Assembly: GCF_000220835.1 (NCBI RefSeq)
Contig: NZ_GL985606.1
Span: 242,065 to 291,164, forward strand
Direction: 5' to 3'
DNA: 49,100 nucleotides
DNA from: Actinomyces sp. oral taxon 448 str. F0400
GTDB taxonomy: Bacteria > Actinomycetota > Actinomycetes > Actinomycetales > Actinomycetaceae
A model generated the notes under the pieces. It did no database searches, had not been told where the DNA came from, and saw only the letters and a list, made by a program, of their open reading frames with translations. Below are positions 1-49,100 of this stretch, piece after piece. How positions within the stretch are numbered: position 1 is the stretch's first letter; each line of letters begins with the position of its first letter. Made by a program: the position numbers and the translations under genes.

Positions 1-463
1 TAGGATCAAGCAGCACCACGGCGCTAGTCGTCGACCAGGGCAGATCCACGTAAGAACTGACGGTCAGCTCATCGCCCTCGGGCGCGCTCCAGACCTGCTC
101 CACGTCCGCCAATGTCGCATCATCACCGGCCCGCGTGAACTCCACGGCCAGGGCCGTCGTCGCCTCATCAACACGCACCAGCGGGGAAACACCCACCGTC
201 ACATGATGCCCCAGCATATGACCGTCCAACTCCTGAAACCCCACCGGAACACCACCGCCCGCCACCGGAACAGAAGCCGAAGACAACCCCGACACACCCC
301 CAGAACCCGCAGAATCCCCCACCCCCGACCCGGACCGCCCCCGACACCCCACCGCACCAGCAGAGGACAGAACCGCCAGAGCAAGAAAAGAACGACGCGA
401 CGACATCGACGACACCAGCCACGAGAACCGAGACGAAAAACCACTGAACCATTTACCAACCAT
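1..463 (-). CDS. Tat-type lipoprotein, 3' end beyond window (partial)
   Basis: The frame opens at an ATG at 463 and stays open to the left edge, giving 154 codons of an incomplete gene. An AGGGGG ribosome binding site lies 7-8 bases upstream. Residues 22-40 hold a twin-arginine motif (SRRSFLA), a hydrophobic stretch and a lipobox (AVGC), so the product is probably exported by Tat and lipid-anchored. A Gly/Ser-rich linker follows, then a domain with the segments GFQELDGHMLGHHVTV and LVRVDEATTALAVEF, which I do not recognise. It is the last gene visible in a minus-strand run of exported proteins next to the type VII ATPase. The sense strand is rich in G and T, like the 5' half of that ATPase gene. 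Confidence 0.7.
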   Translation of the reverse strand, partial: MVGKWFSGFSSRFSWLVSSMSSRRSFLALAVLSSAGAVGCRGRSGSGVGDSAGSGGVSGLSSASVPVAGGGVPVGFQELDGHMLGHHVTVGVSPLVRVDEATTALAVEFTRAGDDATLADVEQVWSAPEGDELTVSSYVDLPWSTTSAVVLLDP

Positions 464-643
464 GAATGAGCCCCCTACCACAACACGAACCCACTGACCC
501 GATCACCATACCCACCCCACCCCCGCAACCCCGATGGGGACAACCACACCACTACCCGTGCACCACCCACCACTACCCGTGGAGATGGGTCGTCGCGGCG
601 TCACTGCGATGAAGCGCCCGCCGGCAATGGCGAGGGGCGCTGG

Positions 644-1636
644 TCAGTGGTTGGGAGTGGGGACGTTGACGGTCTGGATTTCGGTGACGGGCAGCTCGGT
701 GGTGGATGTGACTGTGACCGGATCGAGTGCGCCGGAGGACCCGTCGGTGGCGGTGTAGGAGACGTCGTAGGTTGCCGATGTGCGCAGCGGCGTGGTCTGG
801 CTTGCCCGGTGGGCGGAGGCGCGGCCGAATACGATGGTGCAGTCGCTGGACCCCTCCACCATGCCGGGCTGCCATGGTGTGCCGAAACCCGAGCAGTGGG
901 GTGTGGAGTCGGGAGCCGACAATGACAGTCCGGAGGCGGTGGCGGTCACTGTCGCCGTCACGGGGCCCGCTGTGGCGGTGGCGGTCACTGTTGCCGGTGT
1001 GTCGCCGTCGGCCCACACCCACGTGTCCAGGCCGACGACGGTGGCACCCGAGTCCCCCAGGGCCGGGTTCGTCCCGATCGACGGGGTCGGAATGTCGACC
1101 GCGTCCCATGCCGCCTGCGCCAATGTCTCACCGTCGATCTCCGGGGCTGGAGGATCCTCCCCGTCGGGAACCCATACAGCCGGACGACTCTCAGCGTCGT
1201 CGCGGGCCTTAATGTATTCTTCCTCGCTTGATGCACGATTCTCATGACAATTAAGATAATACCATTGTCCGGGCTCATTCTCATGCTGTTCCCAGTCGGG
1301 ATATTTCTCCTTCGGCACTTGCGCACCCGGATGGGTTGGTGGTCTCCGTATATCATGGGCCAGGTCAGCTCCGGTCGCCGTCGACGAGTAGTCGCATAGT
1401 GGTGCGACGGTCCCCGTCGCGGTGGTCGAGGTCGCCGCTCCGCCACCGCCCCCATTGGAAACGGAGGTATAGGATACACCGACGGAGATCGTCGAGGTGC
1501 CATCCGCCTTGTTGACGGACGAGATGCTGGAACCGCCATCTGCACGCACGGGCGAGAGTAATAATGATAGGCACATGAATGCAATCGTGAGCGAGGAGTT
1601 CCGGACTATGCGATGACCCTTCATTATTGCGTGCAT
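644..1636 (-). CDS. Secreted protein of unknown function
   Basis: A protein of about 330 aa with a typical Sec signal peptide (basic n-region MKGHRIVRN, hydrophobic core AFMCLSLLL, likely cleavage after PVRA). The mature part is Ser/Thr/Val-rich, suggesting beta-sandwich structure, and contains a motif with the segment WYYLNCHENRA. It has four mature Cys, two of them at PLCDY and YLNCHE. No catalytic motif is recognised. The first possible start is the ATG at 1636. An ATG at 1624 shares one base with the stop of the upstream lipoprotein gene (TAATG) and would give the cleaner signal peptide, so translational coupling is likely. Similar secreted proteins are common next to actinobacterial exported lipoproteins, but I cannot assign a function. 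Confidence 0.75.
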   Translation of the reverse strand: MHAIMKGHRIVRNSSLTIAFMCLSLLLSPVRADGGSSISSVNKADGTSTISVGVSYTSVSNGGGGGAATSTTATGTVAPLCDYSSTATGADLAHDIRRPPTHPGAQVPKEKYPDWEQHENEPGQWYYLNCHENRASSEEEYIKARDDAESRPAVWVPDGEDPPAPEIDGETLAQAAWDAVDIPTPSIGTNPALGDSGATVVGLDTWVWADGDTPATVTATATAGPVTATVTATASGLSLSAPDSTPHCSGFGTPWQPGMVEGSSDCTIVFGRASAHRASQTTPLRTSATYDVSYTATDGSSGALDPVTVTSTTELPVTEIQTVNVPTPNH

Positions 1637-2328
1637 AGCCTACCGGGCTCACTCCTAGTCCAAGATGTCACGGTCCATGTACCGCCGCTTCGGACGAGGG
1701 TTATGCTGTAAGTCGCTAGCACTTTCCAATCGTCCCTCGAGACATCGTTGCCGGAGCTGTCCACAATCCTGGATGATCGGAAGTCCGAGCATGCGGTGAT
1801 CGTTGCGATTGGACGAATATCCTCATCGTGCATGTCAACACGTAGGACAGACTTGTTAAAACTTCCTTCGGCGTGCTGACCGGCCGACATGTATTCATCG
1901 TAAGACTTCTTGTAATACTCCAGCGCGTCCCCGCTTGCTGTGGCTTCTACGGCGCTCAGGTCCCCGTCCTCGGTTCTGTACCCCTCCCATGTGGCGCGAT
2001 CGTAGGCTATGTATGTTCGGAGAGCCTCTTGCTGGAGCTCGTCGAGGTCGTCGGGGATTGACAGAACCGTGTACTCCGTTGCCGGGTCGGACAGACCCTC
2101 CGCCGTCAGAGGTCCGTCCGTCGCCGACGTGCTGGAGGCTGACGCTTCTGCGGAGTAGTAGTAGTCGTCCGCCGGTGCGCTTTCCGCCGGTGCTGTGCCC
2201 CCGCTGTTGTCGGCGCCCGGCGTATAGGCGGGAACCGACGGGTTCGTTTTCTCACCGCCGGAAGAGCATCCTACGAGCAATGCGGCTGACAGGAAAAGTA
2301 TTGTTACGGCCGATCGATAAGTCTTCAT
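1624..2328 (-). CDS. Lipoprotein of unknown function
   Basis: About 234 aa with a lipoprotein signal (MKTYRS, hydrophobic core, lipobox LVGC), then a Ser/Pro/Ala-rich linker with a short YYY stretch. The C-terminal ~140 residues are mixed helix and strand and end in a strand-rich part (ATYSITLVRSGGTWTVTSW), reminiscent of NTF2-like or DUF4878-like lipoprotein domains; this is a resemblance only. The ATG at 2328 is chosen over an in-frame TTG at 2334 because GGAGG lies 7 bases upstream of it. The gene's stop overlaps the start of the secreted protein downstream, so the two form a transcriptional pair. A candidate promoter lies about 100 bases upstream. Confidence 0.8.
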   Translation of the reverse strand: MKTYRSAVTILFLSAALLVGCSSGGEKTNPSVPAYTPGADNSGGTAPAESAPADDYYYSAEASASSTSATDGPLTAEGLSDPATEYTVLSIPDDLDELQQEALRTYIAYDRATWEGYRTEDGDLSAVEATASGDALEYYKKSYDEYMSAGQHAEGSFNKSVLRVDMHDEDIRPIATITACSDFRSSRIVDSSGNDVSRDDWKVLATYSITLVRSGGTWTVTSWTRSEPGRLCTQ

Positions 2329-2427
2329 GCACAACCTCCGTCTCAGGGTGCGCAGACGACACGGAGGACGATCTCCCCACGGGGACGGCCCGCCATGACG
2401 GCTGCCGTATATATCAGGACGATGACG

Positions 2428-2456
2428 ACCCTATCAGTGGTCCGCTTGTTCTTCAA
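2428..2456 (-). promoter_or_regulatory. Candidate promoter for the 1624-2328 lipoprotein
   Basis: On the minus strand a TTGAAG hexamer (2451-2456) is followed after 17 bases by TAGGGT (2428-2433). This fits the actinobacterial TANNNT -10 element with a sigma-70-like -35. It lies 100 bp upstream of the lipoprotein start, in a gap of about 300 bp (2329-2634) with no gene. An AT-rich TATATAT follows it. Confidence 0.35.
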
Positions 2457-2634
2457 CCCGTGAGACTGCGTCGCATCTGCTCTTTCCGTGCCGCCTGCGC
2501 GTACCGTCCGGGTCAGTCCTGCGCGTCGGGGGCCGCAGCGGCCGGAACGGAGGAAGCCGGCAGGGTATCCGAGGGCATCCGGGCGGTGGTTGCGATGGGG
2601 GTGCGGGGATAATGGCGGACACCGTTTATCGTCG

Positions 2635-2829
2635 TCAACCGATGGGCGAGGCGGTGACGGTCCCGTTAGGCGGGTAGATCGCCTCCTGTTCAGGCGGGCC
2701 GGAGGTGGCCGCATGGATAATGCCCGCAACAGCTTTCAGCATGGGAATGAGGACCGTATCGGTCGGGTCACCGGACCATTGAAGTCTATCTTCTCCGATC
2801 ACGCGCACGGAGAGCTCATAACCATTCAT
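2635..2829 (-). pseudogene. C-terminal fragment of a lipoprotein gene (copy of 5329-5520)
   Basis: This frame encodes about 64 residues nearly identical to the C-terminal end of the lipoprotein at 5329-6060. Shared segments include NGYELSVRVIGEDRLQW against DGYELSVRMIGGNRLQW, LIPMLKAVAG and GPPEQEAIYPPNGT. Nucleotide similarity continues a few bases past the stop. The signal peptide and the first ~180 residues are missing. The upstream end joins directly onto a truncated 5' end of a different lipoprotein gene (2826-2927) through an ATGA overlap. It is best read as a recombination remnant and is unlikely to make a functional exported protein. Confidence 0.75.
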
Positions 2830-2927
2830 CGTCCCCGACACCACACGCCCGCCCCGCGCCCGCCCCGCGCCGGCCGGCCGAAGACGGGAAGGACGTGGTG
2901 GCGCATCGGGTATGAGTTATCCATCAT
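2826..2927 (-). pseudogene. Truncated 5' end of a fourth tandem lipoprotein gene
   Basis: The 33-codon frame starts MMDNSYPMRHHVLPVFGRPA, the same N-terminus as the two lipoproteins at 2924-3631 and 3628-4338. Its ATG pair overlaps the stop of the upstream gene (ATGA) as in the rest of the array. After about 20 codons the similarity ends, before the lipobox. The frame then runs through Gly/Arg codons to a TGA at 2826, which overlaps the first ATG of the lipoprotein fragment downstream. The junction shows that a fourth array unit was deleted and fused to the tail of another lipoprotein gene. Confidence 0.7.
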
Positions 2928-3631
2928 GGTGTGGGGGCGGGGTCGGTGGGGTACATGCTCCAGCGCTGCGCTGGCCCGTCGGCGGCCTGGGGGGCGGCCG
3001 GCCCGATCAAGGTGAACAGGTCCTCCAGGTCCGCGACGTCCTGCGTGAAAGAGACGGGGCTGTCTCCGGACGGATAGACTCTGCGGAGGGTGGCGACGGT
3101 ATCGGTGTCGGGGTAGGACCATACGAGAATGGCATGGCTGTGGTTGTCGGGGATGACCGCCCCCTGCCCCGGCACCGAGTCGAGGGTGACCGGCTCGGCC
3201 TTCGGAGCGGCGGCCACATCCTCGAAAGTCGAGCCCGTCGGGACGCTGTCGATGTTCCTGGGGTAGGTCGTGGTGACCCTCAGGTCGAAACGCCCGGTGT
3301 CGTTGCTGCCGGCCACGCCGATAGCGCACCACAGTGAGACGTGGTCCGGGGGGTCGGGGTTGTTGTTGATGGCGAAGCTGGGGATCTGACGGCCGGTGGT
3401 CTGCTGGATCTGGTCCACCGTGGCCAGGCCGCATACGGACACCTCCCCATCCAGAGGGGTCGGGGACGGAGAGGGCTCCGCTCCGCCCGTGCTGCGGCAG
3501 CCGGCCGAGACGGCCAGCACCGCACAGGCCAGACACGCCACCACACGCCCACTCCGCGCTGGCCGTGCGCCGGCTGGCCGGCTGAAGACGGGAAGGACGT
3601 GGTGGCGCATCGGGTATGAGTTATCCATCAT
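2924..3631 (-). CDS. Tandem lipoprotein, array copy 3
   Basis: A 235-aa lipoprotein with N-terminal extension MMDNSYPM, a hydrophobic signal (ACLACAVLAVSAGC) and lipobox SAGC. The mature domain starts at a conserved PLDGEVSVCGLATVDQIQ and carries AEPVTLDSVPGQGAVIPD and DLFTLIGPAAPQAADGP near the C-terminus. The start is the ATG at 3631, which overlaps the TGA of the preceding copy (ATGA); the open frame extends further upstream, but only as an out-of-frame reading of that gene. It aligns with the copies at 3628-4338 and 4335-4988. The ends are almost identical, while the middle (from INNNPDPPDHVSLW to YPRNIDSVP) differs. The layout, with an early Cys-containing helix, resembles DUF3558-type actinobacterial lipoproteins, but this is not verified. 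Confidence 0.8.
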   Translation of the reverse strand: MMDNSYPMRHHVLPVFSRPAGARPARSGRVVACLACAVLAVSAGCRSTGGAEPSPSPTPLDGEVSVCGLATVDQIQQTTGRQIPSFAINNNPDPPDHVSLWCAIGVAGSNDTGRFDLRVTTTYPRNIDSVPTGSTFEDVAAAPKAEPVTLDSVPGQGAVIPDNHSHAILVWSYPDTDTVATLRRVYPSGDSPVSFTQDVADLEDLFTLIGPAAPQAADGPAQRWSMYPTDPAPTP

Positions 3632-4338
3632 GGTGTGGGGGTGGGGTTGTGATCCCCGGTGGGGTACATGCTCCAGTGCTGCGTTGGTCCGTCGGCGGCC
3701 TGGGGGGCGGCCGGCCCGATCAGGGTGAACAGGTTCTCCAGGTCCGCGGCGTCCTGGAACAACCTGGGGCCCGCCGGCGGCCTGGAGTGGGTTCTTTTGA
3801 GGGTGGCGACGATATCGGTGTCGGGATAGGACCATACGAGAATGGCATGGCTGTGGTCGTCGGGGATGACCGCCCCCTGCCCCGGCACCGAGTCGAGGGT
3901 GACCGGCTCGGCATTCGGAGCGGCGGCCACATCCTCGAAAGTCGAGCCCGCCGGGACACTTCTGACGCTATCGGTAGAGGTCGTACTGACCTCCAGCTCG
4001 AAGACGCCGGTACCATCATCATCACTCACATTGATAACGCACATAAAAAACAGATTATTCGGGGTCCTGGAGTTGTTGTTAATGGCGAACTCCTCGATCT
4101 GACGGCCGACGGTCTGCTGGATCTGATCCACCGTGGCCAGGCCGCATACGGACACCTCCCCATCCAAGGGGGGCGAGGACGCCCCCGCTCCCCTTGTGCT
4201 GCGGCAGCCGGCCGAGACGGTCAGCACCGCACAAGCCAGACACGCCAGCACACGCCCACCCCGCGCCCGCCTCGCGCCGGCTGGCCGGCCGAAGACGGGA
4301 AGGACGCGGTGGCGCATCGGGTATGAGTTATCCATCAT
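3628..4338 (-). CDS. Tandem lipoprotein, array copy 2
   Basis: A 236-aa lipoprotein starting MMDNSYPMRHRVLPVF, with signal core ACLACAVLTVSAGC. The ATG at 4338 overlaps the stop of copy 1 by four bases (ATGA), and its own stop overlaps the start of copy 3 in the same way. Segments shared with the other copies are GEVSVCGLATVDQIQQ, FEDVAAAPNAEPVTLDSV, GQGAVIPDDHSHAILVWSYP and LFTLIGPAAPQAADGP. The variable middle part contains NNSRTPNNLFFMCVINVSDD. Coupled translation predicts similar amounts of all three proteins at the membrane surface. No enzymatic motif is seen, and a binding or immunity role can only be guessed from context. Confidence 0.8.
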   Translation of the reverse strand: MMDNSYPMRHRVLPVFGRPAGARRARGGRVLACLACAVLTVSAGCRSTRGAGASSPPLDGEVSVCGLATVDQIQQTVGRQIEEFAINNNSRTPNNLFFMCVINVSDDDGTGVFELEVSTTSTDSVRSVPAGSTFEDVAAAPNAEPVTLDSVPGQGAVIPDDHSHAILVWSYPDTDIVATLKRTHSRPPAGPRLFQDAADLENLFTLIGPAAPQAADGPTQHWSMYPTGDHNPTPTP

Positions 4339-4988
4339 GGTGTGGGGGCGGAATTGCGGTCGTCGGTGGGGTACATGCTCCAGCTCTGCTCTGGTCCGTC
4401 GGCGGCCTGGGGAGCGGCCGGCCCGATCAGGGTGAACAGGTCCTCCAGATCCGCGACGTCCTGGAACAACCTGGGGCCCGCTGGCGGCCTGGGATGGGTT
4501 CTTTTGAGGGTGGCGACAGTATCGGTGTCAGGGTAGGACCATACAAGAACAGCACGGCCGTCGTCATCGGGGATGACCGCCCCCTGCCCCGGCACCGAGT
4601 CGAGGGTGACCGGCTCGGCATTCGGAGCGGCGGCCACCTTCTCAAAAGTCGATGCAGCCGGCACGGTTCTGACGCTATCGGAAAATGTCGTACTGACCTC
4701 CAGAGCGAAAGTGTCGATACCTCTCTGACTAACCATGTAGATCTGACATTCAAACCCGAATATCCCAGAACGATGGGATGAGTTGTTGATGGTGAACTCC
4801 TCGATCTGACGGCCGGTGTTCTGCTGGATCTGGTCCACCGTGGCCAGGCCGCATACGGACACCTCCCCATCCAGAGGGGTCGGGGACGTCCCCGCTCCCC
4901 TTGTGCTGCGGCAGCCGGCCGAGACGGCCAGCACCGCACAGGCCAGACACGCCAGCACACGCCCACCTCGCGATGACGATTTACTCAT
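4335..4988 (-). CDS. Tandem lipoprotein, array copy 1 (first in array)
   Basis: A 217-aa lipoprotein (MSKSSSRGGRVLACLACAVL, lipobox SAGC). It lacks the MMDNSYPM extension of the other copies and so is probably the founder of the array. A GGGGGCT ribosome binding site lies just upstream of the ATG at 4988. The mature sequence follows the same plan as copies 2 and 3, with its own middle segment (NNSSHRSGIFGFECQIYM). The gene lies 12 bp after the orphan C-terminal-domain gene at 5001-5303, so the two are probably co-transcribed. Confidence 0.8.
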   Translation of the reverse strand: MSKSSSRGGRVLACLACAVLAVSAGCRSTRGAGTSPTPLDGEVSVCGLATVDQIQQNTGRQIEEFTINNSSHRSGIFGFECQIYMVSQRGIDTFALEVSTTFSDSVRTVPAASTFEKVAAAPNAEPVTLDSVPGQGAVIPDDDGRAVLVWSYPDTDTVATLKRTHPRPPAGPRLFQDVADLEDLFTLIGPAAPQAADGPEQSWSMYPTDDRNSAPTP

Positions 4989-5000
4989 AGCCCCCGCCCA

Positions 5001-5303
5001 TTAGTAATTCTTCGCATCTCTTTCACCATTAATATCTCCGCTTGAGTAGTTACCTGACAGATCTTTGGTGAGAGCATCGAGAGTGGTGTGATTGGAGGTG
5101 GAGGTCGGCGAAGTCTGCCTATCAGTCCAAGTCTTGACGTCCCGGTAGGTTTGTGCGTCCGCTCCATCAAGGTCGATCGTGTACCTGCCGGTGTCGGGAT
5201 CCTGGGTGATCCAGTCGTAGTCCGAGTCCGCCTTGGCCAGGTCCGCCTGGTCGATCAGGTCGGTGTCTTTCGCACGAACATCGGCCCGTCCCGGCTCGAA
5301 CAC
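5001..5303 (-). CDS. Orphan C-terminal domain of the large helical protein family
   Basis: A GTG at 5303 with a strong AGGAGG 5-6 bases upstream opens a 100-codon frame. The protein (VFEPGRADVRAKDTDLI...) matches only the last ~100 residues of the 766-aa protein at 6071-8371. The common pattern is LIDQADL with SDYDWITQDPDTGRYTIDL here, against LINQDSY with DRYNWIVDDGQGGYTIDL there. The longer open frame upstream of the GTG reads through the neighbouring lipoprotein gene and is ignored. It is either a remnant of a second large gene whose 5' part was deleted, or a stand-alone C-terminal module; the well-placed ribosome binding site suggests it is still translated. A lipoprotein gene follows at once, as after the full-length gene. 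Confidence 0.65.
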   Translation of the reverse strand: MFEPGRADVRAKDTDLIDQADLAKADSDYDWITQDPDTGRYTIDLDGADAQTYRDVKTWTDRQTSPTSTSNHTTLDALTKDLSGNYSSGDINGERDAKNY

Positions 5304-5328
5304 TAATCCTCCTCTCAGCCTATCATCG

Positions 5329-6060
5329 TCAGCCGGTGGGCGAGGCGGTGGCGGTCCCGTTAGGCGGGTAGATCGCTTCCTGTTCAGGCGGGCCGGAGGC
5401 AGCGGCATGGATAGTGCCCGCAACAGCCTTCAGCATGGGAATAAGGATCGTATCGGTCGGGTCATCGGACCATTGAAGTCTATTTCCCCCGATCATGCGC
5501 ACGGAGAGCTCATAACCATCAGGATAGCGCCACTTCAGGTAGTAGGAGGGTAAAGATAAGGAGAAGAAAGCCACTCCCTGGCCCTCCATGCCGTCGATAC
5601 TGACCTCGCGCACGTTTCTGACACTGCCTATAGCGTTGACATCATCGATAAGAGGCCGCTCCCGCGGCGAACTCCCATAGCTTATGTCGAACTGGTCGGC
5701 AGGGAAGTAGGCGTAGGGTGTCTTCGCAACGAGATCGATCAGGCATTCGAGCTCGACCCTGCCGTCATCGAGAGTGCTGCGATGGAAACTGATCCGCTTG
5801 AGTTGTTGGCCCTGGAGGATAGCCTCCATGTCCCCGGCGCTCATAATGTCACAGACGTTGACATCGTCGGTCACGAAGTTCTTCAAATCCTCGTCCTCGG
5901 CGGCATCAGCCGCCGAAGCGGACGCCGCGGACGCGGCGGACGCAGCGGCCGTGGCCCTGTCCTGGCGCCACTGCTGCACACGAGCACACCCCGACATCGA
6001 CATGCACACCACCAGCACGACCGCCAGCACCACGGCAGCCAATCCCCGACCCACCCGCAT
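5329..6060 (-). CDS. Lipoprotein paired with the large helical protein
   Basis: A 243-aa lipoprotein: MRVGRG, hydrophobic core VVLAVVLVVCM and lipobox MSGC, followed by a charged Ala/Ser-rich helix (ATAAASAASAASASAADAA) and a globular domain. The domain starts VNVCDIMSAGDMEAILQG and ends with SIDGMEGQGVAFF and LIPMLKAVAGTIHAA. The layout parallels the lipoproteins at 2924-4988 (early Cys helix, a central V..V-GQG-V strand pair, a closing helix), so they may be distant relatives. The ATG at 6060 follows a GGTGAG and gives a normal signal peptide. ATGs at 6078 and 6081 would overlap the upstream stop and remain possible. Its tail is duplicated as a fragment at 2635-2829. Confidence 0.78.
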   Translation of the reverse strand: MRVGRGLAAVVLAVVLVVCMSMSGCARVQQWRQDRATAAASAASAASASAADAAEDEDLKNFVTDDVNVCDIMSAGDMEAILQGQQLKRISFHRSTLDDGRVELECLIDLVAKTPYAYFPADQFDISYGSSPRERPLIDDVNAIGSVRNVREVSIDGMEGQGVAFFSLSLPSYYLKWRYPDGYELSVRMIGGNRLQWSDDPTDTILIPMLKAVAGTIHAAASGPPEQEAIYPPNGTATASPTG

Positions 6061-6070
6061 ACTCACAGAC

Positions 6071-8371
6071 TCACCCATCATCGTCCCCGCCACCGCTACT
6101 ACTCCCCCCACCACCGCTGTGAGGAACCGTACTCGACGAACCGGAAGCATAGCCCTGACCGGTCGCATTCTTAATGCTCTCGTTGATCGTGCTCAGGCTG
6201 GCATCCGGCGGGACGCTATCCTTGCGAGACTCATCGGTGACTTGGCTCACCCAGGTGGAGACACTACTCATTCCCCCTGCGGGAGTGCCGGACAGGTCGA
6301 TGGTGTAACCGCCCTGTCCATCATCAACAATCCAATTATACCGATCCGCCGCAGTCGGAACATCTGATTTGTCGGGATCGGTAGTGGGACCGACCTGGTA
6401 GGAATCCTGGTTGATCAGCCCAGCCTGGGCGGCGTCCTGAACGGCGGCCGCTCGCATGCCGTCGGTCAGAGTCAAGGACACCGGTGAGCTGGCCGCCTGC
6501 GGGTCATCGACCAGTGCATCGGCGGCGACCGGGGCTAGGAGTGTGCCTCCCGTCGCCGTTGCCGCCGCCGCTAGGGTCCCGGCCGGGGGCGGCAGTGCCG
6601 ATAGCCCGCCGGCCGCCGCCGTGGTGAACGCCGAAATCACCGTCTTCGCATTCCCGTTCAGTTCCTTCGTCTCGTCGATGTCCTTGATAGTCTTGTCCTT
6701 GGCGCGGGAGTCAGCGATCCCCACCAGGTGAGATACCGCCTGCGCCCCATCACTGTAGACGCCGCTGATCGAGCTGAGCTGCAGATCGGGACTGCCCTCG
6801 TTGAACGCGACCCCGCTCGCGGAGCGATCCGAGGCATGAGCGGCGATACCCGCAGCAATACTGCCCGTCGCGTTCGCACAGTCCGCCACCCGATAGGCCA
6901 GCGTATCCAAGTCTCCGGTTGTGGCCGTCCCCAACTGGGTGCCGTCACGATCGATCAACGCATCCGGATTCTCCGCGTCGGTACCATGGATATCCTGCCC
7001 CCAGGCAGCCGTGACCTCGTTGGGGCAGTTGGCCAGAAGGACTCCGATATGAGATTTGGTGTCGTCGGTGTAATTCTTGGCGTCCGTGTTCTGGGCCAGG
7101 TCGTGGATGCCATGACCGGCCAGGGACGTGGCCCGCGCGGCTTGGTCGTCGTCCTCGCTGGCGCGCAAGGAGGATCCGGCTGCCAGGGCCGCAGTGAACC
7201 CGGATAGGCCCTCCCTGCCCCAGTCGCGGGCCGACAGGTCATCAATACGACTAGTGTCGACTGAACCGTCGCCGCCGGCTGGCGCCAGGTAGCCCAGAGC
7301 GGCGCCGGGGTTGCCGCCCATGGCATCCAGGACTCCGGTCATGGGATCGTGGGAGTGGCCGGGCAGGGTCAGATTCGTGTCCTTGCCTTTGGTGAAGGTC
7401 TCATACTGAAACCATGACACGAGGTCGACCGGTATCGTGAAGGTGTCGGCTTGGGTGGCCGCCGTGGCGTCGATGTCGTCGAGTTTGTTGGCCAGGTCGA
7501 CCAGGAACGTGTCGTTGAAGTTCAGGTCGCTAACACCGTCACCGTTGTCGTCATGACCGCCAAGAATCGCGTTCAACGCTGAGATCCTGGGATACTCATT
7601 CTCCTCATCAACCGACCCGGAGATGGCGTCGGCGATCTCCTGGGACTTCTCCTCGTTCCAGATGCTTGACGCGCTAGCCAGCATCGTCCCCAGCTGCGAG
7701 GCGAGGTCCTCGGCCTTCTGCCCTTTGACATCCGGATAATTGGAACTGAGCTGCCTGTAGGCGTTGATCGGCAGGCTAGTCAGGTTCTCCGGGCCGATTT
7801 CGGTGATGACGGCGTTGGCGTAGACGGGATTACCCTGGTTGTCCGTCATGGAGGCCATAATGTCATCGATGGTGCGGCCGTCGTCAGTTTTTCCATCGTT
7901 GGAGGTGGTGGCCTGGGTCAGGGCGTCGGCGTCGGCTCGGGCGGTGGCGGCGACCTCGAAATTGTAGGTCTCGATGTTGTCAGCGGTGTCGGAGATTCCG
8001 TCGGGCAGACAGTAGTTCACTGTTCCGTCGGCATTGGTGGTGGTCAATCCGTTGGAGTTGAGGTCGAGGATCTGCTGACGCCGGTAGTTCAGGTCGTCGA
8101 TGACCGCGTAGAGGGTACTGATGGCCGATCCCAACTCGGGGACGTAGGTGTTATCTCCGGATAGGGTTCCCGATTGCCTCGCGGCGCCTATTATGGGAGC
8201 AGAGAGAACACACGAGGTGTGGGTGGCTTCTTCGACGCTGGGTACGGGATCGAGGGCGCCCGCGCTGGATGAACAAATGTTATAGCGCTCCTCCTCAGCA
8301 GCCTCGACGTATGCGGTCAGATTGCGAATGAGCACTAGCACGAGTTCGGGATTGAATGTGATGAAATACAT
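6071..8371 (-). CDS. Large helical protein, putative type VII secretion cargo (copy 1)
   Basis: A 766-aa protein preceded by AGGAGGAGT. No signal peptide or lipobox is seen. The N-terminal ~110 residues are predicted coiled helix, as in WXG/LXG-type type VII substrates, followed by NGLTTTNADGTVNY and a long Ala/Asp-rich helical region with short motifs shared by two paralogues at 24894-26830 and 27723-29834, for example PMTGVLDAMGGNPGAALGYL here against PLAGVVHAMTGNPQAAQKWL there. Residues ~570-600 are Ala/Gly/Pro-rich. The C-terminal domain has DRYNWIVDDGQGGYTIDL and ends in a Gly/Ser/Asp tail. I think this matches the actinobacterial family catalogued as DUF6571, but this is not verified. 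No toxin active site is recognised. It lies between a small helical protein gene and lipoprotein genes. Confidence 0.8.
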   Translation of the reverse strand: MYFITFNPELVLVLIRNLTAYVEAAEEERYNICSSSAGALDPVPSVEEATHTSCVLSAPIIGAARQSGTLSGDNTYVPELGSAISTLYAVIDDLNYRRQQILDLNSNGLTTTNADGTVNYCLPDGISDTADNIETYNFEVAATARADADALTQATTSNDGKTDDGRTIDDIMASMTDNQGNPVYANAVITEIGPENLTSLPINAYRQLSSNYPDVKGQKAEDLASQLGTMLASASSIWNEEKSQEIADAISGSVDEENEYPRISALNAILGGHDDNGDGVSDLNFNDTFLVDLANKLDDIDATAATQADTFTIPVDLVSWFQYETFTKGKDTNLTLPGHSHDPMTGVLDAMGGNPGAALGYLAPAGGDGSVDTSRIDDLSARDWGREGLSGFTAALAAGSSLRASEDDDQAARATSLAGHGIHDLAQNTDAKNYTDDTKSHIGVLLANCPNEVTAAWGQDIHGTDAENPDALIDRDGTQLGTATTGDLDTLAYRVADCANATGSIAAGIAAHASDRSASGVAFNEGSPDLQLSSISGVYSDGAQAVSHLVGIADSRAKDKTIKDIDETKELNGNAKTVISAFTTAAAGGLSALPPPAGTLAAAATATGGTLLAPVAADALVDDPQAASSPVSLTLTDGMRAAAVQDAAQAGLINQDSYQVGPTTDPDKSDVPTAADRYNWIVDDGQGGYTIDLSGTPAGGMSSVSTWVSQVTDESRKDSVPPDASLSTINESIKNATGQGYASGSSSTVPHSGGGGSSSGGGDDDG

Positions 8372-8442
8372 ACTCCTCCTGTCGGTCAGCGTGCTGTTTC
8401 AGTGGTCTGCGCCGGCCCCTCTCAGACGGCCGAGATACTGAC

Positions 8443-8916
8443 CTAGTACTGTCCCCAGTTGGCCTCGTCGCTGTGGGGCGGGACCTTCTCACCGGGGTCA
8501 CGCTTCTGGGTGTTCTCGGCGCTGGTCACGACAGCGACGAGGGCATCGAGCACAGCGGTGATCGAGTCGATGGCGGAGTTGATCCGGTACTGATACTCCA
8601 CGGCGGTGTCGGAGTTCCATGTCTCCTCGTCCAGGGCAGTCCTGAAGCTGTCGGGGCCCGCGCCGCCGACGACGACGGTCGGGTTGAGGCCGTCGGGGTC
8701 GGTGGCCGAGGGAACCGTCTGGGTGGAGGTCGTCCAGTCCTCGACTAGGAATGTTCTGGACTTCTCGATTTGTTCTTTGACATCACGGATTGCTTTGAGT
8801 TTGAGATTGTCCACCCAGTCGGGGTGATCCTCGACCGTACCGTCAGCGGGGGCGTCGTCCTGCGTGCTGGTATCGAGGGCCTCTTCGTCGGGTCCTGATG
8901 CGACTGCGTCGGTCAT
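8443..8916 (-). CDS. Small acidic helical protein, possible WXG-like partner
   Basis: A 157-aa protein starting MTDAVASGPDEEALD. AAGGAG lies 7 bases upstream of the ATG at 8916, so the longer frame to 8973 is not used. The first ~45 residues are acidic and probably disordered. Helices follow (KLKAIRDVKEQIEKSRTFL and YRINSAIDSITAVLDALVAV), with Trp at VEDWTTS and ETWNSD. It lacks a clean WXG motif but has the size and two-helix layout of ESX-type partner proteins. It sits between the type VII ATPase gene (66 bp upstream) and the large helical protein gene (71 bp downstream). A chaperone or co-secreted partner role is inferred only from context. Confidence 0.7.
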   Translation of the reverse strand: MTDAVASGPDEEALDTSTQDDAPADGTVEDHPDWVDNLKLKAIRDVKEQIEKSRTFLVEDWTTSTQTVPSATDPDGLNPTVVVGGAGPDSFRTALDEETWNSDTAVEYQYRINSAIDSITAVLDALVAVVTSAENTQKRDPGEKVPPHSDEANWGQY

Positions 8917-8982
8917 GGCGGGTTCTCCTTCAGAGGTTATGGTTAGTGTATTCGATGCGGTGGGCGTGTTCAAGTGTTGTGT

Positions 8983-11900
8983 TCATTTGTTTTGTTGGGG
9001 TGATGGTGTGCGGGGGATTTGGATCCAGGTCCAGCCGGTGGGGGTGGTGAGGATGGCGCGTCCGGGTGGGACGGGAGCGCCGATGGATCGGGGAAGGCGG
9101 GCGCCGAGTAGTTGGCCGTCGGAGGAGTCGCGGGGGGCGAGAATGAGGCCGGTGCGGTTTTTACGTACGGAGGCTAACAGGCCTGAGGCCATGCCCATGG
9201 CCTCGTCGATGTTGCAGGTGATAATGACGCCGCCGGGGTGGTCGCGGCAGGCGCGCATGTAGGTTTCCGCTTCTTTGGCCAGGGGGTGTGTTTTGCCGAG
9301 GGTGTCGAGGTCGTCGATGATGAGGAGGGTGTTGTGGTTGTTGTTCAGGAGGGTGGTGAGGTCGTCAGCTGTGTTGGTGGTGTCGAGGGTGGCGGTGATG
9401 GCGGGGTGGTGGGCGTAGTCGGTGAGGGGGGTGCGGCGGGGGGTGATGAGGATGGTGGGTGTGTGGTGGGCGAGGGTGGTGTGGAGGATGAAGGTGAGGG
9501 CGGTGGAGCGTCCGGAGCGGCGGGGGCCGGTGATGAGAATGCCGTTGCCGGCGTCTTCCATGGTGGTGGTGTGGATGTGGAGGGTGTCGCCGCCGATGCC
9601 CAGGGGGAGGTGGTCGGGTGGTGGTGTGGGGCCCAGGGCGAGAGCTTCGGGGGTGGTGATGGTCAGGGGGAGGTCGTCGATGTGGGGTGGTTGGCGGTGT
9701 GGTGGTGGAGTGGGCCAGCGGGTGGTGGCGGTGCGGGCGTGGTGGTAGAAGGCGGTGGTTTGGGCGGTGCCGGTGGGGGTGGTGTCGAGGAGGGGGGTTT
9801 GGACTTCTCGGGGATGGGATGGTCCGGTGCGGAAGGCGCGGCCGGGAGGCATGGTGGCGGGCACGTCGCGGGCGCGCATGCCGACCAGGTCGAAGGAGTC
9901 GGGGGTGGGCATGCGGAAGATGAGGCGGTCTTCGAGGAGCATGCCCATGTGGGAGCGGAAGGTGGTGCGGTCCCCAGTGATGGCGGCGCGCAGCCCCATG
10001 GCGGCGCCTTCGCGTAGCAGGATGCGGATCTGTTCGAGGATTTTGCCGCCGTCGACGGTTTCGTAGACGGTGGTCAGGCCATCCCAGCGGTCGATGAGGA
10101 GGATGAGGTAGGGCAGGCGGTCGTCGGGGTCGGCGGCGGCGCGTTGTTCGGCCAGGGAGGTGTGGCCGGCGGCGGCGAGGGTTTGCTGGCGGGTGGTGAT
10201 CTGGGTGGTGAGTTTGGTCAGGAGGCGGCGCAGGCGGTCGGATTGGTCGCGGGTGATGATGGCGCCGGTATGGGGCAGGCTGATCAGGGGCAGCAGGCCG
10301 CCCGAGCCGGCGTCGATGCCGTAGATGTGGGCGTCGGCGGGGGAGGCGGTGGTGGCGATGCCGGTGGCCAGGGCGCGTAGGAAGGTGGTGCGGCCGGTGC
10401 GGGGGGCGCCGGCTATGCCCAGGTGGCCGGTGCGCGTGTAGTCCCAGGTCATGGGCCGCTGGGCCTGTTCGGAGGGGATGTCCTCCAAACCGATGATCAG
10501 CGGCGGCAAGAACCCGGCCCCGCCGCCGGTGTGAGCCCCGGCCTTGGCCTCGCCGCCGGTGTCGCCGCCGGTGTCGCCGCCGGCCTCAGCCTCACCGTCA
10601 GCCTCGCCGTCGGCCTCGGCCCCGCCGTCAGTGTCGGTGGCCTCGGCCTCGCCGTCGGTGGTGTTAGTGGTGAGGGCGGTCAGGGTGATGGCGTCGGGCA
10701 GGGGCGGGAGCCAGGGTTGGTGGGGGGTGGGGCCGTGAGTGTCGTGGTGGGCGGTGGTGGTGGCGGTGACGAGGTCGGCGAGATCGGTGGGGGCGTTGGT
10801 GTCCTGGGTGCTGGTGGGGGCGGCGGGCGCGGGGCGGGTCAAAAGGGCCAGGTGCAGGGGATGGACGCGGGGGCGGGGCTGGTGGATTGTGTGCGGGCGG
10901 TGTCCTCCGATGCGGGAGGCTTGGAAGGCCAGTAGGCGGCCGTGTCCGAGCCGGGCGTAGGCCCGGCCGGGCAGGGCGGGCGGGATGTGGGCGGCGTCGG
11001 GGGCCTCGATCACGTCCTGGGAGTCGGATTCATCGGTTACGCGCAAAGCGATGCGCAGGTTGGTGTTGGATCTGATATCGGCTGAGACGACGCCGGCCGG
11101 TCGTTGGGTGGCCAGAACGAGATGAACGCCCAGGGATCGACCGCGTCGAGCAATATCGACCAGGCCGGTGACGAAATCGGGCAGTTCGGTGATCAGAGCC
11201 GCGAATTCATCGATGATCAGCACGAGCCGGGGCATAGGATCGGTAGCGGCGTGGGCGGTAGCGGCGTAATCGTCGACGTCTTTGGCTCCCGCGCGAGCCA
11301 GTTGGCGTTCGCGGCGGCGTAGTTCGGCTCCTAGGGAGTCCAGAGCGCGGGAGGTCAGGTGCCCGTCGAGATCGGTGACCATGCCGACGGTGTGGGGCAG
11401 GTGGGCGCAGTCCTTGAAAGCCGCTCCGCCTTTGTAGTCCACGAGGACGAAGGTCATGGCCTCAGGGGTGTTGGCCGCGCATAGTCCCGCGATCAGAGTC
11501 TGGAGGAGCTCGGATTTGCCCGAGCCGGTCGTGCCCGCGACCAGAGCATGAGGACCATCAGCGCGCAGATCGATGCTGAACGCGCCCTCGGCGTCCTCGC
11601 CCACGGTCACGCGAGTCGAACGCCCACCACTGGACGCCCACCAGCCGGCCACCAGCCGGGGATCGGGGCGCCCGTCCACGCCCATCACATCCAAAAGCCG
11701 CGAAGCGCGGGGAATCGCGCCCTGGGCCCCCTGAGCGGAAGCGTCGCGCACCGGCGCCAGGCACCGGGCCATCCGCTCGGCCCATTCAAGCGACGGGGCA
11801 TCGAGCCTGACCTGCTCGACCGGGTCAGCGCCAGCGACCCACACCTGGGCCAACGGGTTCTGGGCCGAGACCACGGCCCGGCACTCCTCGGGCAGACTCA

Positions 11901-13815
11901 CCCGGTCGTGATCAACGCAAATGAAAACGATCCCGACCTGCGGACCCTGCCGCAGAGCCTGAACCATGCCGGGAACCAACCGCAGAGCCCGGGCCCCGTC
12001 AAGAACCACCACCATCGTCCGCCCCTCGGGCCGCGAACCCGGACCACGGACCGCGGCCCGCTCCTCGATCACCGACAAAATCCGATTCACCTCACGAGCC
12101 ACCGAACGCTCATCAACACCCGCACGCACCCGTACCCCACCCGCCCCGGTACGCACGTGAGGCAGCCACCGTACCCAGTCCCATCGACGCCCCGCCCCGA
12201 CCGCGTCGGCCGGATCAGCCAGAACCATCAGGTCCAACTCAGCCGGGGAATGCAGGCCCGCGCACTGAGCGACCATCCACCGGGCCGTCATACGAGCCCG
12301 CGGCCCGGCCACACCGACAACCCCCAACCCGCCCAGAGGCACACTGACGGGCACATCAGCCACCGCCCACCTCAACGGCTCCTCATACGAGGCCCGCTCG
12401 GGCACACCCAACTCCACCCGGCTGGGCACATCAGCCGTGCCCACACGCATATCGAGCCAGTCCTCATCGTCCGCACGCCGCTCCCACAACCCGGCCCGCG
12501 GACCGCTGGCCCGCAACAACACCTCAGCCGGATCAGGCTGCTCATCCCGACGCTGACCCTGCTCACGAACCAACGCCTCAAAAGCAGCACCCTCCGCAGC
12601 CCGCTTAGCCCGCTCATAATCAGCCACCGCCCGCCGATGCGCCCGCTTACGATTAGTCGCACCAGTACGCCGATTAGCCAGCATCATCACCGGAGAGAAC
12701 AGAACGAACAGCAACGACGCCACCCGACGAGTCACAACGAACATCACCACCCCCATCACCACCGGAGCCGCCAGCACCAACCACGAGAACGCCTGAGCAC
12801 GTGACTCACGAGGCCGACGCGGCAATGAGAACGACCTCGCCCGCCCCGGACGAGCCAACCGAGGGGGACGGTTAAAGTCCACACCCGCCCCATCCCCCGA
12901 CGCACTCACCACCGCATCAACCACCGGCACCGACCCGACCACCAACAAACTCGTCCCCGCACTCAACACCGTCCCCGGCTCCCACACCACCCGCTCCACC
13001 AACCGACGACGCTCAAGCTCAACCAACCCGCGCCGCTCATCAGGATCCCTCTCCTCATGCGCCGGCAGCACCACGTCCCCACCACGACCACGACGCGAAC
13101 GCCGCCACCACCGACCACCGCTATCCCCGGTCTCATCCCCATCACCGCACCGAGCAAGAACAAGCGGCCCGGGCAGGGGATGAGCCCGCACCGGTCGAAC
13201 AGGCGCGTCCAACTCCTGCGACTCGCCCACCGGCTCCACACTCACCACCCCATCGACTTCCACAATCACACGCGCCAAAGCCCTCTCAGCACCCGGCAGC
13301 ACAACATCACACCCATCACCCCCGACAACATACTCACCCAGACCCAAACGACGAACCAATCCAGCCCCCTCGCCACCGATCACCCGCACCTCAACCACCC
13401 CACCCGGCTCCGCCCCGCCAACCACGGGCCCGCCAATGCCCACGACAGGCCCGCCAATGCCCACGACAGCCCCATCACGCAGCACACCCTCATCCAACCG
13501 AGCCCCCGAATCCAGCAGCGTCTCACCGCGCCACACATCCGGAGCGCCCCCGCCCCGCAAACCAACAACAACACCCGTAGCATCCCCGGCGGCGCTGGCA
13601 CTGGCAGCGCTGGCACCGGCGGCGCTGGCACCATTCTCGGCCGCGTCGGCGGCGGGACCCGATGCCCGGTTGGCCGGGCCCAGATATTCATCCAGGCTCC
13701 GGGCCAGATCGGCGACCGTGGACTCCTCCGGCGCCGAGACCAGCACGTCCTCGCCCGACTCGGCGTCCTGCCCGAAACGAACCACGGTGAGCAGCAGATC
13801 CATCGCTATCTCCAT
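8983..13815 (-). CDS. essC/eccC-like: Type VII secretion ATPase, FtsK/SpoIIIE family (EssC/EccC-like)
   Basis: A 1610-aa membrane ATPase that should power type VII export. From the N-terminus: a ubiquitin-like or FHA-like start, an FHA-like domain (~160-235, YVVGGDGCDVVLPG), two membrane segments (~340-380) and three FtsK-type ATPase domains. Domain 1 has GTTGSGKSELLQTL (~760) and LVLIIDEFAAL (~865), an intact catalytic site. Domain 2 has the degenerate P-loop GAPRTGRTTF (~1130). Domain 3 has GPRRSGRSTALTF (~1427). Between 1 and 2 is an Ala/Asp/Glu/Gly repeat linker. Starts at 13815 (AAGAAGGG upstream) and 13803 (GGAG upstream) are both possible. FHA domains plus a single chain resemble firmicute EssC more than mycobacterial EccC. 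No eccB, eccD, eccE or mycP is in the window. The 3' half uses a very different codon style. Confidence 0.93.
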   Translation of the reverse strand: MEIAMDLLLTVVRFGQDAESGEDVLVSAPEESTVADLARSLDEYLGPANRASGPAADAAENGASAAGASAASASAAGDATGVVVGLRGGGAPDVWRGETLLDSGARLDEGVLRDGAVVGIGGPVVGIGGPVVGGAEPGGVVEVRVIGGEGAGLVRRLGLGEYVVGGDGCDVVLPGAERALARVIVEVDGVVSVEPVGESQELDAPVRPVRAHPLPGPLVLARCGDGDETGDSGGRWWRRSRRGRGGDVVLPAHEERDPDERRGLVELERRRLVERVVWEPGTVLSAGTSLLVVGSVPVVDAVVSASGDGAGVDFNRPPRLARPGRARSFSLPRRPRESRAQAFSWLVLAAPVVMGVVMFVVTRRVASLLFVLFSPVMMLANRRTGATNRKRAHRRAVADYERAKRAAEGAAFEALVREQGQRRDEQPDPAEVLLRASGPRAGLWERRADDEDWLDMRVGTADVPSRVELGVPERASYEEPLRWAVADVPVSVPLGGLGVVGVAGPRARMTARWMVAQCAGLHSPAELDLMVLADPADAVGAGRRWDWVRWLPHVRTGAGGVRVRAGVDERSVAREVNRILSVIEERAAVRGPGSRPEGRTMVVVLDGARALRLVPGMVQALRQGPQVGIVFICVDHDRVSLPEECRAVVSAQNPLAQVWVAGADPVEQVRLDAPSLEWAERMARCLAPVRDASAQGAQGAIPRASRLLDVMGVDGRPDPRLVAGWWASSGGRSTRVTVGEDAEGAFSIDLRADGPHALVAGTTGSGKSELLQTLIAGLCAANTPEAMTFVLVDYKGGAAFKDCAHLPHTVGMVTDLDGHLTSRALDSLGAELRRRERQLARAGAKDVDDYAATAHAATDPMPRLVLIIDEFAALITELPDFVTGLVDIARRGRSLGVHLVLATQRPAGVVSADIRSNTNLRIALRVTDESDSQDVIEAPDAAHIPPALPGRAYARLGHGRLLAFQASRIGGHRPHTIHQPRPRVHPLHLALLTRPAPAAPTSTQDTNAPTDLADLVTATTTAHHDTHGPTPHQPWLPPLPDAITLTALTTNTTDGEAEATDTDGGAEADGEADGEAEAGGDTGGDTGGEAKAGAHTGGGAGFLPPLIIGLEDIPSEQAQRPMTWDYTRTGHLGIAGAPRTGRTTFLRALATGIATTASPADAHIYGIDAGSGGLLPLISLPHTGAIITRDQSDRLRRLLTKLTTQITTRQQTLAAAGHTSLAEQRAAADPDDRLPYLILLIDRWDGLTTVYETVDGGKILEQIRILLREGAAMGLRAAITGDRTTFRSHMGMLLEDRLIFRMPTPDSFDLVGMRARDVPATMPPGRAFRTGPSHPREVQTPLLDTTPTGTAQTTAFYHHARTATTRWPTPPPHRQPPHIDDLPLTITTPEALALGPTPPPDHLPLGIGGDTLHIHTTTMEDAGNGILITGPRRSGRSTALTFILHTTLAHHTPTILITPRRTPLTDYAHHPAITATLDTTNTADDLTTLLNNNHNTLLIIDDLDTLGKTHPLAKEAETYMRACRDHPGGVIITCNIDEAMGMASGLLASVRKNRTGLILAPRDSSDGQLLGARLPRSIGAPVPPGRAILTTPTGWTWIQIPRTPSPQQNK
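10543..10660 (-). repeat. Low-complexity repeat in the ATPase linker
   Basis: Repeated 9- and 12-base units (gccgccggtgtc, gcctcgccgtcg) encode runs such as GGDTGGDTGGEA and GAEADGEADGEAEAGG between ATPase domains 1 and 2. Such an acidic, flexible linker is prone to length change by slippage. Confidence 0.7.
13428..13470 (-). repeat. 18-bp tandem repeat near the ATPase N-terminus
   Basis: Two perfect copies of an 18-base unit (ggcccgccaatgcccacg on the plus strand), with a partial third, encode VVGIGGPVVGIGGPVVGG between the N-terminal fold and the FHA-like domain. It is in frame and so only changes linker length. Confidence 0.65.
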
Positions 13816-13862
13816 AACCCTTCTTACGTCCTGAATTTCCTCGGGCTCCCGTCGGCCGTGCC

Positions 13863-16658
13863 TCAGGCAGGACGACGCCGCGACCCCAGCCCGGCGCCAG
13901 GGGCCAGATCCTCAACCAGGGCAGCAGTCGCAGGATCGACCTGGGCCAGATCATCAGCTCCCGCAGCCTCGAGCAACGCCTCTGCACGAGCAGCGAGCCT
14001 GTCACGCCCGCACGCAGCGGCCAGACGCAGATCATCACGCCACAGCCGCTGGTCGAGCTCAACCACCCGCAAACCAACCTCCACGGCCCGCCCGGCCCCA
14101 TCCGGATCATGATCACCCAGTAGAACCGCCACACGATGAGCTGCATCCGCCACCAGCACCTCGGACTCACGAGTCGCGCGCACCCGGGCCAACCACGCGT
14201 ACCGACCGGGCTCAGCATCCTGACACACCGGACCGCGCACGAGCCTCAACCCCTCCTGAAGCAAACGCAATTCCTCACGATCATCCCCGCGCTCGCGCGC
14301 ACGTCGCGCCCGAGCGATCAAACCACGCAGCACCGACCAATCCACAACGACATCCGAGGAGAGCACCAACCGTCCCTCCTCATCTTCGCGCACACGATCC
14401 GTCCCCGCCTCATCACGACCCAGCCACGCGCGCAGCCGATCAACCGAGGACGTCACCACGTCCCCCGTCGCGCCCAACGGCCAGATCATGGACCCCAGCA
14501 CCCGCGGATGCAGACCCTCTTCGTGCAGAGCCAGGCATGCCACCGCCTCCGTCAGCAATCCGAGCCGCTCGGGCTCAGCCACGCCAGGTGCGGAAACAAC
14601 AGCCGACCCGAGCACCCGCACCTGCACAGGCGCGCTGCGCAATGCCGCCGCACTCGGCGGCGACGGCGGCTCGGGCGCCGGCGGGCGCCCACTCGTATCA
14701 GCTGCGAACAATTCGCCCAACGACTCCACATCCGCCTCGGACGCTCGCGTCACCCGCACGCCCACGCCCAACGGCTCGACCCGCGCCGACCCCGTCGAAT
14801 CCACCTCGATCCGCCACCGACCTCCACCACCACCCGCACGCACGAGCGTCGCCCCGCCCCTGACCGGCGACACCGGCGCAGCCTCTTCCTGTCCAGCGGC
14901 CAACACGACGCACACATCACCTCGGCCACTCCGCCCCGTCAGCACACCACCAACTCCACCGACCGAGCCGAAGGCGTCGGCCGAACCAGAGCCGGCTGAC
15001 CCGGCCTCCCCGGAGTCAGGCCCGTCGGTCGAACCGGAACCGACGGCTGCAGCGACATCGGACGCGACCTCCAACCGCTCCCCGCACACCGCACTCAGCG
15101 CGGGCGGCAACCCGACGCCGACAACCCGCACTTGCGCCGACCACGGATTCGTGCACAGCTCCACAGCGAGAGCCGACACGACCTCCGCGGCCACCGACGG
15201 CGCCCCGCTCACCACAACATCACCATCAACCACGCTCAAGTCAATAAGCACATCGGCTCCGCGCTCATCACGCCCCACAGTCACTAGTCCCGCCCCTACA
15301 CGAACAGGACCATCGGGAACCTGAATATCCACCCCTCGCTCCACATTCCACACCGCACCCCCATCCCGCACCCGCCACGGTGCCGGAGCCTGCGGAACCC
15401 GACGGGTCAAAAACAACGACACCGAATCATCATCAACTCCCACAGCATAAAACTCGGGAGGATCCTCCAAACCCGACAACCACCGCAGCACCGCATCCAC
15501 ACGCGCCATACGCCCGGGGTCGGCCCCCACCCGCAGCAGCCTCTCCAATTCACCGGCGCCAGCATCAGGCACCGCCCACGACCCGTAACGCCGCCACCGC
15601 GCCAATACAGCCAGCACGGATGCCGCCGTCAACGCACCGAGTGCTGGCACATCGGCCGGGAGAATATCGCCCACGTCGTCAGAACGATCAGGCATCCGCC
15701 GACCGCCCTGCTCCTGCTGCCGACCACTCGACTGATCGGCAGAGACAGGACCAGGAGCGGGAGCAGCCGGAGCGGTCGTTGTCACCGCCTCGACGCGAGG
15801 CACATCAGTGGCCGACTCGGGCATAACCAAATACCACCCCGGCTGAATCAAACGAGCCAGCTCCAGGGTCCGCCCGTCGGGCTGAAGCCTCCCCGCATTC
15901 AGATCATAGATCTGCTGATAGTCCCGCCCCTCACCGAGCGACCTCTCAGCAATATCCCACAAATTGTCATGATAATGATCCTGCGGTGGCTGAACAACAT
16001 AAACACGCCGCCCCACCAACTGCGCCCCCACCTGTGGATCAATCACCGCACCACCGAGCCTGTACGTCACATGACCGACCACCGTTCCATCCTGCTGATC
16101 CGCACCCGCGTCCGCTGCACCCGCGCCCGCATCCGCCGCACCCGTATCCGACGGCACCCCGCCGCCACCAGACACGACCTGCGCCGCCGCCGCGGGCGCA
16201 GGAGCAGGAGCGGGCGCCGCCGCAGTCGCCGGAGCAGCGACCGCCGGGCCCGACGCCGAGAAGATCAGCAGCGCAGCGATAACCAGACGACGCACCACCA
16301 CCTGCACCCCGCCCGACACCGGCACATGACCAGGCACACCCCGTCCACGCACCGCCGAAACCAGCTCAACCACCGTGCACACAGTGAACTGGAACCACGC
16401 CAGCCACACCACCCACACGAGCACGCCTAGCACAACCTCAACCGACACCGCCCGAGTAACCATGGACAAAGACACGCTCTCAGGAATAGGCGGAACCCCC
16501 GCAAGCGTAAGCATCGCAACCGGCACACCGACAACCACGAGCAACAGCACCGCAACAGCGAGCAGCGAACGCCCCACCGTCCCGGCACGACCCGACTCCG
16601 ATGCTCGAAACCGCTCAGGCCCGAACACAGCAGCTGACTCCGACTGGCGGGAGACCAC
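13863..16658 (-). CDS. Membrane protein with LysM and BTAD-like domains
   Basis: A 931-aa protein starting at a GTG at 16658. Three hydrophobic segments lie near residues 30-54, 70-100 and 124-143, the last followed by an Ala/Pro linker. A LysM-like domain (~219-276: YVVQPPQDHYHDNLWDIAER, then QIYDLNAG and IQPGWYLVMP) suggests contact with peptidoglycan. The middle is Gly/Ser-rich. The C-terminal ~170 residues form a TPR-like helical block (LRLLQEGLRLVRGP, AVEVGLRVVELDQRLWRDDL) as in bacterial transcriptional activator domains (BTAD). Related LysM/BTAD proteins are frequent beside actinobacterial Tad loci, and BTAD here is more likely a protein-interaction module than a DNA-binding regulator. 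It is the last gene of the pilus operon and lies 47 bp before the type VII ATPase gene. Confidence 0.82.
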   Translation of the reverse strand: MVSRQSESAAVFGPERFRASESGRAGTVGRSLLAVAVLLLVVVGVPVAMLTLAGVPPIPESVSLSMVTRAVSVEVVLGVLVWVVWLAWFQFTVCTVVELVSAVRGRGVPGHVPVSGGVQVVVRRLVIAALLIFSASGPAVAAPATAAAPAPAPAPAAAAQVVSGGGGVPSDTGAADAGAGAADAGADQQDGTVVGHVTYRLGGAVIDPQVGAQLVGRRVYVVQPPQDHYHDNLWDIAERSLGEGRDYQQIYDLNAGRLQPDGRTLELARLIQPGWYLVMPESATDVPRVEAVTTTAPAAPAPGPVSADQSSGRQQEQGGRRMPDRSDDVGDILPADVPALGALTAASVLAVLARWRRYGSWAVPDAGAGELERLLRVGADPGRMARVDAVLRWLSGLEDPPEFYAVGVDDDSVSLFLTRRVPQAPAPWRVRDGGAVWNVERGVDIQVPDGPVRVGAGLVTVGRDERGADVLIDLSVVDGDVVVSGAPSVAAEVVSALAVELCTNPWSAQVRVVGVGLPPALSAVCGERLEVASDVAAAVGSGSTDGPDSGEAGSAGSGSADAFGSVGGVGGVLTGRSGRGDVCVVLAAGQEEAAPVSPVRGGATLVRAGGGGGRWRIEVDSTGSARVEPLGVGVRVTRASEADVESLGELFAADTSGRPPAPEPPSPPSAAALRSAPVQVRVLGSAVVSAPGVAEPERLGLLTEAVACLALHEEGLHPRVLGSMIWPLGATGDVVTSSVDRLRAWLGRDEAGTDRVREDEEGRLVLSSDVVVDWSVLRGLIARARRARERGDDREELRLLQEGLRLVRGPVCQDAEPGRYAWLARVRATRESEVLVADAAHRVAVLLGDHDPDGAGRAVEVGLRVVELDQRLWRDDLRLAAACGRDRLAARAEALLEAAGADDLAQVDPATAALVEDLAPGAGLGSRRRPA

Positions 16659-16683
16659 GAGTAGTCGTTCCTTCCTGATTGAC

Positions 16684-17217
16684 CTAGATGATGCCGGACT
16701 CCGCCTGAGCAGAGCCGACCACAGTGATGTGAACAGTGGATATGCCGACCAGCGAAAGCATGAAGGTGGGAGCGTCCGTCTCAGCTGTCACGGTGACCGT
16801 GTTGCCCGCTGTCGTCACGGTGGCCGAGGCCGCGTCGGCGTCCCCCGCCGCCGCCAGGTACTCGCGGGCGGCCGCCCGAGCCGCCGCAGGATCGAGCACA
16901 ACCTCGTTGGTCCGGCGTATCCCGCCGATCTGGACCTCCTGGGCGCCGGCCCGGGCCGCCTGCTCCGCCTCATCGGTCAGAGTCGTCCTGGCGTTGAGGA
17001 CCCTGCCCCCGTCGATGCACAGACCCGCCAGGAGCATGAGGACCGAGACCACGCACACCGCGAAAACGGATGTCGACCCGACCTGTCGGGCCCGAATCCG
17101 GGACCGCGGAAGAAACTGCGAAGGAAAGGAAGAAGAGAACGGAGCAAGCCGCGGAGGCCGAAGCGGGCGGCTGTGCGGCCGCGGGCGCCCGGGACGGCGT
17201 TGCAGAAGGGAGGTCAT
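16684..17217 (-). CDS. TadG-like pilus assembly protein
   Basis: A 177-aa protein with a basic N-terminus, one membrane segment (VFAVCVVSVLMLLAGLCIDGG) and the TadG/TadE-type motif GGRVLNARTTLTDEAEQAARAGA, ending in a small beta-rich extracellular domain. The ATG at 17217 shares one base with the upstream TGA (TGATG), indicating coupled translation. In actinobacterial Tad loci such proteins are pseudopilin-like or secreted assembly factors. The longer frame to 17322 is only the upstream gene read in another frame. Confidence 0.82.
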   Translation of the reverse strand: MTSLLQRRPGRPRPHSRPLRPPRLAPFSSSFPSQFLPRSRIRARQVGSTSVFAVCVVSVLMLLAGLCIDGGRVLNARTTLTDEAEQAARAGAQEVQIGGIRRTNEVVLDPAAARAAAREYLAAAGDADAASATVTTAGNTVTVTAETDAPTFMLSLVGISTVHITVVGSAQAESGII

Positions 17218-17705
17218 CACGAGGTTCCCCTCAGTGTGTCGACCGGCGCCGTGGCCCGTGCCGAGATGGTGGTCGCCCCCGGGAGGAAGACCAGCCCCAG
17301 GTCGGACAGTCCCACCCGGCAACGGACTTCCACATCCACGCTTCCGCCACGGCCGAAGCTGGCGGTGGAGGTCGTGGCGCTGCAGTCGCCGGAAGCGGTC
17401 TGGGCGGCGTCGAGCGCGTCGTCGGCGGCCGCGCGCGCGGTAGCCGCGGAGCGCTCCATGGACGCGGCACGGGCCGCATCACGGGCGGCGGCCTGAGTCA
17501 TCCCCTCAGCCGACACGTATCTGCCGCCGGCGACGGCGATGAGGACGACCATGAGTAGGACGGGGGCGAGCACAACCATCTCCACCGACATCGACCCCCG
17601 CTCGGCTCCCCCGCTTCCAGCCTGGCGGACGACGCGGACGATCCTGCGCGCGGAGGCGACGGCGGGGTCGGTGGCGGCGGCCCTGAATGCGCTTATGGAT
17701 CTCAC
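17217..17705 (-). CDS. TadE-like pseudopilin
   Basis: A 162-aa protein beginning at a GTG that overlaps the upstream stop (GTGA). It has a TadE-type N-terminal helix with a conserved Glu (RGSMSVEMVVLAPVLLMVVL), the likely prepilin peptidase recognition site, followed by helix and strand. An Ala-rich helical part (AAARDAARAASMERSAATA) and two Cys (DCSA, VRCRVG) follow. It probably works with the other TadE-like and TadG-like proteins in Flp pilus assembly or anchoring. Confidence 0.83.
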   Translation of the reverse strand: MRSISAFRAAATDPAVASARRIVRVVRQAGSGGAERGSMSVEMVVLAPVLLMVVLIAVAGGRYVSAEGMTQAAARDAARAASMERSAATARAAADDALDAAQTASGDCSATTSTASFGRGGSVDVEVRCRVGLSDLGLVFLPGATTISARATAPVDTLRGTS

Positions 17706-18100
17706 GTGTCCTCCCGGAACTGCTCGACGGGCGAGGAGACCGTCGCGCTGATCCGCGGCGCCAGGCCCGCGACGATGTCCATCGCCTGACCCGAAACGGT
17801 CACGCTCACCTGGGTGCCGTCCGTCCGGGCGTCGATCTCGACATCTTTCAGGCCTCCGCCCCCCGTCGAGACCGCGTAGTCGGCTCCCGACCGCTCCGCC
17901 GCGGCGAGAGCGGCCGGATCATGAGCACCGGTGCGCAGATTCCGGACCGTCTGCCGGGCCGTGGTCATCGCCACCTCGTTGCCGTACCAGGACAGGGCGA
18001 CCTGAACAGTCACGAGGATGATCAGCATGAGCAGCGGGAAGAAGACCAGGAGTTCGAGCGAGGACGCCCCCTCCTCGCCCCGACGACGCCGCATCAGCAT
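17702..18100 (-). CDS. TadE-like pseudopilin
   Basis: About 132 aa. The N-terminal segment MLMRRRRGEEGASSLELL followed by VFFPLLMLIILVTVQVAL is a typical TadE prepilin helix with Glu at the SSLEL position. The ATG at 18100 has GGAGG five bases upstream. An alternative ATG at 18118 overlaps the flp stop (ATGA). The rest (NEVAMTTARQTVRNLRTG, then a small beta domain) is typical for the family. It sits directly after the flp pilin gene. Confidence 0.83.
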   Translation of the reverse strand: MLMRRRRGEEGASSLELLVFFPLLMLIILVTVQVALSWYGNEVAMTTARQTVRNLRTGAHDPAALAAAERSGADYAVSTGGGGLKDVEIDARTDGTQVSVTVSGQAMDIVAGLAPRISATVSSPVEQFREDT

Positions 18101-18114
18101 GACGCCCTCCGTCC

Positions 18115-18354
18115 TCATGGGTTTCCATCTAGCGACGGAACCTCGAGGTTGTCGCTCGCATTCTGGACCAGACCGTAGATGGCCCGTCCCACCACAGCGG
18201 CGAGCACAATGAGGAAACCCGTGATAATGACCCACTCGACAGTCGAGGCCCCCTCCTCGCCGCACACACGATCGGTGATCCCGACCAGGCGGTTCCGGAG
18301 GCGGTCCGCAACGCGGCCCGCGATAATCCGAACAGCGCACAACAATGACAGCAT
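18115..18354 (-). CDS. flp: Flp-type major pilin
   Basis: A 79-aa pilin precursor with AAGGAGAT six bases before its ATG. After a charged leader comes the processing region CGEEGASTVEWVIITGFLIV: cleavage is expected around EEGAS, with the conserved Glu five residues later, followed by a hydrophobic helix and a short polar tail. It should form the shaft of the Tad pilus. Its position after tadC and before the TadE genes, with a fresh strong ribosome binding site and a 50-bp gap, suits higher expression than its neighbours. Confidence 0.85.
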   Translation of the reverse strand: MLSLLCAVRIIAGRVADRLRNRLVGITDRVCGEEGASTVEWVIITGFLIVLAAVVGRAIYGLVQNASDNLEVPSLDGNP

Positions 18355-18404
18355 GATTATCTCCTTTCAACACAGGATAAGAACGGGGGAAGAGCAGAGT
18401 CGGG

Positions 18405-19331
18405 TCATCGCATGCCCCCCATGATCCCGGTCAGGGCCGGATAGACGAGGAAGACGATGAATCCCATCGCGATGACGAGCTGGGCCACGAGCATGGACTC
18501 GGAATTCTCACCCGCCTTCCCCTCGGCGTCGGCCAGTTCCCGACGACGCATCGAGGACGCCCGGGCGCCGAGGGACTCGCGGATCTTGGCCCCGTCCTCG
18601 GCCACCAGGGCCAGCGCCGCCGACAGGTCGCGCAACTCGTCAATGCGCAGCGTCTCACCCAGGCGGCCCATGGCCGCCCACGGCGTCTCCCCGCGCAGGC
18701 GCGCCGTCGCCAACGCGTCGCGAATACGGACCATGGACGGATCGTCCGACAGGCCCGAGGCCGCATCCAGCGCCTCGGGCACGCCTCGACCGGCCGACAA
18801 CGACATGGACACCAGATCCAGGAAGGATCCCACGACATGACGGAAATCCCGACGGGCCTGCTCGGCCTGCGAATGCAGGCGCACCGTGGGCAGGGAGGCC
18901 AGCCCCGCCCCCGCCACCACGCACGCGAGCGTCGACAGTGAGGAGCCCATCGGCTGACCCGCGACGGCGGACAGGCCCACAAGCACCAGCGGGGCGGCGA
19001 AACCCGTCAGCCCGAGCAGCAGGGAGGCGACCAGGTGCCTCTCCAAAGACCGGCCGACAACAGCAAGATCACTGGACAGCCCCGTCAGATCCACACCTGT
19101 TCGACGCAGAAGAGCAGCAGCCCGATACCCCACGCCATCAAGCCATTCCGGCAGAGCCCGCTCGTGGGAGTTCAACCGCCGCGCGTCGCGGCGCAGCTGA
19201 CGCTCATCGCGCTGGGAGTCGAGCTCGGCGAGCGCAGCCGCCGGCTGAACCGCGGGCGGAGCGATGACAAGACCTGCAAGCACCAGCCCCGCACCGCACA
19301 AGGCCCCGCCCAGCAGAATCCACGTACTCAT
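18405..19331 (-). CDS. tadC: Tad pilus inner-membrane platform protein TadC
   Basis: A 308-aa type II secretion F-like membrane protein: one N-terminal helix (MSTWILLGGALCGAGLVLAG), central helices, the cytoplasmic F domain with SMSLSAGRGVPEALDAA and LADAEGKAGENSESMLVAQ, and a final helix VIAMGFIVFLVYPALTG. The ATG at 19331 overlaps the tadB stop (ATGA), so the frame reaching to 19421 is not the real start. It pairs with TadB to form the platform driven by the CpaF ATPase. Confidence 0.9.
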   Translation of the reverse strand: MSTWILLGGALCGAGLVLAGLVIAPPAVQPAAALAELDSQRDERQLRRDARRLNSHERALPEWLDGVGYRAAALLRRTGVDLTGLSSDLAVVGRSLERHLVASLLLGLTGFAAPLVLVGLSAVAGQPMGSSLSTLACVVAGAGLASLPTVRLHSQAEQARRDFRHVVGSFLDLVSMSLSAGRGVPEALDAASGLSDDPSMVRIRDALATARLRGETPWAAMGRLGETLRIDELRDLSAALALVAEDGAKIRESLGARASSMRRRELADAEGKAGENSESMLVAQLVIAMGFIVFLVYPALTGIMGGMR

Positions 19332-20206
19332 GAGCGGTCCTCCCCCATGGCCTGGAACGACGCGCCGCGAGCGGTCAGGAAACGACGCGGCAGAGTGACA
19401 CCGGCCAAACGCCGCATCCACATCAGACCCACTGCGAACAGGGCGACCACCACGAACAGCACCATCTGACCCTGCGCAGAACCGTAGGGCGCCACGAACG
19501 AACGGTTGAAGACCGCCATCCCCAGGATGATCAGGATCGAGAACACCACGACGATCTGAGCCGAACGCCGCGTACCGGCGCGAGATGCCGACACGCGCTG
19601 ACGCATATCGAGCTCAGCCCGAGCCGTCGCCGCCAGATTGCCCAGCAACTGACGCAGCCCCGGCCCTCGCAACCGAGAATTCATCATAAGAGCGCAAATG
19701 ATCAAGTCAGCCGTGGGATCATCAAGATCGTCAGCGAACTGACGTAGGGCCACAGGAAGCGGAACGCGCACGCGCATACGATCAGCCAGCAATGTTAAAT
19801 CACCACGAATAACAGGAGAAGCCGCGTACACCGTCGCCGGAATAGCCTGCTCCAAGCCAACAGCGCCAGCAATAGTGTCGCGCAAGGACTCGGCCCATGT
19901 AGCCAGTCCCTCAATACGAGCGGCAGCCACTCGCTCCTGACGCGAACCGCCGAACAGCATCGGCCACACCAGCACCAGGACGGCGGCGGCCGCGGTCAAC
20001 ACGACCCAACGAGTCAGCAACAGCACGGCCAGCCCGACCGCCGCCGCAACCACTAGACGCCTGGAGGTGATGCGCACTAAACGCGCACCGCCACCACTAC
20101 CGGGCATATCCACGCCCGCGACGTAAGCCACCAGGAGGAACAGGCCGCCGCCGATCAAGGCGCCGGCGAGAATGGCGACCGATCCCGTCGTCGACTGGCC
20201 GATCAT
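19328..20206 (-). CDS. tadB: Tad pilus inner-membrane platform protein TadB
   Basis: A 292-aa type II secretion F-like protein with paired N-terminal hydrophobic segments, a cytoplasmic loop (WAESLRDTIAGAVGLEQAIP) characteristic of TadB, and C-terminal membrane segments. Its start overlaps the cpaF stop by ATGA and its stop overlaps tadC in the same way. It forms the platform with TadC. Confidence 0.9.
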   Translation of the reverse strand: MIGQSTTGSVAILAGALIGGGLFLLVAYVAGVDMPGSGGGARLVRITSRRLVVAAAVGLAVLLLTRWVVLTAAAAVLVLVWPMLFGGSRQERVAAARIEGLATWAESLRDTIAGAVGLEQAIPATVYAASPVIRGDLTLLADRMRVRVPLPVALRQFADDLDDPTADLIICALMMNSRLRGPGLRQLLGNLAATARAELDMRQRVSASRAGTRRSAQIVVVFSILIILGMAVFNRSFVAPYGSAQGQMVLFVVVALFAVGLMWMRRLAGVTLPRRFLTARGASFQAMGEDRS

Positions 20207-21522
20207 GACACGCCCCCGGCGGCGTAGGCGACGGCGGGGTCGTATCCCGCCTCCGCGAGCTCATCGATGCAGGAGATCGGAGCGGCCGGCTGAGCATGGC
20301 CGGAACCGTCGTCGGCGAAGACCTCCGACGACAGGATCCGTTCATCGACCCCGTTGACCTCCCGCACCGACGCCACGTAGCGACGCATCGTCCCACCCTG
20401 GCCGAAGCGATTCTCCCGGCAGATGAAAATCACGAAATCGATGGCGCCGGCGATCAAGAGATTCGTGGCTTCCTGGGGCAAACGCTCGTGCGACTGGATG
20501 GCGTAGGTGGCGATGCGGTTGAAGACCTCCGAGGAGGAGTTGGCGTGGATCGTCGACAAAGACCCGTCGTTGCCCTGGCTCATGGCGTTGAGCATGGTGA
20601 CGATCTCGTCGCCGAGCACCTCGCCGACGATGACGCGCGACGGGTTCATGCGCAGTGATCTGCGCACGAGGTCCGCCATCGTGATGGCTCCGGCCCCCTC
20701 GGAGTTGGGCAACCGCTCCTCGAAAGCGACGACGTTGGGATGCAGCTCGCTGAATTCCCCCAGACCGAGCTCCAGAGCCCGCTCAACGGTGATGAGCCGC
20801 TCCTCCGGGGCGATCTCATTGGCCAGGGCCCGCAGAAAGGTTGTCTTGCCGGCATTCGTTGCGCCGGCAATCATGATGTTCTTGCGGGCATGAACGGCCG
20901 CGGAGCAGAAGGCGGCCAGCCGGGGACTGAGCGTGCCCAGCCCGACCAGCTCATCCAAACCCACCCTGTCCAACCGGGCTCGACGCAACGAGAGCGCCGG
21001 ACGGGCGCACACATCCATGATCGCCGACAGGCGCGACCCGTCGGGCAGCCGCAGGTCCAACTGGGGATTAGCGGAATCGAAAGGACGCGAGACGAGTCCC
21101 GAGTACGAGCCCAGGACCTGGACCAACTCGACGAGCTCGTCGTCGGAATCGGCCACGGGGGTGCCGCGCTCCTCGCGTCCATCGGCGTACTGGACGAACA
21201 CATTGTCGCAACCGTTGATATCGATGTTCTCCACCTCGGGATCCTCCAGCAACGGCTGAAGACGGCCGACCCCGAACAAGGCGGCGTGGATCCCCTGGGC
21301 GACCTCATCCTCATCCCCCGCCGATAACGGACTGCGCCCCGCAGCGATTTCGGCTCGGGCGTGCTGGTCGAGCACCCGGCTGATAAGAGCGCGGGCGAAC
21401 TGGCGCTCATCCTCCGAACTCATGGGCGGGATACCCGTGGCGGCGTCGTCATGACGCTGCTGAGCGAGGAGATCGGCGACCTCCTCACGCATCTGCCGCA
21501 CCAGATTCTGATCAGCACTCAT
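20203..21522 (-). CDS. cpaF: Tad pilus assembly ATPase CpaF/TadA
   Basis: A 439-aa GspE/PilT-type ATPase. The Walker A motif GATNAGKTTF lies near residue 217, the Walker B region (VRRSLRMNPSRVIVGEVLGDE) about 75 residues later, and the conserved TIHANS motif near residue 330. The N-terminal region (LQPLLEDPEVENIDINGCDN) is typical CpaF. It powers assembly of the Flp pilus at the membrane platform. Its start overlaps the stop of the cpaE-like gene by ATGA. Confidence 0.94.
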   Translation of the reverse strand: MSADQNLVRQMREEVADLLAQQRHDDAATGIPPMSSEDERQFARALISRVLDQHARAEIAAGRSPLSAGDEDEVAQGIHAALFGVGRLQPLLEDPEVENIDINGCDNVFVQYADGREERGTPVADSDDELVELVQVLGSYSGLVSRPFDSANPQLDLRLPDGSRLSAIMDVCARPALSLRRARLDRVGLDELVGLGTLSPRLAAFCSAAVHARKNIMIAGATNAGKTTFLRALANEIAPEERLITVERALELGLGEFSELHPNVVAFEERLPNSEGAGAITMADLVRRSLRMNPSRVIVGEVLGDEIVTMLNAMSQGNDGSLSTIHANSSSEVFNRIATYAIQSHERLPQEATNLLIAGAIDFVIFICRENRFGQGGTMRRYVASVREVNGVDERILSSEVFADDGSGHAQPAAPISCIDELAEAGYDPAVAYAAGGVS

Positions 21523-22286
21523 CGCGAAACCCCCCAGAACGCCGCATCGGCGGGACGACGAACAGACGACACCACACTCCGCGCCGAACGCACCAGAAGA
21601 CTTCGTCGCAACGAATGCGGACGACGTCCGGCCAATGAATCAGCGGCATCACGATCAAAAGCAAGAGCGCCGACCACCGGCACGTCAACACCGCTGGAAC
21701 GCAGCAACCGTTGAAGATCACCGGCCTCATGACGATGCCTCCACGGAGCGACGAGGAGGACCCCCAGATCGGGCCGTTCAGCGCGACGCGCGGTCTCCTC
21801 CGCCACCCAGCGCAAACGGTCCCGTAAATGAGCGTAAGAATCCACGCCCGCCCTCACCACCAGCAGCAGCGCGTCGGAGGACAGGGCGACGGGCAGGCTG
21901 GGGGAGCCGGGGACGAGCCGACCAACATCGCACACCACATCGCGCGTTGTGCGCAGCCGCCCGGCAATAGCGCCCCAGCTGGAGGCCACGGCGGCCGCCT
22001 GCTCGGGGCGGGGCATCCCCAGCAGCACGTCGAGGCCGCCGTCGACCAGCGTCGTGTGCTCCTCGACGGGGGCGTCAGGGTTGTTGCGCATGGCGGCGGC
22101 CAATGAGAGCAGGCCGCGCTCGGCGTCCAGAGGAAGGCCGTTGTCGGCGCGCAGCCGGTAGATGAGGTCCGAGCCGGCGGGGTCGGCGTCGACCAGGAGA
22201 ATAGGGACTGGCCACACCGCGGCTAGGACGTGGGCGCTGGTCGTCGTGCCGGGGGCTCCCTTGGCGGAGGCGAGGGAGAGAAGCAT
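21519..22286 (-). CDS. CpaE/TadZ-like MinD-family ATPase
   Basis: A 255-aa protein with a deviant Walker A (KGAPGTTTSAHVLAAVW) near the N-terminus, then LLVDADPAGSDL (Walker A' Asp) and DVVCDVGRLVPG. TadZ/CpaE ATPases place the pilus machine at the cell pole. The receiver-like N-terminal domain of classical CpaE is absent, as is usual in actinobacteria. Its ATG shares a base with the cpaB stop (TGATG). Confidence 0.85.
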   Translation of the reverse strand: MLLSLASAKGAPGTTTSAHVLAAVWPVPILLVDADPAGSDLIYRLRADNGLPLDAERGLLSLAAAMRNNPDAPVEEHTTLVDGGLDVLLGMPRPEQAAAVASSWGAIAGRLRTTRDVVCDVGRLVPGSPSLPVALSSDALLLVVRAGVDSYAHLRDRLRWVAEETARRAERPDLGVLLVAPWRHRHEAGDLQRLLRSSGVDVPVVGALAFDRDAADSLAGRRPHSLRRSLLVRSARSVVSSVRRPADAAFWGVSR

Positions 22287-23068
22287 CAGTGATCACCGAT
22301 CGGTTGGCCGGCGGCGGTGACGACGACGGCCGCATTGCCCGAGGCTCCCAGCGCCGCCGCGCTGGATCCCTGGGCGGAGGGGACCAGGACGGATACGGTG
22401 GCGCCCGAGGTCCAATTGCCGTCCTTCCCCGAGGTGGGAACGGCATCGAGCACCTGGGCGCCCGAGATCGGAGTCGAGCCGTCGGCGGAGACGTTCACGA
22501 TGCTGACGACGTCTCCCGCTGAGAGCCCGGCCGCGGGGAAGCGCCCCGCCTCCAGCGAGAGCCCGACGACGCTCCGCCCGTCCTGGGTGGGGGAGGAGTC
22601 GGTGATCTGAGTGGTCTGGACGAGCTCGCCCTTGTCGAGGGCGACCTTCGCGCTCTGTCCCACGATCTCGTTGGCGCGGCTGGCGGGGATGAGGATGCTG
22701 CTGTTGGCGGCCACGGGCATCGAGGCGAGGTCCTCGAGGGCGATGACATGGCCGGCCTCGATCGGCTTGACCACGATGAGCATCTCCTCGCGCTGGTCGA
22801 TCCGCGCGGCCAGCAGGCCGGCCAGCAGGGCTCCGCCGACGATGAGGATCACGGCGAGGGCAGCGAGCAGCGGCCGGCGCTCGCGCGGGGCCGACGGGAG
22901 GCGCCCGCGGGACTTCTTCTCCTCCTGGGCGCGGGTGGAGCCGGTGGCTCTGGCATCGCGATCACGACGGCGGGACGTACGGATATCGGTTGGAGAGGTC
23001 ATCTCGGTCCGGTAGGGGTGGACGGCAGGGTCGTCTTCTAACATACCGAACTGATCTCGGAGCGCCAC
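22286..23068 (-). CDS. cpaB: CpaB/RcpC-like pilus assembly protein (SAF domain)
   Basis: The protein has a basic N-terminal cytoplasmic part, one membrane helix (RPLLAALAVILIVGGALLAG) and an SAF domain (VVKPIEAGHVIALEDLASMP, then DKGELVQTTQIT and GRSVVGLSLEAGRFPAAGL). This is the layout of Flp pilus assembly protein CpaB. The frame opens at GTG 23068, and ATGs at 23044 and 23002 are alternatives; none has a strong ribosome binding site. It is the first gene of the pilus operon, and a perfect 9-bp-stem inverted repeat lies just upstream. Confidence 0.85.
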   Translation of the reverse strand: MALRDQFGMLEDDPAVHPYRTEMTSPTDIRTSRRRDRDARATGSTRAQEEKKSRGRLPSAPRERRPLLAALAVILIVGGALLAGLLAARIDQREEMLIVVKPIEAGHVIALEDLASMPVAANSSILIPASRANEIVGQSAKVALDKGELVQTTQITDSSPTQDGRSVVGLSLEAGRFPAAGLSAGDVVSIVNVSADGSTPISGAQVLDAVPTSGKDGNWTSGATVSVLVPSAQGSSAAALGASGNAAVVVTAAGQPIGDH

Positions 23069-23074
23069 CCCCTT

Positions 23075-23100
23075 CGCCCGATCCGTCCGCTGATCGGGCG
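23075..23100. promoter_or_regulatory. Inverted repeat in front of the pilus operon
   Basis: CGCCCGATC (23075-23083) and GATCGGGCG (23092-23100) form a perfect 9-bp inverted repeat around an 8-base loop. It starts seven bases upstream of the earliest cpaB start and lies in the 165-bp divergent gap with the WXG100 gene. It could be an operator or a leader hairpin for the operon. Nothing else decides between these. Confidence 0.45.
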
Positions 23101-23166
23101 ATTTCGACGAAAAACGAGATTTTGCTTGCGGATCGCGTCATGACGTGCAAGCCTGGATCCGAGCGG

Positions 23167-23188
23167 CCGCACCATCCTTGCGGTGCGG
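23167..23188 (+). promoter_or_regulatory. Leader hairpin before the WXG100 gene
   Basis: CCGCACC and GGTGCGG form a 7-bp stem with an 8-base loop, 45 bp upstream of the ATG at 23234 and so probably within the 5' untranslated region. Its role is unknown; it may be an operator half-site pair or an mRNA stabiliser. Confidence 0.3.
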
Positions 23189-23233
23189 TCCCGGCGTCAG
23201 ACCGGACGCCATCCCTGCGAACGAGGAGCACCT

Positions 23234-23536
23234 ATGCCACTTTCATCAGATCTGACCACTCTACAGACCCTGCACAGCACGCTGTCGGGGGACGTCGACT
23301 CGGCCCACTCGATCGTCTCGGGCACCGACACCTCACTGGCATCCGCGGTGTGGGAAAGCCCGAACGCCGACTCTTTCCGGTCGGCCTGGGACGAGTTCCG
23401 TCCGAAGCTGATCCAGTTCGAGCAGGTCCTGGCCAGCGCCGCCTGCGATGTGGCGAACAACCACAACAACATCGCGGAGGCTAACGGCGTAACCGACCAG
23501 CCCGAGCTGCCGCAGGTCGAATCCTACGACGCCTGA
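23234..23536 (+). CDS. WXG100-family protein (ESAT-6-like)
   Basis: A 100-aa helical protein, the standard WXG100 size. The turn motif is W40-E-S (AVWESPNADSF), followed by AWDEFRPKLIQFEQVL in the second helix. The ATG at 23234 has GAGGAG at the right distance. WXG100 proteins form helical-hairpin dimers exported by type VII systems, so this is probably a substrate of the ATPase at 8983-13815. It is monocistronic, divergent from the pilus operon and followed by a very strong terminator. Confidence 0.88.
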   Translation: MPLSSDLTTLQTLHSTLSGDVDSAHSIVSGTDTSLASAVWESPNADSFRSAWDEFRPKLIQFEQVLASAACDVANNHNNIAEANGVTDQPELPQVESYDA

Positions 23537-23551
23537 GCGTCTATAAGATCT

Positions 23552-23605
23552 GTCGGTGAGCCGGGGTCGGGGAGTATCGCTCCCCGACCCCGGCTCACCG
23601 ACTTT
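23552..23605 (+). terminator. Strong intrinsic terminator after the WXG100 gene
   Basis: Two perfectly complementary 23-base arms (23552-23574 and 23580-23602) enclose the 5-base loop TATCG and are followed by TTTCTGTT. It begins 15 bp after the WXG100 stop. The stem is unusually long and GC-rich and should stop transcription efficiently from the plus strand, perhaps from both. Confidence 0.92.
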
Positions 23606-24893
23606 CTGTTGCAATCTCGGGGATCCGGTGGGGCAGACGGGCGAGGACTCGGAGCGGGCCGCCGGAGAGGCAGCGGCCCGTGGAAGCCGGTGAGACGTCG
23701 ACGGTTCGCTCCGATGCATGCATCGTCCAAAGAGCCCGCCGGCGCCGCGGCCGCTAGTTATCCAGGCCCCATGCTCCGCATGGTCCACGTTTGTCACCGC
23801 CATGCTCAATCGTTCCACATCAACCCGGCGGAGATGTATGACGAGGACGCACACGACCGTCGCCACATCGACGCGACGTCTCGATTAACAAGATGGTTCT
23901 TAACCGAATATCTAAAAACTGGGTACGTAGATTGACTCTCACTTCGAGGGAATCGAGAAGGTCGGAGGATGCCGGAACATCCCCCACTGAAACGTATGAG
24001 TGATAAGCGGATCGACGAAATAAGGTAGAGCCTATCAGCGTCATTTTCAATTGTAACGATTCAACTCGCGGGATGCGACGGAATCCTCGATCACTGCACT
24101 CCCCCGACCGGCGACGGTGCGCCCCGCGCAGATGGCGATGAAGGTTGATTGAAACGTTTTAGATGGCGTCCGGGGGTGGCGCGGGAGGGCGTCTTGCTAT
24201 TATTGTTCCTATACTTGATACCCTGCGTTTCCGTGCGCCTCCCGCCGTGGCCGGAGGTCATCGGCTCATGTCCCGACCGCCTGCACTGCCCGTGCGGGCG
24301 GTTGCGAACGACGTCGGTGCCGGTTCGTCGCCGCGCTGGCCGTGGCGACGCCGATGGGCACCGGCCTCGAGCTCGGAGCGCACGACGGCGTCCGCCGTCC
24401 CGAAGGCCCGCACGGGAGTCGAGTGAGTGGGACTGTTCGAATCGTCGGCCCCGCCCGAGGCTCTGTCCGAACCAGGATAGATCGGCGATGAACGATTGAA
24501 TCGACGGGATCGATGCAGCGGAGGACAGTGCTGCGGGTCCTGCGCAGCCGGCCGAGGACGGGGACCGCGAGACGATGATGTTCGTCGGGAGGCGTGCGCG
24601 GGAGCCTCGGCCGTCAGGGCTCCGGTGACCGGGTTCAGGTACGGCCGGTCCTGCGATAAGCAGGCCTTCCCGAACGAGCAGTCGTGGTTGACGGCGGCGG
24701 AGGCCTTCAACGCCGACCGTCCTTGGCACGTACGGGGTCCGGCGGGTGAGGAGGCTCCGGCTCTCATCCCCACCCGACACCAGCGGATGGAAGGGCGCAG
24801 GATACGCCGTAACCGGTGCGAACCGCGCGTGACCTCATAGCGGTGCGGAAGCGGACTGGATCAGATCGACCAGGCTATCCGCCACTGCCGCTA
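23606..24893. other. Intergenic region without a convincing gene (1.3 kb)
   Basis: No frame here has a good start, a consistent codon style and a sensible protein. Part of it (about 23880-24060) is clearly more AT-rich than the rest of the window. On the minus strand around 24560-24760 a frame with G/C-rich third positions (containing NHDCSFGKACLSQDRPY) looks faintly coding, but it breaks down into Arg/Ser/Pro-rich sequence. The region lies downstream of the damaged large gene at 24894-26830, where intact loci carry lipoprotein genes, so it may hold their decayed remains. Confidence 0.5.
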
Positions 24894-26830
24894 TCACCCG
24901 CCCCACGAGTGCGCCGGCGCTCCACCGCTAGACGGCTTGGCCGCTTCATAACCGTCTTTGAAAGAAGAGTATCTCGTGTCTGTGTAATCAAGAGTGCCGT
25001 CGGCGCGGTGGTAGAGGTAACCGCCAACCCGGTCGAGGCCGGCCTTGACGCCAGTATCTTCAATCTCGGACGGATCCATGCCTACCGTCAGAGGGTTCCC
25101 ATCCTCGTCGACCACCCGATCCGTCTGACGGTTTTTCCCGCTGTCGCGGACGGCTCCCAGCAGATCATCCGAATCATACAGACCGCTGTTGAGAAGGGAG
25201 GCGGTGAGCTGCTCATAATTCTGCATGAGCGCCGCATCTTTCATGTCCTGGACCCCCGAGCTCGCACTGGATTCCTGATCCTCATTGAACGGCTGAGCGT
25301 CGTTCACCATTTGATATCCTGCAGCGCCGGCGAAGAACCCGTTGGTCCTGCACTGAGCGTCGACCGCTGCATCCACGGGTGTGAAGTCTCCCGAATCCTT
25401 GTACGTGGCGACGGCGTCGTCGAACACCTTCTGATTGTAGACGGTCACCGATTCTCCGAGGCGACTGGACGCGGTCTCATTGTAGGAGATCTGACCGACG
25501 AGATTCGACAGGGCCCGGTTAGTGAAGAGCGGCCTGTAGTCGTACGTCGTCGTCCCATCATCCGCTTCCATTTCCCCGGAGCTGACGGGACTCTTCGAAT
25601 TCGTCGAATCCGTGGATTCGACGACGCTGTCCGGGTGGTTCGCGAGCGTTTCCGACACGAGGTTCCTCACCCCATCGGGCAGGGTCACGGGCTTCTCGCT
25701 GCTCCCAATGCCGTTGAGAATCCCTGAAATGGCTGTCGCCGAGGCGTAATCCTGGTAGGACCTCTCCTCCTGACTCATCGCCGCCGGGTCCGATGAAACC
25801 CAGCCCTGGGAGTCGATCTCATAGGCCATCGTCGCCCAGTCGGTGGCCCATCCTTTCTCCTTCAGGGAGCCCCAGCCGACCAGATCCTGCACGCGTCGAA
25901 CGGTCTCCTTCGTTTGCCTTAGCGAAGCGGGATCCGGCGCCCCCTGCCCGTCAGGGCGGGCGACCAGCCATTTCTGCGCCGCCTGAGGATTGCCGGTCAT
26001 AGCATGGACGACGCCCGCGAGCGGATTACCGGAGTAAAGGTTCTCCGGGAGGAAGGGGGAGTCATTCGGAGGGTTGCTCAGGCGGTTCAACCAATCCCTT
26101 GGGCTGGTGTTATCCCACTTCTGCGGCGAGTAGTTCTCCATGCGCTGGGCCAGGGTGGCCAGCATCGAGTCACTGTAATCCAGGCCCACAGACTCAGCCG
26201 TCCTGTCTCCATTGCCGCTCCGCGAGGCCATCAGCATGCCGTTGAGAGCCTTGAGGCGTTCGGACTTGCCCTTCTCCTCGGTGGCGTCCACAAGTTTGTT
26301 AGTATAGTCGGCCGCCTGATTGTCCGGCCAGGTGTACGACGCGGTCGCCAGATTATGGCCGAGCGCGCTGGTCAGATCCTGGGCGGCCTCAGGGCGCAAA
26401 GACCAGTCCGTCTGGTCCTTCGCATCCCTGGCCGTCATCTTATTCTGAATGTCCGCGGGCAGATCGAGAAGTCGTCCCGGGTCGATATCGGCCAGCAGAG
26501 CATTGGCGTAGGCCGGATCGTCCTGACCGGCCTGCACTCGGGCCAGAAGAGCATCCCAATCGTCAGGAGCGCAACCGCCTTCGCATAATCGGAGAGCGAA
26601 GCGGCATCCTCCCGAGCCTGGCTGTCGGTATCAACATTGTTGGACGCTGCCGCATTCTCCGCGCCAGCCTCTCTGCCGTCCCAAACGATATAGGAAATGG
26701 ATCCGTTCGCGCCGGTGGTGGTTAGCCCGCTCTCAACAGCCGCATCCAGCCGCCTTCGCGGACTCGCGTCCTCGTCCTCCAGGTCAACGAAGGACAGGCC
26801 GACAATGCTCGAAAGACACGACTCCACTCA
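24894..26830 (-). pseudogene. Large helical protein, copy 2, frameshifted and 5'-truncated
   Basis: The frame from 26537 to 24894 encodes 547 residues related to the large proteins at 6071-8371 and 27723-29834, with shared features such as PLAGVVHAMTGNPQAAQKWL and the C-terminal YLYHRADGTLDYTDTRYSS. The family N-terminal part continues upstream in another frame (26435-26827), containing RRRLDAAVESGLTTTGANG, which matches RRQQILDLNSNGLTTTNADG of copy 1. The frames switch near 26570-26600, between SLSDYAK and DDWDALLARVQAGQDD, so one indel breaks the gene. The first ~70 residues of the family are missing, apart from a possible trace in a third frame near 26800-26870 (AATAVEDEWSRVFRALS). A sequencing error could explain the frameshift but not the lost N-terminus. 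Confidence 0.78.
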
Positions 26831-27332
26831 TCCTCGACCGCGGTGGCGGCGTCGGTTGACCCACGATGGGAACCTACTTCCTGTGCGGGGACACACGTCA
26901 GTCTCAACACACCCTACTACCCGGACCCCGTCGTCAATCAACCCCTCCCCCTCGGAGCATCGCACCCCACCGCGCGGCATGGTGGGAACCGCACGCGCCC
27001 CGAGCCGCCGCACCGTCGTTCAGTCGGTGAGACGCAGGCCGCCCGAGCACGTCGAGCGGCGGCTGGTGCGGTCGGGGCGGGGCCGGGGCCGGCGGCGACA
27101 CCCTCCACATCTACACCACCACCCCAACAAATGAACAACCATTGCACGCAACAGACGCCGCGACCGACGCACATACCACCATCCAGATGAAGAAGACCAG
27201 CGGCACGCTCTCACGGACCCATTCTCCACCACCAGGACACGACAATCCGGACCACCATCCACGGTGGACCCACAGTGTTGAACGTGATAAACTAGTAAGT
27301 GTGAACACGAGCTACTGACCTTGGAGTATCTC
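26831..27332. other. Gap between pseudogene and third module, with ATPase gene relic
   Basis: No intact gene is seen. The left part may hold decayed 5' sequence of the damaged large gene. At 27091-27123 a 33-base stretch matches the ATPase gene (9562-9594, other strand) with a single mismatch and would encode GGDTLHIYTTT, against GGDTLHIHTTT in ATPase domain 3. Similarity does not extend clearly on either side. The right part should contain the promoter of the 27333 gene. Confidence 0.45.
27264..27293 (+). promoter_or_regulatory. Weak promoter candidate before the third module
   Basis: GTGGAC (27264-27269), an 18-base spacer and TAAACT (27288-27293) resemble a sigma-70-type promoter with a good TANNNT -10 and a weak -35. 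It would place the transcript start about 30-35 bases before the GTG at 27333. Confidence 0.25.
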
Positions 27333-27665
27333 GTGCCTAACCTAAAACACAATGCTTACCGGGACAGCCTGGTCGCACACCAGACAACCGCGGACGAGTA
27401 CTACATGGACATGTGCGGGGACGACGGGATGTCCAACCCCTGCTCCAGCACGACCAAGACCATCAGCGATGGGGCGTGGGTCTCACCGTCCGCGGACAAA
27501 TGGTGCATCCATATGGAGACACTGGGTAAATACATCAAAGACTCCTTCGATCTGTACTCCGTCGATGTCTCGGACGCCGTGGCAGCGGAGCCGGAGGACA
27601 TAGATGTCGATACTGATACTGACAACACGTGGAAAGTAGATTGGGTTGACCCCGCCACCTGGTGA
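27333..27665 (+). CDS. Small WXG-like protein of the third module
   Basis: A 110-aa protein starting at a GTG with GGAG about 8 bases upstream; an in-frame TTG at 27321 is less likely. The first helix has LVAHQTTADEYYMDM, the turn contains GAWVSPSADKW (compare AVWESPNADSF of the WXG100 protein at 23234) and a second helix follows. Three Cys and an acidic C-terminal stretch (EPEDIDVDTDTDN) are unusual for WXG100 proteins. It lies 57 bp before the 703-aa large protein gene, mirroring the 8443-8916 and 6071-8371 pair. It is probably a partner or co-substrate in type VII export. Confidence 0.78.
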   Translation: MPNLKHNAYRDSLVAHQTTADEYYMDMCGDDGMSNPCSSTTKTISDGAWVSPSADKWCIHMETLGKYIKDSFDLYSVDVSDAVAAEPEDIDVDTDTDNTWKVDWVDPATW

Positions 27666-27722
27666 CCGGTCTGGTGAGCCGCTCCGTAGCATCCGACGAG
27701 AACTAAGCGAAAAGGACCGTCC

Positions 27723-29834
27723 GTGACAGAAATCAAAGCGAATCTGGACGATCTCCGTGCGACCGCCGCCAGTCTAAAGACCACGGCGACGTCCGTGGAG
27801 GACAGATACAACGACCTGTACTCAACAGCGAAGACGCTGGATTTACCCAGAACACGTCTTCTGGGTCTGCCGGGTTACGTCGAGAGTCTGCGTGATGAGG
27901 CCTCGTTCCTGAGCGCCAAGGCCGACTGGCTGGAGATCGTCAACACTGGCGACGACGGCACCGCTCCCACCGGGACCGTCACCTACGAGATCCCTTCCGG
28001 CCTCAAAGATCCGACGAATCTGGCAAGCATGGAGCACTGGTTGGGGCAGGCCATCGCTGATACCGCCGAGGACCTGACTGCTTCCGACTACAAGGAGAAC
28101 GATCCTCGCATGGAAGCCCTCCATCGTCAGATGGAGCGGTGGAAGGACGACGAGAGCGTCATGTCCTCGATGTACACCGACCTGGGCCCTGAGGGAGTCC
28201 TCGCCCTCACCCGGGCCGTCGGTGTGCATGCGACCAATCAGGCAAGCGAAGAAGAGACGGAAACAGCGAAGACGCTACTCACAGACATCAAGGGAGGGCT
28301 GGCCGCGGCAACCAACAGCTGGCCCTCTTCCCAGGCCCAAGAGTTCGGTCGGCGACTCGTAAACTCCGCCAGAGAACCCGACCAGAACGAAGACTCTGAT
28401 ATTTTCGGATCAACCTCTCAAACAGACGCGCTCAACTGGCTTCTGTACAACAACACCGACGCCAGCAATGCCTTCATTCTCGGCGTCGCCGAGAAAATGG
28501 ACGAGATCCAGCAGCAGGACAACGCTCAAGGAATCAGTGACGGTTGGTCCTGCGAACCACTCAGTTTCCTTTCCTCCATGGTCGACGAGGCGGACAGGAT
28601 CTGGATGTTCGACACCCCCTCGGTCGTCCTTCACGCCCTAGGTGACCATGGGCAGGCCGCTTACCAATTCTTCAATGGAAACGAGTATCGGTTGACTTAC
28701 TGGCCCGCTGAGCACGACTACACCAGAGGAGATTACTCAGGTATTGCAGCCGCGCTGGACGCGGCCTCCACTACCCCGGCCGTCATGAGCAATGATCCGG
28801 CAGGCGCCGGCACAATTGCCTCCTACGGAGTCAACGGTCTCATGGGCCGCGACGACATCGGACCATACCTGGACAAAGATCCCAGCGGTCATTTCAAATT
28901 TTCTGGCGTACAAGGTACAGAAACCACGTCATCCATGGAACATATCCTTGAAAATTATTTGTTTTCCGTTGGAAATTCATACGCAAATAATGGAGGAGAT
29001 AGAGAGACCCCTAAATCTGATGATGACGAAGATGGCGTACCCGACCAACTCTGCACAATCTACGGACCTGCCGGAGAGGCGACGCCAAGCGCTCCATGGT
29101 TCGGCACCGATGCTCTCAACAAAGCTCTCGGTCTCATCGGCCGTGATCCGCAATCCATGCTCAATATGCGTACGAGCGTGTCCAATGCCGAGACACAAGG
29201 AATCACTCCAGGAATGAACGATGAAAGTTTTGGAAGCACGATAACCTACTGGGCTGGGGTTGAGGGCGCCTTCTCGAATGCCATTGGGACAGGCGCCATC
29301 GATGATGCCGAGGCCAGAGACGAGTGCGCTCGGGCCTGGATCGAGCTCGGATCAACCGGCGCTGATCAGCTGACTGACATGGCACAAAGCAAGGGAGTTC
29401 CTAATGTAGCGGGGCTGGCTGCTGACGAGTTCATTGATTTACTCGCCAACAAGGCGAAGGATAGCTGGGCGAGTAACACGTCAGACGAAACAAAACGGCA
29501 GACCGAGCTGGCTGACCAAGCCTTGTCCGACTACCGGCTGAGGATGCTGTTCGCTTGCGATCAGGCCGGTATGAACGGTTACCAGGAGCGCGACGCGGAG
29601 GGCAATCTGACACAGCCCTTAGACGAGGCCGACGGAGCCGCCGCCGTCGAGCAATCAGACGGCAGTTATCGACTCATTACGGAGGATGAGTTCAACGCCC
29701 TGCCCGAGGATAAACGCTCCACGGTGGCGCCGACACTCAACAGCCTGGCGGACAGCCTGAAGGGCCTGGGTGCTCATATGCTGACCAGCGACATCAAGGA
29801 CGCTTTCAACACCGAGTTTCTGGAGAAGTTCTGA
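27723..29834 (+). CDS. Large helical protein, putative type VII secretion cargo (copy 3)
   Basis: A 703-aa protein starting at a GTG with AAAGGA upstream. The N-terminal ~110 residues are coiled helix (TEIKANLDDLRATAASLKTT), as in WXG/LXG-type secreted proteins. Next come PTGTVTYEIPSGL and the same helical body as the paralogues, including PSVVLHALGDHGQAAYQFFNG and YSGIAAALDAASTTPAVM. The C-terminal domain has SDGSYRLITEDEFNALP and ends in LEKF. There is no signal peptide, and no toxin motif is recognised. Its stop overlaps the start of a membrane-anchored protein gene (TGATG). Part of the coding sequence (about 28880-29030) is notably AT-richer and ends in an acidic loop (KSDDDEDGVPD). Confidence 0.82.
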   Translation: MTEIKANLDDLRATAASLKTTATSVEDRYNDLYSTAKTLDLPRTRLLGLPGYVESLRDEASFLSAKADWLEIVNTGDDGTAPTGTVTYEIPSGLKDPTNLASMEHWLGQAIADTAEDLTASDYKENDPRMEALHRQMERWKDDESVMSSMYTDLGPEGVLALTRAVGVHATNQASEEETETAKTLLTDIKGGLAAATNSWPSSQAQEFGRRLVNSAREPDQNEDSDIFGSTSQTDALNWLLYNNTDASNAFILGVAEKMDEIQQQDNAQGISDGWSCEPLSFLSSMVDEADRIWMFDTPSVVLHALGDHGQAAYQFFNGNEYRLTYWPAEHDYTRGDYSGIAAALDAASTTPAVMSNDPAGAGTIASYGVNGLMGRDDIGPYLDKDPSGHFKFSGVQGTETTSSMEHILENYLFSVGNSYANNGGDRETPKSDDDEDGVPDQLCTIYGPAGEATPSAPWFGTDALNKALGLIGRDPQSMLNMRTSVSNAETQGITPGMNDESFGSTITYWAGVEGAFSNAIGTGAIDDAEARDECARAWIELGSTGADQLTDMAQSKGVPNVAGLAADEFIDLLANKAKDSWASNTSDETKRQTELADQALSDYRLRMLFACDQAGMNGYQERDAEGNLTQPLDEADGAAAVEQSDGSYRLITEDEFNALPEDKRSTVAPTLNSLADSLKGLGAHMLTSDIKDAFNTEFLEKF

Positions 29835-30583
29835 TGCGTTCGCGATGGTGGCGAGTGGTCGTGGTTGTTCTCGTAGTGGCCGTGGGCGTGGGCGTGTACG
29901 AGTACAAGGCGAGCACGCGAAAGAACGAGACGGAGAAGGACACCTCCCCCCTGCGTTCGCTGATGCTGACCCGTCAGGACATCCCCGACGCCACCGACAT
30001 CACCTGGTATGACACCAGCGGATCCCAGAGTAACTGTCCCCAGGCGGATAGCATCGTCCACATCACTACCTCCTGGGTGCCCGAGACCCACTTGACTGTC
30101 GAGCGCATCGAAACCGGCAGCGCCTCCGTCACCGAAGCCCTCGTGCTCAACATCAACGAACCCTCGCCGGGCGATCGGGTCCGACGGCTGCGCGACGCCG
30201 TCGCTGAGTGCGAAGGCACCACCGATACTGTGTATCTATGGCCCGACCAGCCCACACCCGCCCCGGGCCAGGACACGATCGTGACCATCACGTCCCTGGA
30301 CCCGGCCGGTCTGCCCGACGGCGCTTTCGGCTTCCACCAGACCGCCACCGCACAGGTCGAAACCGGACCCGCAACAACGGCCATCGACACGGTGTACGCC
30401 CCCGTGATGCACGACGACCAACGAGGCATCATCATGGTGCGCACCGCCGTCCCCGACGACGGCACCCCCGCCCCCGACATCACCGACCTGCTCACCACCG
30501 CCCTCCACCGCGCCGACGCCACCCTCGACCTCACCCAACTCACACCCCGACCATCGGCTTCAACCACCAGCCCAACACCATGA
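29834..30583 (+). CDS. Membrane-anchored surface protein, tandem copy 1
   Basis: A 249-aa protein with a single N-terminal membrane helix (MRSRWWRVVVVVLVVAVGVG), no lipobox and an extracellular domain. Two Cys (SNCPQAD and AECEGTT) could form a disulfide. The fold resembles PknH-like extracellular sensor domains, but this is uncertain. Its ATG shares one base with the large protein's stop. It is followed by a second copy (30634-31371) with nearly identical ends and a divergent middle. By position it corresponds to the lipoproteins after the large protein at 6071-8371. Confidence 0.8.
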   Translation: MRSRWWRVVVVVLVVAVGVGVYEYKASTRKNETEKDTSPLRSLMLTRQDIPDATDITWYDTSGSQSNCPQADSIVHITTSWVPETHLTVERIETGSASVTEALVLNINEPSPGDRVRRLRDAVAECEGTTDTVYLWPDQPTPAPGQDTIVTITSLDPAGLPDGAFGFHQTATAQVETGPATTAIDTVYAPVMHDDQRGIIMVRTAVPDDGTPAPDITDLLTTALHRADATLDLTQLTPRPSASTTSPTP

Positions 30584-30633
30584 TCCCAGGCATGAGACAC
30601 ATCCGTGAGAAGAAGCGAGAAGGAGACGTTCTA

Positions 30634-31371
30634 ATGCGTTCGCGATGGTGGCGAGTGGTCGTGGTCGTTCTCGTGGTGGCCGTGGCCGTGGGCGTGTACG
30701 CGCACAAGATGAGCACGCGAAAGAACGAGACGGAGAAGGACACCTCCCCCCTGCGTTCGCTGATGCTGACCCGTCAAGACATCCCCGACGCCACCGACAT
30801 CACCTGGCCCACGGGGACGGAGCAGATGAGCATCTGCTACGCCGACTCCACGCTCGACGCCACCATCTCCCAGACGCCCAAGACCTCCTCCATCGAGCGC
30901 ATCGAAACCGGCAGCGCCTCCGTCACCGAAGCCCTCGTGCTCAACATCAACGAACCCTCGCCGGGCAGCCAGGCGCGATGGCTGCGCGACGCCGTCACCG
31001 ACTGCGACGGGATCACGTCAGCACAGCCCTACTTATGGCCCAGCTCGCCCACGCCCTCGTCAGGCCAGGACGTGTCCATGACCATCACGCTCCTGGACCC
31101 GGCCGGCCTGCCCGACGGCGCTTTCGGCTTCCACCAAACCGCCACCGCGACCCGTGCCACCACCGTCAACTGCGACATCCTGTACGCCCCCGTGATGCAC
31201 GACGACCAACGAGGCATCATCATGGTGCGCACCGCCGTCCCCGACGACGGCACCCCCGCCCCCGACATCACCGACCTGCTCACCACCGCCCTCCACCGCG
31301 CCGACGCCACCCTCGACCCCGCTCAACTCACACCCCCGGCACCATCTCCGACCACCAGCCCGACGCCATGA
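30634..31371 (+). CDS. Membrane-anchored surface protein, tandem copy 2
   Basis: A 245-aa paralogue of the preceding protein: the same MRSRWWRVVVVVLVVAVAVG anchor and STRKNETEKDTSPLRSLMLT stem, the same SASVTEALVLNINEPSPG and the same C-terminal HDDQRGIIMVRTAVPDDG. It differs between TDITW and IERIE (PTGTEQMSICYADSTLD instead of YDTSGSQSNCPQADSI) and before LYAP. The ATG has AAGGAG about 9 bases upstream. The open frame to 30208 is the first copy read in another frame. Confidence 0.82.
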   Translation: MRSRWWRVVVVVLVVAVAVGVYAHKMSTRKNETEKDTSPLRSLMLTRQDIPDATDITWPTGTEQMSICYADSTLDATISQTPKTSSIERIETGSASVTEALVLNINEPSPGSQARWLRDAVTDCDGITSAQPYLWPSSPTPSSGQDVSMTITLLDPAGLPDGAFGFHQTATATRATTVNCDILYAPVMHDDQRGIIMVRTAVPDDGTPAPDITDLLTTALHRADATLDPAQLTPPAPSPTTSPTP

Positions 31372-31560
31372 GAAGAATCCGGGCATCCCGCCGACGGCCC
31401 CGCTGACACGACCGCCGCCACCAACCTGCCGGCAACCGCCTCAACCAGCGCCCTGCCCGGCCCGGGCGCCACCATCGCCCCGAGATCCATACGCCAAAAG
31501 GTGGCCCGAAGACACGGCGCGCGTCTACTCTGACGCTACTAGATGAGAGGAGGGCCACTC

Positions 31561-32145
31561 GTGGCCACGACCGACGATGAGACCGCTGAGCTTCTGAACC
31601 AACTCAAGCGCGCCTCCGGCGTCAACGACGAATGGTTGGCGCGCTGGGATTACGAAGCGTGGCGGCAGTGGGGCCGGGCGATGACAGCAGACCCCGACGG
31701 CCCCTGCCCGGGCGCCCCGGACTGGATGCAGTCGTTCATACCCCACTGGCATGACGTGGACTTCTTCTGCCCCCTGCCCTGCGTGGGCCGCGTCGCCTAC
31801 TCCGAGGCGAACTGGCCCGCCCTGGCCGTCGAGCACGACGACCTGACCCTGTCCGCCGAGCTCATGGGCGATACGGCGCCCGATGTCAACGCGGTCAGCC
31901 GGGCCTGGGCCGTAGCCAGGCGCAACGGCGGACGGCCGGCGCTGACCGTGAGCCTCCTGCCGGCCGCGCCCTGGGGCCGCGCGGTCACCGGGGCGATTGA
32001 AGCCCTGTACGTGACGGACGTCGACGAGGACCAGGCCGGACTCATCACCGCGATCCTGGACCGCCGACCGGCCGCGCCCCTGCTCGTACCACCCGACGGC
32101 TGGGCCACCGGCCCCGTGCACGCGTGGGAGTGGTTCATCACCTGA
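31561..32145 (+). CDS. Hypothetical protein, Trp-rich
   Basis: A 194-aa protein starting at a GTG with GGAGG eight bases upstream; the ATG at 31543 has no ribosome binding site. It has no signal or membrane segment and is Trp-rich (LARWDYEAWRQWGRAM, PDWMQSFIPHWHDVDFF). It ends PVHAWEWFIT. I do not recognise the family. It stands alone between the tandem surface proteins and the methionine transporter and is followed by a GC-rich hairpin. Confidence 0.7.
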   Translation: MATTDDETAELLNQLKRASGVNDEWLARWDYEAWRQWGRAMTADPDGPCPGAPDWMQSFIPHWHDVDFFCPLPCVGRVAYSEANWPALAVEHDDLTLSAELMGDTAPDVNAVSRAWAVARRNGGRPALTVSLLPAAPWGRAVTGAIEALYVTDVDEDQAGLITAILDRRPAAPLLVPPDGWATGPVHAWEWFIT

Positions 32146-32181
32146 TTCGACGCGCCCGTCCTCCAACGGTTCCGCCTGATC

Positions 32182-32226
32182 GCGCCGTCGTCCCCGCCCC
32201 ACTCGACCGGACGGGAACGACGGCGC
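32182..32226 (+). terminator. GC-rich inverted repeat, possible terminator
   Basis: GCGCCGTCGT (32182-32191) and ACGACGGCGC (32217-32226) are perfectly complementary across a 25-base GC-rich loop, 37 bp after the stop at 32145. No T run follows, so it would be a weak or U-less terminator, as often seen in high-GC actinobacteria. Confidence 0.4.
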
Positions 32227-32295
32227 ACGTGATGTTCGTCCCTTCATGTGCTGAGGGTTGCCCTGTCCCATCGGCACCGCATAGCGTGTCCCCGA

Positions 32296-32380
32296 CCATC
32301 TAGAGCAACTGAGAGACCTGGCTCGCGGACGTTGCAGCAACCCCCGCTTGCGGTGCGGGTGCTTCCGCCAGGACCGATGG
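32296..32380 (+). ncRNA. SAM riboswitch (S-box-like) before metN
   Basis: The sequence has the S-box layout: P1 arms CCATC (32296-32300) and GATGG (32376-32380), GAGAGACCTGGCTCGCGGAC, the conserved GCAGCAACC, a GC hairpin (cccgcttgcggtgcggg), then GGGTGCTTCCGCCAGGACC. This matches the actinobacterial SAM-sensing leaders I know before methionine genes. The genes behind it encode the methionine ABC transporter, as expected. The 3' P1 arm overlaps the first two bases of the metN ribosome binding site GGAGG, so ligand binding should hide the site and block translation initiation. Confidence 0.8.
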
Positions 32381-32388
32381 AGGACTAC

Positions 32389-33528
32389 GTGAGCGACGAA
32401 GAACCCTTGACGGGCGGGACCCTCGACGGGTCGGCCGACACCCCGGGCCGAGTCGAGGACTCGGCCCGGGCCGACGCCGACAATGCCGCCGAGTCGACCG
32501 ACTCCGCCGATGACTCCGGCCCCGCCGGGGACACACCCATGATCGTGCTGCGCGACGTCCACAAGGTCTACCGCCTGCGCGACGGCTCGCAGGTCCACGC
32601 CCTGGACGGGCTGACCCTCGACGTCCCCGCGGGCTCCATCCACGGCGTCGTCGGCACCTCCGGCGCCGGCAAGTCCACGCTCGTGCGCTGCCTGACCGCC
32701 CTCGAACAGCCCACCAGCGGCGAGGTGCGCGTCGCCGGTCAGGACCTGACGTCGCTGAGCGCCCGCGGACTGCGTGAGGCCCGCCGCGCCATCGGCATGG
32801 TCTTCCAGCACGCCAACCTCCTCGACTCGCGCACGACCGCCCAGAACATCGCCTACCCCCTGGCACTGGCCGGCGTGAAGGCGGGCGGGCGCCACGAAAC
32901 CGTCGAACGGATGCTCCAGCTCGTGGGTCTAGCCGACCGCGGATCCTCCTACCCCGCCCAGCTCTCGGGCGGCCAGAAGCAGCGGGTCGGCATCGCCCGC
33001 GCCCTGGCCGACCAGCCCGCCATCCTCCTGTGCGACGAGCCCACCAGCGCATTGGACCCGGACACCACCCGCTCCATCCTCAATCTCATCCGCGACGTGC
33101 GCGACAGCCTGGGCGTCACCGTCGTCATCATCACCCACGAGATGAGCGTGGTCCGCCAGATCTGCGACTCCGTCAGCCTCCTGGAGGCCGGGCGGGTCAT
33201 CGAATCGGGCCCCATCGAGAACGTCGTGGCCCACGTCGACTCCCGGCTGTCCCGCGAACTCGTTCCGCCCCCGGACGTGCCCGACGCCGTACGCGCAGCC
33301 GACGACACCGTCATCGACGTGGCCCTAACCGCCCGGCCCGGCGAGCCCGCCGCCGCCCAGGTCCTCGCCCTCGCCGCGGACCAGGGAGCCGACGTCGCCG
33401 GAGGCGTCTTCGAGACGCTCGGCGCCGCCCAGGTCGGGCGGCTCGCCCTCACCATTCCCGCCGATCGCGCCGCCACCGCAACCGGGGTGCTGCGCGAGGC
33501 GGGCGTCACCGCGGAGGTCCGCGCATGA
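32389..33528 (+). CDS. metN: Methionine ABC transporter ATP-binding protein
   Basis: A 379-aa ABC ATPase. The start is the GTG at 32389, with GGAGGA four bases upstream, inside the riboswitch expression platform; the open frame further upstream runs through the riboswitch and is rejected. Walker A is GTSGAGKST, the signature is LSGGQKQRVGIARAL, Walker B is ILLCDEPTSALD, and the switch His is in THEMSVV. A C-terminal NIL domain (~310-379) is the methionine-sensing domain typical of MetN. The ~50-residue acidic N-terminal extension before MIVLRDVHKVY is unusual. It drives methionine uptake with MetI and MetQ. Confidence 0.95.
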   Translation: MSDEEPLTGGTLDGSADTPGRVEDSARADADNAAESTDSADDSGPAGDTPMIVLRDVHKVYRLRDGSQVHALDGLTLDVPAGSIHGVVGTSGAGKSTLVRCLTALEQPTSGEVRVAGQDLTSLSARGLREARRAIGMVFQHANLLDSRTTAQNIAYPLALAGVKAGGRHETVERMLQLVGLADRGSSYPAQLSGGQKQRVGIARALADQPAILLCDEPTSALDPDTTRSILNLIRDVRDSLGVTVVIITHEMSVVRQICDSVSLLEAGRVIESGPIENVVAHVDSRLSRELVPPPDVPDAVRAADDTVIDVALTARPGEPAAAQVLALAADQGADVAGGVFETLGAAQVGRLALTIPADRAATATGVLREAGVTAEVRA

Positions 33529-34280
33529 ACGCCCTGCTGACAGTCCTGCCTGATATGCACGTCGCCGCCGGCCACATCGGCGACCTCGCATCCGCCCTGC
33601 CCGCCGCCGGCAAGGGGCGCTGGATGGAGAACCGGGACCTGACCGAGAAGCTGTGGCCGGCCACCCTGGAGACCTTCGCCATGACCGGGGTATCGGGAAT
33701 CCTGACCATCGCCCTCGGCCTGCCCCTGGGACTGGCCCTGATCACCACAGGGCCGCGAGGTCAGCACCGCAACCGGATCGTCTACGAGATCGTCTCGCAG
33801 ATCGTCAACATCGGGCGCTCAATGCCCTTCATCATCCTCATGGTCGCCATCATGTCGCTCACGCGCTTCCTCGTGGGCAGCTCCATCGGCTGGCAGGCGG
33901 CCTGCGTGCCGCTGACCATCGGGGCCATCCCCTTCTACGCCCGTCTGGTCGAGACGGCGATCAACGACGTCGACCAGGGCAAGGTAGAAGCCGCACTCAT
34001 GATGGGCGCCTCCGGGGCCCAGATCACATGGGGAGTCCTCGTGCGCGAGGCGCTGCCGACCCTCATCCAGTCAGCCACCGTCACAATCATCACCCTCATC
34101 GGCTACTCGGCCATGGCGGGAACCGTCGGCGGCGGCGGGCTCGGCGACATGGCCATCCAATACGGCTACAAGGGCAACGAGAGCGACGTCATGATCGTCA
34201 CCGTCGTGCTCATCGTCATCGTCGTCGGCATCATCCAAGTCTGCGGCGACATGCTCAGCCGGCTGGTCGACCACCGCTGA
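33525..34280 (+). CDS. metI: Methionine ABC transporter permease
   Basis: A 251-aa permease of the MetI type, starting at an ATG that overlaps the metN stop (ATGA). It has membrane segments including FAMTGVSGILTIALGLPLGL, FIILMVAIMSLTRFLVG and MIVTVVLIVIVVGIIQVCG. The EAA-like coupling loop is VEAALMMGASGAQITWGVLV. The N-terminal ~35 residues extend beyond the usual MetI length. Confidence 0.93.
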   Translation: MNALLTVLPDMHVAAGHIGDLASALPAAGKGRWMENRDLTEKLWPATLETFAMTGVSGILTIALGLPLGLALITTGPRGQHRNRIVYEIVSQIVNIGRSMPFIILMVAIMSLTRFLVGSSIGWQAACVPLTIGAIPFYARLVETAINDVDQGKVEAALMMGASGAQITWGVLVREALPTLIQSATVTIITLIGYSAMAGTVGGGGLGDMAIQYGYKGNESDVMIVTVVLIVIVVGIIQVCGDMLSRLVDHR

Positions 34281-34402
34281 GCCTCGGACCAGCCGGAGAA
34301 CACGCCCGCCGACGCGGCACCCTCCCGCTCAGTGCTGGGTCTTCCGGCCCGTCACGCCGGACCCGCCCCACCACCCCGCTTCTTCTCGCGAACAGGAACA
34401 TC

Positions 34403-35266
34403 ATGACCACCAGCATCTCCCGCCGTGCAGTCCTCGCCGGAGGCCTCGTCTCCGCCGCCGCCCTGACTCTGGCCGCCTGCGGCAAGAGCGCCAGCGGCAG
34501 CGAGGTCGACGGCATCACGGTCAAGGACGGCGTCGCCACCATCTCCATCGGCGCCACCCCGCAGCCCCACGTCGTCATCCTCCAGTGGATCCAGGACAAT
34601 CTGGCCGCCGACGCCGGCCTCAACCTGGACATCATGAGCATCGACGACTACCAGGTGCCGAATGCGTCACTGAACGACGGCTCCCTGGCCGCGAACTACT
34701 TCCAAACGCCCAATTTCCTCAAGCAGCAGATCGACGACAAGAACTACGACCTGGTCTCCATCGCCGACGTGCACGTCGAGCCGCTGGGCATCTACACCTC
34801 CAAGGGGTACACCTCCGTGGACCAGGCGGCGGACGGGGGCAAAGTTCTGCTCAACAACGACCCGGCCAATATGACGCGCGGTTACCGGCTCCTCGAAACC
34901 GCGGGCCTCATCACCCTCGACGACTCCAGCTCCGAGACGCTGACCGACACCGACGTCACGGGCAACCCCAAGAACCTGCAGTTCTACCCCCTGGACGCGG
35001 GACAGATCCCCGCCTCGATGCCCGACGCGGAACTCGCGATCATCAACGGCAACTACGCTCTCGGCGCCGGGCTCAAGCCGAGCGAGGACGCACTCGTCCT
35101 CGAGCAGGGCGGAGCTGACTCGCCGTACGCCAACGAGCTCGTCGTGCGCACCAAGGACAAGGACAACGAGTACCTCGTCAAACTCGCCGAACTCATGAAC
35201 TCCGACGATCTTAAGAACTACATCGAGCAGACCTGGACCGACGGCTCCGTGGTCCCCGCGTTCTGA
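34403..35266 (+). CDS. metQ: Methionine-binding lipoprotein
   Basis: A 287-aa substrate-binding protein of the NlpA/MetQ family. The N-terminus has a twin-arginine signal (SRRAVLAGG) and a lipobox (LAAC). The mature part is typical: VKDGVATISIGATPQPHVVI, DYQVPNASLNDGSLAANYF, LNNDPANMTRGYRLLETAGL and IINGNYALGAGL. It captures methionine at the cell surface for MetN and MetI. The 122-bp gap after metI holds only a small hairpin. Confidence 0.95.
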   Translation: MTTSISRRAVLAGGLVSAAALTLAACGKSASGSEVDGITVKDGVATISIGATPQPHVVILQWIQDNLAADAGLNLDIMSIDDYQVPNASLNDGSLAANYFQTPNFLKQQIDDKNYDLVSIADVHVEPLGIYTSKGYTSVDQAADGGKVLLNNDPANMTRGYRLLETAGLITLDDSSSETLTDTDVTGNPKNLQFYPLDAGQIPASMPDAELAIINGNYALGAGLKPSEDALVLEQGGADSPYANELVVRTKDKDNEYLVKLAELMNSDDLKNYIEQTWTDGSVVPAF

Positions 35267-35322
35267 CCGTCAACCCCATCGGCCTCGCGCCGCCCGCCGC
35301 CGACGCATGCGAGGATGCCCCC

Positions 35323-36447
35323 GTGACGCAGCCTCCTACTGAGACACCCGCCGATCGTACGCCGGCCCCGACGCCGCCCCCGGCCCCCTCCCTCACCACC
35401 GACATCCTGGGGGAGCCGTGGGTGGCCCGGCGGATCGCCGTCACCCCCGACGAGGCCGCCGCACCCGGCGCCGACCACGCCGTTCTGGTCCACCAGCGCG
35501 GGGCGGTACCACCTGCGGACGGGGCCCCGCGCCACGAGCGGGCCGTGCTCTACCTCCACGGCCGCAATGACTTCTTCTTCCAAACCCACCTGGCCGACGC
35601 TCTCCTCACCGCCGGCTACGAGTTCTACGCCCTGGACCTGCGCGCCTGCGGGCGAGCCGGCGTCGACCACCCCTCCCCGCACGACGTGCGCGACCTGCGC
35701 GTCCATGACGAGGAGATCACCGAGGCGCTGCGGATCATCCGCACCGAGCACGCCCACAGCGGCGACGTCGTTCTCAACGGCCACTCCACGGGCGGGCTAC
35801 TGGCGGCCATCTGGGCGGCCGACCACCCGGGAAGCGTGTCGGCGCTCGTCCTCAATTCGCCGTGGCTGCAGCTGAACTCCTCCGGGCTCGCACGCTCTTA
35901 CGGGTCGGCCTACGTCGACCTGATCTCGCGGCGCGACCCGGAGAAGATCATCGACGATCCGGCGCAGGCGCGGGCGCGCAAGCGGGCGCGTCGGACCGCC
36001 GACGCCGCGACCGCCGTCCCGGTGGACGCCGACCCGGGGCCGATCGGCGAGGATCTGTACGTGCGGTCCCTGCACCGGCACTGGGGCGGGGAGTGGGATT
36101 GGGACCTGCGGCTCAAGCCATCGCCGTCATTCCCCGTGCGGGCGGGCTTCCTCGCGGGCATCCGCAGGCTCCAACGGGAGGTGCGCCACGGGCTGGGGCT
36201 GAGGATTCCCGTGCTCGTGTGCTGCTCGACGACGACGGGCGGGCCCGGAACCGACGCCCGGGAGGCGCGCCGCAGCGACGTCGTGCTGTCGGTCGAGCAG
36301 ATCGTCGAGCGCGCCGGCTTCCTCGGGTCGGATGTCACCATCCGCCAGATCCCGAACGGAGTGCACGACCTGGCTCTTTCGTCGTCCCCTGCCCGTGAGG
36401 AGTATCTGACGACGGTGACCGAATGGCTGACCGCGCGCCTGGGATAG
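35323..36447 (+). CDS. Alpha/beta hydrolase
   Basis: A 374-aa protein starting at a GTG with GAGG upstream. A Pro-rich N-terminus precedes an alpha/beta-hydrolase fold: oxyanion strand LYLHGRND (~77-83), nucleophile motif GHSTGG with Ser155, a lid region with basic sequence (ARARKRARRTADAA) and a C-terminal catalytic His in NGVHDLALS (~349). It is probably cytoplasmic and may be a lysophospholipase-type or serine aminopeptidase-type esterase; the substrate is unknown. It follows metQ by 56 bp on the same strand. Confidence 0.88.
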   Translation: MTQPPTETPADRTPAPTPPPAPSLTTDILGEPWVARRIAVTPDEAAAPGADHAVLVHQRGAVPPADGAPRHERAVLYLHGRNDFFFQTHLADALLTAGYEFYALDLRACGRAGVDHPSPHDVRDLRVHDEEITEALRIIRTEHAHSGDVVLNGHSTGGLLAAIWAADHPGSVSALVLNSPWLQLNSSGLARSYGSAYVDLISRRDPEKIIDDPAQARARKRARRTADAATAVPVDADPGPIGEDLYVRSLHRHWGGEWDWDLRLKPSPSFPVRAGFLAGIRRLQREVRHGLGLRIPVLVCCSTTTGGPGTDAREARRSDVVLSVEQIVERAGFLGSDVTIRQIPNGVHDLALSSSPAREEYLTTVTEWLTARLG

Positions 36448-36550
36448 CTGCGATCCGACATCGGTGACGGGGCGCAGCGGGACCACTCGCCAGCCCTGCG
36501 GGCATCCCCGCGCGCATGCCGGCCCGACGCACTCGCCGCGCCCGCCCCCG

Positions 36551-37186
36551 TCAGCCGCGCGGGGCCGTCAGCCGCGCGAGCGCCGGGGCGAGGGCGTCGC
36601 ACACCCGTTCGACAACCTGAAGCGTGTCGACGAAGTCCTCCACCGTCCCGTACCAGGGGTCGGGCACGTCCAGGTCCGGGCGAAGGCGGTCGTCGGCGGC
36701 GATCGGTCGGCGGGCGTCGCGCGCCGCCGGGTCGAACTCGCGGAACATGCGGATGCGATCAGCCCGGGCGCCGAGGCGCTCGGCGCGGCGCACCAGCGCG
36801 CTGCGATGAGCCCGGGTCATGGCCAGCACGAGGTCGGCGCCCGCGAGTTCGGCGTCACCGATCCGGTGGGCGGCGTGGCCGACGATGGCAGCGTCCACGG
36901 CGCGCGCGGCGGCGTCGGACCCGCTGCCGTAACCGCGCTCGGCCAGCAGGCGACGGGCGCGGGGGTCGATGGGGTTGCCGTGCTCCTCATCGGAGACCCC
37001 GGCCGAGGTCACGACGACGCCGCCCCGCCCCGAGGTCGGAGTGCCGGCCGCTGCGAGACGGTCGATGAGAACGACCTCGGCCATGGCCGAGCGGCAGATG
37101 TTCCCGGTGCAGACCACGGAGACCGTGTACGGGCCGTCGGGGTCGCGGGGAGCCGGCAGGACGGAAGGCGTGATGGTGTCTGGCAC
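36551..37186 (-). CDS. Low-molecular-weight protein tyrosine phosphatase
   Basis: A 211-aa protein with the LMW-PTP signature near the N-terminus: VVCTGNICRS, with nucleophile Cys26 and Arg32. The general-acid Asp is in VPDPWYGTVEDF near the C-terminus. It is longer than typical LMW-PTPs (~160 aa) because of an N-terminal extension and loop insertions (GSGSDAAARAVDAA). It dephosphorylates phosphotyrosine in proteins; no partner kinase is seen here. It is convergent with the hydrolase upstream and divergent from the prepilin peptidase. Confidence 0.92.
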   Translation of the reverse strand: MPDTITPSVLPAPRDPDGPYTVSVVCTGNICRSAMAEVVLIDRLAAAGTPTSGRGGVVVTSAGVSDEEHGNPIDPRARRLLAERGYGSGSDAAARAVDAAIVGHAAHRIGDAELAGADLVLAMTRAHRSALVRRAERLGARADRIRMFREFDPAARDARRPIAADDRLRPDLDVPDPWYGTVEDFVDTLQVVERVCDALAPALARLTAPRG

Positions 37187-37342
37187 GCGGGTCAGGCTCT
37201 CGCGCTCGGGCGGCCCGTGGCAAGCCGAAGCGGGGCCTCACAGCGCACCGGGCGAGCCGGGGTGAGCCGGGGTGAGCCGATGGGCGCAGCGGCGATCGAG
37301 GCGGACGCCGCCGCGCACGTCCCGACGTGAAAAGCTGCCCCC

Positions 37343-38071
37343 ATGCCGACCGCCTCGACCGCCCTGACCGCCGTGACCATCGCCGTCGTCGTCACCGCGT
37401 CGGCGGCCCTGGCCGCGGGGCCCGCCTCCTCGGCGGCCCGCGCCTACACGGCTCGCCTCGACGGTCCGGATGCGCCCGAGAACGCGCCGCGCGTCCGACG
37501 CCCCCGACTCCTGGACCGGCGCCCTCAAGCGACGGCCGTCCTCATCCTGACCATCCCAGCCGGCTGGTGGGGCGCCCGCGCCGGAGCCCTCGCGGACACG
37601 GTGACGGCACTCCCCCTGGTCGCGATCCTGGTGGTCGCCTGCAGCGTCGACGCCGTGTGCCATCGCCTGCCCGACCGGCTGCTCGGCTGGGCGGCCCGCT
37701 GGCTGGCCGTCGCCACCGCAACGCGCCTGGGAGTGGACCTGGCCGTCGGCGCGTCCACCGGGCGGGCGACGTGGCCCGCCGGGCGGGCCGGGATCATCGC
37801 GCTCGGAATCGGCGCCGTCATGCTGATCATGCACCTGCTGCGAACCGGGCTCGGATTCGGCGACGTCAAGCTCTGCACGCTGTGCTCCGCATGGCTCGGG
37901 CAACTCGACCCGTGGACGCCCATCACCGGCCTCATGCTGGGATTCCTCCTCGGAGGGCTGGCCAGCGTCGTCCTCCTGCTGCTACGCCGGGCGAAACTCA
38001 AGCAGCACATCGCCTTCGGCCCCTACCTGGGAGCCGGCGCCTGGCTGGCGTGGATGCTCGCCCTCGCCTGA
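37343..38071 (+). CDS. Prepilin peptidase, A24 family (TadV-like)
   Basis: A 242-aa membrane protein with about six hydrophobic segments. The A24 catalytic aspartates are at SVDAVCHRLPDRL (Asp103, followed by the usual H-x-L-P) and GFGDVKL (Asp174). The N-terminal methylase domain of PilD is missing, as in TadV/CpaA peptidases. It is the only prepilin peptidase in the window and so is the likely processor of Flp (18115-18354) and the TadE-like proteins, although 14 kb from the pilus operon. Three gagccggggt repeats lie about 80 bp upstream. Confidence 0.88.
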   Translation: MPTASTALTAVTIAVVVTASAALAAGPASSAARAYTARLDGPDAPENAPRVRRPRLLDRRPQATAVLILTIPAGWWGARAGALADTVTALPLVAILVVACSVDAVCHRLPDRLLGWAARWLAVATATRLGVDLAVGASTGRATWPAGRAGIIALGIGAVMLIMHLLRTGLGFGDVKLCTLCSAWLGQLDPWTPITGLMLGFLLGGLASVVLLLLRRAKLKQHIAFGPYLGAGAWLAWMLALA

Positions 38072-38073
38072 GT

Positions 38074-38127
38074 GGCCGCGCGTCACTCCTGCCAGAAGTG
38101 CTCGACGTCGACGGTGCCGCCGGCCTC
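38074..38127. repeat. 54-bp direct repeat, left copy
   Basis: Identical over 54 of 54 bases to 38669-38722. It contains the last 14 codons and the stop of the M20 gene, plus nine bases beyond. It starts three bases after the prepilin peptidase stop. With the right copy it encloses the toxin-antitoxin-like pair. It reads as an insertion scar or attachment-site duplicate. Confidence 0.9.
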
Positions 38128-38365
38128 AGGCGGCGCTGAACCTCTTATTGACGCCCTGGCGCGTCATGCCGAGGATATCGCCGATCTGCTGCCACGAGCG
38201 GCCATTCTCCCGGGCGCGGGCGACCGCCTCGTCGAGCTCGGCCTCCGCCGTGGCGAGCCGGAGCTGCGCCAGTGTGATCGCCATGAGGTCGGGTGCGTCC
38301 GTGGAGGCCACCGGGGCGGCGCCGTCGGACTCGATCTCCCGGAGCATGTCGTCATTGCCTCGCAT
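38126..38365 (-). CDS. Helix-turn-helix antitoxin-like protein
   Basis: A 79-aa protein with a C-terminal helix-turn-helix (NGRSWQQIGDILGMTRQGVN) after an acidic helix (ATAEAELDEAVARAREN). AGGAGG, formed by the last Arg codons of the upstream toxin-like gene, lies just before its ATG, so translation is coupled. Its TGA is made from the last two bases of the left 54-bp repeat and the next base, so the gene ends exactly at the repeat edge. It probably neutralises the neighbour and represses the pair. Confidence 0.78.
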   Translation of the reverse strand: MRGNDDMLREIESDGAAPVASTDAPDLMAITLAQLRLATAEAELDEAVARARENGRSWQQIGDILGMTRQGVNKRFSAA

Positions 38366-38366
38366 C

Positions 38367-38603
38367 TCATCGCCTCCTGAGGTATTTCGGCCGTGCCTTC
38401 ATCGCGTGGAAAACCCGACCGCTCACGTTAACCGCGACCTCAAGCAGGTCCCCCGAGCGGCTCGGCCCGATCACCATGACGTAACCCTCGTAGTAGTGGA
38501 TCACAATCGGATTGGACAGGGCATGGTCGATATCATCACGGCCGACACCGTGTTTGAAGGCGCTCGGCTCGAAGCCCATGTGGTAATTGTAGTTGTCATT
38601 CAT
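38367..38603 (-). CDS. BrnT/DUF4258-like toxin candidate
   Basis: A 78-aa protein starting MNDNYNYHMGFEPSAFKHGV. The pattern FEPSAFKHGVGRDDIDHAL, YVMVIGPSRSGDLLEVAVN and VFHAMKARPKYL matches small actinobacterial proteins annotated as toxins of type II pairs, with a BrnT-like ribonuclease fold. The real start is the ATG at 38603, just beside a perfect 7-bp hairpin; the longer frame to 38681 reads through that hairpin and into the repeat. The antitoxin-like gene follows at once. The pair is enclosed by 54-bp direct repeats. Confidence 0.75.
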   Translation of the reverse strand: MNDNYNYHMGFEPSAFKHGVGRDDIDHALSNPIVIHYYEGYVMVIGPSRSGDLLEVAVNVSGRVFHAMKARPKYLRRR

Positions 38604-38605
38604 AC

Positions 38606-38624
38606 GGTGAGCAAGAAGCTCACC
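38606..38624 (-). promoter_or_regulatory. Inverted repeat at the toxin-antitoxin start
   Basis: GGTGAGC and GCTCACC (7-bp perfect arms, 5-base spacer) lie two bases upstream of the toxin-like start codon. The place and symmetry suit an operator for autorepression by the helix-turn-helix protein, or an mRNA hairpin limiting translation. No normal ribosome binding site is visible for the toxin-like gene. Confidence 0.5.
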
Positions 38625-38668
38625 GCACGTGCCTCGGGCCCGCAGATCGCTCGAGCAGCAGAGGCTGC

Positions 38669-38722
38669 GGCCGCGCGTCACTCCTGCCAGAAGTGCTCGA
38701 CGTCGACGGTGCCGCCGGCCTC
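38669..38722. repeat. 54-bp direct repeat, right copy (M20 gene 3' end)
   Basis: This is the native 3' end of the M20 amidohydrolase gene (14 codons, ending VEHFWQE, then the stop and nine bases). It is perfectly repeated at 38074-38127 on the other side of the toxin-antitoxin-like pair. The distance between the copies is 541 bp. Confidence 0.9.
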
Positions 38723-40126
38723 GAAATCGGTTCGCACAGCCCGACGGAAACCGCCGTCGTGCAGCCAGTCCAGGGCGACGGCCGCCAGGCCGTACGCGCC
38801 GTCCACGGCCGCCGCGTCTCCGGTGGCGCCCCCGGCCGCCCGCTCCATCTCGCGCATGTGCAGGGCGACGCCGGTGCGATCGGTGACCTTGATGAGCGGG
38901 TGAATGCCCGGCAGACGCTGAGAGACGTTGCCGAAGTCGGTGCCCGCCGCGATCGTCTCGGACACGACGCCGGCCGGCAGCGGGTCCCGGCCGCGCTCAC
39001 GCTGGGAGCGGACCCAGGACCGCCCCAGGGGCCCGTTGGAGCGCACCGGCATCTCGTTGGTGTAGGGCGGGGTGATGATCTCCAGACCGGTGCCGGTCAT
39101 GAGCGCGGCTCCGCGCAGGACATCCTCGACGCGCCCGACCAGATCCTTGAGGGTCTCGGGGTACTTCGAGCGCACGAAGATGTTCAGCTCGCTGCGCTCG
39201 GGAACGACGTTGGGGACCCGTCCGCCGTCGACGACGACGGCGTGGAGCCGGTCCATGGGAAGGATCTGCTGGCGCAGCAGGCCGATGCCCATGAGCACCA
39301 CGGTGGCGGCGTCCAGGGCGTTGCGCCCCATGAAGGGCTGGGAGGCGGCGTGCGCGGGCACGCCGGTGAAGACGGCGCGGATGCGGCGCACGCCGAGCCA
39401 GGTCTGGTCCACCAGGTCGTAGGCGTAGGAGTGGGTCTGGATAGCGGCGTCGACACCGTCGAGCATGCCGCGTCGGGAGAGGATCTCCTTGGCGGTGTCG
39501 GGTTCCTCGGCGGGGGTGGTCTGAAGGACGACGCGACCGGGCAGGGCCGCGGGATCGCGCCGGGCGAGCTCGACGAGGGCGAGGAAGGCGCCCACGGAGT
39601 TGGCGCACATGACGTTGTGCCCGCAGGCGTGACCGATGCCGGGCAGGGCGTCGTACTCGGCGAGGATGGCGATGACGGGAATGGGATCCGATGAGGGCGC
39701 GGCCGGCGCGGAGTCGGCCGGTACGGCGACGCGGGCAGCGGTATCGCAGACCGGGGCGGAGGCCACCGGCCCGGGGTCGGCCCGCGTCGTCGGGCCGACC
39801 ACAGCCCGCAGAGCGGTGTCCATGCCGTAGACGCCGACGGTCGGCTCCACGCCGTGGGCGCGCAGGAGCCCGGCGACAGCGGCCACCGCATGGTGCTCGG
39901 CATAGCCGACCTCGGGGTGGGAGTGAATATCACGGGAAAGGTCGACGATCTCACCGGCGAGCTCATCGACCGTCTCGGCCAGGGCGGCCCGCAGGAGAGG
40001 CGGAGCGCCATCCCCCTCGGACAGGGCAGCGGCGGGGACCGCAGCGGCGGCGCGGGCGGCGGTTTCAGCGGCCATGCGGTCCTGGACCGCGCAGCAGGGC
40101 TCAGTGGGGTGGGACAGATCACGCAT
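38678..40126 (-). CDS. M20 family amidohydrolase/peptidase
   Basis: A 482-aa metallohydrolase like aminobenzoyl-glutamate or N-acyl-amino-acid hydrolases. Metal-binding motifs are AEYDALPGIGHACGHN, TTPAEEPDTAKEIL and QTHSYAY; the dimerisation domain holds GVPAHAASQPFMGRNALDA, with the conserved His. The ATG at 40126 (GGAG upstream) is preferred to the longer frame at 40171. A ~30-residue low-complexity insert (about 115-148) is unusual. The 3' end is duplicated at 38074-38127, but this copy is intact. The substrate is unknown. Confidence 0.9.
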   Translation of the reverse strand: MRDLSHPTEPCCAVQDRMAAETAARAAAAVPAAALSEGDGAPPLLRAALAETVDELAGEIVDLSRDIHSHPEVGYAEHHAVAAVAGLLRAHGVEPTVGVYGMDTALRAVVGPTTRADPGPVASAPVCDTAARVAVPADSAPAAPSSDPIPVIAILAEYDALPGIGHACGHNVMCANSVGAFLALVELARRDPAALPGRVVLQTTPAEEPDTAKEILSRRGMLDGVDAAIQTHSYAYDLVDQTWLGVRRIRAVFTGVPAHAASQPFMGRNALDAATVVLMGIGLLRQQILPMDRLHAVVVDGGRVPNVVPERSELNIFVRSKYPETLKDLVGRVEDVLRGAALMTGTGLEIITPPYTNEMPVRSNGPLGRSWVRSQRERGRDPLPAGVVSETIAAGTDFGNVSQRLPGIHPLIKVTDRTGVALHMREMERAAGGATGDAAAVDGAYGLAAVALDWLHDGGFRRAVRTDFEAGGTVDVEHFWQE

Positions 40127-40202
40127 GGCTCCATCATGCCCGACGCGCGCGACGGGCAACCGCACCGCCACAGTCGGGCGGAGCCCCCGGCTTTCATCGT
40201 TC

Positions 40203-40215
40203 CGTGATAATCACG
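40203..40215. promoter_or_regulatory. Palindrome in the divergent gap
   Basis: CGTGAT-A-ATCACG is a perfect 6-bp inverted repeat between the divergent M20 gene and the propeller gene. It lies immediately before an ATG at 40216 and 48 bp before the start chosen at 40264. It could be an operator for either gene. Confidence 0.35.
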
Positions 40216-40263
40216 ATGGCGAACACTCCCTCCCGCGCCAGCACCCACGCCATACTTCCAGGC

Positions 40264-42273
40264 ATGGTTCCCGATCATCGTCCCCTGGCGTCCCGTCTGC
40301 GCTCGCGAATACCCTGCGCCCGTCGCGCTCTGCGCACTCTCCTCGTGGGCGCACTCGTGCTTCTGGTCGGCGCCGTCGCCGCCAGGCTGCTCTGGCCCGA
40401 GCACCCCGGCCTCGACATCGTCCCCGTAGAGAACGGAACGGGCGCAGAAGGCCTTCCCGACCTTCCCGCGGACATCACCTATCGCAGCAGCGCCGGGATC
40501 ATCGCCGCCTGGCTGCTCAGCCGAGCGAACCGATACCTGCAGGAGCTGGAGGAATGGGATAAGTCCTCGACCGTCGGGCGCCGGGTCACCATGAGACTGC
40601 ATCTCGCACTGGCGGTCGTCGCCCTGGGACTCGGCGGATGGGCCGCCGCAGCCTCCGTACGCCGATGGAGCACGGTCGTCAGCACCACCGGGGGTGGTGT
40701 GACGGAGATCCTCCTCGTCGCTCTCGTGCCGATCGCTCTGGCTCTGGCAGCCGCCGCCACCGCACTGCTCAACGTTCTGCGCCCGGTCTCCAGCACCGAG
40801 CCCCTCATCCTCAGCAGGCGGGAACGACCCGCCTGGTGGGCGGCCGTTCTCACCCCGGTGCTCGCGCTGGCGGGGACCGTCGCCGTGGGGCAGGAGTACT
40901 CGGGATCGAACGACGTCTTCACAGCCTCGAAGGCTCCGGCCCAGGACCAGCCGGTCGTTCCGACCAGCTTCGCCCCCGACCCGGCCTGGACGCTGGACGT
41001 CTCCTCGCTCCAGGACATCGTGGCCGGCGCAGCGGGCCCCGTCATCCTCTCCTCCGACGGCGTCCAGGGCCTCGACCCCGGCGACGGCTCGGTGTCCTGG
41101 GAGTTCCGCACGCAAGTCGATCCGCAGTGCGACGACTACAGCACCGAGTACGAGAGCGAACCCGCCGTCAGCAGCTCACCCTGTCTCATCACGAGCCCCG
41201 ACCGGCGGTACGTGGCCGTGCACCTGCCCGGACCCGGGGCTTTTTTCGATCGCCTCCCCGAGCAGAGGACCGTCGTCCTGGACACCATCTGCGGTCAGGT
41301 CGTTCTGGACCGTCTGAATGACAGGGGTGATGTCCACCACCAACGGCTCCAGCTCACCGACAGTGCCGTCCTGGACGGGTACGACGTCTACAGCCTGGAG
41401 GACGGCTCGCGACTGTGGACACTGCCGCAGGCGTTCTCGTCCTCTATTGACTACTCGGGCACGGCCGGTCATTCCTCCTTCATTCTGGCCTTCGCCTACA
41501 GGTCCAACGGGCTCGGGCAGGAGAGGAGCGCCGCCGTGTCAACGGCAAAGCTCATACTGGCCCCGCAGTCGGACCCGTCGGCGACGCGAACAATCGTGAA
41601 TGTCCTGACGCCCCAGTTCTGGAGGGGACTATCGAACTCCGGCTGGGCCGCCGTCCTCACCGACGGCGGAGCCCAGGCCGTCAGCCTCGACGCGCTCGCC
41701 GGAGTCAACGACGCGGATACCACCCGCACGGACCTGGGCGCCGCGGTGGCCCTCAACAGGCAGGCGAGCCTGGCATCGGGTCTCCTCGTCACCGTCCCGC
41801 CCCCTCCGGAGGACACCCAGTGGGAGCAGCAGAAGGACGCGCACCAGTCCGACGCCACGTCCCCGAGTATGGTCGCCGCGGTCTTCGACCCGGCGACGGG
41901 CGACGTCACAGACGCCGCGCACACGCCGGGCCTGGCGGCCGCAAGAGTCGGCATCACAACCCATGCGACGGGCGACGCCGTCGAGAATCGTCTGACCATC
42001 GTTGCGGGGGACGGCGGTGCGGGCGTGTCGTATCCGGTGGACGCTGCGACGGTTCACTCCTCTTCCGACTCCGACACCTTCAACTCCCAGCTCTACGACC
42101 TCGAGCAGGACCGCCTGTTCTCCTCCTCCCTCCGCCAGTCGGGCATCACCGCCCTGAGCACTCCGGGAGCGACACTGGTCGTCCAGACGGTCGACTCATC
42201 GACTTCATCGAACCGCGTCTCGAACCGCGTCCGACTCTTCGCCTTCCCGGAAGACGCATCCGAGACCTCCTGA
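40264..42273 (+). CDS. Membrane protein with PQQ-like beta-propeller domain
   Basis: About 669 aa. The N-terminal part has membrane segments (ALRTLLVGALVLLVGAVAA, LALAVVALGLGGWAAAA, EILLVALVPIALALAAAA and AVLTPVLALAGTVAV). The rest is an extracellular propeller-like domain with PQQ-type repeats (ILSSDGVQGLDPGDGSVSWEF, YDVYSLEDGSRLWTLP, VAAVFDPATGDV). Two Cys (QCDDY, SPCLI) may form a disulfide. The ATG at 40264 is chosen; one at 40216 is also possible, and neither has a strong ribosome binding site. Longer open frame further upstream overlaps the opposing M20 gene and is rejected. Function is unknown; such proteins often act as surface scaffolds. Confidence 0.75.
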   Translation: MVPDHRPLASRLRSRIPCARRALRTLLVGALVLLVGAVAARLLWPEHPGLDIVPVENGTGAEGLPDLPADITYRSSAGIIAAWLLSRANRYLQELEEWDKSSTVGRRVTMRLHLALAVVALGLGGWAAAASVRRWSTVVSTTGGGVTEILLVALVPIALALAAAATALLNVLRPVSSTEPLILSRRERPAWWAAVLTPVLALAGTVAVGQEYSGSNDVFTASKAPAQDQPVVPTSFAPDPAWTLDVSSLQDIVAGAAGPVILSSDGVQGLDPGDGSVSWEFRTQVDPQCDDYSTEYESEPAVSSSPCLITSPDRRYVAVHLPGPGAFFDRLPEQRTVVLDTICGQVVLDRLNDRGDVHHQRLQLTDSAVLDGYDVYSLEDGSRLWTLPQAFSSSIDYSGTAGHSSFILAFAYRSNGLGQERSAAVSTAKLILAPQSDPSATRTIVNVLTPQFWRGLSNSGWAAVLTDGGAQAVSLDALAGVNDADTTRTDLGAAVALNRQASLASGLLVTVPPPPEDTQWEQQKDAHQSDATSPSMVAAVFDPATGDVTDAAHTPGLAAARVGITTHATGDAVENRLTIVAGDGGAGVSYPVDAATVHSSSDSDTFNSQLYDLEQDRLFSSSLRQSGITALSTPGATLVVQTVDSSTSSNRVSNRVRLFAFPEDASETS

Positions 42274-42299
42274 AACCCGCATCGGCCGCGGCTTCGCAC

Positions 42300-43808
42300 T
42301 CACACCTGTGGGTGCCGTCGGCGCCGCACGGCGCGCTCGCGCCACACCCGCAGTGTGGCCGCGGGACCGATCGGGCCCAGACCGCCCAATGAATCGTCCA
42401 CCAGCACGGGCACACCCTCGAGCCGGTCGGGAACGAACTCGCGGCCGCGCGTGACGACGAGGGTGAGGTCGCGCAGCACCCCCAGCCCCTCACGCGGGTC
42501 CCCCGCCACAGCGATGATGTCGGCCTCGAACCCCTCGGCCAGCACCCCGGTGACCCCGGCGCGGCCGATGGCCGCCGCCGCCCGCGACGTCGCCGCGAGG
42601 ATGACCTCGGTACGAGGAAGACCGACCCACTCCAGCGCCTCCAACCCGCCGACGTAACCGCGCTGCGGCACCCCGGGAATGCCGGCGTCGTGCCCGGCGA
42701 CGATCCGCACGCCGTGCTCCCACAGCCGGCGAGCGGGCGGGGCGTAGGAATCATCGCGCCGGAGCATCCGCGGCATGTCGGGGGTGATGGTGCAATCGAC
42801 GTGCACACCGGCGCGCGCCATCTCGTCGGCCAGGGCCGGGTCGAACTCGCTGCGACCATCCGCGGTGATGAAGGAGGCGTGGGCGACGTAGTCGACGCCG
42901 GCGCGCACGGCCCGCTCGATTCCCTGGGTGCCGTGAGCGTGCGCGGCCGTCCACTTGCCCAGACGGTGCGCCTCGGCGAAGAGCACCTCGAGTTCGCCCC
43001 CGCTGAACTGGGCGAACCAGGGGGCGGAGCCGCCTGTCATGAAACCGCCGGTGGCCATGACCTTAATGGTGTCGACCCCCATCTTGTGGTGGTGGCGCAC
43101 CTCATGGCGAATCTCGTCGAGTGAGTCGACCTCGGCGCCTGCATGGTAGGAGTGCCCGCCGGTCGTGGTGATCTGGGGACCTGAGGCAATGACGCGCGGC
43201 CCGCGCACGTCCCCGTTGTCGATGGCGTCGCGCACGGCAACGTCGATGTAGTGGCGCGCCCCCAGGCTCTGGACGCTGGTGACGCCCACACTCAGCAGCT
43301 CACGGGCGCTGCGCGTGGCGTTGAGAGTGAGACGGGCGATCTCGTGCGGACCGTAGTCGGGGTATTCGACGTCGGTGCCGGAGGTCGGCAGGTGATCGTG
43401 GGTCTCGATAAGGCCGGGCATGAGCGTGGAGCCGGGCAGGTCGAGGCGTTCGACGTCGGTGGCGACCAGGTCGGTCCGGGAGGCCAGGCGGGCCTCGGCC
43501 TCGGCCGCAGTACCGGCGAACAGGATGCGCTTGCGCCGCAGCAGCACCGCTCCCCCGCGGCCGGCGCGCCGGGCGGCCCCGGCGTCGGCGGCCCCCTCGC
43601 CGTCAGGGCCGACGGCGGGTACGTCGCCGAGAACCTCGAGGGTGCCCGGGGCGTCGCCGCGGCGCCCCGTGATGAGACGGTCGGCGGTCACCAGGACGGT
43701 GGAGCGACCGTCCAGACGCTCCCCGCCATCAGTGGGAGGGGTGATCCACCCGGTGATCTCACCGGGTGCGGGAGGGCCAGGGAAGGGTGGGGTGGGATTG
43801 TCGGTCAT
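42300..43808 (-). CDS. Metal-dependent amidohydrolase (imidazolonepropionase-like)
   Basis: A 502-aa TIM-barrel hydrolase with the expected metal ligands: HDH (137-139, in GLIETHDHLPTSG), a Lys in GVDTIKVMATGG, His in AAHAHGTQGI and VAHASF, and Asp in VAGHDAGIPG. The family cleaves amide, imide or dipeptide bonds (prolidase or imidazolonepropionase types). There is no signal peptide. The ATG at 43808 is chosen; the longer frame to 44162 covers the neighbouring gene. The stop lies 26 bp from the convergent propeller gene. Confidence 0.9.
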   Translation of the reverse strand: MTDNPTPPFPGPPAPGEITGWITPPTDGGERLDGRSTVLVTADRLITGRRGDAPGTLEVLGDVPAVGPDGEGAADAGAARRAGRGGAVLLRRKRILFAGTAAEAEARLASRTDLVATDVERLDLPGSTLMPGLIETHDHLPTSGTDVEYPDYGPHEIARLTLNATRSARELLSVGVTSVQSLGARHYIDVAVRDAIDNGDVRGPRVIASGPQITTTGGHSYHAGAEVDSLDEIRHEVRHHHKMGVDTIKVMATGGFMTGGSAPWFAQFSGGELEVLFAEAHRLGKWTAAHAHGTQGIERAVRAGVDYVAHASFITADGRSEFDPALADEMARAGVHVDCTITPDMPRMLRRDDSYAPPARRLWEHGVRIVAGHDAGIPGVPQRGYVGGLEALEWVGLPRTEVILAATSRAAAAIGRAGVTGVLAEGFEADIIAVAGDPREGLGVLRDLTLVVTRGREFVPDRLEGVPVLVDDSLGGLGPIGPAATLRVWRERAVRRRRHPQV

Positions 43809-43954
43809 GATGCCAGGATCGCAGGTTTCCGCGGGCCCGGCTCTGTCGCCTCGGCAACAGGACCCCGCGCGGGACCCGCCCCCGCGAGCGGGATCAGCCG
43901 TCACCACCGACCGCCGGGAAGCGCCCGTCCGCCCCCGCCCCTCCGCGAGCGCGG

Positions 43955-44869
43955 TCAGCCGCGGGGCATGATGAAGGAGCTGCCGAGGGCGAAGGGAAAT
44001 CCCGGTTTGAGCACGGCGTCGGCGACCGGCTGGGCCAAGTCGATGAGGCCCTCGACCTCGAAGCCCGGTTCGCCGTCGGGTTCGGGAGTGGTGAGCAGTT
44101 CGGAGTAGGGCACGTCGAGGTCCAGCAGGGACATGCCGTCGGCGTGGGCGGCGTTCTCCCACCGGCCGGTCTCCATGTCGAGCAGAGTGCCCAGGTGGAA
44201 GTGCATGACCTGGTCGGCGTCGACCTCGCTGGGTGCGCTCAGCACGTGGTGGGGCTCCGGATCGCGCGGGGCGCGCAGGGTGAACAGGAGGATGGCGCCA
44301 TCACGGGCCGCGCGCAGCATGAGTCGGGCCAGGTGGACGGTGAAGCCGGTGATGTCGAAGTCGGAGGGGCTGGAGCCCATGGCCTCTTCGACGGTCAGTG
44401 CAGGGGTTAGGGGGACGGCGGCGCCGCGGCGCGGGTCGTTGAAGGCGCGCCGCCCGGTGGGGGCCTCGGCGCGCAGGCGCAGGATCGGGCCGGACTCGCC
44501 GGTGGCGGCGGAGTCGGCGGAGTCGGCGCCCGGTGCCAGCAGGGTGCCGGTCTCCACGACCTCGACCCACCCCTCGGGGGTGGGTGAGGGCCCGGGTTCG
44601 GTCTCGACCACGCCCAAGCCGAGTACGGTGGCGAAGTCGGTGCCGTCGGTGGCGCGGTGCCAGGTGATGTCGGTGCCGTCGTGCCAGATGGGGACGACGC
44701 CCTTGAAGGGCAGTCCGAAGCGAACGTGCTCGGGGGCGGCGTGCCGGCCCCGAGCGGGCGTGGCGGCGTGCCGGCCGCGGACGGGTGTGGCGGCGTGCTT
44801 CGGCGTCCTGCCGGTAGGCGGATCAAGCGGGCCGGTGTCGTCGTGCTTCCCCAGGAAGTACTCGCTCAT
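43955..44869 (-). CDS. Hypothetical protein
   Basis: A 304-aa soluble protein. The N-terminus has a short tandem repeat (HAATPVRGRHAATPARGRHA) and is probably disordered; the rest is mixed alpha/beta (PFKGVVPIWHDGTDITWHRA, GFTVHLARLMLRAARDGAIL). It ends FPFALGSSFIMPRG. No family is recognised. It is read in the same direction as the amidohydrolase gene downstream, 146 bp away. Confidence 0.75.
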   Translation of the reverse strand: MSEYFLGKHDDTGPLDPPTGRTPKHAATPVRGRHAATPARGRHAAPEHVRFGLPFKGVVPIWHDGTDITWHRATDGTDFATVLGLGVVETEPGPSPTPEGWVEVVETGTLLAPGADSADSAATGESGPILRLRAEAPTGRRAFNDPRRGAAVPLTPALTVEEAMGSSPSDFDITGFTVHLARLMLRAARDGAILLFTLRAPRDPEPHHVLSAPSEVDADQVMHFHLGTLLDMETGRWENAAHADGMSLLDLDVPYSELLTTPEPDGEPGFEVEGLIDLAQPVADAVLKPGFPFALGSSFIMPRG

Positions 44870-44919
44870 GGTCGCAGCCTACGGGGCGAGTGCGCGCCCG
44901 GCACCCGTCCGGGCATCGG

Positions 44920-45597
44920 TCAGTCGCTCTCGAGGATCACCGTCTCGCGGGAGGAGTACGCCTCGTAGCTCTGACCGCCGTTCTCACCGGCCACGGCCTT
45001 CCGCTCGTAGACGAGGGTCGTGGCGTCCTCGGGCAGGTGGTAGGGCTTGCCGTCCTTCGGCGGGAGGATGAAGGCGTACCACCCGTCGACGTGGTCGGCG
45101 CCGTAGTCGTCGGAGTTGATCGCCTTGATGCCCGCCCGTTCGAAGTCGTCGCCAAGGTCGGACGACGTGCTGAGGTAGCTCCGATGATTCTGATCGCTGT
45201 CATCAACGAGGCTCAGGGCGTGGTCGGTCTCGGGGCTCAGCGAGAGGTCGCCCGTGAAGTTCAGCGTGCAGTGCAGGAGGTAGACCGTCTCGTCCTTGGC
45301 CGAGGACTGCGCCTTGTAGGTTGAGGCATCGAAGTCCGGGATGACCTGATCGCACGACTCGGTCAGGCCGATGGCCTGATCCGACACGGTGACGGGCTCG
45401 ATGGCGTGGGCGCCGGCAACGCCGATCTGGTTCACCCCCTGCGAGGCGGGGGCGACGGGGTCGGCCGCCGGTCGGCCGTCCTGGGTGCCGGGCGCTCCCG
45501 CATCCTGCGGCGCAGCGGCCTGCTCCTGACAGGCGGACATGCCGACGGCGCAGGCCGCGACGGCGGCGGTGATGAGAATCTTGGTGGGGGAGCGCAT
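44920..45597 (-). CDS. Lipoprotein of unknown function
   Basis: A 225-aa lipoprotein (MRSPTKILITAAVAACAV, lipobox MSAC) with GGAG before the ATG at 45597. A Pro/Ala linker is followed by a beta-rich domain resembling DUF4352-like extracellular domains (QVIPDFDASTYKAQ, VYLLHCTLNFTGDLSL, DGWYAFILPPKDGKPYHLP). The conserved pattern of a single strand-rich domain suggests a surface binding protein. The function is unknown. Confidence 0.8.
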   Translation of the reverse strand: MRSPTKILITAAVAACAVGMSACQEQAAAPQDAGAPGTQDGRPAADPVAPASQGVNQIGVAGAHAIEPVTVSDQAIGLTESCDQVIPDFDASTYKAQSSAKDETVYLLHCTLNFTGDLSLSPETDHALSLVDDSDQNHRSYLSTSSDLGDDFERAGIKAINSDDYGADHVDGWYAFILPPKDGKPYHLPEDATTLVYERKAVAGENGGQSYEAYSSRETVILESD

Positions 45598-45801
45598 GAG
45601 GATCTCCGTTCCTGCGGGACTCGTAATAGTTCCCAGTGTGCTCAATGATCGCCCTGACGGCGATGGGAAGGCGTCTGCGGGGAGCTTTCGAGCAACCGCC
45701 GCGTGACAACCGGGCCGAAGCCTCCCTCCTCGACGTGAACGGTCAGGACGCTGCCGCCCTCCGGTCCGGTGGGAGGCGCCCGCCTCCTGCCGTCGTACAG
45801 G

Positions 45802-45845
45802 GCCCCGCCCGGCATCGGAGAACGGCCGGAGCGGGCGGGCGGGGC
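45802..45845 (-). terminator. Possible terminator after the SMP-30-like gene
   Basis: GCCCCGCCCG (45802-45811) and CGGGCGGGGC (45836-45845) are perfectly complementary and lie 24 bp after the stop at 45869 on the minus strand. There is no T run. The 270-bp gap to the next gene holds nothing else recognisable. Confidence 0.35.
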
Positions 45846-45868
45846 GCCGCGCTAAGCGGCATCACCGT

Positions 45869-46732
45869 TCAGCCGAAGGTCAACGGCTCCAAACCTCTGA
45901 CTCCCGGTTCACACGCGTACACGCTGCCGGAAGCCGGCTCGACACCGTCGGGCAGATTCTCGCGGGACGTCGTGATGAACAACAGATCCAGCCCCTCCCC
46001 GCCGAAGGTGCAGGCCGTCACCTTGCTCACCGGCAACTCGACGACCTCGCTGAGCCGTCCGTCGGCGTCGTAGCGCCTGACCGCTGAGCCACGGTGCAGC
46101 GCCACCCACACCCCGCCCTCGGCGTCGACGCACAGCCCGTCGGGTTTGCCGGCCCCCTCGTCGATGTCGACGAAGGGCCGCGGGTCCGCCAGGCCGGCCC
46201 GCGCGTCGTAGTCGAGGACGGTGACCGTCCGCGTCGGGGTGTCCACCCAGTAGCCGAGCTCCCCATCGGGGCTGAAGCCGAGCCCGTTGGCGGTCGTCGC
46301 CCCGCTCCAGGCGAGCACGGGCCCCGTCCCCGGCCCGTCCCAGCGGTAGACGCCGGCCGCACCGACGACCTTGTCGTAGGACATAGTCCCGACCCAGAAG
46401 CGTCCGTCGGGGTCGCAGCCGCCCTCATTCGTGCGGATCGTCGGGTCGTCGGTGAGGCTCACGACCTCCTTCAGGTCGCTCAGATCCTCCTCCCGCCCCA
46501 GGGCGATGCCGCGCTCAGTGGCGACGAGCGCACCGCCGCCCGCGCGCGGGCGGATCACCGACGCCACGCGCGAGGGGACGGGCAGACGCCGGTGGCCGCC
46601 CTCGGCCCTGTCGTCGAGCTCGACGACGACGCCGGCCAGCATGTCCACGAACCGCAACCGACCCGTGGCCGGCCACCAGCAGGGGCCCTCACCGTGGTAG
46701 GAGATCGAATCGGTGATGCGCTGCGCCTTCAT
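45869..46732 (-). CDS. SMP-30/gluconolactonase-like protein
   Basis: A 287-aa six-bladed propeller hydrolase. The metal ligands of the family are present: Glu15 in YHGEGPCWW, Asn in TRTNEGGCDPDGRFWVG-type and TTANGLGFSPDG motifs, and Asp in GKPDGLCVDAEGGVW. It probably hydrolyses a sugar lactone, so a role in sugar acid catabolism is possible. It stands alone between a lipoprotein gene and nrdF. Confidence 0.9.
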   Translation of the reverse strand: MKAQRITDSISYHGEGPCWWPATGRLRFVDMLAGVVVELDDRAEGGHRRLPVPSRVASVIRPRAGGGALVATERGIALGREEDLSDLKEVVSLTDDPTIRTNEGGCDPDGRFWVGTMSYDKVVGAAGVYRWDGPGTGPVLAWSGATTANGLGFSPDGELGYWVDTPTRTVTVLDYDARAGLADPRPFVDIDEGAGKPDGLCVDAEGGVWVALHRGSAVRRYDADGRLSEVVELPVSKVTACTFGGEGLDLLFITTSRENLPDGVEPASGSVYACEPGVRGLEPLTFG

Positions 46733-46815
46733 GGACTCACCCTACGACTTAAGAGACTGCCGGGAGAATGGGTCAAGGGCCGCCAGGAGAACGACGACCC
46801 CGGCCCGGGAACCTT

Positions 46816-46843
46816 GAAAAGCCGGTCCGGCCGGGACGCCGGC

Positions 46844-46844
<1 letters not shown>
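46816..46844 (-). terminator. Intrinsic terminator after nrdF
   Basis: Starting at the nrdF stop on the minus strand, AGCCGG and CCGGCT pair across a 13-base GC-rich loop that can itself pair in part, and TTTT follows. This is a normal rho-independent terminator for nrdF. Confidence 0.6.
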
Positions 46845-47872
<1,028 letters not shown>

Positions 47873-48018
47873 CTACCGATTCGGAGAACCCGAGTCGGTG
47901 ACGGAAGCCTGCGTGATCGGCGGAAATCCCGCTGTTCCAGCTCCCCAAGCCGAATTCCTCCGCGCCCGCGCCGCCTCACGCCCGGGGAGCAGAAGCGGGG
48001 AGAACCGACGCCGCGGGG

Positions 48019-48129
48019 TCAGCGTCGGTCGACGAGAGCCAGACTGAGGGCGGTGATGAGCACCGACAGCAGGGGGCGGCGCGCCGTCGGGCCGGAGGCC
48101 GCCCAGCGCCGGATCCGTCGTGAAGCCAT
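48019..48129 (-). CDS. Possible 36-aa membrane miniprotein
   Basis: An ATG at 48129 opens a short frame (MASRRIRRWAASGPTARRP, then LLSVLITALSLALV and DRR) with a basic N-terminus and one hydrophobic segment, in the 455-bp gap between nrdF and the kinase gene. No convincing ribosome binding site is seen, so it may be chance. Confidence 0.25.
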   Translation of the reverse strand: MASRRIRRWAASGPTARRPLLSVLITALSLALVDRR

Positions 48130-48273
48130 ATCGGGAGGCTACGAACCCGCCTCCCCCATCGGCATGGGCAGTCCTCCCCACGGCCGAGCCCTTGCCACAC
48201 TCGCCCTCGTCCCGTCTCCGCCCGAACCCGCTGGCCGCCCCTCCGCCGAGGGGCGACCACCCATAATCGGATC

Positions 48274-48957
48274 ATGGTCTCCCCTCCCCCCACCCGCACC
48301 GGGACCGCGCAGGCGCTGCTAGCCGACCTCGCCGACCGCCTGCCCGCACTCCTCGACACCGTCCCGGCGCGTCTCGTCATCGGACTCGCCGGGCCGCCGG
48401 GGTCGGGCAAGTCCACCCTGGCGGCCCGTCTCGAAACCATTCTGGATGATCGGGGCCTACTGGCCGGGAGCGTGCCGATGGACGGCTTCCACATGTCCAA
48501 CGCCGTACTCGACGAGCTGGGCAGGCGCGGCCGCAAGGGGGCGCCGGACACGTTCGACGTCGAGGGCCTCCTCGCGACGCTCGACCGGGTGCGGGCCCTC
48601 GCACCGGGTCCCGACGGCGAGCCCCGCGAGGTCCTCGCCCCGGTCTACCGGCGCGACCTGCACGAACCGGTCGCGGCCTCCACGCGGGTGAGCGGCCATG
48701 GCGCCGTCATCACCGAGGGCAACTATCTGGCGCTGGACCGGCCGGGATGGAAGGGCGTGCGCGAGCGGGTCGACCTGCTCATCATGCTGGAGGTCGACGA
48801 AGCCGAGCTGGTGCGCCGTCTGGTGGCGCGGCACGAGTCCTTCGGCCGGGACCGGGCCGGCGCCGCCCACTGGGTGCGTACCGTCGACGTGCCCAACGCC
48901 CGACTCGTGACGGCGTCGGCGGCGCGATGCGACGAGGTGTGGCGGGTGCACAACTGA
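48274..48957 (+). CDS. Uridine kinase/phosphoribulokinase-like nucleoside kinase
   Basis: A 227-aa P-loop kinase: Walker A GPPGSGKST (40-48), followed by VPMDGFHMSN, whose Asp and His are conserved in uridine kinase, pantothenate kinase and YfdG-like sugar kinases. VITEGNYLALDRPGW and a lid with RLVARHESFGRDRAGAAHWV follow. The substrate (nucleoside, sugar or pantothenate) cannot be fixed from sequence. No partner genes are present; the last 140 bases of the window hold no gene. Confidence 0.88.
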   Translation: MVSPPPTRTGTAQALLADLADRLPALLDTVPARLVIGLAGPPGSGKSTLAARLETILDDRGLLAGSVPMDGFHMSNAVLDELGRRGRKGAPDTFDVEGLLATLDRVRALAPGPDGEPREVLAPVYRRDLHEPVAASTRVSGHGAVITEGNYLALDRPGWKGVRERVDLLIMLEVDEAELVRRLVARHESFGRDRAGAAHWVRTVDVPNARLVTASAARCDEVWRVHN

Positions 48958-49100
48958 GGGCGGGAAGGCTCCGGGAGCGTCAGCGCTTCCGGTGCCGATC
49001 CTGCGCCGGACGGCGGGGCGTCCTCGCGGGCATCGCATGAGGTGTGTTCACGGTGGTGAACACCACGGTCGGGGGCTGGTGCGACGGGCCGGTGGTGGTA

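Follow-up and report, generated by a model that had tools for sequence, protein, structure and literature searches.

The window, a 49,100-nt stretch of the Actinomyces sp. oral taxon 448 str. F0400 genome, encodes large proteins that lie close to an EssC/EccC-like ATPase and are accompanied by small helical and anchored proteins. This arrangement raises the question of whether, and by which route, the large proteins leave the cell, and what role they might have outside it.

A DUF6571 module recurs in the window and across Actinomyces

The family search suggested in the initial annotation assigned the large proteins to Pfam DUF6571 (PF20211), a name missed at that stage, and returned no LXG or toxin domain by Pfam. 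Using hmmscan, the 766-aa protein of locus 1 and the locus 2 protein scored over the family cut-off, and at E≤0.01 DUF6571 was the only family returned for both. DUF6571 does not occur as a term in the open-licence PubMed Central papers searched, and no function is described for it there.

Open reading frames were found at the positions initially annotated for all three loci. At locus 1, encoded throughout on the reverse strand, the small helical partner (8443..8973) is a 176-aa ORF, within which the 157 aa first annotated fit an inner start. It carries a conserved W (ETWNSDTA), aligns with the other small partners (alignment A2, invariant W119) and has no named family. The adjoining full-length DUF6571 protein, or HEAD (6071..8371, 766 aa; PF20211 E = 2e-137; AlphaFold model pLDDT 80), comprises an N-terminal helical hairpin (residues ~1-106), a middle part (~107-330) and an exchangeable C module (~331-746). 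Directly after HEAD lies a lipoprotein of a family designated here L (5329..6168; alignment A3), which is 20-24% identical to three further L proteins. An orphan piece of the DUF6571 C-terminal end (5001..5423), a remnant of a body copy, shares 40% identity over 47 aa with HEAD residues 667-712; a DUF6571 profile match was registered here downstream of HEAD, the 140-aa ORF taken alone gave no match to the profile at E 1, and no signal sequence was seen in it. Three tandem L copies with 67-78% identity among them are encoded at 4335..4988 (model pLDDT 82), 3628..4338 and 2924..3835 (homologous part from ~3631), the latter two aligned in A3. Also on the reverse strand are a lipoprotein (1624..2334) and a Sec-signal protein (644..1636) that form a pair of genes frequently neighbouring DUF6571 modules; the family of the latter was present in 23 of 44 DUF6571 loci versus 5 of 46 other loci examined, with some overlap between loci.

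The broken large gene annotated at locus 2 is indeed split on the reverse strand, into a larger piece (24894..26537; PF20211 E = 7e-158), whose identity to an intact copy located elsewhere in this genome (L017) is 74-95% in windows of 40 residues, and an N-side piece in another frame (26435..26827; profile positions 69-130). Locus 3, on the forward strand, encodes a small partner (27321..27665; GAWVSPSADKW; aligned in A2) and a divergent DUF6571 protein of 703 aa (27723..29834), which exceeded the family cut-off in the genome search (E = 5.2e-14, 51.5 bits), matched our own DUF6571 profile with E = 2e-13 and returned no family by hmmscan against Pfam at E≤0.01. It is followed by a membrane-anchored protein with an N-terminal hydrophobic anchor (29834..30583) and by its tandem paralogue, 75% identical to it (30634..31371; start placed at 30634 by homology).

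The layout had initially been described as intact twice; the genome instead holds 18 DUF6571 matches at several places. Matches were present in 27 of 49 Actinomyces genomes, with 1-19 matches each and one genome (G163) counted on a match below the family cut-off. The 44 HEAD entries collected represent 41 distinct full-length sequences. Nine loci fetched around DUF6571 matches yielded no DUF6571 gene by ORF picking; L070 and L071 were inspected manually, and the other seven (L050, L062, L066, L084, L087, L088 and L093) are outside the 41 HEADs. A small upstream gene with the conserved W motif accompanies 38 of the 41 copies, as detected with a profile whose own seed includes 31 of the small genes detected (31 of 33 references taken into A2), and surface lipoproteins and/or further body copies follow 35 of the 41. 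The module of small helical gene, signal-less large gene and anchored proteins is thus supported across loci, and homologues usually lacking these partners, an outcome that would have spoken against it, were not what was observed.

Most anchored partners belong to one lipoprotein family

The anchored partners had been thought unrelated between loci, a view that did not hold: those of locus 1 and of the majority of other loci belong together in one family, L, whose members occur in tandem (A3 took in 38 of 50 references, one of the 50 being listed twice). Locus 3 is the exception, the one member of its pair that was compared giving no match to L. L is present at up to 30 of the 41 full-length copies, an upper figure because the L profile was built from the L genes of these loci and the matches at L077 and L079 lie on body ORFs. 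The DUF3558 profile matched one of 38 L proteins (E = 0.0038), which does not place L in that family.

The delivery half is constant, whereas the C-terminal modules swap between copies at a conserved joint (residues ~343-365); the proteins show the constant front and exchangeable rear typical of polymorphic toxins. This swapping of C-terminal halves had not been observed initially. The C module constitutes a single homologous family, as opposed to a series of unrelated toxins, and Pfam found no toxin domain in the proteins scanned, in line with the initial remark that no toxin motif was recognised. Fold searches with the whole-protein model returned no enzyme fold, and the body is predicted to be solenoid-like. 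Co-variation between L and the C module (r = 0.31-0.40, partial correlations from -0.10 to 0.18) was computed on a set of 25 with at least three wrong members, and no specific L/C-module co-variation was found in this set.

Secretion signals are confined to copies without the N-terminal hairpin

The initial reading that the large proteins lack signal peptides extends to the family: none of the 41 full-length copies passed the Sec/TM test, versus 25 of 37 body-only copies. With the TM threshold at 2.0, the highest HEAD value (1.99) falls in an over-long ORF start ahead of the domain (L083 4802-7255), and the second highest (1.71) belongs to the 766-aa protein of the window. The signal-bearing body copies are those without the N-terminal part, and none of the 41 HEADs was found to combine the hairpin with a Sec signal. 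Among the 12 body copies without a signal by this test, two (L060, L096) follow an L part, three (L019 10443, L080 5967, L086 9523) have the size of a body but yielded no signal, and one scores 1.67 (L080 3853); the remainder look like fragments or cut ORFs. In L071, from another genus, one signal-less copy precedes four that have lipoprotein-type starts. In L083, the second HEAD and the next gene share 90-100% identity over most of the sequence from the middle part onwards, falling to 36-82% in four windows of 40 residues, and a fusion of L to the body was also observed among the loci. These Sec and lipoprotein copies of the body had escaped the initial annotation. The anchored twins are what is new in the system.

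It could be argued that the large proteins are cytoplasmic scaffolds that are not exported, and that the Sec copies were recruited later and without relation to them. Export is putative, and profiles recognise the N domain of the large proteins as neither WXG100 nor LXG, which favours such a view. The observed separation of hairpin and Sec signal, with 25 hairpin-less body copies bearing a signal, and the succession of copies in L071 argue against it, however, and make it very improbable.

A Tad-linked ATPase co-occurs with DUF6571

The gene at 8983..13815 (reverse strand) encodes a 1610-aa multi-domain ATPase of the EccC/EssC type, termed here class 1, though it falls below the equivalog cut-offs: it matches TIGR03928 with E = 5.6e-158 and 528 bits (cut-off 778), so that it does not classify as an EssC of T7SSb, and TIGR03924 with 387 bits (cut-off 509). 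Five N-terminal parts of the ATPase contained no FHA family, with one weak match to PF16697, which is also listed for some relatives. Beside it on the same strand are encoded a BTAD-like membrane protein (13863..16658; PF03704 E = 0.0023, below cut-off), three TadE-like proteins (16684-17322, 17217-17705 and 17702-18373; PF07811 for the second, the others by position and sequence), TadC- and TadB-like membrane proteins (18405-19421 and 19328-20206; PF00482), a TadA-type ATPase (20203..21522; PF00437) and, in 21519..23068, a CpaB/SAF-like protein (22286-23068; PF08666) together with a protein without a family match that we take to be TadZ-like. This Tad-type neighbourhood had not been remarked on initially. 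At its far end, on the forward strand, lies the small gene initially called WXG100 (23183..23536), for which that likeness survives only as weak matches to TIGR03930 (E = 1.7e-4, below cut-off) and PF06013 (E = 0.0013, 19.4 bits against a cut-off of 27.3); it is outside the four matches of the genome WXG100 search.

Both linkage and co-occurrence support the proposed association of the ATPase with the large genes. In raw genome counts that ignore phylogeny, class 1 is present in 22 of 27 DUF6571-positive Actinomyces genomes and in none of 22 negative ones, its absence having been checked on DNA for 6 of the 22 negative genomes and 3 of the five positive genomes without it, and for the others by the ranked match list and the TadA result. 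Class-1 ATPases adjoin the BTAD-like protein in 20 of 22 genomes and Tad-type genes in 20 of 22 cases; G095 (530 bits) was assigned to class 1 because of its BTAD-like and Tad neighbours. A close TadA orthologue was found in 20 of the 49 genomes, and is absent from G156, which has both ATPase and module. Relatives of the ATPase also occur in genera from which we know of no DUF6571 protein.

Export could alternatively proceed through a canonical ESX system (EccB/EccC/EccD), the Tad-linked ATPase being a bystander. The source genome does contain an ESX locus (L020; EccB identified by family, EccC and EccD by eye), and EccB is somewhat commoner in DUF6571-positive genomes (10 of 27 vs 3 of 22, P = 0.10). 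This route is nevertheless very improbable, since 17 of the 27 have no EccB, including the many-copy genomes G059, G107, G142, G166 and G173. With the class-1 ATPase tied to DUF6571-positive genomes and EccB often missing, type VII-like export of the large DUF6571 proteins appears, by inference, well supported.

Of the parts of the large protein, it is mainly the N-terminal hairpin with which the small partner co-varies. The families to which the 31 small partners had matches at E 0.1 did not include PF06013; a match to the ESAT-6-like structure 4i0x (E = 0.053) ranked behind ApoA-I, and hhalign against WXG100 gave a probability of 2.6%, yet its alignment falls on the W motif.

Comparison with known systems

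The LXG toxins of T7SSb in Bacillota, with their Lap partners and immunity proteins, resemble the DUF6571 module in having a signal-less large protein with an N-terminal helical part, a small helical gene 5' and a partner gene 3', and a constant front with a variable rear. They differ from it in several respects: no LXG domain was found in the DUF6571 proteins scanned, the C module belongs to a single family in which no toxin domain was recognised, body copies are re-routed via Sec, and phylum and ATPase class are not the same. In Rhs and CDI polymorphic toxins, a full-length gene is followed by orphan cassettes consisting of arrayed rear halves, with exchange at a conserved joint. DUF6571 rear halves are similarly arrayed and exchanged, but many of these orphans have their own Sec or lipoprotein signals and look expressed, not silent. 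The L model may resemble Tsi3, a T6SS immunity protein, at a borderline score of a level that unrelated models often reach.

In the TslA/TilA system of Staphylococcus aureus (PMC10730906), a lipoprotein partner forms tandem, recombining strings beside a type VII substrate, as do the tandem L lipoproteins beside a putative one; TslA, unlike DUF6571, is a lipase, and its domains come in the reverse order, while no Pfam match of the L proteins is to DUF576, the TilA family. EssC-type ATPases beside Tad pilus genes, as seen for class 1 in Actinomyces, have been described for T7SSg and T7SSh, which are from Bacillota and whose ATPases lack FHA, and an EssC-type ATPase of Actinomycetota for T7SSd, with the kinase TsdD, TsdH and TsdI (Garrett 2024, PMC11217815), where no mention of the word Actinomyces was found.

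A putative effector or recognition system

Gene order, presence and absence of signals, co-variation, linkage and module exchange are established here at the level of sequence. The best account of them, with a probability of roughly one half, is a putative effector (or recognition) system that is polymorphic and contact-dependent and leaves the cell through a type VII-like machine. The small partner would pair with the N-terminal hairpin, and the pair would constitute the export signal for the EssC-like ATPase in the Tad-type locus, placing the solenoid-like body outside the cell. The C module would be the specificity part, exchanged between copies at the joint, and the downstream L lipoproteins at the membrane's outer face may bind it as immunity or docking proteins, with body-only copies presumably surfacing the same module via Sec, as lipoproteins or TM-anchored forms. 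A secreted effector with membrane-bound cognate partners, as first proposed, remains the best fit, without the supposed unrelatedness of the partners.

Were the C module itself lethal outside the cell, anchored copies of the body could hardly be tolerated. A surface complex, in which exported DUF6571 proteins dock on L lipoproteins and anchored body copies to give a surface layer of variable make-up or an adhesive coat, possibly together with the Tad-type pilus and with host or phage pressure driving variation, is a less likely but serious possibility. The presence of the same C module in putatively secreted and in anchored form in L083, the L-body fusion, the predicted solenoid-like body with no enzyme fold found and the linkage to the Tad-type locus are compatible with it, whereas the patchy presence, the broken copies and the strings of tandem lipoproteins are more reminiscent of conflict genes, and G156 retains ATPase and module without a close TadA orthologue.

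A more speculative and less likely proposal is that one module takes two routes, type VII-like release or injection beside the Tad locus and Sec display as anchored twins. A strain would then display on its own surface the module that it fires, and self could be told from non-self by like-with-like or twin-with-lipoprotein contact, amounting to kin recognition with a shuffling repertoire, and not to a plain toxin-immunity pair. Should the proposed reading be correct, Actinomyces would have a class of type VII-like substrates with an ATPase of its own, and the natural replacement of the hairpin by a Sec signal would be unusually clean evidence for the hairpin's role. Through the anchored twins and the exchange joint, type VII specificity and self-recognition in actinobacteria would then become open to direct test.

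DUF6571 family and its distribution

In loci 1 and 2, two of the three module sites in the window, the large protein strongly matches PF20211/DUF6571 in a Pfam hmmscan (E-values of 2e-137 and 7e-158, respectively). For the 703-aa protein of locus 3, hmmscan returned no family at E≤0.01; DUF6571 was detected by the genome search (51.5 bits, E-value 5.2e-14, cut-off 27) and by our own DUF6571 profile (E-value 2e-13), and on these sequence matches the protein is a divergent member of the family. With 7997 candidates scored, the 766-aa protein of locus 1 retrieved 69 relatives; DUF6571 was present in every one, and the names given were all Actinomyces. Across the taxonomic family of the window's genome, DUF6571 occurs in 10 of 151 genomes and 3 of 35 genera; at the genus level it occurs in 27 of 49 genomes (26 above the cut-off), with 1–19 matches per genome. 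The window's genome has 18, two arrays of copies among them. In two other genera of the same family (loci L070 and L071), DUF6571 proteins carry a different N-terminal part. Genes resembling transposases by eye adjoin several modules (L051, L062, L069, L071), in line with module gain and loss.

Organization of the module

A simple ORF picker applied to the fetched stretches identified 44 full-length DUF6571 proteins with an N-terminal hairpin (HEADs, such as the 766-aa protein at 6071..8371, minus strand), 41 of them distinct, in 37 loci; seven further loci yielded none and were excluded. A motif of the type W-x-[SGT]-x-x-[AST], picked post hoc with the sequences already in view, was found in a small ORF upstream of 35 of the 41 HEADs, versus 15 of 348 other ORFs of 70–260 aa. 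A profile trained on 31 of these small helical partners, which recovered seven of the remaining 10, places one upstream of 38 HEADs; the exceptions are L094, the third gene of L083, and L019, where a short upstream ORF retains just the C-terminal end of the partner seen in L018. Within 9 kb downstream, profile matches to the L family of lipoproteins follow 30 of the 41 HEADs (two doubtful), and body copies, DUF6571 copies without the N-terminal part, follow 17; one or the other is found for 35 HEADs within 9 kb and for 34 within 1.5 kb. L058 (genome G142) holds eight consecutive L ORFs and nine L profile matches.

A lipoprotein and Sec-protein pair (644-2334, minus strand) recurs beside DUF6571 modules and is probably a further component of the system. 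Its Sec-protein family is present in 23 of 44 DUF6571 loci versus 5 of 46 other loci examined, with some overlap between loci; among those five, L050 and L084 had been fetched around DUF6571 matches, and three are loci of the class-1 ATPase described below. Just past locus 3, a SAM riboswitch (RF00162, 47 bits; 32293-32383, plus strand) precedes a gene set that by eye is ABC-transporter-like.

Partner co-variation and C-module exchange

Small-partner distances were compared with those of HEAD segments over 35 pairs, uncorrected for kinship of copies. The correlation was r = 0.83 (partial 0.59) for residues 1–106, 0.78 (0.35) for 107–330, 0.54 (0.12) for 331–600 and 0.44 (−0.04) for 601–746. 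Since both values are highest at the HEAD front, the small protein co-varies chiefly with that end of the large one, as would be expected of an export partner; family tests gave no proof of WXG100 kinship. In the same distance test, L co-variation with HEAD segments was unspecific (r 0.31–0.40).

The rear of the HEAD is exchangeable. Two HEADs of L083 are near-identical to about residue 330 and share 15–43% identity thereafter (40-residue windows). L074 combines a class-B front with a class-A rear: its identity to L081, L082 and L072_8842 is 0.64–0.67 in the N part and 0.28–0.29 in the C core, versus 0.26–0.27 and 0.57–0.58, respectively, to L060 and L072_3267. The switch point, at about 343–365, falls inside the lowest-entropy block of DUF6571 (331–360), and A350 and M351 are invariant at the joint. 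The L079/L080 break lies earlier, at about 180–195.

Association with a Tad-linked ATPase

The window's ATPase (8983..13815, minus strand, 1610 aa) is EssC/EccC-like, scoring under both equivalog cut-offs, and is flanked by a BTAD-like protein and the locus 1 module, with Tad genes farther out. Fetched ATPase loci were split by tblastn into class 1 (961–1758 bits) and class 2 (278–518 bits); the G095 ATPase scored 530 bits, yet has class-1 neighbours and was counted accordingly. BTAD-like and Tad-type genes adjoin the class-1 ATPase in 20 of 22 genomes (not in G156, nor in G158, where the locus meets a contig end) and are missing beside class-2 ATPases. Class-2 EssC-like ATPases of Actinomyces without adjoining Tad genes are found at L098-L103, L106, L113, L114 and L127-L130.

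The class-1 ATPase is present in 22 of 27 genomes with DUF6571 versus 0 of 22 without (Fisher P = 1.6e-9, uncorrected for phylogeny), absence in the latter being read from fetched DNA for six and from the ranked TIGR03928 list for the others. A close TadA orthologue (84–91% identity) occurs in 20 of the 49 genomes, the class-1 set minus G156 and G158, the next-best matches being at most 43% identical. Of the 11 one-contig genomes, nine have a DUF6571 gene no more than 16 kb from the ATPase, versus a mean of 0.60 and a maximum of 5 over 20,000 random draws. Five DUF6571 genomes (G148, G153, G162, G163, G180; one or two matches each) lack class 1, and ATPase relatives occur in Cellulomonas, Jiangella, Kribbella and others, presumably serving other substrates there; both observations count against an exclusive ATPase–DUF6571 relationship. 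Ten of the 27 DUF6571 genomes encode EccB, a component of canonical ESX. The window's genome has a canonical ESX-like locus elsewhere (L020, 6243-18427), with two WXG100 genes, EccB by family, and EccD-like and 1904-aa EccC-like genes by eye.

Sec-anchored copies of the body

None of the 41 distinct HEADs passed a test for an N-terminal TM segment, the top value (1.99 versus 2.0) coming from an over-long ORF start. Such a segment lies immediately ahead of the DUF6571 domain in 25 of 37 body-only copies, many with a lipobox. The 12 others comprise two behind an L part, three body-sized copies in which no signal was found, one near threshold, and fragment-like copies, locus 2 included. The 25 signal-bearing copies start at only two points of the profile, 102–118 (6 copies), coinciding with the end of the hairpin in the AlphaFold model (helices 8–38 and 76–106), and 312–329 (19 copies). 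Thus no copy was seen to combine the hairpin with a Sec signal. L071, from another genus, encodes a signal-less 896-aa copy followed by four tandem copies with lipoprotein-type starts; L096 has a fusion of an L lipoprotein and a body copy adjoining a free L and a HEAD, and L060 an L carrying a piece of the DUF6571 C end. The second HEAD of L083 and the anchored copy behind it have a common C module, mostly 90–100% identical with dips to 65, 82, 36 and 75%.

Relation to known systems and possible function

Passages of Garrett 2024 (PMC11217815) describe the T7SS variants c to j, of which two, both from Bacillota, adjoin Tad genes; the word Actinomyces is absent from that article. Recombining immunity-gene strings for type VII substrates are already known, as TilA (PMC10730906) and EsaG (PMC9484751) show. 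Excerpts of PMC9436818 use the word Actinomyces in general statements, and those of a report on Actinotignum schaalii (PMC5720513) mention a type VII system as well as two tad clusters but draw no connection between them. The term DUF6571 is absent from the open-licence PubMed Central literature searched, and the matches listed for Actinomyces include no description of this system. Judged by these searches, the DUF6571 module, its ATPase–Tad locus, the swapping of C modules at a joint and the Sec-anchored twins are new.

The anchored twins favour surface contact of like with like, or of twin with lipoprotein, and argue against a C module that on its own would kill from outside the cell. A variable surface complex is a tentative, rather unlikely reading of these modules. 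The reading we prefer, to which we give roughly even odds, is that the HEAD would be a polymorphic effector or recognition protein exported by a type VII-like route, with the surface lipoproteins as its immunity or docking partners.
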